Assembly: GCA_006226495.1 (NCBI GenBank)
Contig: SBGU01000013.1
Location: forward strand, 1 to 64,000
Direction: 5' to 3'
Source of the DNA: Alphaproteobacteria bacterium
Lineage (GTDB): Bacteria > Pseudomonadota > Alphaproteobacteria > Sphingomonadales > Kordiimonadaceae
Length of the DNA: 64,000 nucleotides
The notes under the pieces are model-generated. The model was not told where the DNA came from, made no database searches, and saw only the letters and a program-made list of their open reading frames with translations. Made by a program: the position numbers and the translations under genes. Shown piece after piece: positions 1-64,000 of the stretch; the first letter of the stretch is position 1, and each line of letters opens with the position of its first letter.

Positions 1-577
1 CACCTATATAGGTGCGTTCCGACACGTCCTTCAGCTTGACCGTGCCGGCATCCGGCACCGGCAGGTCTGCCGCCGCCGTGACAAAGTCGCCAAAATCGGC
101 CGATTTGCCGGTCACTGTGTTGGTAAGCTTGTGGTCTTTCGAAGAAACTTCTTCGGGCTTGATGCCCCAGGCCTTGGCCGCCACCTGTTCCAGCATGGTG
201 CGCGCCACGGCGCCTGCCTGCCGGTAGACATCATAGAATTTGCGGATCGAGGTCGAACCATCGGTATTCTGGTCGCCGAATTTCTTGTCGCCGTAGGCGG
301 TGGCGAACTTGATGCGGCTCCAGTCGGCATTCAGTTCGTCGGCAATGATCTGCGGCAGGCCGGTGCGGCTGCCCTGCCCCATTTCCACGCGGTGGATATA
401 GATGGTGACCGTGCCATCCGGTTCGATGGACAGGTAGGCCGAGCTGTTGAGCGGCTTGCCCTGCGCTTTCTGGGCCGGCGAACAGCCGGTGACCGGCATG
501 GCCAGCACAAGGCCCGTGGTGATGCCGATGCCCTTGAGCACCTGGCGGCGCGATACATTCCTGATCCCGAAGCTCAT
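1..577 (-). CDS. Molybdopterin-binding large subunit of a xanthine dehydrogenase/isoquinoline 1-oxidoreductase-like enzyme (partial)
   Basis: Only the N-terminal 192 codons lie in the window; the C-terminus runs off the left edge. The protein starts with a twin-arginine-like signal (SRRQVLKG near residue 9) and a hydrophobic stretch ending in a cysteine, so export by Tat is likely. The stretch HRVEMGQGSRTGLPQIIADE is typical of the molybdopterin-binding subunit of IorB-type hydroxylases, which work with a separate 2Fe-2S subunit. That subunit is encoded immediately upstream, and its stop codon overlaps this start (ATGA), so the two are translationally coupled. Substrate is unknown; aldehydes or N-heterocycles are usual for the family. 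Confidence 0.85.
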   Translation of the reverse strand, partial: MSFGIRNVSRRQVLKGIGITTGLVLAMPVTGCSPAQKAQGKPLNSSAYLSIEPDGTVTIYIHRVEMGQGSRTGLPQIIADELNADWSRIKFATAYGDKKFGDQNTDGSTSIRKFYDVYRQAGAVARTMLEQVAAKAWGIKPEEVSSKDHKLTNTVTGKSADFGDFVTAAADLPVPDAGTVKLKDVSERTYIG

Positions 578-1044
578 AGCGTGCCTCCCGTCACTGTACC
601 TTCTGCCACAGACCGGATCGCGGCCTTGATGCGCTGGTAGGTGCCGCAGCGGCAGATATTGCCATACATGGCTTCATCGATTTCGGCGTCCGTGGGGCTC
701 GGGTTATCCTTCAACAGTGCCGCCGCCTGCATGATCTGGCCCGATTGGCAGTATCCGCACTGGGGCACATTGTTTTCGGCCCAGGCCATCTGCAGCGCGG
801 TCAGGGTGTCCCCGTCCGCCAGGCCTTCGATGGTGGTGACACTGGTGCCCGCAAGGTCGCCCATGAAGGTGAGGCAGGCGCGCGAAGCAACCCCGTCCAC
901 ATGCACGGTGCAGGCGCCGCAAAGCCCGGCACCACAGCCGAACTTGGTGCCTGTCATGCCCTCGATATCGCGCAGATACCACAGGAGCGGCATCTCGCTG
1001 TCGCCGTCAAAACTGACGGCCTTGCCATTGACCTTGAAATCCAT
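574..1044 (-). CDS. 2Fe-2S-binding small subunit of the molybdenum hydroxylase (IorA-like)
   Basis: 156 residues, the usual length for the small iron-sulfur subunit. It carries the plant-ferredoxin cluster cysteines C37, C42, C45 and C57 (GCGAGLCGAC motif) and the second cluster cysteines C96, C99, C131 and C133 (QCGYCQSGQ and ICRCGTY). These two clusters pass electrons from the molybdenum site of the partner. No signal peptide is visible, consistent with export as a passenger of the Tat-dependent large subunit (known for some family members). The ATG at 1044 has GGAGGA just upstream. It is the first gene of the pair and overlaps the large subunit by four bases. Confidence 0.92.
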   Translation of the reverse strand: MDFKVNGKAVSFDGDSEMPLLWYLRDIEGMTGTKFGCGAGLCGACTVHVDGVASRACLTFMGDLAGTSVTTIEGLADGDTLTALQMAWAENNVPQCGYCQSGQIMQAAALLKDNPSPTDAEIDEAMYGNICRCGTYQRIKAAIRSVAEGTVTGGTL

Positions 1045-1145
1045 GTGCGTCCTCCTCCACCAAATGTCCTGACGGTGTGAGTATAGCGCCTGGGAGGCGG
1101 CGGGCGAAACAACTTCTGTTTACCGGAAGGCACCCTTGGGCTGCG

Positions 1146-1616
1146 TCAGCGCGTCACCAGGCTGAGTTCGGCCACTTCGGCCCTGGCGTTGCCGGTTTTC
1201 CAGGTCATGGGTACACCTTCGGGCATGTAGAACTGGATGAAGGACATCTGCCAGACCTCGCCCGGCGCCAGCGGTTTGGCCGAGCCGTCGGGGTCGTATC
1301 CCGAATGCACCGGGTGGAATTCCTGTTCATGGACCGTGCGCCCCATGGAATCGAGGAAGGTAACCCGCACGGTCACGTCGCTGACCGCCGCGTCGCCAAC
1401 GTTCCGGAGCCGAAACCAGACCACCGGCAACCCGACATCCTCGCCCACCGTGCGGCGCCCGGTATAAAGATCCTCGACCTTGATATAATTGTCGAAATGT
1501 TCCGGTTTCACATCGGTATAGGCCGGCTTGCCGGCGCCGCTTCCAACAACGGCCATCAGGATAACCAGGAAGGTGGCAAGTATGGCGAGTCCACTGATCA
1601 GGCGTTTGTCGGGCAT
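1146..1616 (-). CDS. Membrane-anchored protein of unknown function
   Basis: 156 residues from the ATG at 1616, chosen because GGGAGAGG sits about 8 bases upstream; a longer in-frame start at 1652 would add a serine-rich stretch. One hydrophobic segment (about residues 6-26, GLAILATFLVILMAVVGSG) is followed by a soluble domain with beta-strand character (VVWFRLRNVGDAAVSDVTVR and VRVTFLDSMGRTVHEQEF). This resembles the Ig-like folds of small periplasmic domains that compare or carry extracytoplasmic beta-sandwiches. I do not recognise the family and infer no function. Neighbours on the same strand are the hydroxylase subunits downstream and a patatin-like lipase upstream, each separated by about 100 bases. 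Confidence 0.7.
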   Translation of the reverse strand: MPDKRLISGLAILATFLVILMAVVGSGAGKPAYTDVKPEHFDNYIKVEDLYTGRRTVGEDVGLPVVWFRLRNVGDAAVSDVTVRVTFLDSMGRTVHEQEFHPVHSGYDPDGSAKPLAPGEVWQMSFIQFYMPEGVPMTWKTGNARAEVAELSLVTR

Positions 1617-1756
1617 ATGCCAGCCTCTCCCCGATGAAGATGACGATGCCAAAAAGTTACATCGTTACACCCGGGCCATGCAACCAAAGACTGCATAGCG
1701 ATCGCGCGCACCTATCATTTTCCGCACTTGTCGCCACCCCCGCAAACAGCCGTGTG

Positions 1757-3532
1757 TCAGTAATCCGGTGATATCCTGAGCGCACAGGACGGTTTCGGGA
1801 TCAGGGCAGGTTTGTCCCTGAGCTCGCTGGTCCAGGTTGCGTCGACATAGGACAAAAGGCCATCGAGCCGGGCCAGCACCGCCTTGCGGTCGGCCAGGGT
1901 TGAACTGCCGTAACTGGGCGGTGTCTTCAGAAGCGCCTCAATGCCGGGCCTGACATGGGGCCAGGCTTTAGCCGCACCGCCCAGCGCCTCCTCAAGCGCC
2001 GCATACAGCACCAGCACCCGCCGCCACTGATGGTCGGTGAAATCGAAATTGGCGCTGTCGTCGCCGCCCGCACTGGTGCCGGCCATCAACTCGCCGGCAC
2101 GGCCACCCAGGTCGCCAAGGCCCTTGATCAGCTCGGCCGGCATGGTCAGGTTCATGCCGCCTTCGTCCGGCTTCAGATACACATGCACGATGCGTTCGCG
2201 GTAGCCCGCCAGGCGCGACTGAAGCTGGTCCTGCCAGTCCTTGGCTGCATCCATCAGCGACATGGCGAAGGCCGCGGTGCCGCGCACGGCCCCGATGCCC
2301 TGCCACTGGCCCGAGCCCGCCTGCATGGGCAGGCGCACACGGCGTTTGGGGTCCAGCGGGTCCCATTCGTCAAGGCAAATGCCGAAGGTGGGCCGCATGG
2401 GCAACAGGCTGTCGAAAAAATGGATCGGGAAGTTGCTCGAAAGCCCGCCATCCGAAAACAGAAGCCGCCGCATCGGCGCCGGCTGGTCGTCCGACACCCG
2501 CGCCGGGTAATCGACCCGGTACAAGGGCACCGCCGAAATCAGGAACGGGAAGCTCAGGCTCATGCGGGCGGCGACAATGACCGGCAGGTCATCCGGTTCC
2601 GGGAAACGGCTGAGGCGCCGGCCCTCGTAGGTCGGCCAGATGAACTTGTCGCCCAGCCGCGCCTCGGTCTCTGCCAGCCGCGCATCGCCGGTTTGCTGCA
2701 TATAGTCCACCACGCGCTTGGGCAGCAGGCGCCGAAACTCGGTCGGGTCGAAATAATAATTCCTGTCGCCAAGGTCTGGCAATGTATGCGGTCGCCGCAT
2801 CGAAAGATTGGTGGTGACAGTCTTCAGGCTGACCGGCTTGCCGTCCGCGCCCGGTGTTTTCAGGTCCCGGAACAGCAGCGGGATTTCGCGCCCCTCGATG
2901 CCGGCGGCGCGGTCGATGCGGTCCGACAGCCAGTCGCTGAGGGGGGCGATGGCCCCGCGCTCGCCATCCGGGCAGGAACCGGGGCACAGGCCATAATCCT
3001 GTTGGGCCAGAAGCCGCATCAGCCGCCGGATGCCGACAAAGGCACTGACCCCGAACAGAAAGACCAGCGAGACAAGCACGCCCGCCGACCAGACCAGCCA
3101 GCCCTTCGGACCCGCGACCAGAACAAGGGGCGCCATGGCAACAAGGAAGGCCAGCGGCCCCCAGGGCAGGCCAAGCCGGATGATGCCCCACAGGATGGAG
3201 AGCCATTTTTTGCCAAGGGCCGCCGTGACGATCCCGAACCAGGGCGCCGCCTTCCGGGTCGGCTGGAACAAGGCCAGCAGGTCGGTTTGCAGTTCACCCG
3301 GCATGGCTTCAAGGGTGCTGAAGCCCCCCGCCTTGCGGCCATGTTCCGCGGCGGCGGTAACCGCGGCGGCGATGGCGCCAGCGGATGTGCCGCCGATGGA
3401 CCGGAACCGGTATTTCTGCGCCAGGGTCAGGATCGCCTGCGGGTACACCACGCCGGAGGTGATCCCGCCCTTCATGATGACATCACATTCCAGAAGACCG
3501 GTTTGCTGGCCAGTTGCCGCCTCTTGTGGCAT
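1757..3532 (-). CDS. Patatin-like phospholipase with an internal membrane segment
   Basis: 591 residues from the ATG at 3532, which is preceded by GGGAGGGAG; a longer frame to 3598 lacks such a site. Patatin signatures are present: the oxyanion-hole motif KGGITSG, the nucleophile motif GTSAG with Ser50, and the partner aspartate in SDGGLSSNFP (Asp361), giving the Ser-Asp dyad of this lipid acyl hydrolase family. Unusually, two hydrophobic segments (about residues 115-180) interrupt the domain between nucleophile and aspartate, which could place the catalytic domain on the membrane. The protein is long for a bacterial patatin. Lipid substrate and physiological role cannot be read from the sequence. 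Confidence 0.88.
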   Translation of the reverse strand: MPQEAATGQQTGLLECDVIMKGGITSGVVYPQAILTLAQKYRFRSIGGTSAGAIAAAVTAAAEHGRKAGGFSTLEAMPGELQTDLLALFQPTRKAAPWFGIVTAALGKKWLSILWGIIRLGLPWGPLAFLVAMAPLVLVAGPKGWLVWSAGVLVSLVFLFGVSAFVGIRRLMRLLAQQDYGLCPGSCPDGERGAIAPLSDWLSDRIDRAAGIEGREIPLLFRDLKTPGADGKPVSLKTVTTNLSMRRPHTLPDLGDRNYYFDPTEFRRLLPKRVVDYMQQTGDARLAETEARLGDKFIWPTYEGRRLSRFPEPDDLPVIVAARMSLSFPFLISAVPLYRVDYPARVSDDQPAPMRRLLFSDGGLSSNFPIHFFDSLLPMRPTFGICLDEWDPLDPKRRVRLPMQAGSGQWQGIGAVRGTAAFAMSLMDAAKDWQDQLQSRLAGYRERIVHVYLKPDEGGMNLTMPAELIKGLGDLGGRAGELMAGTSAGGDDSANFDFTDHQWRRVLVLYAALEEALGGAAKAWPHVRPGIEALLKTPPSYGSSTLADRKAVLARLDGLLSYVDATWTSELRDKPALIPKPSCALRISPDY

Positions 3533-3877
3533 CGCTCCCTCCCTCGCTCGCTGTTGCAACCCTGAACAGGCCGGCAGTATAGCCGACAAATGGCACAACG
3601 ATTACCGATAGTTGATTGTGAGACATAAAAAATTGTATTTTTGCCTGCAAATAGGCTGATCGGCCTGCTGGACGACCGCCCGACAAGTTCCGACAATTTT
3701 AGTATAACTGCCCGCCCTTGTGTGACTGTTTACAAAACAGTTTGATGCCGCCGGGGGATTTGCCGTATGCTGCGCCTACTGCTCGAGGGGCCTATTCTGA
3801 ATTTGGAATAAAGCCGGAAATACATGTTCTGCGTTTCCATGAACATCTTTCGGTTTAAGGATAAAGAGCACCCGTTT
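3533..3877. other. Divergent intergenic region with a small perfect palindrome
   Basis: 345 bases between the patatin gene (minus) and the first sensor gene (plus). AT content is higher than in the neighbours. A perfect inverted repeat ACTGTTT-ACA-AAACAGT lies at 3725-3741, about 150 bases before the sensor start, and could be an operator for either gene. No gene of convincing composition is seen here. Confidence 0.5.
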
Positions 3878-4945
3878 ATGACCCAACGACTTTACGAAAC
3901 ACTCGCAAAGCGCATTGTTTTCTGGCTCAGCCTCATTCTCGCCATCGGTGCCGGCAGCACACTTGCCCTCCTGTTCCTGTTCAGAAGCGAATTCCTGGCC
4001 GAAGCGGATTCCGACCTCGAAAGGGCAATCGAACAGAGGCGCAATTTTGCCGAGTTTCGCACCGCATTCGGCTATGGCGGCTTCATTCATCATTTCAAGA
4101 ACTATGTGCTGCGCGGCCAGCCGGAGTATCTGGAGCAGGCAAACCGGCATTTCAGGGAAGCTCAGTTTGAATGGACCGGCGTCAAACAGGACGTACCGGG
4201 CTTTTTCAACGAAAAGGCAGATATCGATGCCATGCTGACCAACTATGCCGACGCCCTGCAAACGGCCAACCAGACACCGCGCGAGTCCGCCGAGACGCTG
4301 GACGACCTGGTCAGGGTGAATGACGCCCCGGCCTTCATGGCGATCGCGACGATTGATACCTATATCGCCAACCAGATACTGGCCCTGACCGAGGCGCGGC
4401 ACACGGCCGAAGTACAAATCGGCCTTTGGCTGCTGATTCTGCTGTTTCTCACCATCTTGTCCGTATTCGTGAATTACCTGAACCGTTCCATAAGAACCGA
4501 ACGGCAGGAAGTCGCGGCACAGGAACTGGCCCAAAGCCAGAAATTGCGGGACCTTGCGGTACGGCACGACCTGTTGGAACTGCAACAGCATCAGGCAGAG
4601 GAACTGGGCGGCTTCGGCACCTGGCTCCTGAATCTGGACACCGAAGAAATGCAGTGGTCGAACGGCATTTTTGCGCTGCATGGCCGACCGATCACCGCAG
4701 GTGTGCCCCCGATCCATGAAGCGGCACGCTACTACGACCCGGACACCCGGAACCAGATGGCGCAACTTGTACAGGTGGCGGTGACAAACAAATCCGGATT
4801 TTCCTTCCGCTTTCCGCTGACCCGCGAAGACGGACAGCGCCGGCTGGTCGCAAGTAGCGGTCAGTATGCCGCGCACCAGGGCCATTATTACCTTGTCGGC
4901 CTGTATCGGGATGTCACTGCGGAGAAGGACCCGCGCGCAGCCTGA
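3878..4945 (+). CDS. Membrane sensor protein lacking an output domain (paralogue of the adjacent hybrid kinase)
   Basis: 355 residues from the ATG at 3878; this start aligns with that of the downstream paralogue. Domains in order: transmembrane helix (about 12-33), a periplasmic helical domain with GYGGFIHHFKNYVLRG, a second transmembrane helix (about 180-200), then a PAS-like domain with EELGGFGTWLLNLDTEEMQW. The protein stops cleanly just after the PAS domain, where the next gene continues into HisKA. The shared motifs show that the two genes arose by tandem duplication and that this copy has no kinase, receiver or cyclase domain. It may act as a co-receptor or decoy partner of the hybrid kinase, but that is inference. 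Confidence 0.85.
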   Translation: MTQRLYETLAKRIVFWLSLILAIGAGSTLALLFLFRSEFLAEADSDLERAIEQRRNFAEFRTAFGYGGFIHHFKNYVLRGQPEYLEQANRHFREAQFEWTGVKQDVPGFFNEKADIDAMLTNYADALQTANQTPRESAETLDDLVRVNDAPAFMAIATIDTYIANQILALTEARHTAEVQIGLWLLILLFLTILSVFVNYLNRSIRTERQEVAAQELAQSQKLRDLAVRHDLLELQQHQAEELGGFGTWLLNLDTEEMQWSNGIFALHGRPITAGVPPIHEAARYYDPDTRNQMAQLVQVAVTNKSGFSFRFPLTREDGQRRLVASSGQYAAHQGHYYLVGLYRDVTAEKDPRAA

Positions 4946-5033
4946 CCCCGCCGGATTCGCATATCTTTACCTGACGTTAATCATGCTGAAGCATGGTATT
5001 ATATGTATCTGTCCTGCAGCGAAGGCTCCGTTT

Positions 5034-7580
5034 ATGACGCACCTATTCTATCGGTCGCTTGCCAAACGCATGGCATTCTGGATCAGTGTACTGATTGCCA
5101 TTCTTGCCGCTGCCAGCGCACTTGCAATTGCCCTGATGCGCGACGATGCCGTCACCAAAGCCAACGCAGCCCTGCAGGATGCCCTTGAAGAGCGGCGCAT
5201 ATTCCTCGAATTCCGCGGCACCCTGGGCTATGGCGGGTTCATTCACAATTTCAAGAATTATGTCCTGCGGGGAGACCCCGCCTATCTGAATATCGCCGAA
5301 GAAAGACTGCAGCGCGCTTTCAGCCTCTGGGGCCGAACCGAACAGACCCTGGACGGGTTCGGCGAAGAAAAAATCGCCATCACGACCATGCTGGCGAACT
5401 ATTCCCGGGCGATGGTTGCAGCAAAAACCGGGCCGAGGGAATCAGCGGAACTGCTGGACCAGTTGGTCAGGGTTGATGACATGCCTGCGGTCGACGGGCT
5501 TCAGGCCATCGAAAATCAGGTGGTATCGGAGGTATCGCGCCGTGCCGTCGCAGCGACAGACCTGACGCGCCGTTTCGACAATGCTATCATCATCGCCGTG
5601 GCCGCCATGCTGGTCAGCCTGTTTTTTGTGGCACTGACCCGTTCGATCCGCCGGGGTGTGCAGGCATCGGATGCGCGCGAGTCGGACCTCAATGCAGACA
5701 AGAGTCTGCTGTCATTGCAACAGGCGCAAGCCGAGGAACTGGGCGACTTCGGCACCTGGCTCCTGCGGCTGGACGATAACCAGGTCAATTGGTCTAACGG
5801 CATATATGCCATCCATGGCCGTGCGCCGGAAGCGGGATTGCCGTCCTTTGAAGAGGCGCTCGCCTATTATCCGGGCGATACCGGCCAGCAGATTCAGTCC
5901 ATGATCGACACCGCGGTAGCCCGCAAGGGCGCTTTTTCGTTTCGCTACCCGCTGACGCGCGACGACGGCGAAACCATTCAGGTCGTGAGCGCCGGCCAAT
6001 ATCTGGAATATCATGGTCATGCCTATATGGTGGGCGTGCTCAGGGACATTACACCCGAACGCGAGCGGGAAGAGGCGCTGAAGCGCGCCGCAGTCGAGGC
6101 GGACAAGACCGCCAAGGCGCGCAGCAGTTTCCTGGCGGTGATGAGCCATGAAATCCGTACCCCCATCAACGGGGTCATGGGTGTGTTGCAGCTTCTGGAA
6201 ACCATGGAACTGCCTGATGAGGCCCGTGAACTGGTGGAACTGGGGGCCCAGAGCAGCGACCAGTTGCTGGCGGTCATCAACGACCTTCTGGAAATGTCGC
6301 GCCTTCAATCCGGCAAGGTCCAGTTGATCGAGGAACCCTTCAATATCGGACGGGTGCTGAGCGCAGCCGCCGGCCTGCATGCCATTACGGCGCGCCAGAA
6401 AGGCATCGAACTGCAGATCGACGTGCCTGAGCATTCGCCGCCTGTACTGATTGGCGACGAGGTGCGGCTGAAGCAGATTGTCGGCAATCTGGTCAGCAAC
6501 GCTGTCAAATTCACCCTGAAGGGCCATGTGCGCGTGGCGGTCTCTTTCAGCGAGCCGGACGACGATCGGGCCTATATGGTGGACATTTCGGTTGAGGACA
6601 CGGGTATCGGCATTCCGGAAAACAAGCTTGTGGTCCTGTTCGAGCCATTCGAACAGGTAGAGGATGCCTACAGGCGCCAGTTTGGCGGCACCGGGCTTGG
6701 TCTTTCCATCTGCAAGGCCTTGACCGACCTGATGGGCGGCGCCATCAGCGTGCGCTCCACCGAGGGTGAAGGTACCTGTTTCACCGTGCGCCTGCGGCTG
6801 GTGGAAGACGACCATGGCATGGAAACGCAAATGGCGCTGGAACTTCAGGGTGACATAGGCGCGCTAGAGGTGCTGGTGGTCGAAGACGCGCCGCTCAACC
6901 GCAATCTGATGGAAAAGTTCCTTGTCGGCAGGATGGGCCTGAAAGCGACCTTTGCAAACGATGGGCAGGAGGCCCTGGACGCCTGCGCCGGCCGGACTTT
7001 CGATGCCATTTTCATGGACATCCAGATGCCGGTCATGGACGGCATGGAGGCCACACGTGTGATCCGCAGCGGCTATCGGCACATGGACCAGACCCCCATT
7101 ATCGCGGTCACCGCCAATGTGCTGCGGGACGAGATACCCAATTATTTTGCCGCCGGCATGCAGCATTGCATCACCAAACCGATTGACTGGCGCGAGGTGG
7201 TGCATGTGCTGAAAAACCTGAAAAGCCTGAGCCCGGACAGCGGTGAGGGACTGGAACTTGCCGACCTGGACGATATCCGGCCCGGCAAGCTTCTGGAAAC
7301 CCGGGCCGGCACCCAGGGTGTGGATCGGCTGGAACAGGACCTCAGCGAACTGGAAGCCGAGGTGGCGGTGCTGGCAGAAGCCATGGACGAAAACCGCAAC
7401 GAACCGGCACCGCTCGTAGGCATCGCCCACAGGCTGCGCATGCTGGGCCAGCAATATGGCCTGGATTTCCTGTCCAGCTTCGCCAAAAAACTGGAGGCCG
7501 ATATCTATGACCCGGTCCGCATCCAGCATATGTCGGTGCAACTGAAGGCCGCCATACGCACGCTCAGGGACATGCTCTAG
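5034..7580 (+). CDS. Hybrid sensor histidine kinase (PAS-HisKA-HATPase-REC-Hpt-like)
   Basis: 848 residues from the ATG at 5034; an upstream extension to 4866 overlaps the previous gene and is rejected. Order: TM helix (13-35), periplasmic helical domain with GYGGFIHNFKNYVLRG, TM helix (about 185-207), PAS-like domain (about 235-345), HisKA with SHEIRTPINGVMG (His372), HATPase with N-box NLVSNAVKFT, DTGIGIP and FGGTGLGLS, receiver domain (from about 613) with phospho-acceptor Asp662 in FMDIQMPVMDG, and a C-terminal helical Hpt-like segment with His799 (IAHRLRMLGQQYG). All phosphorelay residues are present, so a full His-Asp-His relay is plausible. No separate output regulator is adjacent, so the target is unknown. 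Confidence 0.93.
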   Translation: MTHLFYRSLAKRMAFWISVLIAILAAASALAIALMRDDAVTKANAALQDALEERRIFLEFRGTLGYGGFIHNFKNYVLRGDPAYLNIAEERLQRAFSLWGRTEQTLDGFGEEKIAITTMLANYSRAMVAAKTGPRESAELLDQLVRVDDMPAVDGLQAIENQVVSEVSRRAVAATDLTRRFDNAIIIAVAAMLVSLFFVALTRSIRRGVQASDARESDLNADKSLLSLQQAQAEELGDFGTWLLRLDDNQVNWSNGIYAIHGRAPEAGLPSFEEALAYYPGDTGQQIQSMIDTAVARKGAFSFRYPLTRDDGETIQVVSAGQYLEYHGHAYMVGVLRDITPEREREEALKRAAVEADKTAKARSSFLAVMSHEIRTPINGVMGVLQLLETMELPDEARELVELGAQSSDQLLAVINDLLEMSRLQSGKVQLIEEPFNIGRVLSAAAGLHAITARQKGIELQIDVPEHSPPVLIGDEVRLKQIVGNLVSNAVKFTLKGHVRVAVSFSEPDDDRAYMVDISVEDTGIGIPENKLVVLFEPFEQVEDAYRRQFGGTGLGLSICKALTDLMGGAISVRSTEGEGTCFTVRLRLVEDDHGMETQMALELQGDIGALEVLVVEDAPLNRNLMEKFLVGRMGLKATFANDGQEALDACAGRTFDAIFMDIQMPVMDGMEATRVIRSGYRHMDQTPIIAVTANVLRDEIPNYFAAGMQHCITKPIDWREVVHVLKNLKSLSPDSGEGLELADLDDIRPGKLLETRAGTQGVDRLEQDLSELEAEVAVLAEAMDENRNEPAPLVGIAHRLRMLGQQYGLDFLSSFAKKLEADIYDPVRIQHMSVQLKAAIRTLRDML

Positions 7581-7599
7581 AGACGAGCGAACCGGTCGC

Positions 7600-8385
7600 T
7601 CAGGACGCCGGCGCAGGCTGCGGCCGGCTGAACACCCAGGTGTCATCCGTCGACTGGCTTTCCGAGAAGGCATATCCTTCGCGGTCGAAGGCTTTCAGGG
7701 CTTCGGGCGCCTCGATCCGGTTGTCGATGATGTAGCGGGTCATCAGGCCGCGCGCCTTTTTGGCCATGAAGCTGATCACCCGGCCTTCGCCGTCCTTCAT
7801 TTCCTTGAACACGGGGGTGACGACCCTTGCTTTCAGCGCCTTCAGCTTGACCGATTTGAAATATTCGTTCGACGCGAGGTTGACGAGCACCGGCACCGGG
7901 TCGTCCTTCAGTTCGACTGCCAGCGCCTTGGCGATGCGGTCGCCCCAGAAGCTGTAGAGGTCCGCGCCCCGGCGGCTTTTGAACTTGACGCCCATTTCCA
8001 GCCGGTAGGCCTGCATCAGGTCGAGGGGTTTCAGAAGGCCGTACAGGCCCGACAGGATACGCACATGCTGATCGGCGAAGGCGCGGGCATCGTCGTCCAG
8101 GCTGTCGGCATCCAGGCCGACATAAACGTCGCCCTTGAAGGCATCGATGGCGGGCCGTGCGTTCGCCGGCGTGAACGGTGTCTCGAACGCCTTGAAACGC
8201 GCGACATTCAACTCGGCCAGCGCGTCGGAGATGCCCATCATGGCCTTCAGGTCCTTCGCCTTCAGCCGGCGCGCCGTGCGCACCAGTTGTTCCGTGTCCT
8301 TCAGGAACGCCGGTTCGCGCGTTTCCGTGGCTAGGCTTTCGCTTTCGAAATCCAGTTTCTTGGCGGGGGACAGGACAATCAGCAT
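7600..8385 (-). CDS. yaaA: YaaA/DUF328 peroxide-stress protein
   Basis: 261 residues, the normal family length. The start MLIVLSPAKKLDFES and the internal stretches LSGLYGLLKPLDLMQAYRLE and NLASNEYFKSV are hallmarks of the YaaA (UPF0246) family, which in E. coli limits intracellular free iron during hydrogen peroxide stress and is reported to bind DNA. It converges on the hybrid kinase with only a 19-base gap, so a shared promoter is excluded. The ATG at 8385 is the only reasonable start. The cytoplasmic role is assigned from the family; nothing in the neighbourhood refines it. Confidence 0.95.
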   Translation of the reverse strand: MLIVLSPAKKLDFESESLATETREPAFLKDTEQLVRTARRLKAKDLKAMMGISDALAELNVARFKAFETPFTPANARPAIDAFKGDVYVGLDADSLDDDARAFADQHVRILSGLYGLLKPLDLMQAYRLEMGVKFKSRRGADLYSFWGDRIAKALAVELKDDPVPVLVNLASNEYFKSVKLKALKARVVTPVFKEMKDGEGRVISFMAKKARGLMTRYIIDNRIEAPEALKAFDREGYAFSESQSTDDTWVFSRPQPAPAS

Positions 8386-8677
8386 GGTGACGGGGCTTCC
8401 TTATGGCTCATGACAATCGATTTGCCCCTTTATAGGCGGCACAATCGCAAAGGCAAAGCCCCGATGGCTGATAACGCTGTCATTGGCGGGCTTCTGCGGC
8501 ATGCAGGCAAAAGGGCCGTAAGCCTTGGAAATTAACGGGTTTCATTAATAAGCGCCAGCGCCAGAATCCGGTTGCAAGCGAAACTAATTTGGTCAAAAAG
8601 GTATGCTTAACGGTACAAAAATGGGCCAAAAGAGCCCGCAAACTGCCCCCGATATCAGACCCGAAGGATCGCCTTTT

Positions 8678-9970
8678 ATGACCAGAAGCCGGAAGGATTA
8701 CCGCGCAAAATTCATCGGCAATCACCGCCTGAGCCCCGAAACCCAGATGATGGGCTATGGCTACGACCCGATGCTGTCGGAAGGCGCGTTGAAGCCGCCG
8801 GTGTTCATGACCAGTACCTTCGTGTTCGAAAACGCCAAGGCCGGCAAGGAATTCTTCGAACTGGCATATGGCAAACGCAAGGCCGCAGAGGGCGAAGAAC
8901 CCGGCCTGATCTATAGCCGCATCAACAACCCGGACCTTGAGGTACTCGAAGACCGGCTGGCACTTTGGGAAGATGCCGACAAGGGCCTGACCTTCTCGTC
9001 CGGCATGGCCGCGATCTCGACCTGCCTCTGGGCCTACCTGCGCCCGGGCGACGTGGTGGTGCATTCTGCCCCCGTTTACGGCGGCACCGAATATCTGATC
9101 CGCAACATCCTGCCGGCCTTCGGCATCAAGTCGGTCGAGTTCGAGGCCGGTGGCGACATCCCCACCCTCGCGCCCGCGATCGAGGAAGCAAAAAAGCTGG
9201 GCCGGGTCGCGGTTATCTATACCGAAACGCCGGCGAACCCGACCAACGACCTTGTCGATTTGCACATGTGCCGCGACCTGGCGGACAAGCTGGGCAAGGA
9301 ACAGGGTTATCGCCCCATGGTGATGGTCGACAATACCTTCCTTGGCCCCCTGTGGCAGAAACCGCTGAGCCACGGCGCCGATATCGTGATCTATTCCCTG
9401 ACCAAATATGTCGCCGGCCATTCGGACGTGGTGGCGGGGGCCGCAGTCGGCAATGCCGATGTCATGGGCCCAGTCGCAGGGTTCCGCACCATCCTGGGCA
9501 CCATGTGCGACCCGCACAGCGGCTGGCTGATCATGCGTTCGCTCGAAACCCTGAAAATCCGCATGACCGAAAGTGCCAAAAACGCGCGCCTGATCGCCGA
9601 ATATCTGCGCGACCATCCGAAGGTCACCAAGGTGCATTATCTCGGGTTCCTGCCGGAGAATGACCCCTGCTACAAGATTTTCCAGGAACAGTGCGGCGGT
9701 GCCGCCGGTTCGACCTTCGCCTTTGATGTCGACGGCGATGAAGCAGCGGCGTTCCGGGTGCTGGACCATCTGAAGATCATCAAGCTGGCGGTCAGCCTGG
9801 GCGGCACCGAAAGCCTGATGGAACACCCGTTTGCCATGACCCATTCCGACGTGCCGGACGATGTGAAAAACCGGCTGGGCATCACCGAAAGCATGCTCCG
9901 CATTTCCGTGGGCATCGAGAATGTCGACGACCTGATCGCCGATCTCGCGCAGGCGCTGGACACTGTCTGA
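8678..9970 (+). CDS. Cystathionine gamma-synthase family PLP-dependent enzyme
   Basis: 430 residues from the ATG at 8678, preceded by GAAGGA. It is a fold-type I PLP enzyme of the Cys/Met metabolism family: YSRINNPDLEVLEDRLALWE, SSGMAAIST (phosphate-binding loop), VYGGTEYL, DNTFLGPLWQKPL, the PLP lysine in YSLTKYVAGHSDVVAG, and a C-terminal LRISVGIENVDDLIADL. The length and the KRKAAEGEEPG insertion match the subgroup annotated as cystathionine gamma-synthase family or methionine gamma-lyase-like; gamma-elimination versus gamma-replacement cannot be decided here. It is monocistronic, closed by a strong terminator. The 292-base upstream region was checked for SAM-type riboswitch motifs without a convincing match. 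Confidence 0.92.
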   Translation: MTRSRKDYRAKFIGNHRLSPETQMMGYGYDPMLSEGALKPPVFMTSTFVFENAKAGKEFFELAYGKRKAAEGEEPGLIYSRINNPDLEVLEDRLALWEDADKGLTFSSGMAAISTCLWAYLRPGDVVVHSAPVYGGTEYLIRNILPAFGIKSVEFEAGGDIPTLAPAIEEAKKLGRVAVIYTETPANPTNDLVDLHMCRDLADKLGKEQGYRPMVMVDNTFLGPLWQKPLSHGADIVIYSLTKYVAGHSDVVAGAAVGNADVMGPVAGFRTILGTMCDPHSGWLIMRSLETLKIRMTESAKNARLIAEYLRDHPKVTKVHYLGFLPENDPCYKIFQEQCGGAAGSTFAFDVDGDEAAAFRVLDHLKIIKLAVSLGGTESLMEHPFAMTHSDVPDDVKNRLGITESMLRISVGIENVDDLIADLAQALDTV

Positions 9971-9991
9971 CATCCAGCCCCGTGTCGCAAG

Positions 9992-10025
9992 ATGGCCGCA
10001 CCTTCGGGTCGCGGCCATTTTTTTT
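9992..10025 (+). terminator. Rho-independent terminator of the PLP enzyme gene
   Basis: Perfect 8-base stem ATGGCCGC/GCGGCCAT (9992-9999 and 10011-10018) followed directly by a run of eight T on the plus strand, 21 bases after the stop codon at 9970. Confidence 0.9.
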
Positions 10026-10107
10026 GGCGCCCAAATGGGTTATAGGCATCGGGCGGGCACGCGGTGTAGGGTCGGGCGCGCATAGGTACAGCATCACGGG
10101 AACAGGC

Positions 10108-11349
10108 ATGTTCGGCATTTTTGGCAAGGACTGGCGGCAAACGAGCACCTTTGAAGGCGCGGCGCTGCATCCGCTTGGACCCGCAAGCCGCCCGCCGCGT
10201 GTGCTGGGTGGTGTGTGGCACAAGGACCTGCCGGACGCCTTCCACCAGCGCCGCGCCACCACGGACCGCACGCCGGGCACCGATGCAAACTGGCTGGCGG
10301 CACAACCTGCGCCCACCGAACGCCTTACGGGCCATGGCCTCTATGCCGGGCCGTTTTTTGCCCATTATGGCCATTTCATCGCCGAAAGTGTGCACAGGCT
10401 GTGGGCCTGGGTCGAGGCGCCGGACACATATGACTATCTGGCCGTGTTGCCGCAGCTTCGGCAGAAGCAGGCGGCGCCGAAATCCGTCGCCGACCTGCCC
10501 GCCTTCCAGCGCGACCTCTTGGCCTATGTGGGGGTGCCGGAGGCAAAGGTGAAACTGGTCGCCACACCTGTGCTGGCCGACCGGCTGACCGTGCCCCGGC
10601 AGGCCCGGCTGTTTGGCCCCAAAGGCCGCACGCCGAAGGGTTATGCCGATTTCTGGGCCGGCTGCGAACAGCGCTTCTTTGCAGGCTACGCCGCCCCCCT
10701 GCCCGACACACAGGACCGCATCTATGTGAGCCGCGCCAATTATCTGGCGAGCGGCAGCCTGGCCGGCGAATATTATCTGGAACGGCAACTCGCCGCCGAA
10801 GGCTTTTTTATCCTGCGGCCTGAAACCCTGCCGCTGACCACCCAACTACACCTGTACCGGCATGCCAAACTGCTGGTGTTCGCCGAAGGCAGCGCCATGC
10901 ATACGACCGAGCTTCTGGGCCCCTTGGCGGCGGATATCGTGATCCTGATGCGCCGCCCACACGCGGACGCCCTGTGGCGCGGAGCCTTGAAGGCCAACAG
11001 CCTGACCATCTTTGACAAGGTGATCCAGTTGCCGCCCATCGACCGCGCCAACGACGGGTCGCTGGCGACCCACCGCAGCATGAGCCTGCTGGACGCCCCG
11101 GCCCTTGTGGCGGCCTTGCGCGCGGACGGCATTGCCCGGCTGCCGCAGTTCGATCTTGCCGCCTTCCAGGAAGCCGAAGCGGGCGATGTGGCCCGGTATC
11201 TCCTGAATGTCACCTTGCGCGACACAGGCGACGAACTGGCGGACCGTTTCATCGCCTTCCGCGATGCCTTTGCCCGGCACGACAATCCGTATCTGATGAA
11301 CAGTCTGCCCGCAGGCGCCGACGACGATATGGATGACGACAGCGATTAA
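10108..11349 (+). CDS. Glycosyltransferase family 61-like protein (copy 1)
   Basis: 413 residues from the ATG at 10108 (GGGA upstream); the longer GTG start at 9982 overlaps the terminator of the previous gene and is rejected. Motifs typical of the GT61/DUF563 family are present: HYGHFIAESVHRLWAW, DRIYVSRANY and VFAEGSAMHTTELLG. Such enzymes transfer sugars during capsule, LPS or other polysaccharide assembly. No signal peptide or transmembrane helix is visible, so it probably acts in the cytoplasm. The gene is followed 64 bases later by a paralogue with the same architecture. The C-terminus ends in an acidic tail (GADDDMDDDSD). Confidence 0.85.
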   Translation: MFGIFGKDWRQTSTFEGAALHPLGPASRPPRVLGGVWHKDLPDAFHQRRATTDRTPGTDANWLAAQPAPTERLTGHGLYAGPFFAHYGHFIAESVHRLWAWVEAPDTYDYLAVLPQLRQKQAAPKSVADLPAFQRDLLAYVGVPEAKVKLVATPVLADRLTVPRQARLFGPKGRTPKGYADFWAGCEQRFFAGYAAPLPDTQDRIYVSRANYLASGSLAGEYYLERQLAAEGFFILRPETLPLTTQLHLYRHAKLLVFAEGSAMHTTELLGPLAADIVILMRRPHADALWRGALKANSLTIFDKVIQLPPIDRANDGSLATHRSMSLLDAPALVAALRADGIARLPQFDLAAFQEAEAGDVARYLLNVTLRDTGDELADRFIAFRDAFARHDNPYLMNSLPAGADDDMDDDSD

Positions 11350-11413
11350 GCTTTTTGCCGCCAGCCGATGCTGCGCTAGGCTGGCGTGCGACCCTGACTT
11401 CTGAGGAACGGCC

Positions 11414-12622
11414 TTGCCTGTTTTCGATTTCCTGACCCGGCCCAAACCCCGCCAGACAGAGCTGGCCGACGCTTCGCTGTTTCCGCTGAAGCGTGAACGG
11501 CGGGACCGTTTGTTCCGGGGCGGGCTGTGGCACACCGAACTGGGCGAGGATTTCCATCACTGGCGCAACCGCAAGCATGGCCGCCCCGCCAGCGATACCG
11601 ACTGGCTGGCGGCACAGGCGGCGCCCACGGAACGGCTGGCGGGCCATGGCCTTTATGGCGGGCTTTACCTCCGGCATTATGGCCATTTCCTGCAGGAATC
11701 GATCCACCGTTTGTGGGCCTGGCATGAAGCGCCGGACCGGTATGATTACCTGGCCGTGGTGCCGGAACCGAAGGGCCGGATGGCACCACCTGCCACGGTG
11801 GACGCGCTTGCCCCGTTCCAGCGCGATGTGCTGACCTATCTGGGCATCCCGACCGACCGGCTGCGGCTCGTGGACCGACCCCTGCTGGCGGACCGTATCA
11901 CCGTGCCGACCCAAGGCCGGCTGATCGGCGACAAGGACCGCATGGCCAGGGATTATGCCGCCTTCTGGGCCGAGCGCGAGGCCGCGTTTTTTGACCGCCA
12001 CGCGGGCGACTTGCCGCCCACCCATGACAGGATCTATGTCAGCCGCGCGGCCTATCTGGGTTCCGGCGGTATCGCGGGGGAACGCTATATCGAAAAGCTG
12101 CTGGCAGATGAAGGTTTCCATATCATGCGGCCCGAGGCGCTGCCGCTCATCGATCAATTGCACCTGTACCGCAATGCCGGCCTGATCCTGTTCCCGGAAG
12201 GCAGTGCCTTGCATACCACCGAGCTTCTGGGCCCGATGAAAGCCGACATCCTGTGCCTGATGCGGCGCCCGCATGCGCGGCGCGACTGGTCGAACCGCAT
12301 CAGCGCCCGCAAGCTCGAGTTTTTCGACAGCCTGAGCACCCGCGCCACCCTGACCCGGCGGCCGGACGGCAATGTGCGCGGCAGCAAGGCCCTGTGCCTG
12401 TATGATATCGGCGCCTTTGTGCAGGCGCTGCGCGCGGCCGGCATGGCAAAGCTGTCGGGGTTTGATATGGATGCCTTCCGGCGCGCCGAAGCCGCCGACG
12501 TGGCGCGTTATATGCTGACCAGCAAGATTGTCGGCAACGCGGCAGAACCCCTGCGGCTGGACGCCTTCCGAGAGGCGCTGGCAAAGAGCGGCAATCCCTA
12601 TCTGGCTGAACAGCCCTTTTAA
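11414..12622 (+). CDS. Glycosyltransferase family 61-like protein (copy 2)
   Basis: 402 residues; the likely start is the TTG at 11414 with GAGGAA upstream, giving an N-terminus MPVFDFLTRPKP. It shares with copy 1 the blocks HYGHFLQESIHRLWAWHEA, DRIYVSRAAYLGSGGIAGE and FPEGSALHTTELLGPMKADI, and the same near-C-terminal VARYMLTSKI region, so the two are tandem duplicates that have diverged. Both are probably cytoplasmic sugar transferases for a cell-surface glycan, with acceptor and donor unknown. No other polysaccharide genes are near, which is unusual for GT61 enzymes. It converges on the next gene with an 17-base gap. Confidence 0.85.
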   Translation: MPVFDFLTRPKPRQTELADASLFPLKRERRDRLFRGGLWHTELGEDFHHWRNRKHGRPASDTDWLAAQAAPTERLAGHGLYGGLYLRHYGHFLQESIHRLWAWHEAPDRYDYLAVVPEPKGRMAPPATVDALAPFQRDVLTYLGIPTDRLRLVDRPLLADRITVPTQGRLIGDKDRMARDYAAFWAEREAAFFDRHAGDLPPTHDRIYVSRAAYLGSGGIAGERYIEKLLADEGFHIMRPEALPLIDQLHLYRNAGLILFPEGSALHTTELLGPMKADILCLMRRPHARRDWSNRISARKLEFFDSLSTRATLTRRPDGNVRGSKALCLYDIGAFVQALRAAGMAKLSGFDMDAFRRAEAADVARYMLTSKIVGNAAEPLRLDAFREALAKSGNPYLAEQPF

Positions 12623-12639
12623 AAGCTGAAGTGCGCGTG

Positions 12640-14250
12640 TCAGGCGGCTTTCAGGACCCGGTCTGCCGGCAGGTAGATGGTGAAGCTGGAGCCCTTTTCG
12701 GGTTCGCTTTCCAGTTCGATCCAGCCGCCATGCATGTCGATGAAGGCCTTCACGAGCGACAGCCCTAGGCCCGTGCCTTCATGACTGCGGCTGAGCGCCG
12801 AGGCCGAGCGCACGAAGGGCGAGAACACAAGGTCCTGCTCTTCTTTCGGAATGCCGATGCCATGGTCGGTGACCCGGATTGCCATGGCGCCCGTGCGTTC
12901 CATCCAGGCGCGCAGCACAACATTGCCCCGGCCTTCGGGCGTGAATTTGACCGCGTTGGACAACAGATTGAGGATCGACTGTTTGATCCTGAGCCGGTCG
13001 CCGCTGACCGCAGGCAGGTCTTCCGGCACATCGATCGAGATGGCAAAACCCTTCTGCGATGCCTGGCCCGAGACCAGCGCCTGGCTTTCCTGGAACAGGC
13101 GCACCATATCGACTTCTTCGTCTTCCATCTTGAACTGGCCGGCCTCGATTTTCGCGAGGTCGAGCACTTCGCCAAGCACGTCGGACAGATGTTCGGACGA
13201 TGACCGGATATCCTGCAGATATTCGCGGTATTTTTCGTGCCCGATCGGGCCGAACATCTGGTCGGCCATGATGGACGAAAAACCGATGATGGCATTCAAA
13301 GGCGTGCGCAGTTCGTGGCTGACGTTCGCAAGGAAAACCGACTTGGCGCGGTTCGCGGCCTCGGCCTGTTCCTTGGTGACGATCAGTTCCATCGAGGTCT
13401 TTTTGGTGCGTTCGACTTCCTGCTCCAGCTCCCACGAGCGTTTTCGGAGCGCTTCCTCGGAACTCGACAATGCCTTGTTGGTGGACCTGAGGTTATCGAG
13501 AAGCACCTGCACGGCGTCGAACGACAGGTTGGTCTGGGCTACCAGCAGGCCCAGTTCGTCCTTCTTGTGGCGCCGGTGCACGCTGATACGCTGTTCGCCC
13601 GGATGTTCGGGGTTGATGGCGCTGATCTTTTCCACGATCTGCACAAGGGGCTTGGTCAGTCCCTGGTGGAACGCAAAATACAGCAGCATCACCAGCAACA
13701 GGTTGCGCACAAACCCCGACAGGAAGGTGGTTATGGCGCGGGAGAAAAACGGCTGCAGGCCGACCGCGCGGTCGACCACCACCCTCAGGCTGCCCGGTCT
13801 TTCCGCCATGGTGTCCGGCAGGTTCAGGCGGAAGGTGTATTCCTTCACGTCATCCACAAAGATGCGGGCATAATTCAGGCTGGCGGACACACGCGCCGCC
13901 GTATCCTTCTTGTCGCTTGCGAGCACCGATCCATGGTCATCGAGAATCGCGGCTTCGGCGACATAATCATATTGCTTGAGGCCGGACACCACTTCCTGTG
14001 CCAGGTCGGAATCGAGGATCAGCACCGCACGTGTCGCCGCTTTTTCGGCCACCTGCAGGCTTTTCAGCACCTTTTCGTCAAGGATGTCGCCTTCCTCGAG
14101 ATAGTCGAGGTAGACCTGCCCGGCCGAAAGGACGAGGCCCACGGCGAAGGCGATAACCACCGCTGTCCTGGCGAGCTTGAACGATATGCGGTCGGACCAG
14201 TGCAGCTGCAAAGAGCGTCCCCTATTTCCTTGCCCCTTAAACACTTCCAT
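12640..14250 (-). CDS. Membrane sensor histidine kinase, PleC/PdhS-like catalytic core
   Basis: 536 residues from the ATG at 14250. A transmembrane helix near residues 28-48 and a second near 185-205 flank a periplasmic sensor region of about 135 residues. A HAMP-like linker and a coiled coil (SSSEEALRKRSWELEQEVERT) lead to HisKA with VSHELRTPLNAIIGF (His312), then HATPase with NLLSNAVKFTPEG, TDHGIGIP and EGTGLGLSLV. The sequence after the histidine (SSIMADQMFGPIGHEKY) resembles the PleC/DivJ/PdhS group that acts on DivK in alphaproteobacteria; that link is inferred from family resemblance. There is no receiver domain and no adjacent response regulator, so this is an orphan kinase. Confidence 0.92.
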   Translation of the reverse strand: MEVFKGQGNRGRSLQLHWSDRISFKLARTAVVIAFAVGLVLSAGQVYLDYLEEGDILDEKVLKSLQVAEKAATRAVLILDSDLAQEVVSGLKQYDYVAEAAILDDHGSVLASDKKDTAARVSASLNYARIFVDDVKEYTFRLNLPDTMAERPGSLRVVVDRAVGLQPFFSRAITTFLSGFVRNLLLVMLLYFAFHQGLTKPLVQIVEKISAINPEHPGEQRISVHRRHKKDELGLLVAQTNLSFDAVQVLLDNLRSTNKALSSSEEALRKRSWELEQEVERTKKTSMELIVTKEQAEAANRAKSVFLANVSHELRTPLNAIIGFSSIMADQMFGPIGHEKYREYLQDIRSSSEHLSDVLGEVLDLAKIEAGQFKMEDEEVDMVRLFQESQALVSGQASQKGFAISIDVPEDLPAVSGDRLRIKQSILNLLSNAVKFTPEGRGNVVLRAWMERTGAMAIRVTDHGIGIPKEEQDLVFSPFVRSASALSRSHEGTGLGLSLVKAFIDMHGGWIELESEPEKGSSFTIYLPADRVLKAA

Positions 14251-14327
14251 TGAAGCCGTTCAAGGTTAAAAACTTTATTAACAGGGGTTAATTTTAAACC
14301 GCTTTCGCCTAAAAGTGGAAGTGCCTA

Positions 14328-14747
14328 CTACCAACTGCCGGTATTGGGCATCGAGGCCCAGGGTTCCTTAGGTTCGAGCGCTCCCCCCGTCTGCAGCAAC
14401 TCGATCGAAATATTATCCGGGCTTTTGATGAAGGCCATATGCCCGTCCCGGGGCGGCCTGTTGATCACAACACCCTTGTCCATAAGACGTTGGCAAACTT
14501 CGTAGATATCGTCAACCGCATATGCGAGATGGCCGAAATTGCGCCCGCCCTTATAGTCCTCTGCATCCCAGTTGTGGGTCAACTCCACCTGCGCGTCCTC
14601 GTTGCCGGGGGCGGCCAGGAACACAAGGGTGAAGCGGCCTGCGGGGACATCCTTGCGTCCCACTTCGACAAGCCCGAGCTTGTTGCAGTAAAAATCGAGC
14701 GAGTCGTCCAGGTTGCTGACCCGCACCATGGTGTGAAGATATTTCAT
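14328..14747 (-). CDS. gloA: Lactoylglutathione lyase (glyoxalase I), VOC superfamily
   Basis: 139 residues from the ATG at 14747 with GGAGAGGA upstream. The order MKYLHTMVRVSNLDDSLDFY, FYCNKLGLVEVGR, VELTHNWDAEDYKGG and FGHLAYAVDDI matches bacterial GloA of about 135 residues. The four metal ligands expected for the enzyme are present: His5, the Glu of VELT, the His of FGHLAY and the Glu of SIELL. The enzyme isomerises the methylglyoxal-glutathione hemithioacetal to S-lactoylglutathione in the cytoplasm. It follows msrC by 40 bases on the same strand, so the two may form a small stress operon. Confidence 0.9.
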   Translation of the reverse strand: MKYLHTMVRVSNLDDSLDFYCNKLGLVEVGRKDVPAGRFTLVFLAAPGNEDAQVELTHNWDAEDYKGGRNFGHLAYAVDDIYEVCQRLMDKGVVINRPPRDGHMAFIKSPDNISIELLQTGGALEPKEPWASMPNTGSW

Positions 14748-14787
14748 GATGTCCTCTCCATTCTGTCTTTCGGGGCCGACCGGGGCC

Positions 14788-15252
14788 TCAGGCAAACACC
14801 TTGGCCAGCAGGCTTTCAAGGCATTCGCGGTCGATATCGTCGAAGGTGGCGAATTCGGTTGAATCCACATCGAACACGGCAATCAGCTTGCCCGATGCAT
14901 CCCGGACCGGCACCACGATCTCCGAATTGCTGCGGCTGTCGCAGGCGATATGGTTGGCGATGGCATGCACATCCTTCACCACCTGGGTTTCACCCGTTTC
15001 CGCCGCCGTGCCGCAGACACCGCGGCCAAAGGCAATGCGCAGGCAACCCAGGGTGCCCTGGTAGGGACCGACCACCAGTTCACGCTCGCGGCTTGCGTCC
15101 ACCACATAAAAACCGGTCCAGAACCAGCTTTCGCCAAACGCCTGGCTCAGCAGGCAGGATACGGTGGCCATGCGCGCCACCCGGTCGGGTTCGCCGTCAA
15201 GCACGGCCAGGATGTCAGCCTCTGCCGCTGCATAAATTTCGCGCTTGTTCAT
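14788..15252 (-). CDS. msrC: Free methionine-(R)-sulfoxide reductase (GAF domain)
   Basis: 154 residues, a single GAF domain of the fRMsr family. The three active-site cysteines are C70 (LGCLRIA), C80 (RGVCGTA) and C104 (HIACDS); their spacing of 10 and 24 residues equals that of the E. coli enzyme (C84, C94, C118). VVPVRDASGKLIAVFDVDS is the conserved strand pair of the family. The enzyme reduces free methionine-R-sulfoxide with thioredoxin. The start ATG at 15252 lies 12 bases beyond the stop codon of the upstream GNAT gene, pointing to co-transcription with it and with gloA downstream. Confidence 0.94.
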   Translation of the reverse strand: MNKREIYAAAEADILAVLDGEPDRVARMATVSCLLSQAFGESWFWTGFYVVDASRERELVVGPYQGTLGCLRIAFGRGVCGTAAETGETQVVKDVHAIANHIACDSRSNSEIVVPVRDASGKLIAVFDVDSTEFATFDDIDRECLESLLAKVFA

Positions 15253-15264
15253 TTTTACGCCCTT

Positions 15265-15747
15265 TCAAAGCCCGGCCAGGCGCTCAACGCCAGCAAGGTC
15301 GGTATCATAATGGATGCGACCACCTTCGGGTTCAAAGCCCAGATGGCGGTAAAAGCCCTTGGCAAGCTCGTTGTCTTCGACCGCAGACCATTCCATGGCC
15401 TTGCAGCCCATCTCCAGCGCCAGTTCGGCGATGTGTTTCATCATCAGTTTGCCAAAACCGTGCCCGCGCGCGGCGTCGGTGACCAGGATATCTTCGATAT
15501 AAAGGATACGGATGGCGCGGAAGCTGGAATAACGTTCGAGCATCAGGCCATAGGCCACCGGCTTGCCGTCCAGGAAGCCCAAAAGGCCATGGGCCACGGG
15601 CCGGGCGCCGAACAGCAGGTCATGGAGCCCGGCTTCGGTGGCCACCACCGCTTCGGGCCGCCGTTCATGGGCCGCCAGCAGGCGCACAAAATCAAGCACC
15701 AGCGGGATATCGTCCGGGGTCGTTTTCCTGATGTCGATATGGGCCAT
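15265..15747 (-). CDS. GNAT family N-acetyltransferase
   Basis: 160 residues from the ATG at 15747. The fold is clear: IRKTTPDDIPLVLDFVRLLA at the N-terminus, the strand ILYIEDILVTDAARGHGFGK, where R-G-H-G-F-G-K is the acetyl-CoA pyrophosphate-binding A motif, and the C-terminal NELAKGFYRHLGFEPEG. It looks like the diamine/thialysine-acetyltransferase-like group (SAT-like) by the IEDILV and WSAVEDN motifs, but the acyl acceptor is not certain. It is the first gene of a likely three-gene unit with msrC and gloA. Confidence 0.88.
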   Translation of the reverse strand: MAHIDIRKTTPDDIPLVLDFVRLLAAHERRPEAVVATEAGLHDLLFGARPVAHGLLGFLDGKPVAYGLMLERYSSFRAIRILYIEDILVTDAARGHGFGKLMMKHIAELALEMGCKAMEWSAVEDNELAKGFYRHLGFEPEGGRIHYDTDLAGVERLAGL

Positions 15748-15868
15748 GGCTGCGTGGTCCTGCCTGCGGGTTGCCTTCAGACAGAAACATGTAGGACCAT
15801 GCGCCGGCCATTGCAAGCCGGCACATCATCACATCGGGGCGATTGCGGCGCCAGTGGGCAGTATGCCG

Positions 15869-16339
15869 CTATGCTGCCGCCGGTGCCTGCGGGCGCAGGC
15901 CACCCTGTGCGCCGATCACGATGGCGGGGCCGACGAAGGCCACATGCGGAAAGAGCGCGATCAGGAACGCGGACAGGGTCGAGGGTGCCTGCATGGGCGC
16001 GGCGGACAGCGGCACCACCCCATAATTCATGACAAAATAGAGCGCGAAGCCATACGCCAGCCCCCACAGCATGGTGCGTTTCTGCAGGAACGACAGCCGG
16101 TCATAGGCCAGCACGAACACGGTGGCCATGATGGTAGTCAGTGCAAAATGGAACACAAGGCCCCAGGCGGCGGTGGTGGCGCCACCTTCATAGGCTGCCT
16201 TGCCGAAGATGCCGGTCGCGACCGACTGCAGGATACGTTCTGCCGGCACACCACGGAGCGCCCAGACGCCGATGGCATAAGCGATATCGAGCACCCCTGC
16301 GGCCAGCCCGCCGATCAGGATGCGTCTGAAGATGGACAT
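15869..16339 (-). CDS. Small integral membrane protein, unknown function
   Basis: 156 residues from the ATG at 16339, preceded by GGGAGGAA. Four hydrophobic segments are visible: about residues 6-26 (ILIGGLAAGVLDIAYAIGVW), 56-80, 92-112 (LWGLAYGFALYFVMNYGVV) and 124-146. The overall pattern recalls DUF1440/YagU- or DUF6789-like inner-membrane proteins that are annotated without a function. It sits between a GNAT gene and a permease gene on the same strand, with about 100 bases on either side, so it may be transcribed alone. Confidence 0.75.
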   Translation of the reverse strand: MSIFRRILIGGLAAGVLDIAYAIGVWALRGVPAERILQSVATGIFGKAAYEGGATTAAWGLVFHFALTTIMATVFVLAYDRLSFLQKRTMLWGLAYGFALYFVMNYGVVPLSAAPMQAPSTLSAFLIALFPHVAFVGPAIVIGAQGGLRPQAPAAA

Positions 16340-16435
16340 TATGGTTCCTCCCCTTCGAAAACCCGCGCGCAGCCTAGCCTTCTTTGGCCGGCCTGTCGCC
16401 CCAACCTTTGGGTTATGCCGAAGGGCAAAACACGC

Positions 16436-18217
16436 TCAAAGCGGCCAGACCCACAGGATCATCGGCAGGGCGACAAGGGTGATCAGGATTTCAAGCGGCA
16501 GGCCCACGCGCCAATAGTCGCCGAACTGGTAGCCGCCCGGCCCCATGACAAGCGCATTATTCTTGTGCCCGATGGGCGTGAGGAACGCGCAGGACGAGCT
16601 GACCGCCACCGCCATCAGGAAACTGTCCGGGTTGGCACCCAGGGCGTTCGCGAGGCCGATACCAATGGGCGCCATCATCACCGCCGTCGCCACATTGTTC
16701 ATGAGGTCAGACAGGGTCATGGTCACAAGGAACAGGAGCGCCAGCACCATCACCGGCGAATGGCCGGCGGACAGTTCGACAATGCCTTCGGTGATCAGCC
16801 TGGTGGCCCCGGTGCTTTCCAGCGCCCCGCCGATGGGGATCATGGCGCCCACCAGCACGATCACCGGCCAGTCGATGGCGTCATACAGGTCGCGTACCGG
16901 CACGACGGAAAACAGCACCATGCCAAGGGCCGCAAGCGCGAGTGCGATCGTCAGCCCAACATATCCTGTGGCCGCCAGGCCAACCGCGCCCGCAAGCAGC
17001 GCCACGGCGGTCAGCGCATGCCGGCGCTTGCCCATCTGGAAACCGCGTTCCGCCAGCGGCAGGAACCGAAGCCGCTGCAGCACGTCGGCCATGGTGTCGC
17101 CGTCGCCTTGCACCAGCAGCACGTCGCCCGCCTGGAAGATGACCCGGTGCAGGCGCTGGCGGATCGCCTTGCCCTGGCGCGAGACACCCAGAAGGTTGAG
17201 GCCATAACGCGACCTCAGGCGCAGCCCGCCACTTTCGCGCCCCACCACCCGGCTGTCCGCCGAGATCACGGCTTCCACCAGCACCACATCGTCCGACGAA
17301 AACAGGCTGCGGTCCGCGCCGTCATGGCCCTTGATCTGCAGGTCGCGTTTGTGCGCGAAGGCGTCCAGTTCCTTGGGACCGGCGCTGACGAGCAGGATAT
17401 CCTTCGCCTGGATTTCGGCGTGGCGGCTGGTCCTGAACATGGGTTTATGGTTGCGGATCAGGCCTGCGATGCCGACATCGGCTTCTTCTGCCAGCGCCTC
17501 GAGCTCCGCCATTTTCATGCCGGCGATTTCCGAACCTTCGGTGACCAGAAGTTCGGCGACATAGTCGTCGATATCGAACAGGTCCTCTGCCGCCGAACTG
17601 GCCTGCCGTTCTTTTGGCAGCAGGCGCCAGCCGATGGTGGCCAGATACAGCACACCAACGATGGCAACCGCCAGGCCAACAGGGGCAAAAGCGAACATGC
17701 CGAACGGTTCGCCCAGCACGTCGGCGCGGAAATTGCCGATGACAATATTGGGCGGCGTGCCGATCAATGTGATCAGGCCGCCAAGGATGGAGCCGAACGA
17801 CAGGGGCATCAACAGAAACGCCGGCGAACGTTTGGCCTTCTTGGCACTTTCGATGGTCGCCGGCATCAGAAGCGCGAGCGCGGCCACATTGTTCATGACC
17901 GCCGACAGGGCCGCCGCAAACCCCGACATGGCGCCAATCTGGATAAACAGGCTTTTCACCGGCGGCACCACAATATGGGCGATGCGGTCAATCGCACCCG
18001 ATGCCGCAAGTCCCCGGCTGATCACCAGCACGGCGGCGACCGTAATGACCGCCGGGTGAGCAAAACCTTCGAACGCCTGTTCGGACGGCACAAGGCCCAG
18101 AAGCGCCGAGGCCATCAGGGCCGCGAAGGCGACAATGTCATACCGCCAGCGCCCCCAGACAAACAGGGCGAACACGGCGGCGAGGATGGCAAAAAGCAGG
18201 ATCTGATCTGTGGTCAT
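16436..18217 (-). CDS. SLC13/DASS family permease with RCK-C (TrkA-C) domains
   Basis: 593 residues from the ATG at 18217; upstream extension to 18289 begins at TTG and has no better site. The N-terminal half has transmembrane segments (DQILLFAILAAVFALFVWGR and following) and the SLC13 signature LIGTPPNIVIGNFR. A central soluble part of about 170 residues (about 200-375) contains two TrkA-C-like repeats (VTEGSEIAGMKMAELEALAE and LFSSDDVVLVEAVISADSRV), and the C-terminal half contains the second membrane bundle with FLTPIGHKNNALVMGPGGY. This arrangement is typical of sodium/sulfate or dicarboxylate symporters of the SAC1 type. The substrate cannot be fixed; sulfate is one option. Confidence 0.88.
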   Translation of the reverse strand: MTTDQILLFAILAAVFALFVWGRWRYDIVAFAALMASALLGLVPSEQAFEGFAHPAVITVAAVLVISRGLAASGAIDRIAHIVVPPVKSLFIQIGAMSGFAAALSAVMNNVAALALLMPATIESAKKAKRSPAFLLMPLSFGSILGGLITLIGTPPNIVIGNFRADVLGEPFGMFAFAPVGLAVAIVGVLYLATIGWRLLPKERQASSAAEDLFDIDDYVAELLVTEGSEIAGMKMAELEALAEEADVGIAGLIRNHKPMFRTSRHAEIQAKDILLVSAGPKELDAFAHKRDLQIKGHDGADRSLFSSDDVVLVEAVISADSRVVGRESGGLRLRSRYGLNLLGVSRQGKAIRQRLHRVIFQAGDVLLVQGDGDTMADVLQRLRFLPLAERGFQMGKRRHALTAVALLAGAVGLAATGYVGLTIALALAALGMVLFSVVPVRDLYDAIDWPVIVLVGAMIPIGGALESTGATRLITEGIVELSAGHSPVMVLALLFLVTMTLSDLMNNVATAVMMAPIGIGLANALGANPDSFLMAVAVSSSCAFLTPIGHKNNALVMGPGGYQFGDYWRVGLPLEILITLVALPMILWVWPL

Positions 18218-18301
18218 GGCCGTGACAGTAGGGTCGGTTTCACGGCAAAGTAAAGCTTCGTCTAGGCATATTTGTGGCAAAGGCCCCAAAAGCGTGCCGG
18301 C

Positions 18302-18329
18302 AAAAAAAAGCCGCGGGAGGACCGCGGCT
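18302..18329 (-). terminator. Rho-independent terminator downstream of the T2SS operon
   Basis: Perfect 8-base stem AGCCGCGG/CCGCGGCT (18309-18316, 18322-18329). Read on the minus strand it is followed by eight T (A run at 18302-18309). It lies 140 bases beyond the stop of the last gene of the gsp operon and closes that unit. Confidence 0.85.
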
Positions 18330-18468
18330 CACAGTTTGATGCTTTTTAGAAACAGGCCGGATGGTACGGCCATGGTCCGCCCTGTCAACCAAAGGGCGGC
18401 AGGGTCATAAATAATTCAATTTACTGAAACATTTCATTTGGCACTGTCACAAACGCGACGGTTTTGTT

Positions 18469-18993
18469 TCACTTGCAGCCGATAACTCCGGCGACCGGCA
18501 ATACCGCCGACCAGCCCGCGTCGGTGGCGACCGACATGCTGCCGGTCGGCAGCTTCAGGCCCTGTTGAAGGCTTCTTAGGGATTCGGGCTGCACGGTCAC
18601 CTTGATGGTCATGTCCGCCTGCCGAAAGGTCTGGTCCTCGAAATATTGCATGGTGATGGGTGCCGACTTCTCCGTGCGGTGGGGCGACTGCACCTTGCCG
18701 TCAAGCGCCACGGACGCCACCCCGTCCGAGCGCTGGAAAAACACCAGGGGCGCATCCGGGCGCTTCAGCCACAGGAACAGCCCGCATTTGCCTTTGTCGA
18801 GCCGCTGGGGCGGCAGCACACCAAGGCGGGACAGAATTTCATCCGTGCCAAGCGGCGGGATCGCCGACGCGGCGGCCGAGCCTTCAAGACCCACCGTCTC
18901 TTCGGGCGGGGTCTGGCCCGCACAGGCGGCAAGGGCCAGAAATCCAGCAAGGCCTGCGGTGGCACGAAACAGTTGGATAGGGTGTGCAAACAT
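18469..18993 (-). CDS. Lipoprotein at the 3' end of the gsp operon
   Basis: 174 residues from the ATG at 18993, whose first base is the last base of the gspN stop (TGATG), so translation is coupled. A signal peptide ends in a lipobox LAACAGQ, marking a periplasmic or outer-membrane lipoprotein. The rest has a region with GKCGLFLWLKRPDAPLVFFQ and a C-terminal cysteine pair partner (VIGCK). I do not recognise the family. Position as the final gene of a complete T2SS operon suggests a role in that system, for example as a pilotin-like lipoprotein for the secretin; this is inference and the protein is longer than known GspS pilotins. Confidence 0.8.
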   Translation of the reverse strand: MFAHPIQLFRATAGLAGFLALAACAGQTPPEETVGLEGSAAASAIPPLGTDEILSRLGVLPPQRLDKGKCGLFLWLKRPDAPLVFFQRSDGVASVALDGKVQSPHRTEKSAPITMQYFEDQTFRQADMTIKVTVQPESLRSLQQGLKLPTGSMSVATDAGWSAVLPVAGVIGCK

Positions 18994-19733
18994 CAAAAAC
19001 TGTCCAGGCTAAGCTGGCCGCGCCAGCCATCGGGTTCGGCACGCAGTCCAGCAAACTCCAGCGCCGATTGCAAGTCGCTCGGCACCGGGGTGCCTTTGTC
19101 GGTGGTTACCACAACATCCAGCACCAGCGGCTGGCCGGGCTGCCAGCGGCCACCAGCTTTCAAGACCGCAACCCGGTTGCCGCCTTCAAGCCCATAGACA
19201 AACGCCCCGCCGTCGCAGCGCACTGGCCCGGCCAGAATTGGCGCTTCGCCGCCCATATTGCCGAAGCTGCGGGCCAGCATATCGCTTCTGAGGCGGACAC
19301 TGCCGTCGGCGCAGCCGCCTTGATCCGTCAGCACGATCCTGTCGCTGTTGATGGCAACCGCGCCCAAGAGCGGCAGTCGGCCAATTCGGCCATCGCTGTC
19401 CATCACCAGCCGCACATCCGTGAGCGCATAACCGGCTTCTGCATCAGCAACCGTCAGCCTGCCACTGAAATCACCCCCCGAAAAACTGATATCGGCGTCC
19501 ATCCCACCGGTCAGGAACGCAACCGCCGACGGTTCGATCTGCAGCGTACCCAGCGGCACGCCGGCGATGGCCGCGTCCGACAGGGTCATCTGCCACAGGC
19601 TGCCGGTCGCAGACGCATAGGCAAGACCACGCGGGCCGGCAATCGAAAGCGCCACGGACGCCGGCATGAAAGCGATGAAGCTGACGAGGAAAGCCAGCAC
19701 GCCGGCGGCGACAAGGGTGCGCAACCGCATCAT
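18993..19733 (-). CDS. gspN: Type II secretion system protein N
   Basis: 246 residues. One N-terminal transmembrane anchor (LVAAGVLAFLVSFIAFMPAS) is followed by GSLWQMTLSDAAIAGVPLGT, the conserved start of the GspN periplasmic domain, and then a beta-rich region. GspN is an inner-membrane accessory subunit found in only some T2SS operons. It is the twelfth gsp gene of this run (gspC to gspN) and overlaps gspM by 4 bases at its start and the lipoprotein gene by one base at its end. The assignment rests on sequence pattern plus fixed gene order. Confidence 0.85.
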   Translation of the reverse strand: MMRLRTLVAAGVLAFLVSFIAFMPASVALSIAGPRGLAYASATGSLWQMTLSDAAIAGVPLGTLQIEPSAVAFLTGGMDADISFSGGDFSGRLTVADAEAGYALTDVRLVMDSDGRIGRLPLLGAVAINSDRIVLTDQGGCADGSVRLRSDMLARSFGNMGGEAPILAGPVRCDGGAFVYGLEGGNRVAVLKAGGRWQPGQPLVLDVVVTTDKGTPVPSDLQSALEFAGLRAEPDGWRGQLSLDSF

Positions 19734-20206
19734 GCGCCGCCCCCCGCAAACTGAACCTGCACACGCAGCATGCCGCTGGTGCCGGATTTCTGGATGAATA
19801 CCTTCGCGGGCGCCACATTATGCTGTTCGGCCAGCGCATGCAGCCAGCCATACAGCGCGGGCGACGCCACGCTGTCGACCCACACGCCAAGCGCACCATC
19901 TTCACCCGGTTGCAGGCGGCTGATCGATACACCGGCATCCCGCGCAGCGGTTGCCACCAGTACCCTGAGCGGCTGGTCAGACCGCGTGGCGGTGCTGCCG
20001 CCGGCGCGGTACGCTTCCACCAGTGCGGCACCCGCCGCCACCTGTTCATAGGTTGCGCGCGCGGCCGTCAGGCTGCGTTCGCTATCGGCCCGGTAGGCCG
20101 CGACCGGACGGACGAGCACCAACCACACCAGCATCAGGGCGGTCAGGCCACCCGCAATCAGGATCAGCCCCTGTTCCCGGGCCGTAAGGCTTTGCCAGCG
20201 TTCCAT
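19730..20206 (-). CDS. gspM: Type II secretion system protein M
   Basis: 158 residues. A short cytoplasmic N-terminus (MERWQSLTAREQGLILIA) leads directly into one transmembrane helix and then a periplasmic ferredoxin-like domain with an alanine-rich coiled coil. This matches GspM, the inner-membrane platform subunit that pairs with GspL. Gene order L-M-N and overlaps of one base with gspL and 4 bases with gspN support the call. Confidence 0.88.
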   Translation of the reverse strand: MERWQSLTAREQGLILIAGGLTALMLVWLVLVRPVAAYRADSERSLTAARATYEQVAAGAALVEAYRAGGSTATRSDQPLRVLVATAARDAGVSISRLQPGEDGALGVWVDSVASPALYGWLHALAEQHNVAPAKVFIQKSGTSGMLRVQVQFAGGGA

Positions 20207-21303
20207 CAGCCTGCCCTCCTGACCGTCAGTTCCGAAAAAACCCGGGCGCCGTCCTGCCGGCTGCTGCCCTCGCGGACCAGAAGCCCGCCTTCCTGCAGCG
20301 CGCGGCGGAAACTGTCGCCTTCCGCATAGGACGCGAAGGACATGTTCAGCACCATGTCGCCCGTCGTCTGGTCATACCGCAGGCTTTCAACCAGGGTCTG
20401 GTCGCTGGCCTCAACCGCCCGGAATACCCGGTCGGACAGCGCAAAAAACTCGCCGCCGCCTTCCTGGGCATAACCCGCGACCGCACGGCGCATCTGCGCC
20501 TGCATATTCACGATGCGCGGCACATCGGGCAGCGCTTTCCTGAAGACAGCTTCCGCAGCGGCATAGGTGGCATCGGCCCGGCGGTTATTGTCGTAGGCCG
20601 CATAAAACCCGGTCGCAAGCCACAGGGCAAAGGCCAGAAGTGCCAGCACACCGGACCGCCGGAACCAGACCAGCATGGCCGCGACGTCCCCGCGTGGCGC
20701 GAAGGCACCCTGCAACAGGGTCGCTTCCGTGCCGCAGGCGGCGGGCAACAGCACCGGGCTGGAAATCTTCTCAGGGGCGGTCTGGCTGCCTGCCAGCATC
20801 GTGTCCGCAAGGTCTGCTTCGGCGGCAAAACCACTGCCGTCGGCGAAGCGCGCCAGCACACGGCCATGATAGCGGGCGGCATTCACCCCCTCGTCCGGCT
20901 GCGGCAGCAGCATATAGTCCGGCACCAGCAGTGTGGCGCTGATGCCAAGGCCGGCCAGCAAGATCATGATCCTGTCCATCACCGCCCGGTCCATCACCGC
21001 CACGGTTGCCGGCCGGTCTGCGGCACCGGCGGCCAGCACGGCAAAATGCCGGTCGGCACCCGCGCGCGAGATGCGTTCGTCCAGCACGCCGGGCAGGATT
21101 TTTACCAGTTTCTGGGGTGCGAAAGCCGGCAGCATCAGGCTGTGGCTGGCGACCCATTCGCCGGGCACCACCACAATGGCCGAACGGCCAGACAGGCTTT
21201 CGGCGCCAAGGTCGCCCAGCCAGCGGCCATCTTCCGCCACTGTGCCGGCGCGGGCCAAGCCGCCCAGGTCGGGCGTCAGTTCTATGACAAGGGTTTCGCT
21301 CAC
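20206..21303 (-). CDS. gspL: Type II secretion system protein L
   Basis: 365 residues from a GTG at 21303 that overlaps the gspK stop (GTGA). The N-terminal cytoplasmic domain is actin-like (VVVPGEWVASHSLMLPAFAP and LPGVLDERI); one transmembrane helix follows at about residues 236-254 (GVLALLAFALWLATGFYAA), and then a periplasmic domain. GspL binds the GspE ATPase on the cytoplasmic side and GspM in the membrane. Length and topology fit the family. Confidence 0.88.
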   Translation of the reverse strand: MSETLVIELTPDLGGLARAGTVAEDGRWLGDLGAESLSGRSAIVVVPGEWVASHSLMLPAFAPQKLVKILPGVLDERISRAGADRHFAVLAAGAADRPATVAVMDRAVMDRIMILLAGLGISATLLVPDYMLLPQPDEGVNAARYHGRVLARFADGSGFAAEADLADTMLAGSQTAPEKISSPVLLPAACGTEATLLQGAFAPRGDVAAMLVWFRRSGVLALLAFALWLATGFYAAYDNNRRADATYAAAEAVFRKALPDVPRIVNMQAQMRRAVAGYAQEGGGEFFALSDRVFRAVEASDQTLVESLRYDQTTGDMVLNMSFASYAEGDSFRRALQEGGLLVREGSSRQDGARVFSELTVRRAG

Positions 21304-22280
21304 TGGATCACTCCGTACCGACGCGCGCTGATGCGGGCTGCACCGTCATTGTCGATTTCGATCATGCTGGCCATATGGCTTGTCGCCTCGTGGAAAGTGA
21401 CCCGGATGCGGCTTTCGAAACGCTGCGGTTTCACCGCCGTGCGCCCGCGCACAGACTGTTCGATCTGCATGCCACCGAACACCGGATCGCGCCAGAAATC
21501 GCCCACGTCGGCATAACCGCGCGGCGGGCGCGTGGCAATCAGCTTCACCGCCGACGCCAGGGAAAAATCGCCCCCGACCAGCGCCTGCAACAGGGGCGCT
21601 TCTTCCACACGCATGCTGTTGACATTCAGGGTTTGGGGTTCGCTATTTGACCCCACACACAGGAAGGGCGACAGGCTGGCCATCAGCTCGCGCGAATAAC
21701 CGCGCACGCGGTACAGTTCGCTCAGGTCTGCGACCAGGCTGTTGGCAGCGCGGTACGGCGGTTTCATGACGCTATAGTCATAATCCTCGGCACCCAGGGC
21801 GCGGCTTTGGCTGTCGCTGTCCAGCCAGTCCACCAGCGCGTCGGACAATTGTTCGCCCACCGCATCCGCGAGCCCGAGTGAGGCCAGAAGGCGCCGATAT
21901 TCCGCCACGGCACCCGGCCGCACGGCCAGGCGGTTACCGTCGGACGCCTGCACCAGGCTGTTGACATTGAAACAGTTGCTGACGTCCGTCAGCACGCCGT
22001 CGATACGGCCGCCATCGATGGGATAGGACACGTCCTCTTGCAGGAAACTCTTGATATTATTGCGGTAAATATTTTCTGCCGCCGACAGCGCCAGTTGTTC
22101 GCCACCCAGCGCATAATAGCGCGCCTGGCCGTAAATCCGGTCGTTGGTCGCGCGCTTCACCGAATAGCCCAGCATGTCGAAGGTCACCGCCGCGCCCGCC
22201 GCCATGACAGACACCAGCAACAGCACAGTCACCAAGGCCGCACCCCGATCTGACCGGATTTTCCGAATGACGCGCTTCAT
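21300..22280 (-). CDS. gspK: Type II secretion minor pseudopilin K
   Basis: 326 residues, the usual size for GspK, the largest minor pseudopilin that caps the pseudopilus tip. It has a prepilin-like N-terminus, SDRGAALVTVLLLVSVMAAG, where cleavage is expected after the glycine. The stretches YYALGGEQLALSAAENIYR, ALVDWLDSDSQSRALGAED and LNVNSMRVEEAPLLQAL are characteristic of the family. Overlaps of 4 bases with gspJ and gspL indicate tight translational coupling. Confidence 0.9.
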   Translation of the reverse strand: MKRVIRKIRSDRGAALVTVLLLVSVMAAGAAVTFDMLGYSVKRATNDRIYGQARYYALGGEQLALSAAENIYRNNIKSFLQEDVSYPIDGGRIDGVLTDVSNCFNVNSLVQASDGNRLAVRPGAVAEYRRLLASLGLADAVGEQLSDALVDWLDSDSQSRALGAEDYDYSVMKPPYRAANSLVADLSELYRVRGYSRELMASLSPFLCVGSNSEPQTLNVNSMRVEEAPLLQALVGGDFSLASAVKLIATRPPRGYADVGDFWRDPVFGGMQIEQSVRGRTAVKPQRFESRIRVTFHEATSHMASMIEIDNDGAARISARRYGVIQ

Positions 22281-22888
22281 GCCCCGGTCCCCACCATGAA
22301 CAACAGCCTGAGGCTGCGCCCGGTATCGAAGGTCAGGGTGAATTCGGCCATTTTCGGCAGGCTGCCGCTGTCGCGGCCACGCCAGTCGTCGATCCAGATA
22401 CCGTCGGCATCGAAGCGCACTTCGGCTTTCTGGAGGCCGGACAGCAACACCCGGTCCGTGAAGGGCGTGTCGACCGTGCGATCGGCGCGGGCATAGGCGC
22501 GCCGGACAAGCTGGCCGTTTTCAAACCGGTAATCGACCCGGTCTACCGCGCTTTCACCGCCACCAATGCGCGCGCCCATATTGCCGCCGCGCACAAATTC
22601 CACGAGGCCCTCGGCTCCCAGGTGCACCCCGCCTTCGAAGGCGGACCCGGCGCCACCGAACGGGTCGCGCACCGGACGGTTGACTGCTTCCAGCATGTCG
22701 GCGCGCATGAGCGCCCGGGCCATGTCGACCGCCGCCAAACGTTCGTCCGCCGCCTGCAGGCCCATGCGGCCCGACTGGTAACCCGACAGGATGGCCACGC
22801 CCGCAGCCGCCACCAGCGCGAACAGGAAGGTCGCCACCATGGTTTCCACCAGCGAAAAGCCGCCATCGTTTGTGCGGGCACCCATCAT
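22277..22888 (-). CDS. gspJ: Type II secretion minor pseudopilin J
   Basis: 203 residues. It has a type IV pilin-like N-terminus NDGGFSLVETMVATFLFALV with the peptidase site between Gly and Phe and the conserved Glu at +5, followed by the pseudopilin helix and a beta domain of about 150 residues. GspJ forms the tip complex with GspI and GspK. It overlaps both gspI and gspK by four bases. The start could be the ATG at 22888 or the next codon at 22885. Confidence 0.9.
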   Translation of the reverse strand: MMGARTNDGGFSLVETMVATFLFALVAAAGVAILSGYQSGRMGLQAADERLAAVDMARALMRADMLEAVNRPVRDPFGGAGSAFEGGVHLGAEGLVEFVRGGNMGARIGGGESAVDRVDYRFENGQLVRRAYARADRTVDTPFTDRVLLSGLQKAEVRFDADGIWIDDWRGRDSGSLPKMAEFTLTFDTGRSLRLLFMVGTGA

Positions 22889-23274
22889 TTCACCGGCACC
22901 CTGCGATAGCCGGTCAGGGACGCAAGTTCCTGTTTCGGCGCCTCTTCCGCCACCACCGACACCTCGATCACCGCGATTTCATTCTGGGGCAGGATGCGCA
23001 CGGTTTCGCGCCACAGGAAGCCGGTGCCGAACTGTTCCTCGCGGCCCGTGCGGCTGCCGGCGTGCGGCTCTTCCGCGCGGGCGATGGTTTCATTCAAGCG
23101 GTTTTCGGCCACGATGGAGGCCAAGGTGCGTTCCTGCACCTGCCCGGTGATGCCGATGGCCTGGGTCTGGCTTTCCAGCAAGGTAACGGCGGCGATGGCC
23201 AAAACCGCGACCGCGACCAGCAGTTCCATCAGCGAAAAGCCGCTGTCCGCACCTGTGCCAATCCGCTCAGTCAT
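22885..23274 (-). CDS. gspI: Type II secretion minor pseudopilin I
   Basis: 129 residues. The N-terminus contains the prepilin site SGFSLMELLVAVAVLAIAAV with Glu at +5, then the family-typical sequence TLLESQTQAIGITGQVQERT and VAENRLNE. GspI nucleates assembly of the tip complex. It lies between gspH (8-base overlap) and gspJ (4-base overlap) in the standard T2SS order. Confidence 0.9.
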   Translation of the reverse strand: MTERIGTGADSGFSLMELLVAVAVLAIAAVTLLESQTQAIGITGQVQERTLASIVAENRLNETIARAEEPHAGSRTGREEQFGTGFLWRETVRILPQNEIAVIEVSVVAEEAPKQELASLTGYRRVPVK

Positions 23275-23755
23275 GGCGTTTCACCTTGAAGCGGCCATCG
23301 CCGGAACCAGTGAGCACCGCTTCGGTGTCACCCAGTGTCAGGGTCAGTTTGAAGGGCGGCTGTTCGCCTGTGGGCAGGAACCAGATATGCGGTGTGACCT
23401 CGCCCGTTTTTGGCTCCATCTCAACCCCTGCGACCTCAAGGGCCGCGAAGCTGGCGGGGCCAAAGCGCAAGGCATCAGGCTTCAGCACATCGGCATCGAC
23501 CTGCCAGCCATTGTCGGTGGCCGCCAGGGTCTGGAAACCTTCGGCATCAAAGCGCACGCCGATCACCCGGCCCGTCAGCACACTTTCGCGCGACAGGGCA
23601 ACAAAGGCACGTTCGGTGGTTTCGGCCACCCGTTCAAGCCGCGTGTCGCTGGACGGGATCGCCATCACCACAGCGCCCGCCATCAGGCCGATGATGGCGA
23701 CAACCACCATCACTTCCACAAGGGAAAAGCCCGTGTCTGCGCGCGCCGGTTTCAT
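23267..23755 (-). CDS. gspH: Type II secretion minor pseudopilin H
   Basis: 162 residues. Prepilin N-terminus TGFSLVEVMVVVAIIGLMAG with cleavage after Gly and Glu at +5, then the family region VAETTERAFVALSRESVLTGRVIGVRFD and a beta-rich C-terminal domain. GspH is thought to link the tip complex to the main pseudopilus. It is separated from gspG by 8 bases and overlaps gspI by 8 bases. Confidence 0.9.
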   Translation of the reverse strand: MKPARADTGFSLVEVMVVVAIIGLMAGAVVMAIPSSDTRLERVAETTERAFVALSRESVLTGRVIGVRFDAEGFQTLAATDNGWQVDADVLKPDALRFGPASFAALEVAGVEMEPKTGEVTPHIWFLPTGEQPPFKLTLTLGDTEAVLTGSGDGRFKVKRHD

Positions 23756-23763
23756 GATGCCGG

Positions 23764-24228
23764 TTATTCCTTGTCCGCTTTCCAGTTGCCGATGTCGGCA
23801 TTCATGCCGTCGCCGCCGGGTTTGCCGTCGGCACCATAGGAAAAGATGTCGACCTTGCCGTGTTCACCGGGGAACAGATACTGGTAGGGCTGGCCCCAGG
23901 GGTCGGTCGGCAGTGCCTTGATATAACCTTCCGTGCGGAAGGAAGCGCCTTTGGGCGGGTTCACCAGTGCTTCAAGACCGTCCTCCAGGCTCGGGTACTT
24001 CAGCGTGTCCATGCGGTACATTTCAACCGCCTGCTCGATCAGGTGCACATCGGCGCGGGCCTTTTCGACCATGGCGCGGTCCTGGCTTGGCAGCACGTTG
24101 ATCACCACAATGGTGGTCAGAAGCCCGATGATCACGATCACGACCATCAGTTCAATGAGCGAAAAGCCGTCGTCGTCCTCTTGCAGGCGGGCGCGCAGCC
24201 GGTTCAGTTTGCAGATCAGGTGTTTCAC
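23764..24228 (-). CDS. gspG: Type II secretion major pseudopilin G
   Basis: 154 residues starting at a GTG (24228) with AGGAGA upstream. The prepilin site DGFSLIELMVVIVIIGLLTT is classic, followed by VEKARADVHLIEQAVEMYRM and the C-terminal calcium-loop region YGADGKPGGDGMNADIGNW. GspG polymerises into the pseudopilus that pushes cargo through the secretin. The N-terminal leader before the cleavage site is about 21 residues, longer than the usual 6-10. Confidence 0.95.
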   Translation of the reverse strand: MKHLICKLNRLRARLQEDDDGFSLIELMVVIVIIGLLTTIVVINVLPSQDRAMVEKARADVHLIEQAVEMYRMDTLKYPSLEDGLEALVNPPKGASFRTEGYIKALPTDPWGQPYQYLFPGEHGKVDIFSYGADGKPGGDGMNADIGNWKADKE

Positions 24229-24239
24229 CTTCCGTCTCC

Positions 24240-25469
24240 TTACATCAACACCAGGCTGTTGAGCCTGAGAATGGGCAGCATGATCGACAGCACAATCGCG
24301 CCGACGATACCACCCATGAAAATCACGATCAGCGGCTCCAGAAGGCTGAGCGCCGATTTGGTGAAGCCGTCAAATTCACTTTCCAGATAGTCCGCAGCCT
24401 TGTGCAGCATCAGGCCAAGCTGGCCGCTGCGTTCGCCGGCGGCGACCATATAGCCCAGCATCGGCGGCAGTTCCTGAACACCCCGGAGTGCCGCCGCGAC
24501 ACCCGTGCCTTCGCGCACCTGGGTGACGACGTCTTTCAACCGCGCGGCGATGCGGGCATTGCGCACGGTCTGGCTGGCGGCGACCAGGGCATCGAGCGCG
24601 GGGCTGCCACCCTGCACCAGGGTCCCGAACGCCCGGGCAAAACGCGCGGCATTGACCGCGCGGATCAGCCGTCCGACAAGCGGCAGCCTGAGCATTTGGC
24701 CATGCACTTGCAAGCGCACGGGGGGGCGGGAAAGTGTTGCACGTGCAACAAAAACACCCGCCACAATCGCAAGCAGAAGCCAGAGGCCGTAGCTCGTCAG
24801 GAAACCGGACACACCGACGACGATTTTGGTCAGGGTCGGCAGTTCACTGCCAAAATGGTCGAACTGGGCCACCACTTTGGGCACCACAAAAACCATCAGC
24901 GCGGTCACGACCGCGATGGCCACCACCATCAACACGGCAGGGTAGATGAGCGCGGCCTGCACCTTGGCGCGGGTCTCCTGCGACTTTTCCCGGTGGTCGG
25001 CCACCCGGGCCAGCACGCGGCCCATGTCACCCGAGGCTTCGCCGGCGGCGACCATGGCGCAATAGAGGCTGTCGAACGTCGCACTTTCCTGTTCCATGGC
25101 CTGCGAGAGGCGCATGCCTTCCATCACACTGGCACGCACGCGGGTCAGCACCGCCCGGACCGCAGGTTTTTCGGCCTGCGACGCCAGCGCCGACAGGGCT
25201 TCTTCGACCGGCGAGGCGGCTTCGATCATGGTGGCAAGCTGGCGGGTGATCAGCGCCAGGTCTTTTTCGGAAATGCGTTCCCGGCGTTCCAGAATGCTGA
25301 ACCGGCTGGGGGCGGCGTCTTTGGCTTTGGCGCGCGCCGGGCTGATGCGGGTCGCGAACAATTGCCGCGCCATCAGGCGCTGGCGTGCGTCCCGTTCGCC
25401 ATCCGCCGCGATGGTGCCGCGCCGGGCCTTGCCGGCGCCGTCCAGCGCTTCATAATCAAACGCCTGCAC
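24240..25469 (-). CDS. gspF: Type II secretion inner-membrane platform protein F
   Basis: 409 residues from a GTG at 25469 with GGAGG upstream, overlapping the 3' end of gspE by 14 bases. Three transmembrane helices (about 172-192, 220-240, 375-400) and two repeated cytoplasmic helical domains (ALITRQLATMIEAASPVEEA and FARAFGTLVQGGSPALDALV) are the signature of GspF/PilC. It anchors the ATPase GspE to the inner-membrane platform. Confidence 0.94.
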   Translation of the reverse strand: MQAFDYEALDGAGKARRGTIAADGERDARQRLMARQLFATRISPARAKAKDAAPSRFSILERRERISEKDLALITRQLATMIEAASPVEEALSALASQAEKPAVRAVLTRVRASVMEGMRLSQAMEQESATFDSLYCAMVAAGEASGDMGRVLARVADHREKSQETRAKVQAALIYPAVLMVVAIAVVTALMVFVVPKVVAQFDHFGSELPTLTKIVVGVSGFLTSYGLWLLLAIVAGVFVARATLSRPPVRLQVHGQMLRLPLVGRLIRAVNAARFARAFGTLVQGGSPALDALVAASQTVRNARIAARLKDVVTQVREGTGVAAALRGVQELPPMLGYMVAAGERSGQLGLMLHKAADYLESEFDGFTKSALSLLEPLIVIFMGGIVGAIVLSIMLPILRLNSLVLM

Positions 25470-26940
25470 CCGCTGCCTCCTTCACGCGGGAAACCCGCAT
25501 GACTTCCTCAACCGTCGTGATACCGTTCATCACCAGCCGCTTGCCGCTGTCGGACAGGGTGTCCGCCGAACGGAAGGCATGTTTGGCCATGGCCTGTTCG
25601 CTGGCGCCTTCCTGGATCATGTGCCTGAGATCGTCGTCGATGGTGACCAGTTCATAGATGCCGATCCGGCCCGCATAACCCTTGCCGCCGCAGGACGGGC
25701 AGCCGACGGGCTCGTAAAAGGTGACATGGTCAGATTTCTTCACGCCCAGTTCATGGCGCAAGGTCTTGTCGTCCTCGACCGGCCTTTTGCAGTCCGGGCA
25801 CAGTTTGCGCACCAGCCGCTGGGCCAGGATACCCTTGACGGTGGAGGCCAAGAGGAACGGCTCCACCCCCATGTCGCGCAGGCGCGTGACCGCGGCCACG
25901 GCGCTGTTGGTATGCACGGTGGACAAAACCAGGTGGCCGGTCAGGCTGGCCTGGATCGCCATTTCGGCGGTTTCCATGTCGCGGATTTCGCCGACCATCA
26001 CCACATCCGGGTCCTGCCTGAGGATCGCGCGCAGGCCGGAGGCGAAGGTCATGCCCACCTTCGGGTTCACCTGGGTCTGGCTGACACCATCGAGCGCATA
26101 TTCGACCGGGTCTTCGACGGTCATGATATTGCGGGTCTGGTCATTCAGAAGCGCGAGGCCGGCATACAAGGTGGTGGTCTTGCCCGAGCCCGTGGGGCCG
26201 GTGACCAGGATGATGCCGTTTGGCTCGGAGAGCAGCGCATGCATGCCGGCATTCACCGCCTTCTGCATGCCAAGGTCTTCAAGCGTGATATGGGCACGCG
26301 CGGTATCCAGAAGCCTGAGCACCACCCGTTCGCCGTGGCGCGACGGCAGGGTGGACACCCGCACATCAAACACCCGGTCGCCCAGCTTCAGGGACAGGCG
26401 GCCATCCTGCGGGATGCGTTTTTCGGCAATATCCAGCCGCGCCATCACCTTGATGCGCGACACGATATAGGGCGCAAGCCGGGCGGGCAGCGCCACGATT
26501 TCATTGAGCACCCCATCGACCCGCAAGCGCACCGACAGGCGGTTTTCGAACGGTTCCATATGGATGTCCGACGCCTTGTGCTTCACGGCTTCGGCGATCA
26601 GGCTGTTGATCAGGCGGATGACCGGCGCATCATCTTCGCTGGCAAGCAAATCGGCGGCTGCTGGCATGCCTTCAAGCGCGCTGTCCAGGCTTTCGGCCGG
26701 CAGCGCATCGTCGATGCCGCTGTCGATGCCTTCAACCGCATGCATGTCCGAGAGAAGCGCATCAAAGGCCTGTGCCGTGCGGGTTTCAAGCGTGAGCGGC
26801 ACCCCAAGCGCACGCCTGACTTCGGCCAGCATGCGCACGTCGGCGCCTTCGCGCAGCACCACAGTCGCCTGCGTATCGTCAAGCGCCGTGACGGTCATGC
26901 CATATTCGCGGGCGAAACCGTATCTGAGCACAGGGTCCAT
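25456..26940 (-). CDS. gspE: Type II secretion ATPase E
   Basis: 494 residues from the ATG at 26940 (GGGGGAGG upstream; a GTG-like extension to 26955 is less likely). Walker A GPTGSGKTTTL has Lys254; the aspartate box, Walker B (DPDVVMVGEIRDMETAEMA) and His box follow, and the C-terminal zinc site has two CxxC pairs (LCPDCKRP and GCPSCGGKG). It powers the pseudopilus and is membrane-associated through GspL. Length and motifs are normal. Confidence 0.96.
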   Translation of the reverse strand: MDPVLRYGFAREYGMTVTALDDTQATVVLREGADVRMLAEVRRALGVPLTLETRTAQAFDALLSDMHAVEGIDSGIDDALPAESLDSALEGMPAAADLLASEDDAPVIRLINSLIAEAVKHKASDIHMEPFENRLSVRLRVDGVLNEIVALPARLAPYIVSRIKVMARLDIAEKRIPQDGRLSLKLGDRVFDVRVSTLPSRHGERVVLRLLDTARAHITLEDLGMQKAVNAGMHALLSEPNGIILVTGPTGSGKTTTLYAGLALLNDQTRNIMTVEDPVEYALDGVSQTQVNPKVGMTFASGLRAILRQDPDVVMVGEIRDMETAEMAIQASLTGHLVLSTVHTNSAVAAVTRLRDMGVEPFLLASTVKGILAQRLVRKLCPDCKRPVEDDKTLRHELGVKKSDHVTFYEPVGCPSCGGKGYAGRIGIYELVTIDDDLRHMIQEGASEQAMAKHAFRSADTLSDSGKRLVMNGITTVEEVMRVSRVKEAAGAGV

Positions 26941-26960
26941 GGAAACCTCCCCCACCCCGG

Positions 26961-28979
26961 TCAGTTCTGTGGCTGGTCTTGTGGCGGCAGCGCCGTGGCC
27001 GGCACAGCATCGCCGCCCATGACGTCTTCAACCAACTGGTCGAGCGAAAGCTGCGACTTGGCAGCAATCTGGCTCGCGCGCATGAAATCGAATTTCCTGG
27101 CGGTCAGTACCTGCGCGTCTTCGGCGTTCCGGACAATGACGGGCCTGAGGAAGATCATCAGGTTGGTCTTGCTGCGGCTTTTGCTGTCCGACCGGAACAG
27201 GTGCCCAAGCACCGGAATGTCGCCCAACAGCGGCACCTTGTCGGTGGAAATGCTTTCATTCTGCTGGATCAGGCCGCCCAGCACGACGATATCGCCGTTT
27301 TTCACCCTGACCGTGGTGTCAATCTCGCGCTTGTTGGTGATCAGTTCGCTGGAATTGTTCACCGCGCCCGCGATCGAGGAGATTTCCTGCCGGATATGCA
27401 GGCGGATTTCTTCGCTGTCGTTCACCTGCGGCGTGACCTCGAGCTTGATGCCGACATCCTTGCGTTCGATGGTGCGGAACGGGTTGGAGTTGGCAGTGCC
27501 CAGGGTTTCGCCGGTCGAGATCGGGATTTCCTGGCCCGACAGGAAACTGGCGGGTTCATTGTCCATGGTCAGGATCGACGGGGTCGACAGGACGTTGCTG
27601 CCCTTGTCCTGCTTCAGGGCATTGAGGACCACACCAAAGATGGTGCCGCCGTCCGATTTGCCGGCGGCCCCAAGCGCAAAACCGTTGAGCCCCAGGAGGG
27701 AATCCACCGCTGCCGCCCGCACGGTATCGGCGATGGTCGAGGATGTGCTGCTGCTGTCGTCGCTGTCATCGTCGCTGCCGCTGCTGTTGTCGTCCAGCAA
27801 CAGAGCTCCGGTTGCGGCCAGGATGTTGGGCGCGGTGCTGGAATAGTTGGCCATGGTGAAGGGGATGTTGCTTTTGTCGCCGCCGGCCAGGATATATTGC
27901 ACGCCCAGTTCCTTGGCGGCATTTTCCGATACCTCGACCACAATGGCTTCCACCAGCACCTGCGCACGCGCCACATCCAGCATATGGATGACATTGGCGA
28001 TACGCTGCTGCATGTCGGACGAGGCATTGATGATGATGGCATTGGCCCCGGCATAGGCCGAAACCGTGACATCGCCTTCGGACGCAATGGCCTTGCCGGA
28101 TGCATCCTTGCGCGACAGCGACTTGGTCACCGTTTCCAGCATCGGCAGCAGCTTGTCCGCCGTGGCGTGTTTCAGGTAAATGACCCGAAGGTCGCTGCGC
28201 GCGGCATTATTGTCGTCAAGCTGCTTCAGCACCGGCATCACGCCGTCAATGACCGCTTCGGGGCCCTTCAGCACCAGGGTGTTGCTGCTTTCAAGCGGCA
28301 AGGCGGTCAAGGGGTTCGAGACATTGTCGTCGAAACCGGACTGGGCCGAAAGCTTGAGCGCGATTTCGGCCATTTCACCGGCAGAGGTATTCTTCAGGGA
28401 AATGGTGCGGATCACCGACGGGTCGATATCCATGCCCGACACCAGCTTGGCGATACGGTCCAGGTTGTCGGCATAGTCCGACACGATCAGGAACGGCAGG
28501 CCCTTGCGCGCATAGACCCGGCCGTTCTTGAACACAAACGGTTTGGCGGCGGCCTGCACGGTCAGCGCGTCGATATATTTGAGGGTGAAGATGCGGGTAA
28601 CCAGCACGTCGCCCTTGCGGACTTCGTCGATGGGGCCGGCATCCTGGGCCGCGACATCGTCGGGCACCACCTTGAAGGCGCCGGATGACGTGGGCACGAT
28701 GGTGAAATTATTGACCCGAAGCGCCGACAGGAAGGTTTCGAACACGCCTTCGGCGCCCACTTCTTCGGTCGAAACCACATTCACGGTGCCGCGCACCCGC
28801 GGGTCGATGATGAAGGTCTTGCCGGTAATGGCCGCGACATCGTCGATGAAGGCGCGGATGTCGGCATCGCGGTAATTCAGCACCTGCCCGTCGGCCCATG
28901 CGCCCTGCCCCAAAGGCACCAGCATCAGGAGGCCAAGGCCCATGGCCATCATCCGTTGTTTCATGGCTGTTTTGATCAT
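26961..28979 (-). CDS. gspD: Type II secretion outer-membrane secretin D
   Basis: 672 residues with an N-terminal signal peptide ending near AWADGQVLNYRD. The N0-N3 domains (NYRDADIRAFIDDVAAITGK and TRIFTLKYIDALTVQAA) precede the secretin core (GVQYILAGGD, VEAIVVEVSENAAKELG, VLSTPSILTMDNEPASFLSG and VVLGGLIQQNESIS). An acidic serine-aspartate-rich loop (SSGSDDDSDDSSSTSS, about residues 397-412) lies in the core and is probably a surface-exposed variable loop. It forms the outer-membrane channel. It follows gspC by 6 bases. Confidence 0.96.
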   Translation of the reverse strand: MIKTAMKQRMMAMGLGLLMLVPLGQGAWADGQVLNYRDADIRAFIDDVAAITGKTFIIDPRVRGTVNVVSTEEVGAEGVFETFLSALRVNNFTIVPTSSGAFKVVPDDVAAQDAGPIDEVRKGDVLVTRIFTLKYIDALTVQAAAKPFVFKNGRVYARKGLPFLIVSDYADNLDRIAKLVSGMDIDPSVIRTISLKNTSAGEMAEIALKLSAQSGFDDNVSNPLTALPLESSNTLVLKGPEAVIDGVMPVLKQLDDNNAARSDLRVIYLKHATADKLLPMLETVTKSLSRKDASGKAIASEGDVTVSAYAGANAIIINASSDMQQRIANVIHMLDVARAQVLVEAIVVEVSENAAKELGVQYILAGGDKSNIPFTMANYSSTAPNILAATGALLLDDNSSGSDDDSDDSSSTSSTIADTVRAAAVDSLLGLNGFALGAAGKSDGGTIFGVVLNALKQDKGSNVLSTPSILTMDNEPASFLSGQEIPISTGETLGTANSNPFRTIERKDVGIKLEVTPQVNDSEEIRLHIRQEISSIAGAVNNSSELITNKREIDTTVRVKNGDIVVLGGLIQQNESISTDKVPLLGDIPVLGHLFRSDSKSRSKTNLMIFLRPVIVRNAEDAQVLTARKFDFMRASQIAAKSQLSLDQLVEDVMGGDAVPATALPPQDQPQN

Positions 28980-28985
28980 TGTGGT

Positions 28986-29825
28986 TCAATTTCCCCTGAG
29001 CGGAACGGTCAGCGTGCGCCGCTCGCCCCTGCGTTCAATATCGAGAACCAGCCGGTCCGCGCCCGCAAGCTCGTCCGGTAGTTCTTCCAGCCGTTCAAAA
29101 GACGCCAGCGGCGCGCCGTTGGCCGCCAGCAGAATGTCACCTGCTTCAAGCCCCACGGCGCCAAGTGCTGCAGGCAGCCTGTCGCCAAGGCGGAAACCGA
29201 TGATACGGCCATCGCGCCGCTCGGGCGCCAGTTCGAGCGCCGACAGGTCCACGAGCAGGCCAGATGTCGCGGCGCGCGGCTGGCTGGCCGCCGGGCGGCC
29301 TGGGGCCGCCGCTGCGACCGCGGCGCGCTGCGCCTTGGGCCTGAGGTAAACGGCTTCGCGCACACCGGCGCGGCTGATTTCAAGCCGGTCGGTATAGACG
29401 GCAACCAGCCGCACGTCGTTTGAAAGATCGTCGCCGACCCGGACCAGTTTCTGGTCCTCGGACTGCATCTTGATGATGGCACTGCCCTGGCCTTCCCCCA
29501 TGGCGCGCAGGCCGAAGACTTCGATCCTGAGCGAACTTTCCGGCACCAGCGCATCAGCGATGGCAGCTTCGGCGCTCCGGATCTGGCGGGAGAAGGGATC
29601 AAAAGACAGAAGGCGGGCGACATCGGTCTTGCTGCCGGCCCGGGCCTGGCCCGCCACCGCCGCGGCACTGCCTGCAGGCGTGTCGTCCAGCAATGCGAAC
29701 GCAAAATGCGCGGCTTGCCAGCCAAGCAGGATCACCAGCGCCAGTTCGGTCGCTTTTACAGCCCAGCTTGCCCCGCGGGGCAGCACCGGTTGCTGTTTCC
29801 CATGTTCAGGCGCAGCGCTACCCAT
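28986..29825 (-). CDS. gspC: Type II secretion protein C
   Basis: 279 residues. A cytoplasmic N-terminus, one transmembrane helix (about 25-45, ELALVILLGWQAAHFAFALL) and the HR domain (IEVFGLRAMGEGQGSAIIK, RVGDDLSNDVRLVAVYTDRL) are followed by an Ala-rich linker and a C-terminal PDZ-like domain (LGAVGLEAGDILLAANGAPL). GspC links the inner-membrane platform to the secretin. It is the first gene of the operon; the promoter is expected in the 126 bases between it and the TonB-receptor gene. Confidence 0.9.
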   Translation of the reverse strand: MGSAAPEHGKQQPVLPRGASWAVKATELALVILLGWQAAHFAFALLDDTPAGSAAAVAGQARAGSKTDVARLLSFDPFSRQIRSAEAAIADALVPESSLRIEVFGLRAMGEGQGSAIIKMQSEDQKLVRVGDDLSNDVRLVAVYTDRLEISRAGVREAVYLRPKAQRAAVAAAAPGRPAASQPRAATSGLLVDLSALELAPERRDGRIIGFRLGDRLPAALGAVGLEAGDILLAANGAPLASFERLEELPDELAGADRLVLDIERRGERRTLTVPLRGN

Positions 29826-29906
29826 GTAGCTTCCCTGTTTCCAAAAGCATCGTTTTTGATCGGTATGATCCGGCCTCTTTGTGCCGCTTGATCACCAGTT
29901 ATAACG

Positions 29907-29932
29907 CAGCCCACCGCCGAAGCGATGGGCTG
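29907..29932. terminator. Stem-loop with UUCG tetraloop between the receptor gene and gspC
   Basis: An 11-base stem (one G-T pair) CAGCCCAccGC/GCgaTGGGCTG encloses CGAA on the plus strand, which is C(UUCG)G on the minus-strand RNA, a very stable tetraloop. It lies 20 bases after the receptor stop codon. The T-rich run (29933-29947) is on the plus-strand side, so termination of the minus-strand transcript without a U-run is an inference. Confidence 0.6.
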
Positions 29933-29951
29933 ATTTGATTTTTTTCCAAGC

Positions 29952-32588
29952 CTAGAACTTGAAGGTGAAACCGACACTGAAGGTGCGGCCGATCTCGTAT
30001 TTTTCGGTGATCAGGCCTTCCTGTACCCAGGTCTGGTCGTCGTTCAAGAGGTTCTCTGCCTTCAGGCTGAGTTCCAGACGGTTGGCGCCGGCATTCACCT
30101 CAAACTCGCGCTTGTAGATGAAGTTCAGCATGACCGGCGGGCGCTCGTATTCGTCTTCGACGAAGTTGATGCCCACACCCGACAGGCGCTCACCCGTATA
30201 GTTCAGCACCAGCGCCGCAGATTCGCCGCGGTTATAGTCTTCGAAACCGAAGGTCACGTTGGCAAGCCAGTCGGACTGGCCCTGCATCGGGCGCACCAGG
30301 TTGGTGGTGGTGGTACCAGCCGGCAGGTTCGCGGGATCGATGGTGGTTTCACTATCGATGTAGGAGCCGTTGGCGCGAATGTAGAATTCGCGGTCGCCAA
30401 GCCAGCTCCAGCCCAGCCACTCCTGGAACGGAACGATCTTCTCGACCTCGATCTCGACACCCTTCAGTTCGGCTTTGGCGGCATTGATGTAACCACCCAG
30501 CGGGCCTTCACCCAGGATCGAGAAGGTTTCTTCGATCGGGTTGTCGAACTTCTTGTAGAAGGCACCGACGGTCAGGCTTTCACCGGCTGCGAAGTACCAT
30601 TCGAAACGAGCATCATAGTTCTCGATTTCGGTGATCTTCAGGTTCGGGTTGCCCCGGATGGTGCGGTTACGCTCATAATCCACGAACGGCGCCGACGACA
30701 GTTCCCGCATGTCCGGGCGGGTGATGGTCTGGCTGTAGGCCAGGCGCACCTGCATGTTGTCGATGATTTCGTAGGTCAGCGTACCGGCCGGCAGCCAGTA
30801 GTTGGCATTCTGGGTGACCGAGATCGGCTGGTCGGTTGTGCGGTCGACCGTGTCTGCCGTCTGGGTTGAATCCTCGTAGCGGAAGCCGAACGCTGCACGC
30901 AGGCGCGGCGTGATTTCGACATCGGCACTCAGATAACCCTGCCAGGTTTCGAAGCCTGCGGTGAAATAGTCCGACGCATCGAACTTTTCCTGCAAGGTGA
31001 TGCCGCCCGGACCCACGTTGACCGGACCGAAGATGATTTCCGGTACCAGTTCACGCAGTTCGGCCGGATGGCCCGACGGGAAAGCGTAATAATAACGCAC
31101 AACGCCGTAACCGCGGTCCTTGTCGTTGTAGGTCAGGCCGGTTTTGAAGTCGACAGCCAGGCCGCCGATGTTGGTGGCCTGCTTGATGTCGAAACCGGCT
31201 TCATACGATTCTTCATCCAGCGCGCTGTAGCTCGTGGTGTTGAAGTCGGCACGCGGGCGGGTGATATAGACATCGTCGCCTTCGTCATAGACATAGGCGA
31301 TCGACCGGCCGAGCGGCGCATCGCGGTCCGCGCGGGAATAGTTGAAGCGCCAGTCCAGTTGGGTGTCCAGCATGGTATCGCTGTTGCCGAACGGCGTGAA
31401 CGAATGGTCACCCGAAATCTGGTTGGTCCAGACCTGGCTTTCGATCCAGTCGATGGAGGACGTGGTACGCAGTTCGTCCTTCTCCGACGCGATGAAGCCT
31501 TTTTCGATCAGCGCCCGCTTGCTCGACTGACGCAGCACGGTCGAGGTGATGTTGATCGCGTTGTTGGCATTGATCTCGTAACCCAAGGACAGGATGCCGT
31601 TGAGGTCGATATCCATGTTGGTCTGGTGGAAACCGCAATCGTCACCGGCGTTTTCGTTGCCGCGCGGTGCCAGTTTCTTGCAGACGTTCGGCGAGAAGCT
31701 GAAACGTTCCACAAGGCCGGCGTTCGAGGTGTTGAAGCCCCGGCGGATACCGTCCTTGTTGGTCTGCATGATGTCGTAGTTCACGGCGGCGAAGAAGCCC
31801 ATGGCGCCTTCGTTGCCAACTTCATAGCGGTTGCCCCACAACAGGCTGAAGCTGCCGCCCGGATAGTTGGGTTCCTTGTCGATCGACCAGACGTTGGGGA
31901 TCGCTTCGGCTGCGGCCTCGCGTTCTGCCGCCGTCAGGCTGACCAGGGAAACGTCCTTCAGAAGCGCATCGGGAATGTTGCGCATCTTGCCGCCAAAACC
32001 GAAGATTTCGGAGCCGGAACCGTCGTAGCTCAGACCGTCCTTGAAGGTGGATTCGGTGTTGAACTTGGAACCGACGCCGATTTCGAAGATGAACTCGTCG
32101 GGCACGGTTTTGGTGCGCAGGTCAACAACACCACCACCGAACGCGCCCGGATACTCGGGCGAGAAGGTCTTCTGCACGAGCACGGATTCGATCATTTCGG
32201 TCGGGAAGATGTCGAGCGGCACGACCCGGCGCAGCGGCTCCGGGCTCGGGATACCCGACCCGTTCAGGAGGGTCGAGCTGTAGCGGTCACCCAGACCGCG
32301 GACATAGACATATTTGCCACCGACAACCGACAGGCCGGGTACGGCCTGCAGCGCCACCGCAACATCGGATGCACCGATCTGCGAGAAGGCTTCGCTGTCC
32401 ATGACGTTCGAGATTTCAGACGTCGCACGCTTTTCGTCAGGTACATAACGCCCCTGGACCGTGATTTCCTCAACATTGTCCTGAGCCGCCTGATCCTGCG
32501 CGAAGGCGCCGTGCGGTACCATCAGGACCGTGGACGCCAGAAGCACACGCTTCAGATTAGTGTGGATCAAATTCATTTTGGCCACCAT
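29952..32588 (-). CDS. TonB-dependent receptor linked to the T2SS locus
   Basis: 878 residues with a signal peptide ending in GAFAQD (about residue 31). The TonB-box region EEITVQGRYVPDEKR, plug domain (ISNVMDSEAFSQIGASDVAV and YVYVRGLGDRYSSTLLNGSG) and 22-strand barrel end (MLNFIYKREFEV ... SVGFTFKF with terminal Phe) are clear. It imports a substrate across the outer membrane. The gene follows the large repeat lipoprotein gene by 72 bases and precedes gspC, so it may be regulated with both. Plug features are those of the family that pairs with surface lipoproteins rather than with siderophore transport, but the ligand is unknown. Confidence 0.92.
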   Translation of the reverse strand: MVAKMNLIHTNLKRVLLASTVLMVPHGAFAQDQAAQDNVEEITVQGRYVPDEKRATSEISNVMDSEAFSQIGASDVAVALQAVPGLSVVGGKYVYVRGLGDRYSSTLLNGSGIPSPEPLRRVVPLDIFPTEMIESVLVQKTFSPEYPGAFGGGVVDLRTKTVPDEFIFEIGVGSKFNTESTFKDGLSYDGSGSEIFGFGGKMRNIPDALLKDVSLVSLTAAEREAAAEAIPNVWSIDKEPNYPGGSFSLLWGNRYEVGNEGAMGFFAAVNYDIMQTNKDGIRRGFNTSNAGLVERFSFSPNVCKKLAPRGNENAGDDCGFHQTNMDIDLNGILSLGYEINANNAINITSTVLRQSSKRALIEKGFIASEKDELRTTSSIDWIESQVWTNQISGDHSFTPFGNSDTMLDTQLDWRFNYSRADRDAPLGRSIAYVYDEGDDVYITRPRADFNTTSYSALDEESYEAGFDIKQATNIGGLAVDFKTGLTYNDKDRGYGVVRYYYAFPSGHPAELRELVPEIIFGPVNVGPGGITLQEKFDASDYFTAGFETWQGYLSADVEITPRLRAAFGFRYEDSTQTADTVDRTTDQPISVTQNANYWLPAGTLTYEIIDNMQVRLAYSQTITRPDMRELSSAPFVDYERNRTIRGNPNLKITEIENYDARFEWYFAAGESLTVGAFYKKFDNPIEETFSILGEGPLGGYINAAKAELKGVEIEVEKIVPFQEWLGWSWLGDREFYIRANGSYIDSETTIDPANLPAGTTTTNLVRPMQGQSDWLANVTFGFEDYNRGESAALVLNYTGERLSGVGINFVEDEYERPPVMLNFIYKREFEVNAGANRLELSLKAENLLNDDQTWVQEGLITEKYEIGRTFSVGFTFKF

Positions 32589-32610
32589 CAGCTTTCATTT
32601 TATGGCGTGA

Positions 32611-32647
32611 CGCCGCAGCGAAGGCGCGTTGAAGCCTCGCTGCGGCG
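32611..32647. terminator. Strong hairpin between the repeat lipoprotein and the TonB-receptor gene
   Basis: Perfect 11-base stem CGCCGCAGCGA/TCGCTGCGGCG, extendable by GGC/GCC after one bulge, lies in the 72-base gap between the two genes. There is no T-run on the minus strand. It could be an attenuating terminator or an mRNA-processing/stability hairpin that sets the lipoprotein to receptor ratio. Confidence 0.65.
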
Positions 32648-32660
32648 CACAGTACATTGC

Positions 32661-33968
32661 TTATTGGTTCAGCCAGACCGTCCAGCCAGCGGTCCAGTCT
32701 TCGGACGCGCTCTTGACTGCACCAGCGAAGTCAACGGCATCGAAGAAGCTGTTGATCGCGCTGACATCGGTGGCCACGACCGCGTTTTCGGTAGCGCCGT
32801 TGATGTAGGTCTTGAAGCTTGCGCCACCCGATGCGGCGGTCAGGGTATCGAGAGCAACCACGTTGTTCGGCTGGTTGGTGAACCAGGCTTCGAGGTCAAA
32901 CACGTTGCCGTCGTTCTTGAAGACTTCCGGGCAGGAAGTGCTCAGGAGCGTCGATTCCATGGTCAGGTCACCGGTCAGGGTGGTGGCATCCGGGCCCGAA
33001 ACCGTGAAGGTCGCGTCCTGGTCGATGTCGAGGCAGGCCTCGCCGAAGTCGGCCACAACCACGTTCCACAGGTTCGCGGCAGTACCTTCACGCAGCAGGA
33101 TGCCGATATCCGATTCACCGCCGGCAGCGCCGCCACCGATGATGGTGACGTTGGCGATTTGCGGATGGGCACGCGGCAGGAAGTCGTTACCGTCGCCATA
33201 GTTGTCGGCTTCGATGCCCTGGTCGGATGCAGCCTGGTTCGGGTTCTGGATGATCAGAACATGCTGAACCATACCGCGCCAGCCCTGGGTCCAGTCGAGG
33301 CTGTCGTCGTCGGCACCGGTCAGGACCAGGTGCTTGGCACGCACGGTACCACCGAAGAATTCAACCGCATCGTCTGCGCCGTTGTGAACCTGCAGGTAAT
33401 CGATCTCGGTGTTGCGGCCAACGCCCTGGAACGCGATACCGTTCAGTTCGTCGTCAGCGGTGATCGGGTTACCGGCATAGATCACGCGGGTGTAGAACAT
33501 CTGGCCGCTGTCGTCGTCGTCGTCATTGCCGCCATAGAGGCCGCTGTCGCCTTCGCCTTCGGCTTCACAGATCGCGGTCTGGTTACAGGTGTTGATGGAC
33601 GCACGGCCGTTGATCACGATACCGCCCCACAGCGAGGTGTCGGTGTCGAGGTTGCGGGTGTCGGGGTCGACGGCGGTGAAGGTCACCGGGGCGTCAGCCG
33701 TACCGTTCGAGTTCAGTTTCGAACCGCGGGAAACCACCAGGTAGCTCTCGAGATCGGCGCCCATGACGGTCACGCCCGGCTCGATGGTCAGGGTCGCGGC
33801 ATGGCCGGTCGACAGCGGGTTGGCCTTGTCGCCACCCATGTCGGTACCGATGACCACTTTGCCCGAAAGCATGTAGGTCAGGCCCGAAACAAGGCGGATA
33901 TCGTCGTTGTAGGTGCCCGAAAGGGTACATACGGTGCCTTCGCTGTTGGCCGTCGTGCCTTCGGGGCA
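32661..33968 (-). repeat. Internal repeat unit 2 of the large lipoprotein
   Basis: Codons 523-957, homologous to unit 1 through the blocks AGNPITADDELNGIAFQGVG, GIEADNYGDGNDFLPRA and CLDIDQD. See unit 1 for the exact shared DNA stretch. Confidence 0.85.
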
Positions 33969-35534
33969 GGTCGGCGCCGGGTTCAGGCCGTAAGTCCAGT
34001 TCAGGGTCCAGTTGTCGTCGGCGTCGTCGCTTTTCACCGCACCGGCATAGGCGGTCGCGTCGAAGAAGCTGTCCTCGGTCGAAACGTCGGTACCGGTGAC
34101 GGCATTTTCAGCCGAACCGTTGATGAAACCGTTCGACAGCGTGGTGGCGCCGACAACGTTGTTCGGCTGGCTCAGGAAGTAGGTTTCCAGATCGAAGTTG
34201 TTGCCATCGTCCTTGAACACGTCTTTGCAGTTGCTGCCCAGAAGCGTGGATTCGATGGTCAGGTTGCCGGTGAGGTTGGTTGCGCTGGTGCCGGCGTTGA
34301 TGAAGGTCGAATCCTGGTCGATGTCGAGGCAGGCATCGCCGAAATCGGAAACAACGGTGTTCCAGATGTTGGCGCCGGTGCCTTCGCGCAGCAGCATGCC
34401 GATGTCGCTTTCACCGCCCTGGCTGTAGGTGCCGACGATGGTGAAGTTGGCCAGCTTCGGCTGGGCGCGCGGCAGGAAGTCGTTACCGTCGCCATAGTTG
34501 TCGGCTTCGATCCCCTGGTCCGATGCAGCTTGGGCCGGGTTCTGCATGATGATGACATGCTGGGCCTTGCCGCGCCAACCCTGGGTCCAGTCGAAACCGT
34601 CGTCGTCGGCACCGGTGATGACCAGGTGCTTGATCTGAGTGGCGCCGCCGAAGAATTCAACACCGTCGTCTGCGCCGTTGTGAACCTGGATATAATCGAG
34701 GGTCGTACCCGAACCCACACCCTGGAATGCGATGCCGTTCAGTTCGTCGTCTGCGGTGATCGGGTTGCCGGCATACTTGATCTGGACATATTTCATCGTG
34801 CCCGACGAGTCGGTGTCGAGGTTGCCGCCATAGAGGCCGCTGTCGCCTTCACCTTCTGCTTCACAGACGGCAGCCTGGTTACAGGTGTTGATCTGGGCGC
34901 GACCGTTGATCACGATGCCGCCCCATTCTGCGGTGTAGGGCTCGGCGAGGGCCGGGCCCGAGTAGGAAGCCGGGGCATCAAGGCCGAGGGAGCTGGCGAG
35001 GCCGAGATCGAGACCCGAGGTAAAGCGGATCGGGTTCGTGGAGGAACCGTTGGCCATGATCTTGGAACCGCGCGAGATCACCAGGACGTCGGTCTTGGTC
35101 GCACCGTAAATAACGGTGCCTGCCGGGATGGTCAGGGTCGCGGGGTCGCCGGCGCCGGCGCCACCTTCTGCGCCAACGTCAACACCGATCACAACCTTGC
35201 CGGAGAGCTGGTAAACGTTATTGGCGGTCAGGGTGACATCGTTGGTGATGGTGCCGGACAGCGAACAATGGGTCTGTTCGCCAACGGTGATCGCGGTGGT
35301 GCCGGTCGGGCAGGTGCCGGCCGACGTGAATACCTTGCCTTCGCGGTCGACGATTTCGGTCGGGGTCTCGCCACCGCCGCCACCGCCGCCGCCACCATTG
35401 CCGCCGCCGGTACCCGGATTCGGGCCGGACGTGCCGGGCGATGCCAGTTCGGTGCTATCGTCACCACAGGCCACAAGCGCGCAGGCGGCAACTGCTGCCA
35501 AAAGCGTGTTCTTAAGAATCTGAAGCTTAGTCAT
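32661..35534 (-). CDS. Large secreted lipoprotein of two beta-helix-like repeats (candidate T2SS cargo)
   Basis: 957 residues. A signal peptide with lipobox ALVACGDD places the lipidated cysteine at residue 23; Gly24-Asp25 follow. A poly-glycine linker (about 43-55) leads to two homologous units starting at CPTGTTA (residue 75) and CPEGTTA (residue 523). Each contains LSGKVVIG, a block ending in NTCNQ..CEAEGEGDSGLYGG, AGNPITADDELNGIAFQGVG, HNGADD-VEFFGG, GADDD-DWTQGWRG, QGIEADNYGDGNDFLPRA and LREGT-ANIWN-like strands. The short repeats suggest a right-handed beta-helix. I do not know its function; position beside a T2SS operon and upstream of a TonB receptor suggests it is surface-exposed cargo and possibly the ligand-capturing partner. 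Confidence 0.8.
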   Translation of the reverse strand: MTKLQILKNTLLAAVAACALVACGDDSTELASPGTSGPNPGTGGGNGGGGGGGGGETPTEIVDREGKVFTSAGTCPTGTTAITVGEQTHCSLSGTITNDVTLTANNVYQLSGKVVIGVDVGAEGGAGAGDPATLTIPAGTVIYGATKTDVLVISRGSKIMANGSSTNPIRFTSGLDLGLASSLGLDAPASYSGPALAEPYTAEWGGIVINGRAQINTCNQAAVCEAEGEGDSGLYGGNLDTDSSGTMKYVQIKYAGNPITADDELNGIAFQGVGSGTTLDYIQVHNGADDGVEFFGGATQIKHLVITGADDDGFDWTQGWRGKAQHVIIMQNPAQAASDQGIEADNYGDGNDFLPRAQPKLANFTIVGTYSQGGESDIGMLLREGTGANIWNTVVSDFGDACLDIDQDSTFINAGTSATNLTGNLTIESTLLGSNCKDVFKDDGNNFDLETYFLSQPNNVVGATTLSNGFINGSAENAVTGTDVSTEDSFFDATAYAGAVKSDDADDNWTLNWTYGLNPAPTCPEGTTANSEGTVCTLSGTYNDDIRLVSGLTYMLSGKVVIGTDMGGDKANPLSTGHAATLTIEPGVTVMGADLESYLVVSRGSKLNSNGTADAPVTFTAVDPDTRNLDTDTSLWGGIVINGRASINTCNQTAICEAEGEGDSGLYGGNDDDDDSGQMFYTRVIYAGNPITADDELNGIAFQGVGRNTEIDYLQVHNGADDAVEFFGGTVRAKHLVLTGADDDSLDWTQGWRGMVQHVLIIQNPNQAASDQGIEADNYGDGNDFLPRAHPQIANVTIIGGGAAGGESDIGILLREGTAANLWNVVVADFGEACLDIDQDATFTVSGPDATTLTGDLTMESTLLSTSCPEVFKNDGNVFDLEAWFTNQPNNVVALDTLTAASGGASFKTYINGATENAVVATDVSAINSFFDAVDFAGAVKSASEDWTAGWTVWLNQ
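33969..35312 (-). repeat. Internal repeat unit 1 of the large lipoprotein
   Basis: Codons 75-522. Compared with unit 2 it is longer by some insertions. The two units share an exact 44-base identical stretch at 34468-34511 and 33172-33215, so the duplication is still visible at DNA level. Confidence 0.85.
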
Positions 35535-35742
35535 TTTATAAGATTTCCCCGTACGACATAGACGTCGCTTGATGGTTTTGTTGCAAGCGAACGGGCCGAC
35601 CGAAGGAGGGCCAGCTCCCGGGGCAAAAGGCGTAAGGGAGAAGTGTTTCAGTTTCTTTTCGGAATCTTTATCATTACTGTAACATTTCGGAATTTGTGGT
35701 CAGGGGCACCGAAAAACCCAGGATTTCTGCGGTTTTATCGAT

Positions 35743-36294
35743 TTATACAATCGAAAGGTGCCAGAAATACAACCACGAAAGCCATGCCCCGAGGCAAAGG
35801 AAGGGCCCGAAGGGCAACCGGGCCTGTGCAATCGGCCCTTTTGTGCGGTCCAGTGTCAAAAAGCCGTAACCCAATCCCGACAGCGATGCGACCAGCAAAA
35901 CCACCGGCAGGGCCTGCCAGCCAAGCCACATGCCGACTCCGGCCATCAGCTTCGCGTCCCCGAGCCCGATCCCGTCGCGCCCGCGCAGGCTTTTGTAGAC
36001 AAGATTGATGGCCGGAAAGATCAGGAACCCGGCAATGGCACCATAGATATGATGCGCCAGCGCATGATAGGGGCTGATCCAGGCTGCCATGCAGCCGGTC
36101 AGGAACAGGGTCAGGGTCAGAAGGTTCGGCAGGCGGAAAAAGCGCCAGTCATACAGGCTGAGCACCCAGAGATTCAGGAACAGCACAAGGGACGGCAGCA
36201 GAGGTGCCGGGGAAAAGAACCAGCCTGCGGCTGGCAACAGACACACGACAGCATGGCGCGGCATGTTGCGCATGCCGTCCGCCCTGTCATCCAT
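35743..36294 (-). CDS. gspO: Short prepilin peptidase (A24 family) without methyltransferase domain
   Basis: 183 residues if the ATG at 36294 is used; ATGs at 36273 or 36264 and a GTG at 36354 are alternatives and no ribosome site decides. The catalytic aspartates of the A24 family are present in SLYDWRFFRLPN and GLGDAKLMAGVG. The N-terminal zinc-binding, N-methylating domain of full-length GspO/PilD is missing, as in TadV/CpaA-type enzymes, so it is an aspartic leader peptidase only. Six to seven hydrophobic segments fit. It would process GspG-K; it is the only prepilin peptidase in the window, but it is separated from the operon by the receptor and lipoprotein genes. Confidence 0.8.
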   Translation of the reverse strand: MDDRADGMRNMPRHAVVCLLPAAGWFFSPAPLLPSLVLFLNLWVLSLYDWRFFRLPNLLTLTLFLTGCMAAWISPYHALAHHIYGAIAGFLIFPAINLVYKSLRGRDGIGLGDAKLMAGVGMWLGWQALPVVLLVASLSGLGYGFLTLDRTKGPIAQARLPFGPFLCLGAWLSWLYFWHLSIV

Positions 36295-36450
36295 CGCGCT
36301 TTCATTGTCAGACTGTTGCACCCGGTCCCCCGCGCCGCACGCTCGGGCGGCCACACATATTTATAATAGGGCTGCGCGCCTTATGGGAAGGGGCTTGGCA
36401 CCGGTCGTCCGTGCCGGCTGGCGGCAAAACACCGGCCCTGCCCCGCCCGT

Positions 36451-36489
36451 AAAAAGCAAAAAGGCACGCGCGGGCATGCGCGTGCCTTT
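36451..36489 (-). terminator. Rho-independent terminator after the small exported protein gene
   Basis: Perfect 12-base stem AAAGGCACGCGC/GCGCGTGCCTTT (36460-36471, 36478-36489), followed on the minus strand by TTTGCTTTTT. It is 47 bases downstream of the stop at 36537. Confidence 0.9.
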
Positions 36490-36536
36490 CGGCTTAGGGA
36501 ACGTGGGGCCCCCAGGCCCCGCGAACCTTTGGGGAA

Positions 36537-36893
36537 CTATTTGCTGCCTTCGAGGCGGTTGAGGGCGACCTTGGCGATCGTCTTCACGCGGCGCGGCTCA
36601 CCGGCCATGGTCAGCGCGTAGGGGTTTTCCTTCGACGCCAGGATTTCCTGGTAAAGGGCAACAGCCTGGTCGCGGCGACCGGTCGTGCTGTAGACGAACG
36701 CGAGGTTCAGTTTGGCAAAAACCTCGTCGCCCGGCGCAACATCGGCGTTCATGAGGGCAGCTTCAGCCTGGCTCCAGTCGCCGGCAGCGAATTCAGCCGG
36801 TACAACCGGGTTCTTGCTGTCCGCGTCGTCTGCGAGCACAGAAGTGGAGAGGAAAGTTGCGGCAGCAGCCGCTGCAAGGATGGTAAGACGCAT
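36537..36893 (-). CDS. Small exported TPR-like protein
   Basis: 118 residues. A signal peptide (MRLTILAAAAAATFLSTSVLA) is followed by an acidic linker and two helix pairs that read like one to two TPR repeats (GDWSQAEAALMNADVAPGD and AKLNLAFVYSTTGRRDQAV). Its mature size of about 97 residues is too small to hold an enzyme, so it is likely a periplasmic scaffold. It is monocistronic, closed by a strong terminator, and starts about 40 bases from a palindrome at 36935-36954. I do not recognise a named family. Confidence 0.78.
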   Translation of the reverse strand: MRLTILAAAAAATFLSTSVLADDADSKNPVVPAEFAAGDWSQAEAALMNADVAPGDEVFAKLNLAFVYSTTGRRDQAVALYQEILASKENPYALTMAGEPRRVKTIAKVALNRLEGSK

Positions 36894-36934
36894 ACAGGCC
36901 TCCTAATGGCAAATCGTTCTATTATCACCAGCTT

Positions 36935-36954
36935 TGTTACAGATATATGTAACA
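36935..36954. promoter_or_regulatory. Inverted repeat TGTTACA-N6-TGTAACA
   Basis: Perfect 7-base half-sites with 6-base spacer, 41 bases upstream of the small exported protein gene. Half-site-like sequences CTGTAACATTTCGG (35677-35690) and CTGTAACATTCGG (37156-37168) lie upstream of the repeat lipoprotein gene and the DUF2059-like gene. A shared regulator is possible but unproven. Confidence 0.4.
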
Positions 36955-37185
36955 CCGGTCGATTTGCTCACCTAGCGCCTTTTAAACTGCTGATTGCGTT
37001 CGATAAAAAAATTATCATGAAAAGTTAATTTTTTTATCTTTTTATTCCAGATACTTAGCAATGCCATTTTCGAGTCGCGGCAATATCTGTGAATTTTTTA
37101 TGACACTACAACAAAAAAGGTAAAAAAACATTTGAAAGTGCATTTTGACCTAAATCTGTAACATTCGGCCGCTAGTTTCGCGACC

Positions 37186-37770
37186 ATGATCAAGACACTC
37201 AAAATCCGTTCCATTGTCATGCCGGGCACCGTTGCTGCGGCATTTTTGCTTTGCCTTTCAAGCCTTTCGGCCCCGGCGGCTGCAACTGCCAGCACGCCCT
37301 ACATGCCCAAAAGCCCGGCAAACACGGATTATGAATCGGTCACAAGCGACATTTACCCGGAAGCGCCGAAAAAGAACGCGGTCGAAACCGCCCGCAAGTT
37401 CGTGCGTATGACCGGTGTTTCCAGGAACCTGTCGCTGCTTCTGCTCGACGAGGTCAAGACCGACCCGCTGGTGCAGGCCGCGATCCAGCGCCACGGCATG
37501 GCAAAAGTCCAGGCCAAGGTAGTGAACGCCATCCGCAGCGCCCAAAACGCCTATTCTGGTGAATGGAGCGAGATGCTGGCCGGCGTTTACCTGCGCCACA
37601 TCGATGAAGATGCCATGAAATCGATCCTCAGCATGCGCGAGGCTTCGCCCTTCTTCATGCAACTGATCGACGAACAGGACAGCATCGCAGCCGAAGTGAA
37701 AGCCAAAGGCGGTGCGATTTTCGCGGAAGCCCGCGCCCGGGTTCAGGAACGCCTGAAGGCCGAATTCTGA
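37186..37770 (+). CDS. Exported DUF2059-like protein
   Basis: 194 residues from the ATG at 37186. A signal peptide (VMPGTVAAAFLLCLSSLSAPAAA, processed near residue 35) is followed by a helical region with TARKFVRMTGVSRNLSLLLL and YSGEWSEMLAGVYLRHIDED that resembles DUF2059 proteins, which are periplasmic and of unknown function. It diverges from the small TPR-like protein across 292 bases of AT-rich sequence. No enzyme motif is visible. Confidence 0.75.
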   Translation: MIKTLKIRSIVMPGTVAAAFLLCLSSLSAPAAATASTPYMPKSPANTDYESVTSDIYPEAPKKNAVETARKFVRMTGVSRNLSLLLLDEVKTDPLVQAAIQRHGMAKVQAKVVNAIRSAQNAYSGEWSEMLAGVYLRHIDEDAMKSILSMREASPFFMQLIDEQDSIAAEVKAKGGAIFAEARARVQERLKAEF

Positions 37771-37883
37771 ACCGGCCCTGCCCCATCGGTCCTCCTCCAT
37801 TTCAAGTCGTCCGTGACGCCAAGGCTTTAATCCCCCGCCCCGTGCCCTAAATCATGTAGGGTCGGCAACAAGGGGGAACATCC

Positions 37884-38558
37884 ATGACCACAGTGACAGA
37901 CGCCGTGCGCAAACGCCGTTCGGTGCGCGCCTTTCTGGACAAGCCTGTCCCACTGGAAACCTTGCAGGACATCCTGACCACCGCCGGTCGCAGCCCGTCG
38001 GGCGCCAACCTGCAGCCCTGGCAGGTGCATGTTGTCACCGGCGCGCCGCTGGCGGAGCTTGTCCAGAAAGCCAAGGCCTCGCTTCAGGAAAACCCCATGG
38101 GCGAAGGCGCGGAATATGACGTCTATCCCCCGAACCTGTGGGAGCCCTACCGCAGCCGCCGCTTCAAATGCGGCGAGGACATGTATGCCACCATCGGCAT
38201 CACTCGCGACAACAAGTTCGGCCGCCTGATCCAGTTCAGCCGCAATTTCGAATTTTTCGGTGCCCCGGTCGGCCTGTTCTTCAGCCTGGATCGCGGTTTC
38301 GACCGCGGCCAGTGGGCGCACCTGGGCATGTTCATGCAGTCCGTGATGCTGCTGGCCCACGAACGCGGGCTGGCCACCTGCCCGCAGGAAGCCTGGTCCG
38401 CCGTGCACAAGACCGTCGGGACTTTCCTGAACCTGCCGGAAAACCACCTGCTGTATTGTGGCATGGCACTGGGTTACGCCGACCCTGACGCGCCCATCAA
38501 CAGCCTGGTGACCGACCGCGCGCCGCTTGCGGACTATGTCCATTTCAAGGGTTTTTGA
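37884..38558 (+). CDS. Nitroreductase family protein (FMN-dependent)
   Basis: 224 residues from the ATG at 37884 with GGGGGAA upstream. FMN-binding motifs of the family are present: RKRRSVRAFLDKPVP, SPSGANLQPWQVHVV, DMYATIGITRDNKFG and LGYADPDAPIN. Members reduce nitroaromatics, quinones or other acceptors with NAD(P)H in the cytoplasm. It overlaps the reading frame of a longer candidate start of the next gene but not that gene's likely start. Confidence 0.92.
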   Translation: MTTVTDAVRKRRSVRAFLDKPVPLETLQDILTTAGRSPSGANLQPWQVHVVTGAPLAELVQKAKASLQENPMGEGAEYDVYPPNLWEPYRSRRFKCGEDMYATIGITRDNKFGRLIQFSRNFEFFGAPVGLFFSLDRGFDRGQWAHLGMFMQSVMLLAHERGLATCPQEAWSAVHKTVGTFLNLPENHLLYCGMALGYADPDAPINSLVTDRAPLADYVHFKGF

Positions 38559-38649
38559 ACGGGCATTCAAAAACCGCGCAGGCGTCCACCAAACTGTCAT
38601 CAAGGCGCGCGACACTGCGGCCAGCCGGCGGCGGCGCCGCCTTCCCTGC

Positions 38650-39822
38650 ATGCAACAACGGGACAAGACAGTGCAACTGATCCTTTCCATTATCCTGATG
38701 ATCGGCCTTGGCGCCCCTGCCCAGGCCACCGAGACCAAAACCGATACGGTGGTGCTGGTCACCATCGATGGCCTGCGCTGGCAGGAGATTTTCCGGGGTG
38801 TCGACCCGGCCTTCTTCGACCAGGAACAATATATGGCCTATAAAAAGCACCATGCCGACTTCAAGGCAGCCTACGGCCAGGCCGATGTTGCGGCACGCCG
38901 GCAGGCGCTGATGCCGTTTTTCTGGGGCACCCTGGCGCGTGACGGCCAGCTTTATGGCAACCGCGACAGGGGCAGCGAAGGGCGGCTCGTGAACCCCTAC
39001 CATTTCTCGTACCCCGGCTATAGCGAGATCCTGACCGGCGTTGCCGACCCGCGCATCAACAGCAACGACATGGTGCAGAACCCGAACCACACCATGCTGG
39101 AATGGTTGATCGGCAAACCCGAAAACAAGGGCCGTGTTGCTGCCTTCGGATCGTGGGACGTGTTCCCCTATATCATCAACCGCGACCGCAGCGGCGTGCC
39201 GGTGAATGCGGGCTTCGAGGCCTATGACGCCAGGGGCGAAGCCGATATCGAACAATTGAACAAGCTGCAGGACATGATCCCGAGCCCGTGGGACACCGTG
39301 CGGCTGGATGCCTTCACCATGGGATTTGCCCGCGCGGCCCTGCGGCGCGACAAGATGCGCTTCGTCTATATCGCGCTCGGTGAAACCGACGATTTCGCGC
39401 ACGAAGGATTTTACGACCAGTATGCCAACGCCGCGCACCGCGCCGACCGCATGATCGGCGACCTGTGGACCTGGCTGCAGTCGGACCCGCGCTACAAGGG
39501 CCGCACAACGCTGATCGTCACCTGCGACCATGGCCGCGGCAGCGACAGCCTTGAAGCCTGGAAATACCATGGCCGCTTCCCCTACAAGAAGGAAGACGGC
39601 TCCGACGCCATCAGCGACTTCAAGGGCGACGACCAGATATGGATCGCGGCCATCGGCCCCGACACACTGGCGCTGGGTGAAGTGGCGGGTGGCGCGCCCG
39701 TGGCGCTGAACCAGATTGCCACGACCGCGACCAAGCTGCTGGGCTATGAAGGTTTCGATGCCGGTAACGACAGCCTGAAACCGGGTGCGCCGATCCTGCG
39801 CATGCTGCCGAAGGCCGATTAA
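38650..39822 (+). CDS. Exported alkaline-phosphatase-superfamily protein
   Basis: 390 residues if the ATG at 38650 is used; a GTG at 38671 preceded by GGGAC is nearly as good. A signal peptide (LILSIILMIGLGAPAQA) is followed by VLVTIDGLRWQEIFRG, FSYPGYSEILTGVADP (nucleophile region of phosphodiesterase/pyrophosphatase members) and the metal site TCDHGRGSDS. This places it in the alkaline-phosphatase/sulfatase superfamily, probably acting on phosphate mono- or diesters in the periplasm; the substrate is not readable. Transcription converges on a PhoD-like gene 90 bases downstream. Confidence 0.87.
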   Translation: MQQRDKTVQLILSIILMIGLGAPAQATETKTDTVVLVTIDGLRWQEIFRGVDPAFFDQEQYMAYKKHHADFKAAYGQADVAARRQALMPFFWGTLARDGQLYGNRDRGSEGRLVNPYHFSYPGYSEILTGVADPRINSNDMVQNPNHTMLEWLIGKPENKGRVAAFGSWDVFPYIINRDRSGVPVNAGFEAYDARGEADIEQLNKLQDMIPSPWDTVRLDAFTMGFARAALRRDKMRFVYIALGETDDFAHEGFYDQYANAAHRADRMIGDLWTWLQSDPRYKGRTTLIVTCDHGRGSDSLEAWKYHGRFPYKKEDGSDAISDFKGDDQIWIAAIGPDTLALGEVAGGAPVALNQIATTATKLLGYEGFDAGNDSLKPGAPILRMLPKAD

Positions 39823-39830
39823 GCCGACAC

Positions 39831-39863
39831 AAAGAAAAAGGCGGGGAGCTTGCGGTCCCCGCC
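39831..39863 (-). terminator. Rho-independent terminator after the PhoD-like gene
   Basis: Stem GGCGGGGA/TCCCCGCC (39840-39847, 39856-39863). On the minus strand it is followed by CTTTTTCTTT, fitting the end of the gene that stops at 39912. Confidence 0.82.
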
Positions 39864-39911
39864 TGCCCCCCCACATTCCCATGCAAAGGGCCCGCTGCGC
39901 CGAGTACGGGA

Positions 39912-41009
39912 TCAGCGCCGCGAAAGCTGGCTCAGAAGCAATGATTTCTCGAACACCGGTTTGCCGTCCACATCGCGCGCCTGCAGCACGATCATGGGGT
40001 CCGGCACCTGCCAGTCGATCTCGATCGCGCCAAAATTGGCCTTGGTGAACATGTGCCCCGGCAGGCGGTAGACGTTCGGCGACATATTGTACCAGGTCTC
40101 GGTCAGGCCGCTGGAGGTGAAGTCATACAACGGATAGGGCACGCCCGAAGGCTGGCACGACAGTTCGGCCCAGTGGGTGTCGCCGCTGATGAACAGCACA
40201 CCTTCGGCCCTGGTGCGGTCGATCAGCTCGATCATGCGCTTGCGTTCGTTCGGGAACAGCGCCCAGGCTTCCCAGCCCGGGAAGGTGGAAATGAACTGCA
40301 GGCTGGAGCCGATGATCCTGAGCCGCGCAGGCTTCTTCAGCTCGCCTTCGAGCCACTGCCACTGTTTTTCGCCCAGCATGGTCGCGCCCGGTTCGGTGAC
40401 CGGCAGATAGGGGCCGAAGCCCATCTGGTCGCGGCGCTGCCACTGTTCCTTGGTGACATGGCGAAGATCGGTGCGGTTCCACCTGAGGTCCAGCATGATC
40501 ACCTGCACCCGCGCGCGCGCCGGGCCATACTCGTACGACGTATAGATGCCGTCGTCGTCGCGGCGGCGGGTGCTGTCGTCGCCTTCACCCCAGAAGGACA
40601 GGAACAGTTCCCTGGACTGTTCCTTGAACGGATAATCGCGGCCGATATCGTTTTCGCCGAAATCATGGTCGTCCCAGGTGGCGATCAGCGGGGTTTTGGC
40701 CTTCAGGTCCCGGAAACCGGGAACGGAGCCGAGCTTTTTGTATTTCTCGGCCATCACATCCATATCGCGGGTGTCCGCATAGATATTGTCGCCGAGGAAG
40801 ATAAAAAGATCGGGGTCGAGGGCGTTGATCGGGGTCCAGATCGGCTGCGGCTTGTCCTGGTTGGCGCAGGAGCCGAACAGGATACGCGACAGGATCTTGC
40901 CCTCGGGTACCGCAGGCGATGTGCCAAGGCCGGCAATCAGCGGGCGGGCAAGGGTCGCAAGGGTCGAGGCAGCACCAAGCATTTTCAGGGTTGCACGGCG
41001 GTTGATCAT
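39912..41009 (-). CDS. PhoD-like phosphodiesterase/alkaline phosphatase D
   Basis: 365 residues from the ATG at 41009. The N-terminus has a twin-arginine-like signal (MINRRATLKMLGAAS), so Tat export is likely. Metal-site motifs of the PhoD family are present: FGSCANQ, FLGDNIYAD, TWDDHDFGEND and SGDTHWAELS. PhoD enzymes are secreted phosphodiesterases or phosphatases; some relatives are phospholipase D-like. It is co-directional with a TonB-dependent receptor 67 bases upstream, both under a probable BetI operator, which suggests choline phosphoesters as substrate (inference). Confidence 0.9.
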   Translation of the reverse strand: MINRRATLKMLGAASTLATLARPLIAGLGTSPAVPEGKILSRILFGSCANQDKPQPIWTPINALDPDLFIFLGDNIYADTRDMDVMAEKYKKLGSVPGFRDLKAKTPLIATWDDHDFGENDIGRDYPFKEQSRELFLSFWGEGDDSTRRRDDDGIYTSYEYGPARARVQVIMLDLRWNRTDLRHVTKEQWQRRDQMGFGPYLPVTEPGATMLGEKQWQWLEGELKKPARLRIIGSSLQFISTFPGWEAWALFPNERKRMIELIDRTRAEGVLFISGDTHWAELSCQPSGVPYPLYDFTSSGLTETWYNMSPNVYRLPGHMFTKANFGAIEIDWQVPDPMIVLQARDVDGKPVFEKSLLLSQLSRR

Positions 41010-41076
41010 CACGGTCGGCCTTTCAGGGGAAACGGCGGGCAGCCGAAACTGCCCGCCCGGGGAGACTTTCTGGACC

Positions 41077-43416
41077 CTAGAATTTCAGGGTCAGGTTCGC
41101 GGTGGCCTGACGACCGGTGCCCAGGAAGTAGGAACCGGGCGTGCCGCCGCCGAGATAGCGCTCGTCGGTCAGGTTGCTGACGTTCAGGCTGATATCGATG
41201 CTCTGGATGCCCTTGATGACATCTTCGCCAAGGCGGTAACCGATCCAGGCATCCACCGTCGTGAAGGACGGCAGTTCCTGGGTGTTGGCGAAGTCGCCCC
41301 AGCGGGTGCCGACATGCTTGGCCGAAACACCGGCGCGCACGCCATCCTTGGCAAAGCTCAGGGTACCCACCAGTTGGAATTCGGGCGCCAGGGCAACCTT
41401 GTTGCCTTCAACAACTTCCGCCGTGGTTTCGGTATATTCGGAATTATTGAGGGTCAGGGCGCCATAGAGGTTCCAGTAATCGGCAAAATCGGCCGATACG
41501 CTGGCCTCTAGGCCTTTCGATTCGATACCGCCGACGTTGAAGTAGGCGCCTTCACCTTCCTCAAGATAGTCGATACCGCCAACACCGTCACCCGACGCCA
41601 CGAAGGTGATGCGGTTGTTGAACTTGATATAATAGGCGGTAACCGTGGCTTTCAGCCAGGCATTGCCGAAGCGGAAACCAACATCGAAGTTGTCAGCCGT
41701 TTCGCCTTCCAGGTCCGGGATTTCCGGGTTGGTGGCGCTGGCCTGGCCTTCGATCACGGCATCCTTGATGGCCGCGAAGTTCTGCGAATAACCGGCAAAC
41801 AGGTCGAGGTTGTCAGTCGCCGAGAACAGGGCACCGGCGGTGAACAGGATTTTCGAATCCGACGACAGGCTTTGTTCGTCTTCATTGCCGAAATTGTCGG
41901 TCCGGGTCAGGTCCACCAGATACTTCTTGATGCCGCCGCGCAGTTGCAGGCGACCCAGGTCAACCGTGTCTTCTGCATACAGCATCAGGGTGTCGACATC
42001 GAAGTCGCGGTCATACTGGCGCCAGTAGGCGATATTGTCGAATTCGATGCTGACGCGCGGGTCGATGATCGCATGCCAGTCGCGATATTCGTTGCGGTCG
42101 CTCTGTTCCCACCACAGGCCGGCACGCAGGGTGTTGATGTCGCCCATGAGGTAGGCCGCGTCGGCGGTCACGCCAAAACGCTGCTTGCCATAGTGGGTGT
42201 GACGATAGGAACTGACCGGGTTGGCGCCGTCCTGGTAACAGGCCGGGTTGTTCGCCGGCGAACCGCCGCCATAGGGGAAGGTCAGGGTTGCGGTGCAGCC
42301 TGCGATGGGTGCCAGCGGCACACCGTTGCTGTCGGCATAGGTATAGGCGCCGGCGGCGCTGCCGCCATAGATGGTGCCGTTCGACTGGACCTCGCCACCC
42401 GTGACAATGGCCAGGTAGGGCGGTGCCCAGTCGCCGCGGCCCTTGTTGTCATGATAATAGGGCGCGATGGTGAAATCGAAATTGTCGCCCTTGTATTCGG
42501 CCTTCACATAACCGAACCAGTTTTCACGCAGGGTGCCCCATGCCGGGCGGTAAACCTGATCGATATAGGGGATGCCGGTGATGGTGTCGGTCAGGCGGTC
42601 CCAGTTCGGGTCCTCTTCGAACTGCGCGAGCGAAATACGCTGGTAGTTGTTTTCCCAGGTGTCGTCCCACGACAGGCGGCCGGTGAATTTCCATTCATCC
42701 TGCTCGGACACGATCTTGGCCGAGAAATGGTCCCGCGTGGTGCCGCCGGCATCGCCGATCCAGGCATCGTTCGAGGTGTTGGAATAGCTGAAATAGGCCC
42801 GGGTGCCATCGGCGATCTCGCCGGTGTCATAGCGGAAGAAATAGCGCTGGGCATTGTTGTTGCCGATCGACAGGCCGGCCCAAAACCGCTGCTCGTCAGC
42901 GGGATCGCTGGACACGAAGTTGATGGTGCCACCCAGCGCCTCGTGCGACGGCGACGAGATATCGGCAGTACCCTGCGATACTTCGGCGCGCTCGAGGTTT
43001 TCACTATCGATATAGCGGTTGGCCTTGGCGCCACCACCATAGTTGGAGTTGCCGTTCGGCAGGCCGTCGATGGTCATGCCGATCTGCTGTTCAGAGAGGC
43101 TGACGGTAAAACCGCGGATCGACAGGTTGGTCGACCAGTCGTCCGAGCCGAACGGACCGCCTTCGGAGACGAAGATACCCGGCAGGTTGTCGATGACAGC
43201 CAGTACGCTGGCGGCATCGGGTTCCTGATCCAGCATCACCTGGTCGGTGGCGTTGTTTGCATAGGTGGTTTTGCGGGCGGAAACGATGATTTCCTCGAGG
43301 CTTACATCACTATCGTAAGCTTCGGTCGTGGTGGCCGCTTCCTCCGCTGTTGCCATGGTGGAGACAGCGAGCACGCTGCACGCCCCCAGCAACATTTTTT
43401 TGATATCGAGTGTCAT
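41077..43416 (-). CDS. TonB-dependent receptor under a BetI-like operator
   Basis: 779 residues with signal peptide ending in MATAEE. The TonB-box-like EEIIVSARKTTY, plug domain (LSIRGFTVSLSEQQIGMTID and ANRYIDSENLERAEVSQGTAD) and terminal barrel strand (ATANLTLKF) are clear. It transports a ligand across the outer membrane; the ligand is not readable. The promoter region contains a perfect 12-base inverted repeat 37 bases upstream of the start, and the adjacent upstream gene encodes a BetI-like repressor. A PhoD-like hydrolase gene follows by 67 bases, so receptor and hydrolase probably form one operon. Confidence 0.92.
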   Translation of the reverse strand: MTLDIKKMLLGACSVLAVSTMATAEEAATTTEAYDSDVSLEEIIVSARKTTYANNATDQVMLDQEPDAASVLAVIDNLPGIFVSEGGPFGSDDWSTNLSIRGFTVSLSEQQIGMTIDGLPNGNSNYGGGAKANRYIDSENLERAEVSQGTADISSPSHEALGGTINFVSSDPADEQRFWAGLSIGNNNAQRYFFRYDTGEIADGTRAYFSYSNTSNDAWIGDAGGTTRDHFSAKIVSEQDEWKFTGRLSWDDTWENNYQRISLAQFEEDPNWDRLTDTITGIPYIDQVYRPAWGTLRENWFGYVKAEYKGDNFDFTIAPYYHDNKGRGDWAPPYLAIVTGGEVQSNGTIYGGSAAGAYTYADSNGVPLAPIAGCTATLTFPYGGGSPANNPACYQDGANPVSSYRHTHYGKQRFGVTADAAYLMGDINTLRAGLWWEQSDRNEYRDWHAIIDPRVSIEFDNIAYWRQYDRDFDVDTLMLYAEDTVDLGRLQLRGGIKKYLVDLTRTDNFGNEDEQSLSSDSKILFTAGALFSATDNLDLFAGYSQNFAAIKDAVIEGQASATNPEIPDLEGETADNFDVGFRFGNAWLKATVTAYYIKFNNRITFVASGDGVGGIDYLEEGEGAYFNVGGIESKGLEASVSADFADYWNLYGALTLNNSEYTETTAEVVEGNKVALAPEFQLVGTLSFAKDGVRAGVSAKHVGTRWGDFANTQELPSFTTVDAWIGYRLGEDVIKGIQSIDISLNVSNLTDERYLGGGTPGSYFLGTGRQATANLTLKF

Positions 43417-43452
43417 ATTTCTGCGCCCTTGATCTTGCTAAGATTGATGCCG

Positions 43453-43480
43453 TTTTTATTGAACGAGTGTTCAATAAAAA
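43453..43480. promoter_or_regulatory. Probable BetI/TetR operator upstream of the receptor gene
   Basis: Perfect inverted repeat, arms TTTTTATTGAAC and GTTCAATAAAAA (12 bases each) with a 4-base spacer GAGT. The core TTGAAC-N4-GTTCAA resembles published BetI-type operators. It lies 37 bases before the receptor start and 178 bases from the repressor gene, so it most likely controls the receptor and phosphodiesterase genes. Confidence 0.85.
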
Positions 43481-43657
43481 TCGTGCAGACGCTTTAATGC
43501 CCTGATTTCTTTACTGTTTGGTGACAGAAATATGAGGGTTCAAAAAACATTGCAGACCCTTTGCAACGCCTTGAAAGCACACGCGCAAAGGGTGTCGCAC
43601 CATGCGCAAAAACACGGCAATCGCGGTTTTCCGGGAATATTCTGGAAGGCCCGGCCT

Positions 43658-44242
43658 TCAGTTGGCAGCGCGGATGTACCGGTCGATGCTGGACTCGACC
43701 TGTTCCCTGATCTGTGCAAGCGCCGGCGGCGTGGTGCTGGTGGTCGACCTGAGCCAGAATCCGTCAATCAGGGATGCAAAAATCTCGGCACCCGGTGCGA
43801 CGGCATGCGCCGGCACCAGTTGCCTGAGCGCATGACGCAGGTTCGAGATCAGGCGCCGGCTGTAGATTTGCTGCAGTCGGCCAAGCGCAGGCGAAAACGG
43901 CACCTGTGCCCAGAAGGACAACCAGGCCCGCACAATTTCGGGCCGGTACTGGTCGTCGGCAAAATTGGTGGCGACAATGGCGCTCAGCCGCGCGCGGGCG
44001 CCTTCGGCGTCTGCCACACGCTCCAGGAATGCATCATGCAGGTCGAACAATACCTGCGCCATCGCGGCCTCCAGAAGCGCCTGCTTGCCACCGAAATAAT
44101 GCGAGATAATACCCGTCGACAGGCCGGCGTCCCTGGCGATGCGCCCCACCGTCGCGTCCGAATAGCCCACGCGCGCAATGGTGCGGATGGTGGCGTCGAT
44201 AAGTTGCTGCCGCCTGATGGGCTGCATGCCGACCTTTGGCAT
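43658..44242 (-). CDS. betI: BetI-like TetR-family transcriptional repressor
   Basis: 194 residues. The start MPKVGMQPIRRQQLIDAT and the HTH block VGRIARDAGLSTGIISHYFG, followed by WLSFWAQVPFSPALGRLQQI and RRLISNLRHAL, match E. coli BetI closely. BetI represses choline-to-betaine genes and is released by choline. No betA, betB or betT is present in the window, so here it may control the neighbouring receptor and PhoD-like genes through the operator at 43453-43480. It lies 58 bases downstream of the MFS gene on the same strand. Confidence 0.9.
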   Translation of the reverse strand: MPKVGMQPIRRQQLIDATIRTIARVGYSDATVGRIARDAGLSTGIISHYFGGKQALLEAAMAQVLFDLHDAFLERVADAEGARARLSAIVATNFADDQYRPEIVRAWLSFWAQVPFSPALGRLQQIYSRRLISNLRHALRQLVPAHAVAPGAEIFASLIDGFWLRSTTSTTPPALAQIREQVESSIDRYIRAAN

Positions 44243-44299
44243 GGTGTGACCTTTCGCGTGTGACCTTGTTTCCTGTGCTGCCAGAATGCGGCTGTCGGG

Positions 44300-45484
44300 T
44301 CAATCCGGCTGCAACGCGGGTGTGGGCGCACGCCTGATGTCGCGCAAGGTATAAAGCGCAAGCCCCAGGTGGCACAGGCACAGAACCACAAACAAAGTGT
44401 CGCTGCCGAAGGTGCCTGCCATAAGGCCGATCAGGAGCGGCCCGAGGAACGAGCCCTTGGCGTTGAACAGCAGCAAGCCCCCTGCGGCGGCGACCCGGTC
44501 GCGCTCTGCCATCTGGTCCTGCACCATGGTCACACCAAGGGTATAGAGTGGCAGCGAGACCCCCCCGAATGCTGCGGCGGCCAAACACCAGGCAGCCAGC
44601 GGCAGATCCATGAACATCGGCAGCGCAGACAGGGCCGACATGACCGCACACAGCACCAGCACCTGCGCACGCCCCCATGTGTCGGCCAGATGCCCGATGG
44701 GATACTGGGTCAAGGCGCCGCCCGCGACAAAGCAGGCGACAAAGGCCGCGACACCGGCTTCATCAAGTCCCTTGTCATAGCCGAAGGCAGCGGTCAGCCC
44801 AAGGCCTGCCGCAAAACTGACCCCCACGACAAATGTGGCCACCAGCCCGGCCGGGCTGGCCCTGTAGAGCGCGGCCACACGAAGCGGCGGCACCGCCGCC
44901 CCTTTCGGCGACAGGCGGAAAAGCGGCAACACGGCAATGCCGGAACCCACCATCAGGAGCGCAGCCAGCATGAACACACCACCCGGCAATGTGGTGCCCG
45001 CCGCCATCAGCACGGGGCCAAGGCCGGCACCCAGGAACCAGAAGAACATATAGATACCGAACAGGCGGGACCGATAGTCGGGTTCGGCAACCCGGTTCAG
45101 CCAGCTTTCGACAGCAACATACTGGCCGGCGATGCAGAAACCGGTAATGGCCTGCGCAACCATCCAGGCTGAAATCAAGCTGGTGGCCGGAAACAGCCCC
45201 ATGGTGATGGCCGACACAAGCGCCATGGCTGGAAACAGCCGGAAATGGCCGATGCGGCCCACGATCTTTGGGGTAACCAGCGCGCCCAGTACAAGCCCGC
45301 CAAAATAAAGGGCCACCGACAGGCCGACCGTATCGCCGCCATGCCCGGCCGACGCGAGACGGTAGCTGACCACGGTGTTCTGCAGTGTCCCAGCCGCCAC
45401 AAACAGCAACACGCCGGCGAACAGCGGCCACAGCCGCACTGCTGCTGCAAGGTTGGATTTCGCCTGGCTGTAACCTGAAAGCAA
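44300..45484 (-). CDS. MFS transporter (YcaD-like)
   Basis: 394 residues, start TTG at 45484 with AAGGGGA about 7 bases upstream. Twelve hydrophobic segments are visible. Family-typical features are ESWLNRVAEPDYRSRLFGIYMF and GALTQYPIGHLADTWGRAQV, which fit the YcaD/UmaA-type drug-proton antiporter group. It may be co-transcribed with betI, 57 bases downstream. The substrate is unknown; an efflux or uptake role for choline-related compounds would fit the context but is unproven. Confidence 0.85.
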   Translation of the reverse strand: MLSGYSQAKSNLAAAVRLWPLFAGVLLFVAAGTLQNTVVSYRLASAGHGGDTVGLSVALYFGGLVLGALVTPKIVGRIGHFRLFPAMALVSAITMGLFPATSLISAWMVAQAITGFCIAGQYVAVESWLNRVAEPDYRSRLFGIYMFFWFLGAGLGPVLMAAGTTLPGGVFMLAALLMVGSGIAVLPLFRLSPKGAAVPPLRVAALYRASPAGLVATFVVGVSFAAGLGLTAAFGYDKGLDEAGVAAFVACFVAGGALTQYPIGHLADTWGRAQVLVLCAVMSALSALPMFMDLPLAAWCLAAAAFGGVSLPLYTLGVTMVQDQMAERDRVAAAGGLLLFNAKGSFLGPLLIGLMAGTFGSDTLFVVLCLCHLGLALYTLRDIRRAPTPALQPD

Positions 45485-45503
45485 ACCACATCCCCTTCGG
45501 GCC

Positions 45504-45540
45504 GAAGCCCCGGTTTACCGTATCACAAGACCGGGGCTTC
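45504..45540. terminator. Long-stem hairpin between the sulfur transporter and MFS genes
   Basis: Perfect 11-base stem GAAGCCCCGGT/ACCGGGGCTTC with a 15-base loop, 60 bases beyond the stop at 45601 and 20 bases upstream of the MFS start. There is no T-run on either strand, so it may terminate weakly or act as an mRNA-structure element. Confidence 0.5.
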
Positions 45541-45600
45541 TATAGGATGCAGGTTTATCTTTTGTGACACCGGCCCCAAAGACACCGATGTTGGGGCGGC

Positions 45601-46008
45601 CTATTTTACCAGCATGCTTTTGAGCTGCATGCCCAGAAGCATGGCGGCGACAAAGGCAAATACAGGCACAAAACCGCCGGAAAGCGCTGCGATTGCGGGA
45701 CCGGGGCAGAAGCCGCCCATGCCCCAGCCGATGCCAAAAAGCACCGAACCGCCGATCAGGCGTTTGTCCAGCACCCGATTGGTCGGCACATGGAACTGGC
45801 TATCGCACACAGGCGCCGCGCGCCGGAATACCAAGCGGTAGCCAACCGCGGTTACAGCCAGCGCGCCGGCCATCACGAACGCAAGGCTCGGGTCCCAGTT
45901 GCCGGCGAGATCAAGAAAATTGATCACCTTCGCCGGATTGATCATGCCGGAAATGGTGAGGCCAAGGCCAAACAGCAGGCCGGAGACAAGCGCCATCAGG
46001 GCCTTCAT
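45601..46008 (-). CDS. YeeE/YedE (DUF395) sulfur transporter subunit, second half
   Basis: 135 residues from the ATG at 46008 with GGAGGTG upstream, overlapping the partner stop by 4 bases (ATGA). Motifs typical of this family are GLTISGMINPAKVINFLDL and GIGWGMGGFCPGPAIAAL, where the conserved cysteine lies in the pore-like glycine-rich motif. Together with the upstream gene it forms a split two-subunit transporter of the PmpAB type, associated with thiosulfate or reactive sulfur compounds and with SqrR/BigR-controlled loci in other bacteria. The transport direction is not readable. Confidence 0.88.
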   Translation of the reverse strand: MKALMALVSGLLFGLGLTISGMINPAKVINFLDLAGNWDPSLAFVMAGALAVTAVGYRLVFRRAAPVCDSQFHVPTNRVLDKRLIGGSVLFGIGWGMGGFCPGPAIAALSGGFVPVFAFVAAMLLGMQLKSMLVK

Positions 46009-46433
46009 GACACACCTCCCAGATGATGCAGCACAAACACGGTGACAAAACCGGCTGCCATGAAAACAAGGGTTGCCACAATCGACCGCGGCGACAGGCG
46101 TGCGATGCCACACACACCGTGGCCGCTGGTACAGCCGCCGCCAAGCCGGGTGCCGAACCCGACCAGGAGACCGCCAATCACCATGAGCGGCACACTGTGC
46201 GGCAGGCTGATATCAGCCGGCGCGCCCATTACGGCACCATAGATCAGCGGCGCGACCACAATTCCCGCCACAAAGGCAAATTTCCAGCCCCAACCGCCTT
46301 CACTGGGGGCCAGCAAGCCACCCAATATGCCGCTGATACCGGCGATTCGGCCCAGCATGGCCATCATCAGCACAGCGGACACGCCAATCAGCGCCCCACC
46401 CAGAAGTGCAGAAACAGGTGTGAATTCAGTCAT
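46005..46433 (-). CDS. YeeE/YedE (DUF395) sulfur transporter subunit, first half
   Basis: 142 residues from the ATG at 46433. Four to five hydrophobic segments are present and the family motif GFGTRLGGGCTSGHGVCGIA carries the two conserved cysteines. The gene diverges from the peroxiredoxin gene over 99 bases that contain an imperfect palindrome, consistent with common control by the ArsR-type regulator encoded at 47213. It overlaps the second half by 4 bases. Confidence 0.9.
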   Translation of the reverse strand: MTEFTPVSALLGGALIGVSAVLMMAMLGRIAGISGILGGLLAPSEGGWGWKFAFVAGIVVAPLIYGAVMGAPADISLPHSVPLMVIGGLLVGFGTRLGGGCTSGHGVCGIARLSPRSIVATLVFMAAGFVTVFVLHHLGGVS

Positions 46434-46467
46434 TTGGCTTTCACCGTACCTTTCTCTGAAAGCATTA

Positions 46468-46504
46468 CACTTTACATTTATCAAAAATGATATACATAAA
46501 AGTG
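46468..46504. promoter_or_regulatory. Imperfect palindrome in the divergent promoter of the sulfur locus
   Basis: Sequence from CACTTT to AAAGTG, about 37 bases, AT-rich, with a core TATCA-AAAA-TGATA and flanking ACAT/ATAC elements. It lies between the two divergent transcription units and is a candidate operator for the ArsR-type regulator. Confidence 0.55.
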
Positions 46505-46532
46505 AAATTATCAAGCCCAATGGAGATGCAGC

Positions 46533-47216
46533 ATGAGCCACACGTACCAGGACGCAGCCTATCAGGACCAGGACAGCCATGCCCCGATGCGCCCTGCACG
46601 CGTAGGCGAAAAGGCTCCTGTATTTGCCGCCCGCACCACCATGGGCGTGCAAAGCCTGACGGACTTCCGCGGCAAATGGCTCGTATTCTTCTCCCATCCG
46701 GCTGACTTCACGCCGGTCTGCACGTCGGAATTCATCGCTTTTGAACAGGCGGCAGACAGGTTCCGCGCACTCGATTGCGAACTGCTTGGCCTGTCCGCCG
46801 ACAGCATCTATGCCCACCTGGCCTGGGTCCAGAATGTCGAGGAACGCTTTGGTGTGCGCATCAGCTTCCCGATCGTGGAGGATATCGGCCTCTCGATTGC
46901 CGAGGCCTACGGCATGATCGACAGCTTCTCGACCAGCACCGCGACCATCCGGTCGGTCTTTTTTATCGACCCCAATGGCATTGTGCGCGCCATGATCCAT
47001 TACCCGATGGCGGTTGGCCGCTCGGTCGATGAAATCCTGCGTGTCCTGGCGGCCCTGCAGGCAACCGACGAAAAAGCGCTGGCCGCGCCAGAAGGCTGGC
47101 AACCGGGCGACACCTTGCTGCAGGCCCCGCCCATGACCGTTGCCGCCATGCAGGAACGCCTGCCGCTCGTGGGTACCCGTGCGCGCGACTGGTATTATTC
47201 GGAGGCCAGCCAATGA
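46533..47216 (+). CDS. Peroxiredoxin (AhpC/TSA, Prx6-like)
   Basis: 227 residues from the ATG at 46533 (GGAGA upstream). The peroxidatic cysteine is C63 in FSHPADFTPVCTSEF; a second cysteine is C82. The long C-terminal part (WQPGDTLLQAPPMTVAAMQE and RARDWYY) is typical of 1-Cys/Prx6-type and archaeal-type peroxiredoxins. It reduces peroxides and perhaps persulfides. It is the first gene of the sulfide operon and overlaps the regulator gene by 4 bases (ATGA), which is an unusual partner for it. Confidence 0.92.
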   Translation: MSHTYQDAAYQDQDSHAPMRPARVGEKAPVFAARTTMGVQSLTDFRGKWLVFFSHPADFTPVCTSEFIAFEQAADRFRALDCELLGLSADSIYAHLAWVQNVEERFGVRISFPIVEDIGLSIAEAYGMIDSFSTSTATIRSVFFIDPNGIVRAMIHYPMAVGRSVDEILRVLAALQATDEKALAAPEGWQPGDTLLQAPPMTVAAMQERLPLVGTRARDWYYSEASQ

Positions 47217-47674
47217 ATGCCCAGTTGCCGCTCGACCAACTGCGCGCCAGCGCCGAACAGGTGTCAGCGCTTTTGAAGACCCTGTCGCACCCGAACCGGC
47301 TTCTTGTGGCCTGTTGCCTGATGGACGGCGAACGGTCGGTCAGCGACATCGAAGCCGATACCGGCGTGCGCCAGCCCGGCCTGTCCCGCGAACTGGCCCG
47401 CCTTCGCGAGGAAGGGCTCGTGGATACACGCCGGGAATCCAAAGTTGTTTTCTACCGTCTGGCCGACGCGCGGCTGGACAGCCTGATGAAGGCCCTGTGC
47501 GCAGCATTTGCCCCCGGCGCCGCCCCCGCGCCGGTGGCACCCCCAAGGCCTGCGGCGGTCGGCTCCACCCCTTCGGCCCGACCGGAGGACGCGGAGGCCC
47601 CCACCTTCCCGACCGTCGCAGGCCGACCCGCAGCCCGGCTGCGCCTGAAACCGAACCCCTACCGGCAGGACTGA
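47213..47674 (+). CDS. ArsR-family regulator, BigR/SqrR-like
   Basis: 153 residues. The winged helix is clear: LLKTLSHPNRLLVACCLMDG, VSDIEADTGVRQPGLSRELA and LREEGLVDTRRESKVVFYRL. Cysteines C34, C35 and C96 could form a dithiol switch; the C35 to C96 spacing (61 residues) is shorter than the spacing I recall for SqrR/BigR, so redox sensing is plausible but not certain. A proline-rich C-terminal tail of about 50 residues is an unusual addition. It is followed after 34 bases by the persulfide dioxygenase gene. It probably controls the operon and the divergent transporter. Confidence 0.87.
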   Translation: MNAQLPLDQLRASAEQVSALLKTLSHPNRLLVACCLMDGERSVSDIEADTGVRQPGLSRELARLREEGLVDTRRESKVVFYRLADARLDSLMKALCAAFAPGAAPAPVAPPRPAAVGSTPSARPEDAEAPTFPTVAGRPAARLRLKPNPYRQD

Positions 47675-47708
47675 CCCCATCCTGCGCCGGACGCCCAAGG
47701 AGAGCGCC

Positions 47709-48572
47709 ATGAACCCCCTGGTAACCGCCTTTTTTGACGAAGACACCTTCACGGTCAGCTATGTCGTGGCCGACCCCGGCACGCAAGCCTGCGCGATCAT
47801 CGATTCTGTGCTGGACTACAACCCGAACTCGGGCCGCACCAGCACCAAAAGCGCCGACGAAATCGTCGCCTTCGTGAAAGACAAGGGCCTGCATGTCGAC
47901 TGGATACTCGAAACCCATGTACATGCCGATCACCTGTCTGCTGCGCCCTACCTGAAGCAGAAAGTGGGTGGCAAGCTGGCCATCGGGGCCAACATCACCA
48001 TTGTGCAGAACACCTTCGGCAAACTTTTCAATGCCGGCACGGAATTCGAGCGCGACGGCAGCCAGTTCGATCATCTGTTCAAGGACGGTGACAGGTTCAA
48101 GGTCGGCAGCATTGAAGCCCGAGCCATCCACACCCCGGGCCATACGCCCGCCTGCATGACCTATGTCATCGGCGACGCCGGTTTTGTCGGCGACACCCTG
48201 TTCATGCCGGACTATGGCACCGCGCGCTGCGATTTTCCGGGCGGCAACGCCGAAACCCTGTATGCATCCGTCCAGAAAATCTTTGCGCTGCCCGAAGAAA
48301 CCCGCCTGTTCATGTGCCACGACTACAAGGCGCCGGGCCGCGACACGTTCGTGTGGGAAACCACGGTCGGTGAGGAAAAGCGCAAGAATATCCATATCCA
48401 TGAAGGCGTGACGGCGGGCGAATTTGTCGCCATGCGCAGCAAACGCGACGCCACCCTGGACATGCCGCGCCTCATTCTGCCGTCGGTGCAGATCAATATG
48501 CGCGCAGGCGACCTGCCACCAGCGGAAGACAATGGCATGCGCTACCTGAAAATTCCCCTGAACGCGCTCTGA
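47709..48572 (+). CDS. MBL-fold persulfide dioxygenase
   Basis: 287 residues. The metal-binding motif ETHVHADH is seen at residues 69-75 (His70, His72, Asp74, His75), with HTPGHTPACM and MCHDYKAPGRD further on, and FVGDTLFMPDYGTARCDFPG, all typical of the Blh/ETHE1-type persulfide dioxygenase. The enzyme oxidises glutathione persulfide to sulfite and GSH with one iron atom. Blh in other bacteria is fused to an N-terminal DUF442 domain; here that domain is instead fused to the next gene product. The ATG at 47709 follows GGAGA. Confidence 0.92.
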   Translation: MNPLVTAFFDEDTFTVSYVVADPGTQACAIIDSVLDYNPNSGRTSTKSADEIVAFVKDKGLHVDWILETHVHADHLSAAPYLKQKVGGKLAIGANITIVQNTFGKLFNAGTEFERDGSQFDHLFKDGDRFKVGSIEARAIHTPGHTPACMTYVIGDAGFVGDTLFMPDYGTARCDFPGGNAETLYASVQKIFALPEETRLFMCHDYKAPGRDTFVWETTVGEEKRKNIHIHEGVTAGEFVAMRSKRDATLDMPRLILPSVQINMRAGDLPPAEDNGMRYLKIPLNAL

Positions 48573-48602
48573 TCCAGCACGACAAGCCCACAGGAGGCCG
48601 CC

Positions 48603-50351
48603 ATGGACCTGAAAAAGATTTCCCCCAGCCTGTCGGTATCGCCCCAGATCAGCGAGGCCGATATCGGCACCCTCGCGGCCCGGGGCTTCAGGAGCATCAT
48701 CAACAACCGACCGGATGGGGAAGAAGGCGAGCAGCCCAAGTCCTTGGTCATCGAGGCCGCAGCAGAACGCCACGGCATGGCGTACCGCCATATCCCGGTC
48801 AAATCCGGCTCTATCACGGATGGCGATGTCGAAAGTTTCCGGACGGCCCTCGCGGACCTGAAGGGCCCGACCCTCGCCTATTGCCGCACCGGCACGCGCT
48901 CCACCACCCTGTGGGCATTGGCCGAGGCCGGACACCTGTCGACCGAGGCCATTCTGGAAACCGCAGAAGAAGCCGGCTACCAGCTTGGCGGTCTGAAAGG
49001 CCAGCTTGACGAGCGCGCTGCGCGCGCCGGCGACGGACCGCGCAGCTATATTGCCCCGCGCAAAGCCCATATTCATGATGTGGTTATCGTGGGCGGCGGC
49101 GCGGGCGGCCTGGCGGCAGCAGCCAGCCTTCTGAAGCGGCGCCCGGGCCTTGATATCGCGGTCATCGAACCCCGCGACATACACTATTACCAGCCCGGCT
49201 GGACACTGGTTGGCGGTGGCGTTTTCAACCGCGAGGAAACCAAACGTGCCATGGCCGATGTCATGCCGAAGGGCATAAAATGGGTCAGGGCCGCAGTTGC
49301 AAGCTTCCTGCCCCAGGAAAACGCGGTGGTACTGGAAAGCGGCGAGAAGGTTTTCTACCGGGCCCTTGTGGCCGCCCCCGGCCTGAAGCTGAACTGGGAC
49401 GCCATTCCCGGCCTTGCGGAAACCCTGGGCAAAAACGGGGTCACATCCAATTACCGGTTCGACCTCGCATCCTATACCTGGGATCTGGTGAGCACCCTTA
49501 AAGGCGGTCGCGCCCTCTTTACCCAGCCGCCGATGCCGATCAAATGCGCGGGCGCGCCCCAGAAAGCCATGTATCTGGCCTGCGACCACTGGCGCCGCAG
49601 CGGCCAGCTTGACCAGATCGATGTGAATTTCCATACCGCCGGTGGTGCCCTTTTTGGGGTTGCCGACTATGTGCCGGCCCTGATGGACTATGTGAAGCGC
49701 TATAACGCACACCTGCATTTCCAGGAAAACCTCGTCGCGATTGACGGCAACAAGAAGGTCGCCACGTTCGATATCACCGGCAAGGATGGTACCATCCGGC
49801 GCGAAACCCGGCCTTTTGACATGATCCATGTCTGCCCGCCGCAGGGACCCTTGGATTTCATGAAAGGCAGCGCCATCGCCGACACCGCCGGCTGGGTCGA
49901 GGTCAGCCCCGAAACCCTGCAACATGTGCGGTACGGCAATGTGTTCGGCATCGGCGACGGCTGTTCGGCCCCCAACGCCAAAACAGCGGCGGCCGTGCGC
50001 AAGCAGGCGCCGGTCGTGGCCCACAATGTGATCGCCATGCTGGAAGGGGAAAGCACCGGTGCCCTTTATGAAGGCTATGGCTCCTGCCCGCTGACCGTTG
50101 AACGCGGCCGCGTCGTGCTGGCCGAATTCGGTTATGGCGGCAAGCTGCAGCCCACCTTTCCAACCTGGCTGATTGACGGTCGAAAGGCCAACGGCCTGGC
50201 CTGGTTCCTGAAGGAAAAGCTGATGCCGGCACTTTATTTCCGCCTGATGCTGAAAGGCCATGAATGGCTGGCCAAACCCAAGGTGCTGAGCCACGCGCCA
50301 CTGCTGCATGATGCCGGACCCGCCTGTGACTTTGCGGAAGGCAAGCGTTGA
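48603..50351 (+). CDS. DUF442 sulfurtransferase-like domain fused to sulfide:quinone oxidoreductase
   Basis: 582 residues. The N-terminal about 110 residues are a DUF442/TIGR01244 phosphatase-rhodanese-like domain with the loop CRTGTR (C94-R99). From about residue 160 comes an FAD-binding Rossmann fold (VVIVGGGAGGLAAAASLL) and an SQR-like body with PPMPIKCAGAPQKAMY (C315) and FGIGDGCSAPNAKTAAAV (C454), the two cysteines expected for the polysulfide bridge of type II SQR. It oxidises sulfide to sulfane sulfur with quinone as acceptor. Fused to a sulfurtransferase domain, it can pass the sulfur on. It is known as a bifunctional form in other bacteria. Confidence 0.9.
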   Translation: MDLKKISPSLSVSPQISEADIGTLAARGFRSIINNRPDGEEGEQPKSLVIEAAAERHGMAYRHIPVKSGSITDGDVESFRTALADLKGPTLAYCRTGTRSTTLWALAEAGHLSTEAILETAEEAGYQLGGLKGQLDERAARAGDGPRSYIAPRKAHIHDVVIVGGGAGGLAAAASLLKRRPGLDIAVIEPRDIHYYQPGWTLVGGGVFNREETKRAMADVMPKGIKWVRAAVASFLPQENAVVLESGEKVFYRALVAAPGLKLNWDAIPGLAETLGKNGVTSNYRFDLASYTWDLVSTLKGGRALFTQPPMPIKCAGAPQKAMYLACDHWRRSGQLDQIDVNFHTAGGALFGVADYVPALMDYVKRYNAHLHFQENLVAIDGNKKVATFDITGKDGTIRRETRPFDMIHVCPPQGPLDFMKGSAIADTAGWVEVSPETLQHVRYGNVFGIGDGCSAPNAKTAAAVRKQAPVVAHNVIAMLEGESTGALYEGYGSCPLTVERGRVVLAEFGYGGKLQPTFPTWLIDGRKANGLAWFLKEKLMPALYFRLMLKGHEWLAKPKVLSHAPLLHDAGPACDFAEGKR

Positions 50352-50376
50352 CGCTCCATCCACCCAGGGACACCCG

Positions 50377-52128
50377 ATGATGCAGCTTAAATCCAACCTG
50401 AAAAAGCTGTTCCCCATCCTCGAATGGGGCGTAGCCTACAGCCGCGGCACGTTCGCAAGCGACCTGACCGCCGCGGTGATCGTCACCATCATGCTGATCC
50501 CGCAGTCCCTTGCATACGCCATGCTGGCCGGCCTGCCTCCCGAAGTCGGGCTTTATGCCAGCATGTTGCCCTTGGTGTTTTATGCCCTGTTCGGCACCAG
50601 CCGCACCCTTGCGGTCGGGCCGGTTGCGGTGGCGTCGCTGATGACCGCCGCCGCGGTGGGCGCCATCGCCAAACCCGGCACCATCGGATACCTGGAGGCC
50701 GCAATCCTGCTCGCGCTCCTCTCGGGCCTGATGCTGATGGCCATGGGTTTCCTGCGTCTGGGATTCCTCGCCAATTTCCTCAGCCACCCGGTTATCTCCG
50801 GCTTCATCACCGCTTCCGGCCTGTTGATCGCAGTCAGCCAGATGAAACATATCCTGGGGGTGCCGGCTGGCGGCCACAATATGGTCGAGCAGGTCTCCGC
50901 CCTGGCCGCGCATGTGCGTGAAACCAACCTGCCGACCCTGCTGATCGGCACCCTGAGCGTCGCCTTCCTGTTTTTTGTACGGTTGAAACTGAAAGCACTT
51001 CTGCTGAAACTGGGCCTGAGGCCCGGCCTTGCGGACTTCATCACCAAGGCCGGGCCGGTGATAGCCGTTGCCGCCACCACCCTCGTGACCGCAAGCTGGC
51101 ATCTGGATGCCGCCGGTGTGCGTGTGGTCGGCGCCGTGCCCGTGGGCCTGCCCGCAATCGGCCTGCCGCACGTGGATCTCACGCTCGCCCGCGATCTGGC
51201 GGTCGCCGCATTCCTGATCAGCCTGATCGGTTTTGTCGAATCCATCTCGGTCGCCCAAACACTGGCCGCCAAACGCCGCCAGCGTATTGACCCGGACCAG
51301 GAACTGATTGCCCTTGGCGCCGCCAATGTGGGCTCTGCACTCAGCGGCGGTTATCCGGTCACCGGCGGCTTCGCCCGGTCGGTGGTGAATTTCGACGCGG
51401 GCGCCGAAACACCTGCCGCCGGCGCCTTCACCGCCATCGGTATTGCTGCCGCGACCGTGTTCCTGACGCCATTTCTGTATTTCCTGCCGAAGGCGACTTT
51501 GGCCGCAACCATCATCGTGGCGGTGCTGTCGCTCGTGGACCTGAAGGCCCTGTCGCGCACCTGGGCCTATTCCCGAAGCGACTTTGCCGCCATGGCCGCA
51601 ACCATCCTTGTCACCCTCGGCGCCGGCGTGGAACTGGGTGTCAGCGCGGGTGTGGCGCTGTCACTGGCGCTGTATCTCTACCGCACAAGCCGCCCGCACT
51701 GTGCTATTGTCGGGCAGGTGCCGGGCACGGAGCATTTCCGCAACGTGCTGCGGCATAATGTCGTGACCAGCGACAAGGTCTTGACCCTCAGGGTGGATGA
51801 GAGCTTGTATTTCGCCAACGCCCGGTTTCTTGAGGACAAGATCTACAGCCTGATCGCCGGCAACAAGGCGCTGAAACATGTGGTATTGATGTGTCCTGCG
51901 GTCAATTCGATCGACGCCAGCGCCCTTGAAAGCCTGGAGGCCATCAACAGCCGGCTGGCCCACGCGGGGGTGACCTTCCACCTCAGCGAAGTGAAAGGCC
52001 CGGTGATGGACAGGCTGAAGCGGTCGCATTTCCTGTCCGAACTGACGGGCAAGGTGTTCCTGAGCCAGTTCCAGGCTTTTACCGAACTGGCGCCCGATAA
52101 AGCGCAGCCGAAACAGGCCGCAGAATAA
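50377..52128 (+). CDS. SulP-family anion transporter with STAS domain
   Basis: 583 residues from the ATG at 50377 (AGGGA upstream). Ten to twelve transmembrane segments carry the SulP signatures IVTIMLIPQSLAYAMLAGLP, YALFGTSRTLAVGPVAVAS and VGSALSGGYPVTGGFARSVV. A C-terminal STAS domain follows (VTSDKVLTLRVDESLYFANA and SIDASALESLEAINSRL). In this operon it likely moves sulfate or sulfite produced from sulfide oxidation, but direction and ion are inferred. The start overlaps nothing and lies 25 bases after the SQR stop. Confidence 0.9.
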   Translation: MMQLKSNLKKLFPILEWGVAYSRGTFASDLTAAVIVTIMLIPQSLAYAMLAGLPPEVGLYASMLPLVFYALFGTSRTLAVGPVAVASLMTAAAVGAIAKPGTIGYLEAAILLALLSGLMLMAMGFLRLGFLANFLSHPVISGFITASGLLIAVSQMKHILGVPAGGHNMVEQVSALAAHVRETNLPTLLIGTLSVAFLFFVRLKLKALLLKLGLRPGLADFITKAGPVIAVAATTLVTASWHLDAAGVRVVGAVPVGLPAIGLPHVDLTLARDLAVAAFLISLIGFVESISVAQTLAAKRRQRIDPDQELIALGAANVGSALSGGYPVTGGFARSVVNFDAGAETPAAGAFTAIGIAAATVFLTPFLYFLPKATLAATIIVAVLSLVDLKALSRTWAYSRSDFAAMAATILVTLGAGVELGVSAGVALSLALYLYRTSRPHCAIVGQVPGTEHFRNVLRHNVVTSDKVLTLRVDESLYFANARFLEDKIYSLIAGNKALKHVVLMCPAVNSIDASALESLEAINSRLAHAGVTFHLSEVKGPVMDRLKRSHFLSELTGKVFLSQFQAFTELAPDKAQPKQAAE

Positions 52129-52149
52129 TACGACCAGACGGAGCCAACA

Positions 52150-53565
52150 ATGCTGGACTATTTCACCGCCGAGATGCTGGCGCGCGCGCAGTTCGCCTTC
52201 ACGGTTGCCTTCCATATCATCTTCCCCGCCTTCACCATCGGTCTCGCGTCTTATCTGGCAGTCCTTGAAGCCCTGTGGCTGAAAACCGGCGACGACAATT
52301 ATCTCGTCACCTTCAAATACTGGGTGAAAATCTTCGCGGTCACCTTCGGTATGGGCGTGGTTTCGGGCCTGGTGATGAGCTACCAGTTCGGCACCAACTG
52401 GGCCGTGTTCTCCGACAAGGCCGGGCCGGTGATCGGGCCGCTTTTGGGGTATGAGGTCCTGTCTGCCTTTTTTCTGGAGGCCGGTTTCCTTGGCATCATG
52501 CTGTTCGGCATGCAGCGGGTGGGGCGCAAGCTGCATTTTGCCGCCACCCTGATGGTGGCCTTCGGCACCCTGTTTTCCGCCTTCTGGATTCTGAGCGTGA
52601 ACAGTTGGATGCAGACCCCGGCGGGTTATGCCATCAACGAGGCCGGCCAGTATGTCGCCGCCGACTGGTGGGCTGTGGTCTTCAACCCCTCGTTCCCCTA
52701 CCGCCTGGTGCATATGGTGCTGGCGGCCTACCTGACCACCGCTTTTGTCGTGGGCGGGGTTGGTGCCTGGCACCTTTTGAAGGACAGGGATAACCGCCCG
52801 GCCCGCATCATGTTCTCCATGGCCTTGTGGATGGCGGCCATTGTGGCGCCGATCCAGATTCTTGCGGGCGACATGCACGGGCTGAATACGCTTGAACACC
52901 AGCCGCAGAAAGTGGCGGCGATGGAAGGCCATTATGAAACCGAAAAGGGTGTTCCCTTCATCCTGTTCGGCATCCCGAACGACGCAGAAGAGCGCATGGA
53001 TTATGCGATCAAGATCCCCTACGCCACCAGCCTGATCCTGACCCACGAACTGGACGGCGAAGTGAAAGGCCTGAAGGACTGGCCCCGCAGCGAACGACCA
53101 CCTGTGGGCATCGTCTTTTATGCCTTCCGCATCATGGTTGGCCTTGGCCTGTTGATGGCCGGACTTGGCCTTTGGGGCCTGTGGGCGCGGGCGCGTGGCA
53201 AACTGTATGACAGCCCGCTTCTGAAGAAGGCTGCCGTCGTCATGGGCCCCGCCGGCTTCATCGCCGTGCTGGCCGGTTGGGTGGTGACCGAGGTCGGTCG
53301 CCAGCCCTATACCATCTATGGCCTGTTGCGCACGGCGGACAGTATTTCGCCCTTGGGCGCGCCCGCTGTCGCAACATCGCTTGCCGTTTTTGCAATTGTG
53401 TATTTCACGGTATTCGGCACAGGCGTGGTCTATATCCTCAGGCTGATGCGCCTTACACCCGGGGCCACGACCGAGGGGCCGCAGGCCGGCCAGCCGGCCC
53501 TGCCCGCCGGCACCACACCGGTGGCGGCCTATCTGGAAACCACCCGCGACAAACCGGCGGAATAG
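52150..53565 (+). CDS. cydA: Cytochrome bd-type quinol oxidase subunit I (CIO-like)
   Basis: 471 residues, shorter than E. coli CydA (522), indicating a short Q-loop of the CIO type. Nine hydrophobic segments, the first heme ligand His22 in AFHIIFPAFTIG, the FPYRLVHM histidine, and the signature GRQPYTIYGLLRTADS (Tyr where W is common) are visible. This subunit holds the hemes and oxidises quinol to reduce O2. Such oxidases resist cyanide and sulfide, which would fit its place in the sulfide operon. It starts with ATG after GGAG. Confidence 0.94.
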   Translation: MLDYFTAEMLARAQFAFTVAFHIIFPAFTIGLASYLAVLEALWLKTGDDNYLVTFKYWVKIFAVTFGMGVVSGLVMSYQFGTNWAVFSDKAGPVIGPLLGYEVLSAFFLEAGFLGIMLFGMQRVGRKLHFAATLMVAFGTLFSAFWILSVNSWMQTPAGYAINEAGQYVAADWWAVVFNPSFPYRLVHMVLAAYLTTAFVVGGVGAWHLLKDRDNRPARIMFSMALWMAAIVAPIQILAGDMHGLNTLEHQPQKVAAMEGHYETEKGVPFILFGIPNDAEERMDYAIKIPYATSLILTHELDGEVKGLKDWPRSERPPVGIVFYAFRIMVGLGLLMAGLGLWGLWARARGKLYDSPLLKKAAVVMGPAGFIAVLAGWVVTEVGRQPYTIYGLLRTADSISPLGAPAVATSLAVFAIVYFTVFGTGVVYILRLMRLTPGATTEGPQAGQPALPAGTTPVAAYLETTRDKPAE

Positions 53566-53575
53566 GAGGAAAGCC

Positions 53576-54583
53576 ATGGACATGCTCGACCTGCCGCTTA
53601 TCTGGGCCTTCCTGATCGCCACCGCGATCCTGATCTATGTCATCCTTGACGGGTTCGACTTGGGGATCGGCATCCTGTTCCCGTTCCTGAGGCGCGACAA
53701 GGACCGCGACCTTGCCATGAACACGGTCGCACCGGTGTGGGACGGCAACGAAACCTGGCTGATCCTTGGCGGCGGCGGCCTGTTCGCCACCTTCCCGCTG
53801 GCCTATGCGGTCCTGATGCCAGCGCTTTATGCGCCGGTCATCGCCATGCTGATGGGCCTGATTTTCCGGGGTGTCGCCTTCGAATTCCGCTGGCGCAGCG
53901 AAAACCACCGCGGGCACTGGGACTTCGCCTTCACCGCGGGCTCCATCGTCGCTGCCTTCTGCCAGGGTATCGCGCTCGGCGCCTTCGTGCAGGGCATCGA
54001 GGTTTCGGGCCGGGCCTATGCCGGCGGCTGGTGGGACTGGCTGACCCCCTTCAGCCTCTTGACCGGCATTGCGCTTGTGATCGGCTATGCGCTTCTGGGC
54101 GCCACCTGGCTTGTGATGAAAACCGATGGCCCCTTGCGGGCACAGGCTGCGCGCTTTGCCGGCATCACCGGCATCGGCACCGTACTGTTCATCGTGATCA
54201 TCAGCCTTGCAACCCTGTCCCTGGACCCGCGCTTCATGGACGCCTGGCTGTCCACCCCGGCGATCTATTACACGGCACCGGTGCCGCTGGCGGTTGCGGG
54301 TGCAACCTTCTGGCTGTGGCGCAGCCTCAGGGGCGGCACGGACATCGAACCGTTCCTCGCGGCCATCACCCTGTTTATCCTCAGCTTTATCGGCCTTGGC
54401 ATCAGCCTGTTCCCCAACATCGTACCCCTTGAGATCACGATATGGGACGCGGCCGCACCAGACGAAAGCCTTGGTTTCCTGATGGTGGGCACGGTGGTAT
54501 TGCTGCCGATCATCCTCGCCTACACCGCCTATGCCTACTGGATTTTCCGGGGCAAGGTGAAATCAAGCGAAGGATACCATTGA
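53576..54583 (+). CDS. cydB: Cytochrome bd-type quinol oxidase subunit II
   Basis: 335 residues with eight hydrophobic segments. The start LPLIWAFLIATAILIYVILD and the motif GFDLGIGILFPFL, followed by WDGNETWLILGGGGLFATFP and FRGVAFEFRW, are typical of CydB/CioB. It forms the heterodimer with subunit I. It starts 10 bases after cydA and its stop codon overlaps the next start (TGATG). Confidence 0.95.
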   Translation: MDMLDLPLIWAFLIATAILIYVILDGFDLGIGILFPFLRRDKDRDLAMNTVAPVWDGNETWLILGGGGLFATFPLAYAVLMPALYAPVIAMLMGLIFRGVAFEFRWRSENHRGHWDFAFTAGSIVAAFCQGIALGAFVQGIEVSGRAYAGGWWDWLTPFSLLTGIALVIGYALLGATWLVMKTDGPLRAQAARFAGITGIGTVLFIVIISLATLSLDPRFMDAWLSTPAIYYTAPVPLAVAGATFWLWRSLRGGTDIEPFLAAITLFILSFIGLGISLFPNIVPLEITIWDAAAPDESLGFLMVGTVVLLPIILAYTAYAYWIFRGKVKSSEGYH

Positions 54584-54717
54584 TGGCGGGCCCTTCGGAG
54601 GAAGGCGACCACAAGCCGCTCGGCCAGAAGCTCCTGTGGTTTGTGGCCCTGTGGCTTGGCGGTGTCGCGGTTGTGGCTGGCGCGGGCTATGCCATTCGCC
54701 TGGTGCTAATGCCCTGA
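54583..54717 (+). CDS. Small subunit of the bd-type oxidase (DUF2474-like)
   Basis: 44 residues, start overlapping the cydB stop by one base. One transmembrane helix (LLWFVALWLGGVAVVAGAGY) follows a short charged N-terminus. DUF2474 proteins of this size commonly end cio/cyd operons and are thought to stabilise the complex, like CydX. The call rests on position and topology. Confidence 0.82.
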   Translation: MAGPSEEGDHKPLGQKLLWFVALWLGGVAVVAGAGYAIRLVLMP

Positions 54718-54727
54718 TTTCAGGCCA

Positions 54728-55933
54728 TTAGACGCGCTCGATGATCATGGCGGTGCCGACACCGGCGCCGCCCGAAATGGCCACCAGGCCGGTTGACAGG
54801 TCGCGCCGCTCAAGCTCGTCCAGAACCGTGCCAATCAGGCTGGTGCCCGTGGCCCCCATGGCATGGCCAAGGGCGATCGCACCACCATTCACATTCACCC
54901 TGTCTTCCGCCAGCCCCATATCGCGCATGAATTTAATCGTTACGGCAGCGAAAGCTTCGTTGAATTCGGCAAGGTCTATGTCGTCCACTGTCATGCCCGC
55001 GCGTTTGAGCGCCAGTTTCGAGGCTTCTATACCGCCCGTCAGCATCAGCACCGCATCCACACTCGTGTTGGCCATGGCACGCACACGGGCGCGTGGCTTA
55101 AGGCCATGTTCCTTAACGGCATTTTCTCCCGCCATCAGCAGCACCGATGCGCCGTCCGCCATGGCCGGTGAATTGCCCGCCGTATGGATATGGTTGATGC
55201 GGTCGAGAGACGGAAAACGGCTGAGCGCGATGGCGTCACAGCCGTCGGCACCAAGCCCGGCAAACGACGGTTCGAGGGCGGCAAGGCTTTCGGGCGTGAC
55301 CGCTTCCCGGATCACTTCGTCGGCTGCGAACAAGGCGCCGGTTTCCGGATTTTCCATCGCTATCAAGGACTTGGTAAAATACCCAGCACTACGCGCATGG
55401 GCCGCCCGCGCCTGCGTGAGCGCCGCATAGGCATCCGCGTCGGCGCGGCTGATACCATCAAGGCTGGCGACCAGGTCGGCGGCGATGCCGAGCGGCAGGA
55501 ACGGTGCGCGGGCGGCGATGTCCGGGTCGGCATAATAGGCGCCCCGGTCCGACAGCATGGGCACACGCGACATGGATTCAACTCCGCCCGCAAGCACCAT
55601 ATCATTGATTCCGCTTGATATTTTTGCGGCAGACAAAACAGCGGCATCAAGCCCCGATGTGCAGAAGCGATTGATCATCAGACCCGGCGTGGTGGCGCCC
55701 CAGTCGGCGATCAGCGCAGCAGTGCGGGCGACATTACCACCCTGATCCCCCACCTGCGTGACACAGCCAAGGAGAATATCCTCAATCGCGGAGACCGGAA
55801 AATCATTACGTTTTTCAATGGCTTGCAGGAGTTTCGCCACCATCTCAACCGGCTTGATCGCACTCAGGCCACCACCGGCGCGGGCCTTACCGCGCGGGGT
55901 GCGCAGGGCGTCGAGGATATAGATGGGGGGCAT
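54728..55933 (-). CDS. Thiolase (acetyl-CoA acetyltransferase-like) with altered C-terminal active site
   Basis: 401 residues, usual length. The nucleophile Cys91 (INRFCTSGLDA), the NEAF motif (LAEFNEAFAAV) and His357 (VNGGAIALGHAMGATG) are present. The second catalytic cysteine of the C-terminal CxGGGxG motif is absent: the sequence is VAISGGAGVG, with Ser387 in that place. The minus-strand codon is TCG in the given sequence. It may work as a modified or inactive thiolase or use another proton donor. It converges with the bd-oxidase genes across a 10-base gap. SD GGAGGA precedes the ATG at 55933. Confidence 0.88.
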   Translation of the reverse strand: MPPIYILDALRTPRGKARAGGGLSAIKPVEMVAKLLQAIEKRNDFPVSAIEDILLGCVTQVGDQGGNVARTAALIADWGATTPGLMINRFCTSGLDAAVLSAAKISSGINDMVLAGGVESMSRVPMLSDRGAYYADPDIAARAPFLPLGIAADLVASLDGISRADADAYAALTQARAAHARSAGYFTKSLIAMENPETGALFAADEVIREAVTPESLAALEPSFAGLGADGCDAIALSRFPSLDRINHIHTAGNSPAMADGASVLLMAGENAVKEHGLKPRARVRAMANTSVDAVLMLTGGIEASKLALKRAGMTVDDIDLAEFNEAFAAVTIKFMRDMGLAEDRVNVNGGAIALGHAMGATGTSLIGTVLDELERRDLSTGLVAISGGAGVGTAMIIERV

Positions 55934-56524
55934 GAAAATCCTCCGGAACCTTGGCCAGGAGCCCTTCCCGGATGCCCCTGCCGACCTTCGTTTGTAACTT
56001 GCTTAAGCATACTATGATTGCAAATGACACCTGTCAATGACCGGAAATTTGGCGCAGGCCGCACCGGCCACACACCGGGGACAACCGTCGCCAGACTCGG
56101 GCGCGGATCGCGGCACATGCGCCCAAAGCGCCCGCGATGTGTCAGCGGACCCCCTGGCGACCCTGCCGATTCGAATGTTGGTATTTCTATGCAATTGATG
56201 CTATAATCACTACCGAAGGCTGCAGACAGCGCATATGAGGCCCCGCACCGGACGCCCACCCGCCTTCCTGCCATCCCGCCCGGGACGCCATGCTGTATTT
56301 TTGGTACCATTATACAATTAATAAACAAGCCGCCTGATAATATATTTTTCCCCAATTTACCGGCATTAAAGTCACTTCATACCTCCCGATAACAAACTTG
56401 CATTGACATACCTACTATGTCGAGCGTAACGTTGCATCCGGAGAGTCCCAATCCCTGCGCCATCATCGGCACGGGGGCGCGGCGGGGAAGGTCGCAGGGG
56501 AACGCCAAGGGGAAGGAAACAGCC
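55934..56524. other. Intergenic region with a putative promoter for the downstream receptor gene
   Basis: 591 bases between the thiolase (minus) and receptor (plus) genes, AT-rich from about 56285. A sigma70-like plus-strand promoter, TTGGTA-18-TATAAT, is at 56178-56207. No gene of convincing composition is visible. Confidence 0.45.
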
Positions 56525-58831
56525 ATGAAATACCAAACAACGACATCCATCGTTGCGCTGACAGCAGCCCTGCTGGCAGCACCGACCGTGCGCGCGGACG
56601 ATGCGGAGACCGCAACCGACGAACCGACACGGCTTGAGGAAATTGTCATCACGTCGCAGCGCCGCGAAGTCGGCCTGCAGGACAGCGCGCTGGCGGTTTC
56701 CGCCGTCACCGGCGCCAGCCTCGAGAAAGACCGCATCTATAACTATTCCGACCTGGCCCGCAGCGTGGCGTCGCTTTCCTACACGGAAAACTCGCCGCTC
56801 GACCAGGAATTCAACATCCGCGGCATCACCAACACGCGCCTCGATGCGCCGTCTGCCGACCAGTCGATCGGCATTTTTGTCGATGATGTCTATGTCGGCC
56901 GGTCGGGCCTGATGAATGCCGACTTTTTCGATATCGAACGGGTCGAGGTGATCCGCGGCCCGCAGGGCGTGCTTCTGGGCCGCAACGTGGTGGGCGGTGC
57001 CATCAGCATCATCACCGCCAAACCCAGCCAGGAAAGCTCGGCCCATGTGACGTTTGGTTATGGCAACTATAACGCCATGCACACCAACGGTTACATCACC
57101 GGCGGCCTGAGCGACACGGTTTCCGGCCGTTTCTCGTTCCAGGCGCGGCACCATGACGGTTATAACCACGATATCCTGCATGACCGGGATCTGGACAATC
57201 TGGATTCGATCCAGATGCGCGGCCAACTGCTGTTCACACCCGCCGACAGCGACTTCCAGGCCCGCCTGATCGTCGATTATATGAAAGACAGCTCGAACGG
57301 CATCCACCGGGTGGCGATCCCGGACCCGAACAACCCGGGCCTCAATCCCTGGAGCACCACCCGCGCCTATATCGATTCCGTGCGTGAAGGCGGCCTCGAT
57401 ATCCGGGAAAGCCTGCCGGAGCATCCGCGCTACAAGGGCGACGATTTCGACACCGCCCAAGGCCATGACCGCGAAGCCTACAGCATCTCGCTCAATCTCG
57501 AGAAAAAGATCACTGAAAACGTGCTCCTGACCAGCATCACCGGTTATCGGGGCGGCAAGGCAACCGGCATTTACGACCAGTCCGGTGCCGGACCCGACAG
57601 CGGCTATGGCATCATCAGCCCGTTCGCCTTTTCCTTCCCCGTGAACGAGGAAGAGAAGATCGACCAGTTCACCCAGGAACTGCGGCTCACGAGCGACTAT
57701 GCCGACAGCCCGTTCGACTGGATCGCCGGTGTCTATTACCAGCATGACAAGGTCGACAAATACGACAAATACTGGGCGGAAATCCCCGCCGGCCTGCCGA
57801 CCCTGACCGGCGAAAGCCACTGGGACAATGTGGGCAAGACCACCAGCTATGCCGCCTTTGCCCAGCTTGGCTACCGTTTCACCGAACAACTGAAGCTGAC
57901 CGCCGGTGTGCGTTATTCGCATGACAAGAAAACCGGCACCGTGACCGGCATCGCCGTTGAAACCGGCGACAAGTTCAACCCGAACGACACCGTGTCCCTG
58001 ACCCCCATCGTCGGCCTGGCAGAGGGCGAAAGCTTCACCACCGATTATAGCGACAGTTGGGGCGAGGTCACGCCGCAGGCAATCCTGGAATATACCCCGT
58101 CTGAAAACCTGCTTCTGTATGTCAGCGGCGCCAAGGGTTACAAGGGCGGCGGTTTCGAGGACACACCCGCGAACGCCGCCGCCGCGCAGATTTCTTATGA
58201 CCCGGAAACGGTGACCAGCTTCGAAGCCGGCTTCAAGTGGGATTTCCTCGACGGTCGCGCCCGCCTGAACACCGCCGTCTTCTCGATGGATTACAAGAAC
58301 CTGCAGGTTACGCAAACCGATGATGGCTGCCTGTGCAACATCACCGACAACGCCGCCGACGCCAGCATTCGGGGCCTGGAGACCGAGTTCCAGTTTGCCG
58401 CCACCGACTTCCTGTATTTCTGGGCCGCAGCCACGTTCCTCGACACCGAATACAAGGATTTTGTCGACAGCAACGGCCTCGACAATTCGGGCAAAAAGCT
58501 GCAGCGCACGCCCAGCCACCAGTTCAACATCGGCGGCGAAGCCACGTTCGACTTCATGGACATGCCGGATGCCCTGAGCATGCGGGTGAACTACAGCTAC
58601 CAGGGCAAGCTGTACTGGCTGCCGGACAATTTCCAGTATGAGGATGGTTACGGGCTTCTGGATGCCCGCATCACCCTCGACCCGGCGGACAAGAACTGGT
58701 CCTTCTCGGTCTATGGCAAGAACCTGGCCAACACCCTGTACCGGACCAACATCGTGGCCTTCCTGGGCGACGAAGTCTCGACCCTCGGGACCCCGCGGAC
58801 CTACGGCTTCGAAGTATCCCTGGACTTCTAG
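56525..58831 (+). CDS. TonB-dependent receptor of a catabolic region
   Basis: 768 residues from the ATG at 56525 with GGGGAAGGA upstream; an extension to 56417 has no signal peptide. The signal peptide ends in APTVRAD. The TonB-box region RLEEIVITSQRREVGLQDSA, plug (VSAVTGASLEKDRIYNYSDL, IRGITNTRLD, VEVIRGPQGVLLGRN) and terminal strand (YGFEVSLDF) are clear. The QRREVGLQ pattern is typical of sphingomonad-like receptors for aromatic or lipid-like substrates; the ligand is not readable. A SnoaL-like gene follows after tandem hairpins. Confidence 0.92.
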   Translation: MKYQTTTSIVALTAALLAAPTVRADDAETATDEPTRLEEIVITSQRREVGLQDSALAVSAVTGASLEKDRIYNYSDLARSVASLSYTENSPLDQEFNIRGITNTRLDAPSADQSIGIFVDDVYVGRSGLMNADFFDIERVEVIRGPQGVLLGRNVVGGAISIITAKPSQESSAHVTFGYGNYNAMHTNGYITGGLSDTVSGRFSFQARHHDGYNHDILHDRDLDNLDSIQMRGQLLFTPADSDFQARLIVDYMKDSSNGIHRVAIPDPNNPGLNPWSTTRAYIDSVREGGLDIRESLPEHPRYKGDDFDTAQGHDREAYSISLNLEKKITENVLLTSITGYRGGKATGIYDQSGAGPDSGYGIISPFAFSFPVNEEEKIDQFTQELRLTSDYADSPFDWIAGVYYQHDKVDKYDKYWAEIPAGLPTLTGESHWDNVGKTTSYAAFAQLGYRFTEQLKLTAGVRYSHDKKTGTVTGIAVETGDKFNPNDTVSLTPIVGLAEGESFTTDYSDSWGEVTPQAILEYTPSENLLLYVSGAKGYKGGGFEDTPANAAAAQISYDPETVTSFEAGFKWDFLDGRARLNTAVFSMDYKNLQVTQTDDGCLCNITDNAADASIRGLETEFQFAATDFLYFWAAATFLDTEYKDFVDSNGLDNSGKKLQRTPSHQFNIGGEATFDFMDMPDALSMRVNYSYQGKLYWLPDNFQYEDGYGLLDARITLDPADKNWSFSVYGKNLANTLYRTNIVAFLGDEVSTLGTPRTYGFEVSLDF

Positions 58832-58842
58832 AAGCCCTGTGC

Positions 58843-58898
58843 ACCGCCCGGACGCCGGTGTTTCCCCCGGCACCCGGGCGGTCTGCCTTCCGGCAGAC
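58843..58898 (+). terminator. Tandem hairpins after the TonB-dependent receptor gene
   Basis: First stem ACCGCCCGG/CCGGGCGGT (58843-58851, 58874-58882), second stem GTCTGCC/GGCAGAC with a TTCC loop (58881-58898). They overlap by two bases, so they are alternative structures. There is no T-run, so read-through into the SnoaL-like gene is possible. Confidence 0.5.
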
Positions 58899-58954
58899 GC
58901 TTTAGCCCCTGTTTGCGGCCCTTATCTGCCGCCTTTATTTGACGGAGCAACCTG

Positions 58955-59434
58955 ATGATGAAAACCCTGAAAACCGCCGCCTTCGGTCTGCTGCTGGCCT
59001 CAAGCCCGCAAGTGGGCGCCGCGTCGGATGAAGAAGCCAACGCGCTTGATGTCGCCAACCAGATGGTTCAGGCCTGGAACGACCTGGATGTGGACCGCAT
59101 CGCCGACCTGTTCGCCGAAGACGGCGTGCTGCACAGCGTGATGATCGACCCGATCCAGGGCCGCGACAACCTGCACGCCCACATCGGCGCGGTGCTGAAG
59201 GGCGCCAGCCGGCTGGAACTGAACCTCAAGAATGTCGCCGTCAACGGCAATGTCGTGTTCCTTGAGCGCGTGGACGATTTCAACATCGGCGACCTGCATG
59301 GTGCCGTGCCGGTGGTGGGTGTGCTCGTCATCAAGGACGGCCATGTGCAGGAATGGCGCGAATATTATGACCGCAGCCAGCTTCTGAGCCAGATGGGCGT
59401 CAAGGAAATCGACAGCCCGGCCCTGAAACACTGA
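58955..59434 (+). CDS. Exported SnoaL/NTF2-like protein
   Basis: 159 residues with a signal peptide ending near VGAASDEE. The NTF2-like fold is visible in ALDVANQMVQAWNDLDVDRI, FAEDGVLHSVM, GRDNLHAHIGAVLKGAS and VIKDGHVQEWREYYDRS, as in limonene-epoxide hydrolases and SnoaL-like cyclases. Most relatives are cytoplasmic, so the signal peptide is unusual. It lies downstream of the receptor gene and may be co-transcribed. No named function is assigned. Confidence 0.82.
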   Translation: MMKTLKTAAFGLLLASSPQVGAASDEEANALDVANQMVQAWNDLDVDRIADLFAEDGVLHSVMIDPIQGRDNLHAHIGAVLKGASRLELNLKNVAVNGNVVFLERVDDFNIGDLHGAVPVVGVLVIKDGHVQEWREYYDRSQLLSQMGVKEIDSPALKH

Positions 59435-59546
59435 GGTGATGCACTGAGTTGACATGCTGGGTTTTAGCACCGGGTTGAAACACCGGGTTTTCCCATGAGG
59501 CGCGGCGCCAGACGCGGCACCGCCCCGTCCCCAAGGCCTAGTGCCC

Positions 59547-59582
59547 GCCCCGCCGGTCCTCCCCGCGGGGCTTCTTTTTTTT
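59547..59582 (+). terminator. Rho-independent terminator after the exported SnoaL-like gene
   Basis: Stem GCCCCGC/GCGGGGC (59547-59553, 59565-59571) followed on the plus strand by CTTCTTTTTTTT. It is 113 bases beyond the stop codon. Confidence 0.75.
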
Positions 59583-59602
59583 GGGGGGGGCCTTGCACCG
59601 AA

Positions 59603-60135
59603 CCCTGCATCCTGCCCTTCGACAGGCTCAGGGCGAGCGGTGGGGAGACAGTGCAATTGGCGGCCGCCGTTGCCTCCAGTGTCCCCCGCCCTCATACCGC
59701 CGTTCGGGCTGAGCCTGTCGAAGCCCAGGATCAAGGGACGATGCAATAACCGGATACGCGCCGCCCCTGCATCCTGCCCTTCGACAGGCTCAGGGCGAGC
59801 GGTGGGAGCTTCCACCGCAACCATATCGCACTTCCGCCGCCACCTTACCCGTGTCATTCCGGGGCTTGACCCCGGAATCCATAGGCTGTCGGAAAACGGG
59901 CAAGGTCCCGACCAGGCAGGCACCAACCGGGCCGCGTCGAAGACCGCATGGATGGCGGGATCAAGTCCCGCCATGACAAGGGAGAGGTGGCGTGCAGGGA
60001 TATCAACCGTTTACCGCCATACCCTCGCCCCGTTCGGGCTGAGCCTGTCGAAGCCCAGGATCACGGGGCCCCGCGCCAACCGGATACAGCTCGCCCTGCG
60101 TCCTGCCCTTCGACAAGCTCAGGGCGAGCGGGGGT
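59603..60135. repeat. Island of dispersed palindromic repeats
   Basis: Three copies of unit A (CCTGC-TCCTGCCCTTCGACA-GCTCAGGGCGAGCGG type, at 59603-59645, 59765-59807 and 60094-60135) and two copies of unit B (CGTTCGGGCTGAGCCTGTCG-type, 59701-59736 and 60031-60063). The core CTGAGCCTGTCGAAG of B is the reverse complement of the A core, so each B-A pair can fold into a long hairpin. This is the intergenic repeat class common in alphaproteobacterial genomes. Confidence 0.85.
59852..59978. mobile_element. MITE-like element with imperfect terminal inverted repeats
   Basis: 127 bases flanked by TGTCAT and ATGACA. The left arm is TGTCATTCCGGGGCTTGACC with inner palindrome ATTCCGGGG-CTTGA-CCCCGGAAT; the right arm carries ATGGCGGGA-TCAAG-TCCCGCCAT and ends in ATGACA. 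The two arms match imperfectly over about 33 bases in inverted orientation. There is no transposase, so it is a non-autonomous element. Confidence 0.75.
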
Positions 60136-60140
60136 GGGGT

Positions 60141-61991
60141 TCAGGCGGTGACCAGCACATTTCCGGGCGGGGTTTCGGCATAGAGGCGGGCCACTTCGTC
60201 CGGGCGGTTGCGGATGGCGGCGGCCTGGTTGATGGTGCCCTTGTCCGACAGTTCGTGCCGGTCCGCGCTCAGTGGCTTTTCGACGAAGGCAAAACGCCCG
60301 ATGCGGGTGGATTTGCCGGGGTTGGCGGCATTCCACTGGGCCAGCTTGTCGGCAACAGCGGCGCGAATGGTGGTGACCTGGAGCGGGTCGCCCGCCACCG
60401 CGCCACCGGCCATGCCGGACAGGCCCACCATGTTGGGCACGGCCAACAGCGCCAGTTCGTCCCGGCCTTCGCCGCACAGCACCAGATCCGCGACCAGCGG
60501 GCTCAAAGCCGCAACCAGCCCCGCGCGCACACGCCCGCCCGAGACCCAGGTGCCGGTGCCCAGCTTGAATTCCTCAGCCAAGCGGTCGGCGAAATACAGG
60601 CCCGCCGCCACATTGTCGGGATCATGGAAATTCAGCTTGTCGCCCAGCCGGTAAAAACCTTCCTCGTCGAACGCTTCCGCCGTCTTTTCGGGGTCGTGCA
60701 GATAACCGGATGTGATGACATCGCCCTTCATGCGCACTTCATAGGCATCGTCGGTGGGCACCAGCTTCACCGTCAGGCCCGGCAGCGGCAGGCCGACACC
60801 GACCTTGTCGGTATCGAAGAAAATGGCCATGCAGCCGGACGTGGTTTCGGTCGAACCATAACCCGTGGTGATGAAGATCTTGTGGCCGACTTCGGCAACC
60901 GCCATGGCCTGCAGCCGTTCATACACCGGCTGGGGCAGCCCGGCACCGCCATACAGCAAGAGATGCAGGTTCTTGTAGAAAGCCTGCCTGAGTTCCTTGT
61001 CGGCCTCCAAGGCATCCACCAGCATGGCATAGCCAAAGGGCACATTGGCGAAATAGGGCACCGACAGGTCTTTGAGGTTTCTGAGGGTTTTCTCGAACAG
61101 GCCGGGTGCCGGTTTGCCGTCGTCGACATAGAAACTGCCACCGAACACCGCCGCGCCCGACATGTTGCAGGCGCCCGAAACATGGCTCCAGGGCAGCCAG
61201 CACAGAAGCTTGTCGTCCCACTGGTGCGAGCCGCCCAGAATGGTGTGCGCCTGGAAAAGGTTGGTGAGCAGCATGCGCTGGCTTTGCACCACCGCCTTCG
61301 GGCGGCCGGTGGAGCCCGATGTCAGCATATAGGCGGCATGGCCATCGGGGTCGCGGCTCATGATATGGGCGGTCAGGCCCGGGTCGGTCTGGGTCGCGGC
61401 CAGGCTGTCGAACGACAGGGCCGGCACCGACAGGGTTTCCGGGCGGCGGCTGACCACGGTTTCAACCTTCAGGCCCAATGATTTGAGCGCGTCGTCATAG
61501 GGGGCGCCTTCTTCCGCGAACAGGATGCCGGGTTTGACGAGGGAAAACACATGCTTCAGCCGGTCATGGCTGCCGGCCATCAGCGAATAATTGGCGCTCA
61601 CGGGGCACAGGGGCACACCGGCGGCCAGCGCGCCAAAGCGCATCAGCGCATGCGCGACACTGTTGCCGGACAGGATCATCAGCGGCCGGTTCGGCCCGCC
61701 GCCCAGATGCAACAGGCCTTGGGCGATCGACCGCACTTTCGCCAGCATCTGGATATAGGTCAGGCTTTGCCAGTCGCCGGTTTGGGCGTTGCGTTCCGCC
61801 AGCGCAATCTTGTTCGGCTGGCGCGCCGCCTGCCGTTCCAGATGGGCATAAAAGATCGGGTCGAAATCCGGCAGCGGCACCCGGTTTTCAAGGATGAGGG
61901 TGCCGTCCGGGCGGTGTGTCACCGCAATATCGACCGGCGGCAGGTCGATGTCCCGAAAGGCGCTGTCGCCGGTTTTTGATTGCATTAACAT
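60141..61991 (-). CDS. Feruloyl-CoA synthase-like acyl/aryl-CoA ligase
   Basis: 616 residues from the ATG at 61991 with GGGGAGGA upstream; the extension to 62273 is rejected. Motifs of the AMP-binding family are LTSGSTGRPKAVVQSQ, YGSTETTSG and FYRLGDKLNFHDPDN, with SDKGTINQAAAI as the C-terminal lysine region. The stretch FKLGTGTWVSGGRVRAGLVA resembles feruloyl-CoA synthases (about 620 residues), so a phenylpropanoid acid or similar aryl substrate is likely. Position beside SnoaL-like and SDR genes fits a catabolic unit. The stop codon is only 6 bases from a copy of repeat A. Confidence 0.85.
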   Translation of the reverse strand: MLMQSKTGDSAFRDIDLPPVDIAVTHRPDGTLILENRVPLPDFDPIFYAHLERQAARQPNKIALAERNAQTGDWQSLTYIQMLAKVRSIAQGLLHLGGGPNRPLMILSGNSVAHALMRFGALAAGVPLCPVSANYSLMAGSHDRLKHVFSLVKPGILFAEEGAPYDDALKSLGLKVETVVSRRPETLSVPALSFDSLAATQTDPGLTAHIMSRDPDGHAAYMLTSGSTGRPKAVVQSQRMLLTNLFQAHTILGGSHQWDDKLLCWLPWSHVSGACNMSGAAVFGGSFYVDDGKPAPGLFEKTLRNLKDLSVPYFANVPFGYAMLVDALEADKELRQAFYKNLHLLLYGGAGLPQPVYERLQAMAVAEVGHKIFITTGYGSTETTSGCMAIFFDTDKVGVGLPLPGLTVKLVPTDDAYEVRMKGDVITSGYLHDPEKTAEAFDEEGFYRLGDKLNFHDPDNVAAGLYFADRLAEEFKLGTGTWVSGGRVRAGLVAALSPLVADLVLCGEGRDELALLAVPNMVGLSGMAGGAVAGDPLQVTTIRAAVADKLAQWNAANPGKSTRIGRFAFVEKPLSADRHELSDKGTINQAAAIRNRPDEVARLYAETPPGNVLVTA

Positions 61992-62202
61992 ACCACATCC
62001 TCCCCGATGCCAAAATCTGCCGGCGCTGTCGCTGCCGTCCCGATGCCCCTTGGGTCTGTGTGCCGGATTCCGTTCCTTCCCGATTGACGGTGTTCCGGCG
62101 ACCCTATAAGGTTCGTTTATGAAAGTAACAAATGCCGCCGGATGTGCCAATCGAAAAAGCGGGAAGGCACGGCAATAGGGTGCAAACGAGGGTGCAGCAA
62201 AC

Positions 62203-62260
62203 TGTTGCATCAGCAACAAAACACCCGAAAAGCTGTTGCATCCCTGTTGCCGATGCAACA
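62203..62260. promoter_or_regulatory. Paired palindromes upstream of a ligase and a SnoaL-like gene
   Basis: The first, TGTTGC-ATCA-GCAACA, is a perfect 6-base inverted repeat at 62203-62218; the second, TGTTGCATC-N9-GATGCAACA, is a perfect 9-base inverted repeat at 62234-62260. Both carry GTTGC half-sites. They lie in the 311-base divergent promoter between the ligase (minus) and SnoaL-like (plus) genes; the first is 212 bases from the ligase start and the second 43 bases from the SnoaL-like start. They are candidate operators for an unidentified regulator. Confidence 0.6.
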
Positions 62261-62302
62261 GCCCGGGGGCCAAACATGTCGCAACGCGACGGAAAGGTTG
62301 TC

Positions 62303-62725
62303 ATGTCAGCTCATCGCCCGGTTCTGGACGCCATCATCAATGCCTGGAAAGCGGGCGATACCGACACGGTGCTCGGCCTGTTGCATGACGATGTGATCTA
62401 TCATTTCCATGTCGGCACAGCGCCGCTCGTCGGCAAGGCGGCGGTCGAGACTTTCCTCGCCAAATTTGGGGCCGGCCAGACTGACATCAAATGGACCATT
62501 GTGCGCACCCTTGAAGCCGATGGCGCGCTGATGATCGAGGGTATCGACGATTATGTCGACGCCGACGGCATCCATGTGCGCATGCCCTATATGGGCGTGA
62601 TGGAATTCGAGGACGGCAAGGTGAAATACTGGCGCGACTATTTCGACCGGGGTGTGCTGGTGGCCGCCAAGGAAAAACGCACCAACGCCGCCTGGGATGC
62701 GGTGATGGCCGACCTGACACGCTGA
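62303..62725 (+). CDS. SnoaL/limonene-epoxide-hydrolase-like protein
   Basis: 140 residues from the ATG at 62303 (GGAAAGG upstream; earlier in-frame starts at 62276 and 62132 are less likely). The NTF2-like fold is visible in AIINAWKAGDTDTVLGLLHD, VIYHFHVGTAPLVGKAAVET and GVMEFEDGKVKYWRDYFDRG. DVIYHFHVG and DYVDADG carry residues seen in epoxide-hydrolase relatives, but I cannot assign a reaction. It diverges from the ligase gene across an operator-like region. Confidence 0.8.
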   Translation: MSAHRPVLDAIINAWKAGDTDTVLGLLHDDVIYHFHVGTAPLVGKAAVETFLAKFGAGQTDIKWTIVRTLEADGALMIEGIDDYVDADGIHVRMPYMGVMEFEDGKVKYWRDYFDRGVLVAAKEKRTNAAWDAVMADLTR

Positions 62726-62744
62726 AGTCCCGGTTTCGGGAAGC

Positions 62745-62830
62745 CCCCTCACCCTGACCCTCTCCCCTGAGGGGAGAGGGAAACGAAGGCTTGGCGCGCA
62801 TGGCGAGCCTAGCCGCAGTCGGGTGAGGGG
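62745..62830. repeat. Palindromic REP-like element
   Basis: Outer inverted repeat CCCCTCACCC/GGGTGAGGGG (62745-62754, 62821-62830) encloses CTCTCCCC-TGA-GGGGAGAG (62760-62778). A T-run follows at 62831, so the element may also terminate the upstream SnoaL-like gene. Confidence 0.75.
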
Positions 62831-62850
62831 TTTTTGGGGGCCTTTCCCGT

Positions 62851-63378
62851 TCAGAATCTTGAATAGCTCAGATCGCCCTCGCCCCGCGCACCCAGGATCA
62901 TGCGCGGGTCTTCGGGTTTGAAGAGACCCAGGCACCAGCCTTCGGCGGCGGGCATGTCGCGGTTCCAGTCGAACGCCATCTTGCGGTAGGCGATTTTCCA
63001 GTCGCCACCGCGGCGTTCGAACCGGTCGACGATGCGACCGCCCGTCAGGGTATCCCAGGGTTCACCGTCCTTCTCGAAGCGGGCGAAGGTGAACAAGTAA
63101 CTTTCCACATAGGCAATGTCGGCGACCAGGTCGAGATCGATATGGATGTTGCAGACATAATGCGCCATCGGGTGCTTGAGTTTTTTCACCCGCTCGGCCG
63201 CGCCGTCGGCATAGGGATGCGCGAGGCCGGTGTAGGTATTGCCATGTTCTTCCATGGCGTCTGCATGGTAGCAGGATTTGAGGAGCGGGCCGTCGCCCCG
63301 GTCGATCGCGCGGGCGTAATTATAGATCACGTCGCGGATATCCTGTTTGGCCAGCATGGTTTCGATCGTGTTTGCCAT
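62851..63378 (-). CDS. SnoaL-4-like NTF2-family protein
   Basis: 175 residues from the ATG at 63378 (GGAGGCGAAGA upstream). The N-terminal LAKQDIRDVIYNYARAIDRG and the following TYTGLAHPYADG, YVCNIHIDLDLVADIAYVES and GGDWKIAYRKMAFDWNRDM match the SnoaL-4 class related to ring-hydroxylating dioxygenase beta subunits. No signal peptide. It starts 12 bases after an SDR gene, so they are co-transcribed. Catalytic function is unknown. Confidence 0.85.
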   Translation of the reverse strand: MANTIETMLAKQDIRDVIYNYARAIDRGDGPLLKSCYHADAMEEHGNTYTGLAHPYADGAAERVKKLKHPMAHYVCNIHIDLDLVADIAYVESYLFTFARFEKDGEPWDTLTGGRIVDRFERRGGDWKIAYRKMAFDWNRDMPAAEGWCLGLFKPEDPRMILGARGEGDLSYSRF

Positions 63379-63390
63379 TCTTCGCCTCCT

Positions 63391-64000
63391 TCAGCGCACG
63401 GATGCGGCCATGGCGTCGGCCAGGCCCCTGGGGTCGCGGTGCAGGGCGGCCCGCACTTCCATGGCGTGCGGGTCGGTGTCCATTTCCTCGATCCCGGCGC
63501 GGGCGGCGGCGATGCCGGCACGGGCGATGGCCTCGGGCGAGGATTTTTCACGCTGGATATGGGCCGCCATGCGGGTGTCGACCGAACCCACAATCAGCGC
63601 CGACACGGTGGTGCCCTGCCCCGCGAGCTCGGCCCGGATGCAGGTGGATGCCGCGCGCGACGCGAACTTGGACGGGCTGTAACCGCCCATACCGGGCACC
63701 GCGACGATGCCGCCCGCCGACAGCACATTGACGATGGCGCCGCCGCCGTTTTTCTTCAGGACCGGCGCGAACGCCCGGCACATGGATACGACACCAAAAT
63801 AGTTCACCTCCATTTCGGTGCGCATGGCATCCATGGTCGCCGCACCGATCAGGCGCTGGTTGACGAAGGCGCCGGCGTTATTGACCACCAGCGACACATC
63901 GGTGCATTTGGCGGCCGCGGCGGCCACCTGTTCGGGTTTGGTGACATCGAGTGCGATGGCGACCAGATGTTCGGGGTCCGTGGCCACGATGGCCTTGCCG
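63391..64000 (-). CDS. Short-chain dehydrogenase/reductase (partial)
   Basis: The N-terminus (NAD(P)-binding TGxxxGxG part) is outside the window; about 203 residues remain. VVNNAGAF and the catalytic YSPSK (Tyr and Lys, following VLSAGGIVAVPGMGGYSPSK) are present, and the C-terminal helix region AGIAAARAGIEEMDTDP closes it. It is likely an oxidoreductase acting on a hydroxyl or keto group in the catabolic region. The stop codon lies 12 bases before the next gene start, so they are co-transcribed. Confidence 0.88.
   Translation of the reverse strand, partial: GKAIVATDPEHLVAIALDVTKPEQVAAAAAKCTDVSLVVNNAGAFVNQRLIGAATMDAMRTEMEVNYFGVVSMCRAFAPVLKKNGGGAIVNVLSAGGIVAVPGMGGYSPSKFASRAASTCIRAELAGQGTTVSALIVGSVDTRMAAHIQREKSSPEAIARAGIAAARAGIEEMDTDPHAMEVRAALHRDPRGLADAMAASVR

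Follow-up and report, generated by a model that had tools for sequence, protein, structure and literature searches.

The closest described counterpart of the locus analysed here is that of Caulobacter crescentus, in which the lipoprotein gene cc0170 (elpS), the TonB-dependent receptor (TBDR) gene cc0171 and the type II secretion system (T2SS) genes gspC-N follow one another in that order (Le Blastier et al. 2010, PMC2996285). A similar order has been described in Xanthomonas campestris, Sphingomonas alaskensis and Hyphomonas neptunium (PMC2996285). When gspC-N is deleted in Caulobacter, ElpS is still present in the outer membrane and sensitive to proteinase K, and release alone fails; in addition, ElpS release is blocked by protease inhibitors (PMC2996285). 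The same study reports, in each case as data not shown, that ElpS is toxic when overproduced in the absence of the T2SS, that deletion of cc0171 leaves ElpS production unaffected, that cc0171 is expressed alike in rich and poor media, and that a change in cell phosphate was not seen (PMC2996285). With respect to phosphate, elpS is induced by phosphate starvation, ElpS overproduction accompanies higher extracellular phosphatase activity, gspE and gspL are expressed in rich medium too (PMC2996285), and the Caulobacter T2SS belongs to the PhoB regulon (PMC11208175).

Related arrangements have been described elsewhere. The Xanthomonas gene xcsC has a TBDR gene and two hypothetical genes upstream of it, and the paper describing them cites an earlier report that the xcs flanks are conserved with Caulobacter (PMC2585010). 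For Flavobacterium johnsoniae, the FI/FII lipoproteins have been related by their authors to Caulobacter ElpS, with 31-36% identity over about half of the length; the ElpS-related lipoproteins are induced by low phosphate and form a large share of the exoproteome, and two of them adjoin low-phosphate TonB-dependent transporters (PMC8115612).

Organisation of the Kordiimonas cluster

The window, which is the whole 64,000-nucleotide stretch of Kordiimonas DNA that was analysed, carries a corresponding set of genes (Table 1). The sequence-only reading had the layout and coordinates right, with all genes on the minus strand and running from a peptidase through the lipoprotein, the TBDR and gspC-N to a 175-aa lipoprotein. 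Profile searches place a T2SS core set of 12 genes, gspC to gspN, in one operon, and no terminator-like site was found on the minus strand from the lipoprotein through the TBDR to gspC. The same reading knew of no description of this exact combination, which is mistaken given the published elpS-TBDR-gspC-N locus (PMC2996285) and the flank of Xanthomonas xcs (PMC2585010). The combination is already described, and what the Kordiimonas version adds is a doubled lipoprotein and a short peptidase; no paper combining Kordiimonas and type II secretion was found in the literature searched.

Table 1. Genes and upstream region of the minus-strand cluster, in order of transcription.
Feature	Position	Strand	Basis
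Predicted short A24 prepilin peptidase (GspO function)	35743-36354 (alternative ATG start 36294)	-	PF01478 2.4e-19
Upstream region with conserved block	35535-35742	-	alignment of 13 regions
ElpS-family lipoprotein, 957 aa, predicted tandem-duplicated beta-helix domain	32661-35534	-	lipobox, halves, L190 match
TBDR (cc0171-like by position)	29952-32588	-	PF00593 3.4e-30, PF07715 8.2e-11, adjacency
gspC	28986-29825	-	PF11356 4.2e-18; above Pfam cut-off, below NCBIfam's
gspD	26961-28979	-	TIGR02517 2.5e-158
gspE	25456-26955	-	TIGR02533 7e-198
gspF	24240-25469	-	TIGR02120 5.3e-141
gspG	23764-24228	-	TIGR01710 1.9e-48
gspH	23267-23755	-	TIGR01708 5.1e-22; 78.6 bits vs NCBIfam cut-off 80
gspI	22885-23274	-	TIGR01707 1.5e-18
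gspJ	22277-22888	-	TIGR01711 6.5e-19
gspK	21300-22280	-	NF037980 3e-67
gspL	20206-21303	-	TIGR01709 6.4e-54
gspM	19730-20206	-	NF007274 1.4e-6 (weak), operon position
gspN	18993-19733	-	PF01203 1.5e-18
175-aa lipoprotein, last gene of operon	18469-18996	-	recurs in relatives after gspN/gspM

The 957-aa lipoprotein has the lipobox LVAC/GDDS and then the tether CGDDSTELASPG. It had been called a repeat lipoprotein, which is borne out by two halves that are 61% identical over 455 columns. Both halves match the homologue at locus L190 of genome G438, with 33% and 35% identity (E 7e-65 and 8e-60). This homologue is 518 aa long, has LAGC at residues 17-20, as reported for ElpS of Caulobacter (PMC2996285), and is followed by a TBDR, gspD-L matches and an opposite-strand peptidase. 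From this agreement with published locus features we infer that L190 is a Caulobacter-type elpS locus and G438 the corresponding species, and the 957-aa protein is, by its sequence, a duplicated ElpS-type lipoprotein made of tandem copies of one domain. The ElpS-type family is also present in named loci of Brevundimonas, Phenylobacterium and Asticcacaulis, and a lipoprotein match was found in 85 of the 199 genomes of the family of genome G333, G438 being one of the 85. This family is probably Caulobacteraceae, because the G333 protein and its counterpart in the named Brevundimonas bacteroides locus share 78% identity.

No Pfam or NCBIfam profile matched the 957-aa lipoprotein, and a sequence search of solved structures gave only chance matches for it (best 0.013, in a low-complexity linker) and no match for the TBDR. 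Its AlphaFold model has a mean pLDDT of 88.8, with residues 11-57 at the N-terminus at low confidence. Foldseek returned 14 matches at E<=0.001, all of which we take to be beta-helix proteins, and the best was a PL6 alginate lyase (E 3.6e-6), with low TM-scores throughout.

The prepilin peptidase that a T2SS requires would be supplied by the predicted A24 gene at the head of the cluster. The genome holds two A24 matches, and the second, with a weak GspE-like ATPase match at a distance of 6 kb, probably belongs to a Tad locus. The description of the cluster's peptidase as truncated holds in that the N-terminal PF06750 domain is missing, a profile with no match anywhere in the genome, but fails in that both aspartate motifs are kept. 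All eight measured loci of the order, from which the L151 frame (133 aa, starting near the locus end) was excluded, have a peptidase of similarly small size (177-203 aa) that retains both motifs, and the cluster's peptidase is therefore not a broken gene.

At the other end of the cluster, the position after gspN or gspM is again taken by the 175-aa lipoprotein in L194 and in 15 of the 20 cluster regions from relatives (L031-L050); some of the five regions that make up the remainder end near gspN. Its predicted model is all-beta (pLDDT 85.1) and found no Foldseek match at E<=0.001. The GspS pilotin of the secretin has a helical fold, and a GspS-type pilotin was rejected as an identity for this protein in view of the all-beta model and the lack of a significant fold match.

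Distribution of the lipoprotein, receptor and secretion genes

The neighbourhood named in the sequence-only reading recurs in related genomes. The lipoprotein is present in 34 of 59 relatives and GspC in 30 (29 above cut-off), with both in 28; in 25 of these 28 the two genes lie within 5 kb on one contig, and of the other three, G024 and G029 are interrupted by contig ends and G032 is unlinked. In all 33 relatives' loci with enough sequence beyond the lipoprotein, the gene directly downstream is the TBDR, a count in which the contig ends inside the TBDR in some loci and from which L066, which stops too soon, was excluded. A survey of named loci, comprising the best 80 of 504 confirmed candidates, gave the same picture: of the 78 loci with 300 nt or more of room, 77 have a TBDR within 1 kb after the lipoprotein, and L150 is the single exception among these best 80. 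The earlier suggestion of a lipoprotein-receptor partnership is thus supported by near-invariant gene adjacency, and the two form a putative pair.

Linkage to the T2SS is more variable. Among the best 80 of 504 named loci, GspD and GspE lie downstream on the same strand in 33 of the 70 with at least 8 kb; L087, with gsp genes upstream on the opposite strand, was scored as non-linked. On a TBDR tree from these best 80 of 504 loci (78 sequences, 70 labelled; a quick tree with SH-aLRT support only), the distribution of T2SS linkage requires 14 changes, of which starred branches force at least 12. The linkage nonetheless clusters on the tree, with 0 and 1 of 500 label shuffles as low, and recurs in several families. 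In family f5, which is probably Sphingomonadaceae in a wide sense, 67 of 99 genomes carry the lipoprotein and 47 carry GspD above cut-off, with 35 having both, 32 the lipoprotein only, 12 GspD only and 20 neither (Fisher p = 0.20). Where both are present they lie within 15 kb in 21 of 35 genomes, 15 of these 21 with the T2SS downstream on the same strand.

The family of the window, Kordiimonadaceae (f1), carries the lipoprotein in 21 of 29 genomes. GspC accompanies it in all 19 of those that are at least 90% complete, and the remaining two (G006, G009) have strong GspE matches. Among the eight f1 genomes that lack the lipoprotein, GspC and a strong GspE match are both absent from six, G011 carries a T2SS and G026 has a strong GspE match only. 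These counts indicate that the lipoprotein/TBDR pair and the T2SS were gained or lost nearly together in f1. Overall, the best reading is that the lipoprotein-TBDR pair is the conserved unit and the T2SS a frequent accessory.

Surface export, release and phosphate

The sequence-only reading took the lipoprotein to be T2SS cargo that is brought to the surface, a location expected to be lost without the T2SS. This is contradicted in the Caulobacter homologue, as the published gspC-N deletion keeps ElpS accessible to proteinase K, refuting T2SS delivery there (PMC2996285), and also by distribution, since 32 of 67 lipoprotein-bearing f5 genomes are without GspD above cut-off. Our analysis revises the view of the T2SS as the delivery route of this lipoprotein and puts the lipoprotein-TBDR pair in the foreground as the conserved unit. 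The question shifts to how ElpS-type lipoproteins cross the outer membrane.

The mature N-terminus bears on this question. Readable Kordiimonas sequences begin CGDDSTEL(A/Q)SPG and those of other family relatives CGDSSTE or CGGDSSTE (27 rows, minus L009, L011, L012, L013, L014, L023 and L024). CGDD after the lipid cysteine is an inner-membrane retention signal in Pseudomonas aeruginosa, according to the Discussion of PMC2996285. Among the best 80 of 504 named loci, SPG follows the lipidated cysteine in 67 of 75 members, a proportion that leans high because ambiguous lipoboxes were chosen toward PG/DD/DE; five loci without a signal peptide were excluded. The spacing is 6, 7 or 8 residues in 35, 26 and 6 members of this set, and the tether after SPG is mostly Pro/Thr- or Gly-rich. 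The members of the set without SPG are seven gammaproteobacterial ones of CGGDI- or CGGGDI-type and one Sphingomonas sequence with TPG.

We consider it probable that the cluster is the Kordiimonas form of elpS-cc0171-gspC-N, consisting of a phosphorus-scavenging lipoprotein/TBDR pair and a T2SS that secretes other proteins, including a releasing protease. The lipoprotein would be exported by Sec and lipidated, and would reach the outward-facing side of the outer membrane independently of the T2SS, as demonstrated for the Caulobacter homologue only. The low-complexity tether after the conserved SPG N-terminus would hold two predicted beta-helix domains outside the cell, where the lipoprotein and the adjoining TBDR would act as a surface-lipoprotein/transporter pair for phosphorus compounds. 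The gspC-N system, with its short GspO, would secrete other proteins, and a protease among them would cut the tether and free the lipoprotein, as the Caulobacter authors proposed from the effect of protease inhibitors. We infer that this mechanism may carry over from Caulobacter to Kordiimonas. Given the phosphate induction seen in both Caulobacter and Flavobacterium, we read the Kordiimonas lipoprotein and TBDR as a putative phosphorus-scavenging surface pair, in which the physical pairing and the ligand are both presumed.

The upstream region was searched for signs of phosphate control. No Pho-box-like match was found between the peptidase and the lipoprotein with an E. coli-type consensus, and Pho boxes were rejected as proof of such control, with 13 matches in the window versus 8.9 expected and as many in 9 of 100 shuffles. 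A block of about 45 bp around 35640-35690, some 100-150 bp upstream of the lipoprotein, is conserved between the window and 12 other Kordiimonas regions. At 0 or 1 mismatch the 19-bp core of this block occurs nowhere else in the genome; the core was dropped as evidence of phosphate control, the genome having five further matches, all with 2 mismatches, versus 3 for the reversed control pattern. PhoD, phosphodiesterase and second TBDR genes lie upstream in the window; an upstream phosphate island was rejected, as none of the three recurs in the approximately 9-kb upstream regions of 20 relatives (tblastn E<=1e-4).

Several observations count against the preferred explanation, namely the co-occurrence with GspC in f1, the CGDD retention signal, the toxicity reported without a T2SS, the null phenotypes of cc0171, the lack of an upstream Pho-box-like match, and L150 with its lipoprotein but no adjoining TBDR. 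Because of the first two, a pullulanase-like route is kept for Kordiimonas, in which the CGDD lipoprotein would bypass Lol, remain in the inner membrane and then depend on the adjacent T2SS for its transfer to the surface. The one-strand order free of terminator-like sites from the lipoprotein to gspC is also in its favour. However, the Caulobacter homologue is at the surface without a T2SS (PMC2996285), nearly half of the lipoprotein-bearing f5 genomes are without GspD above cut-off, same-family relatives carry CGDS or CGGD, and the +2/+3 rules may not apply in Alphaproteobacteria. We consider this route unlikely.

It appears quite improbable that the lipoprotein is a pectin-lyase-like surface protein that binds or cleaves glycans and supplies the TBDR with sugars or phosphorylated glycans, with the phosphate link specific to Caulobacter and Flavobacterium. 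Polysaccharide lyases or hydrolases do make up 12 of the 14 Foldseek matches at E<=0.001, and the Flavobacterium authors modelled their lipoprotein on polygalacturonase (PMC8115612), but TM-scores are low, beta-helices are generic, the lipoprotein is without a Pfam match, and published phosphate induction spans two phyla. A further reading, in which shared regulation or chance transfer alone has brought the T2SS next to the pair, with no functional tie, would fit the labile linkage on the TBDR tree and the non-significant co-occurrence in f5. We regard this as highly improbable, given that the linkage is clustered beyond shuffled labels and is found again in several families, and that ElpS release in Caulobacter needs the T2SS (PMC2996285).

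The SPG motif is conserved beside an otherwise low-complexity tether, which suggests that either the TBDR or a surface-export factor recognises it; a motif 6-8 residues after the lipid cysteine is possibly new. A tentative extension, which we hold to be possible if rather unlikely, is that ElpS-type lipoproteins come to the surface independently of the T2SS, by a route that recognises a conserved C-x(6-8)-SPG start (alphaproteobacterial and some other members) or a CGGDI-type start (most gammaproteobacterial ones), with the TBDR, their near-obligate neighbour, as docking or export partner. Bacteroidetes have a lipoprotein export signal, and an SPG route, if true, would be its proteobacterial counterpart, the T2SS then being a release device that was gained or discarded on many occasions. 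A search for the Slam exporter (PF04575) matched nothing in the genome, and because its control matched nowhere either, it is uninformative.

Comparison with known systems

In SusD-SusC and BtuG-BtuB, a surface lipoprotein works with a neighbouring TonB transporter, and the Kordiimonas genes resemble them in the logic of the pair; here the lipoprotein is a predicted beta-helix and the pair is known from its genes. SusD-type lipoproteins have a helical fold, which the Kordiimonas protein, modelled as a beta-helix and without a Pfam match, does not share in its model. Unlike at L190, the Kordiimonas lipoprotein is doubled (957 aa versus 518 aa). The peptidase gene also differs in lying upstream on the same strand and encoding about 200 aa, whereas those of L190, L191 and L193 lie downstream on the opposite strand and encode 253-289 aa.

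Likened by description, the Flavobacterium lipoproteins belong to another phylum, and the passages of PMC8115612 that concern them name no adjoining gsp operon. The xcs system, likewise compared by description, is rated closer to the Caulobacter T2SS than to xps and, unlike the Kordiimonas cluster, is a second T2SS beside xps (PMC2585010). The closest likeness is to the Caulobacter elpS locus, which likewise runs from the lipoprotein through the TBDR to gspC-N and includes a prepilin peptidase (PMC2996285).

Duplication within the 957-residue lipoprotein

The two beta-helix halves of the 957-aa lipoprotein share 61% identity, about the level seen between it and its whole-protein orthologues in other genera of the family (60-67%; 53% in G024, one relative's genome). 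The similarity of the half-to-half and whole-orthologue values hints at an ancient duplication or, alternatively, concerted evolution. The open frame antisense to this gene and the TBDR gene is probably a by-product of codon usage. The upstream block (consensus GTTACAAAAAnGGTAAAACTTCCGAAAnnAAACTGTCACA) is kept in 13 aligned Kordiimonas regions.

Features in and around the cluster
Feature	Position	Strand
175-aa lipoprotein, last gene of gsp operon	18469-18996	
1497-aa open frame	31068-35561	plus
957-aa lipoprotein	32661-35534	
Conserved block (~45 bp) upstream of 957-aa lipoprotein	about 35640-35690	
T2SS prepilin peptidase without N-terminal PF06750 domain	35743-36354	
Small TPR protein gene, one of divergent pair	36537-36893	
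194-aa protein gene of unknown kind, other of divergent pair	37186-37770	
Phosphodiesterase-like gene, PhoD-like phosphatase, second TBDR	38527-43416	
Two overlapping Pho-box-like matches	43510-43538	

The prepilin peptidase and genes further upstream

A genome search for PF06750 returned zero matches anywhere in the window's genome, and the T2SS pseudopilins may be left without methylation. In those Kordiimonas loci that were inspected, the divergent pair sits upstream of the cluster. The phosphodiesterase-like, PhoD-like and second TBDR genes, the last preceded by the Pho-box-like matches, were not found at this position in the regions of 20 relatives.

The lipoprotein at the operon end

Among 20 cluster regions from relatives, 15 carry the 175-aa lipoprotein, and L194, a locus from another genome, has it too. 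Its predicted structure is all-beta and matches no known fold; it is possibly a T2SS accessory lipoprotein that has not yet been described.
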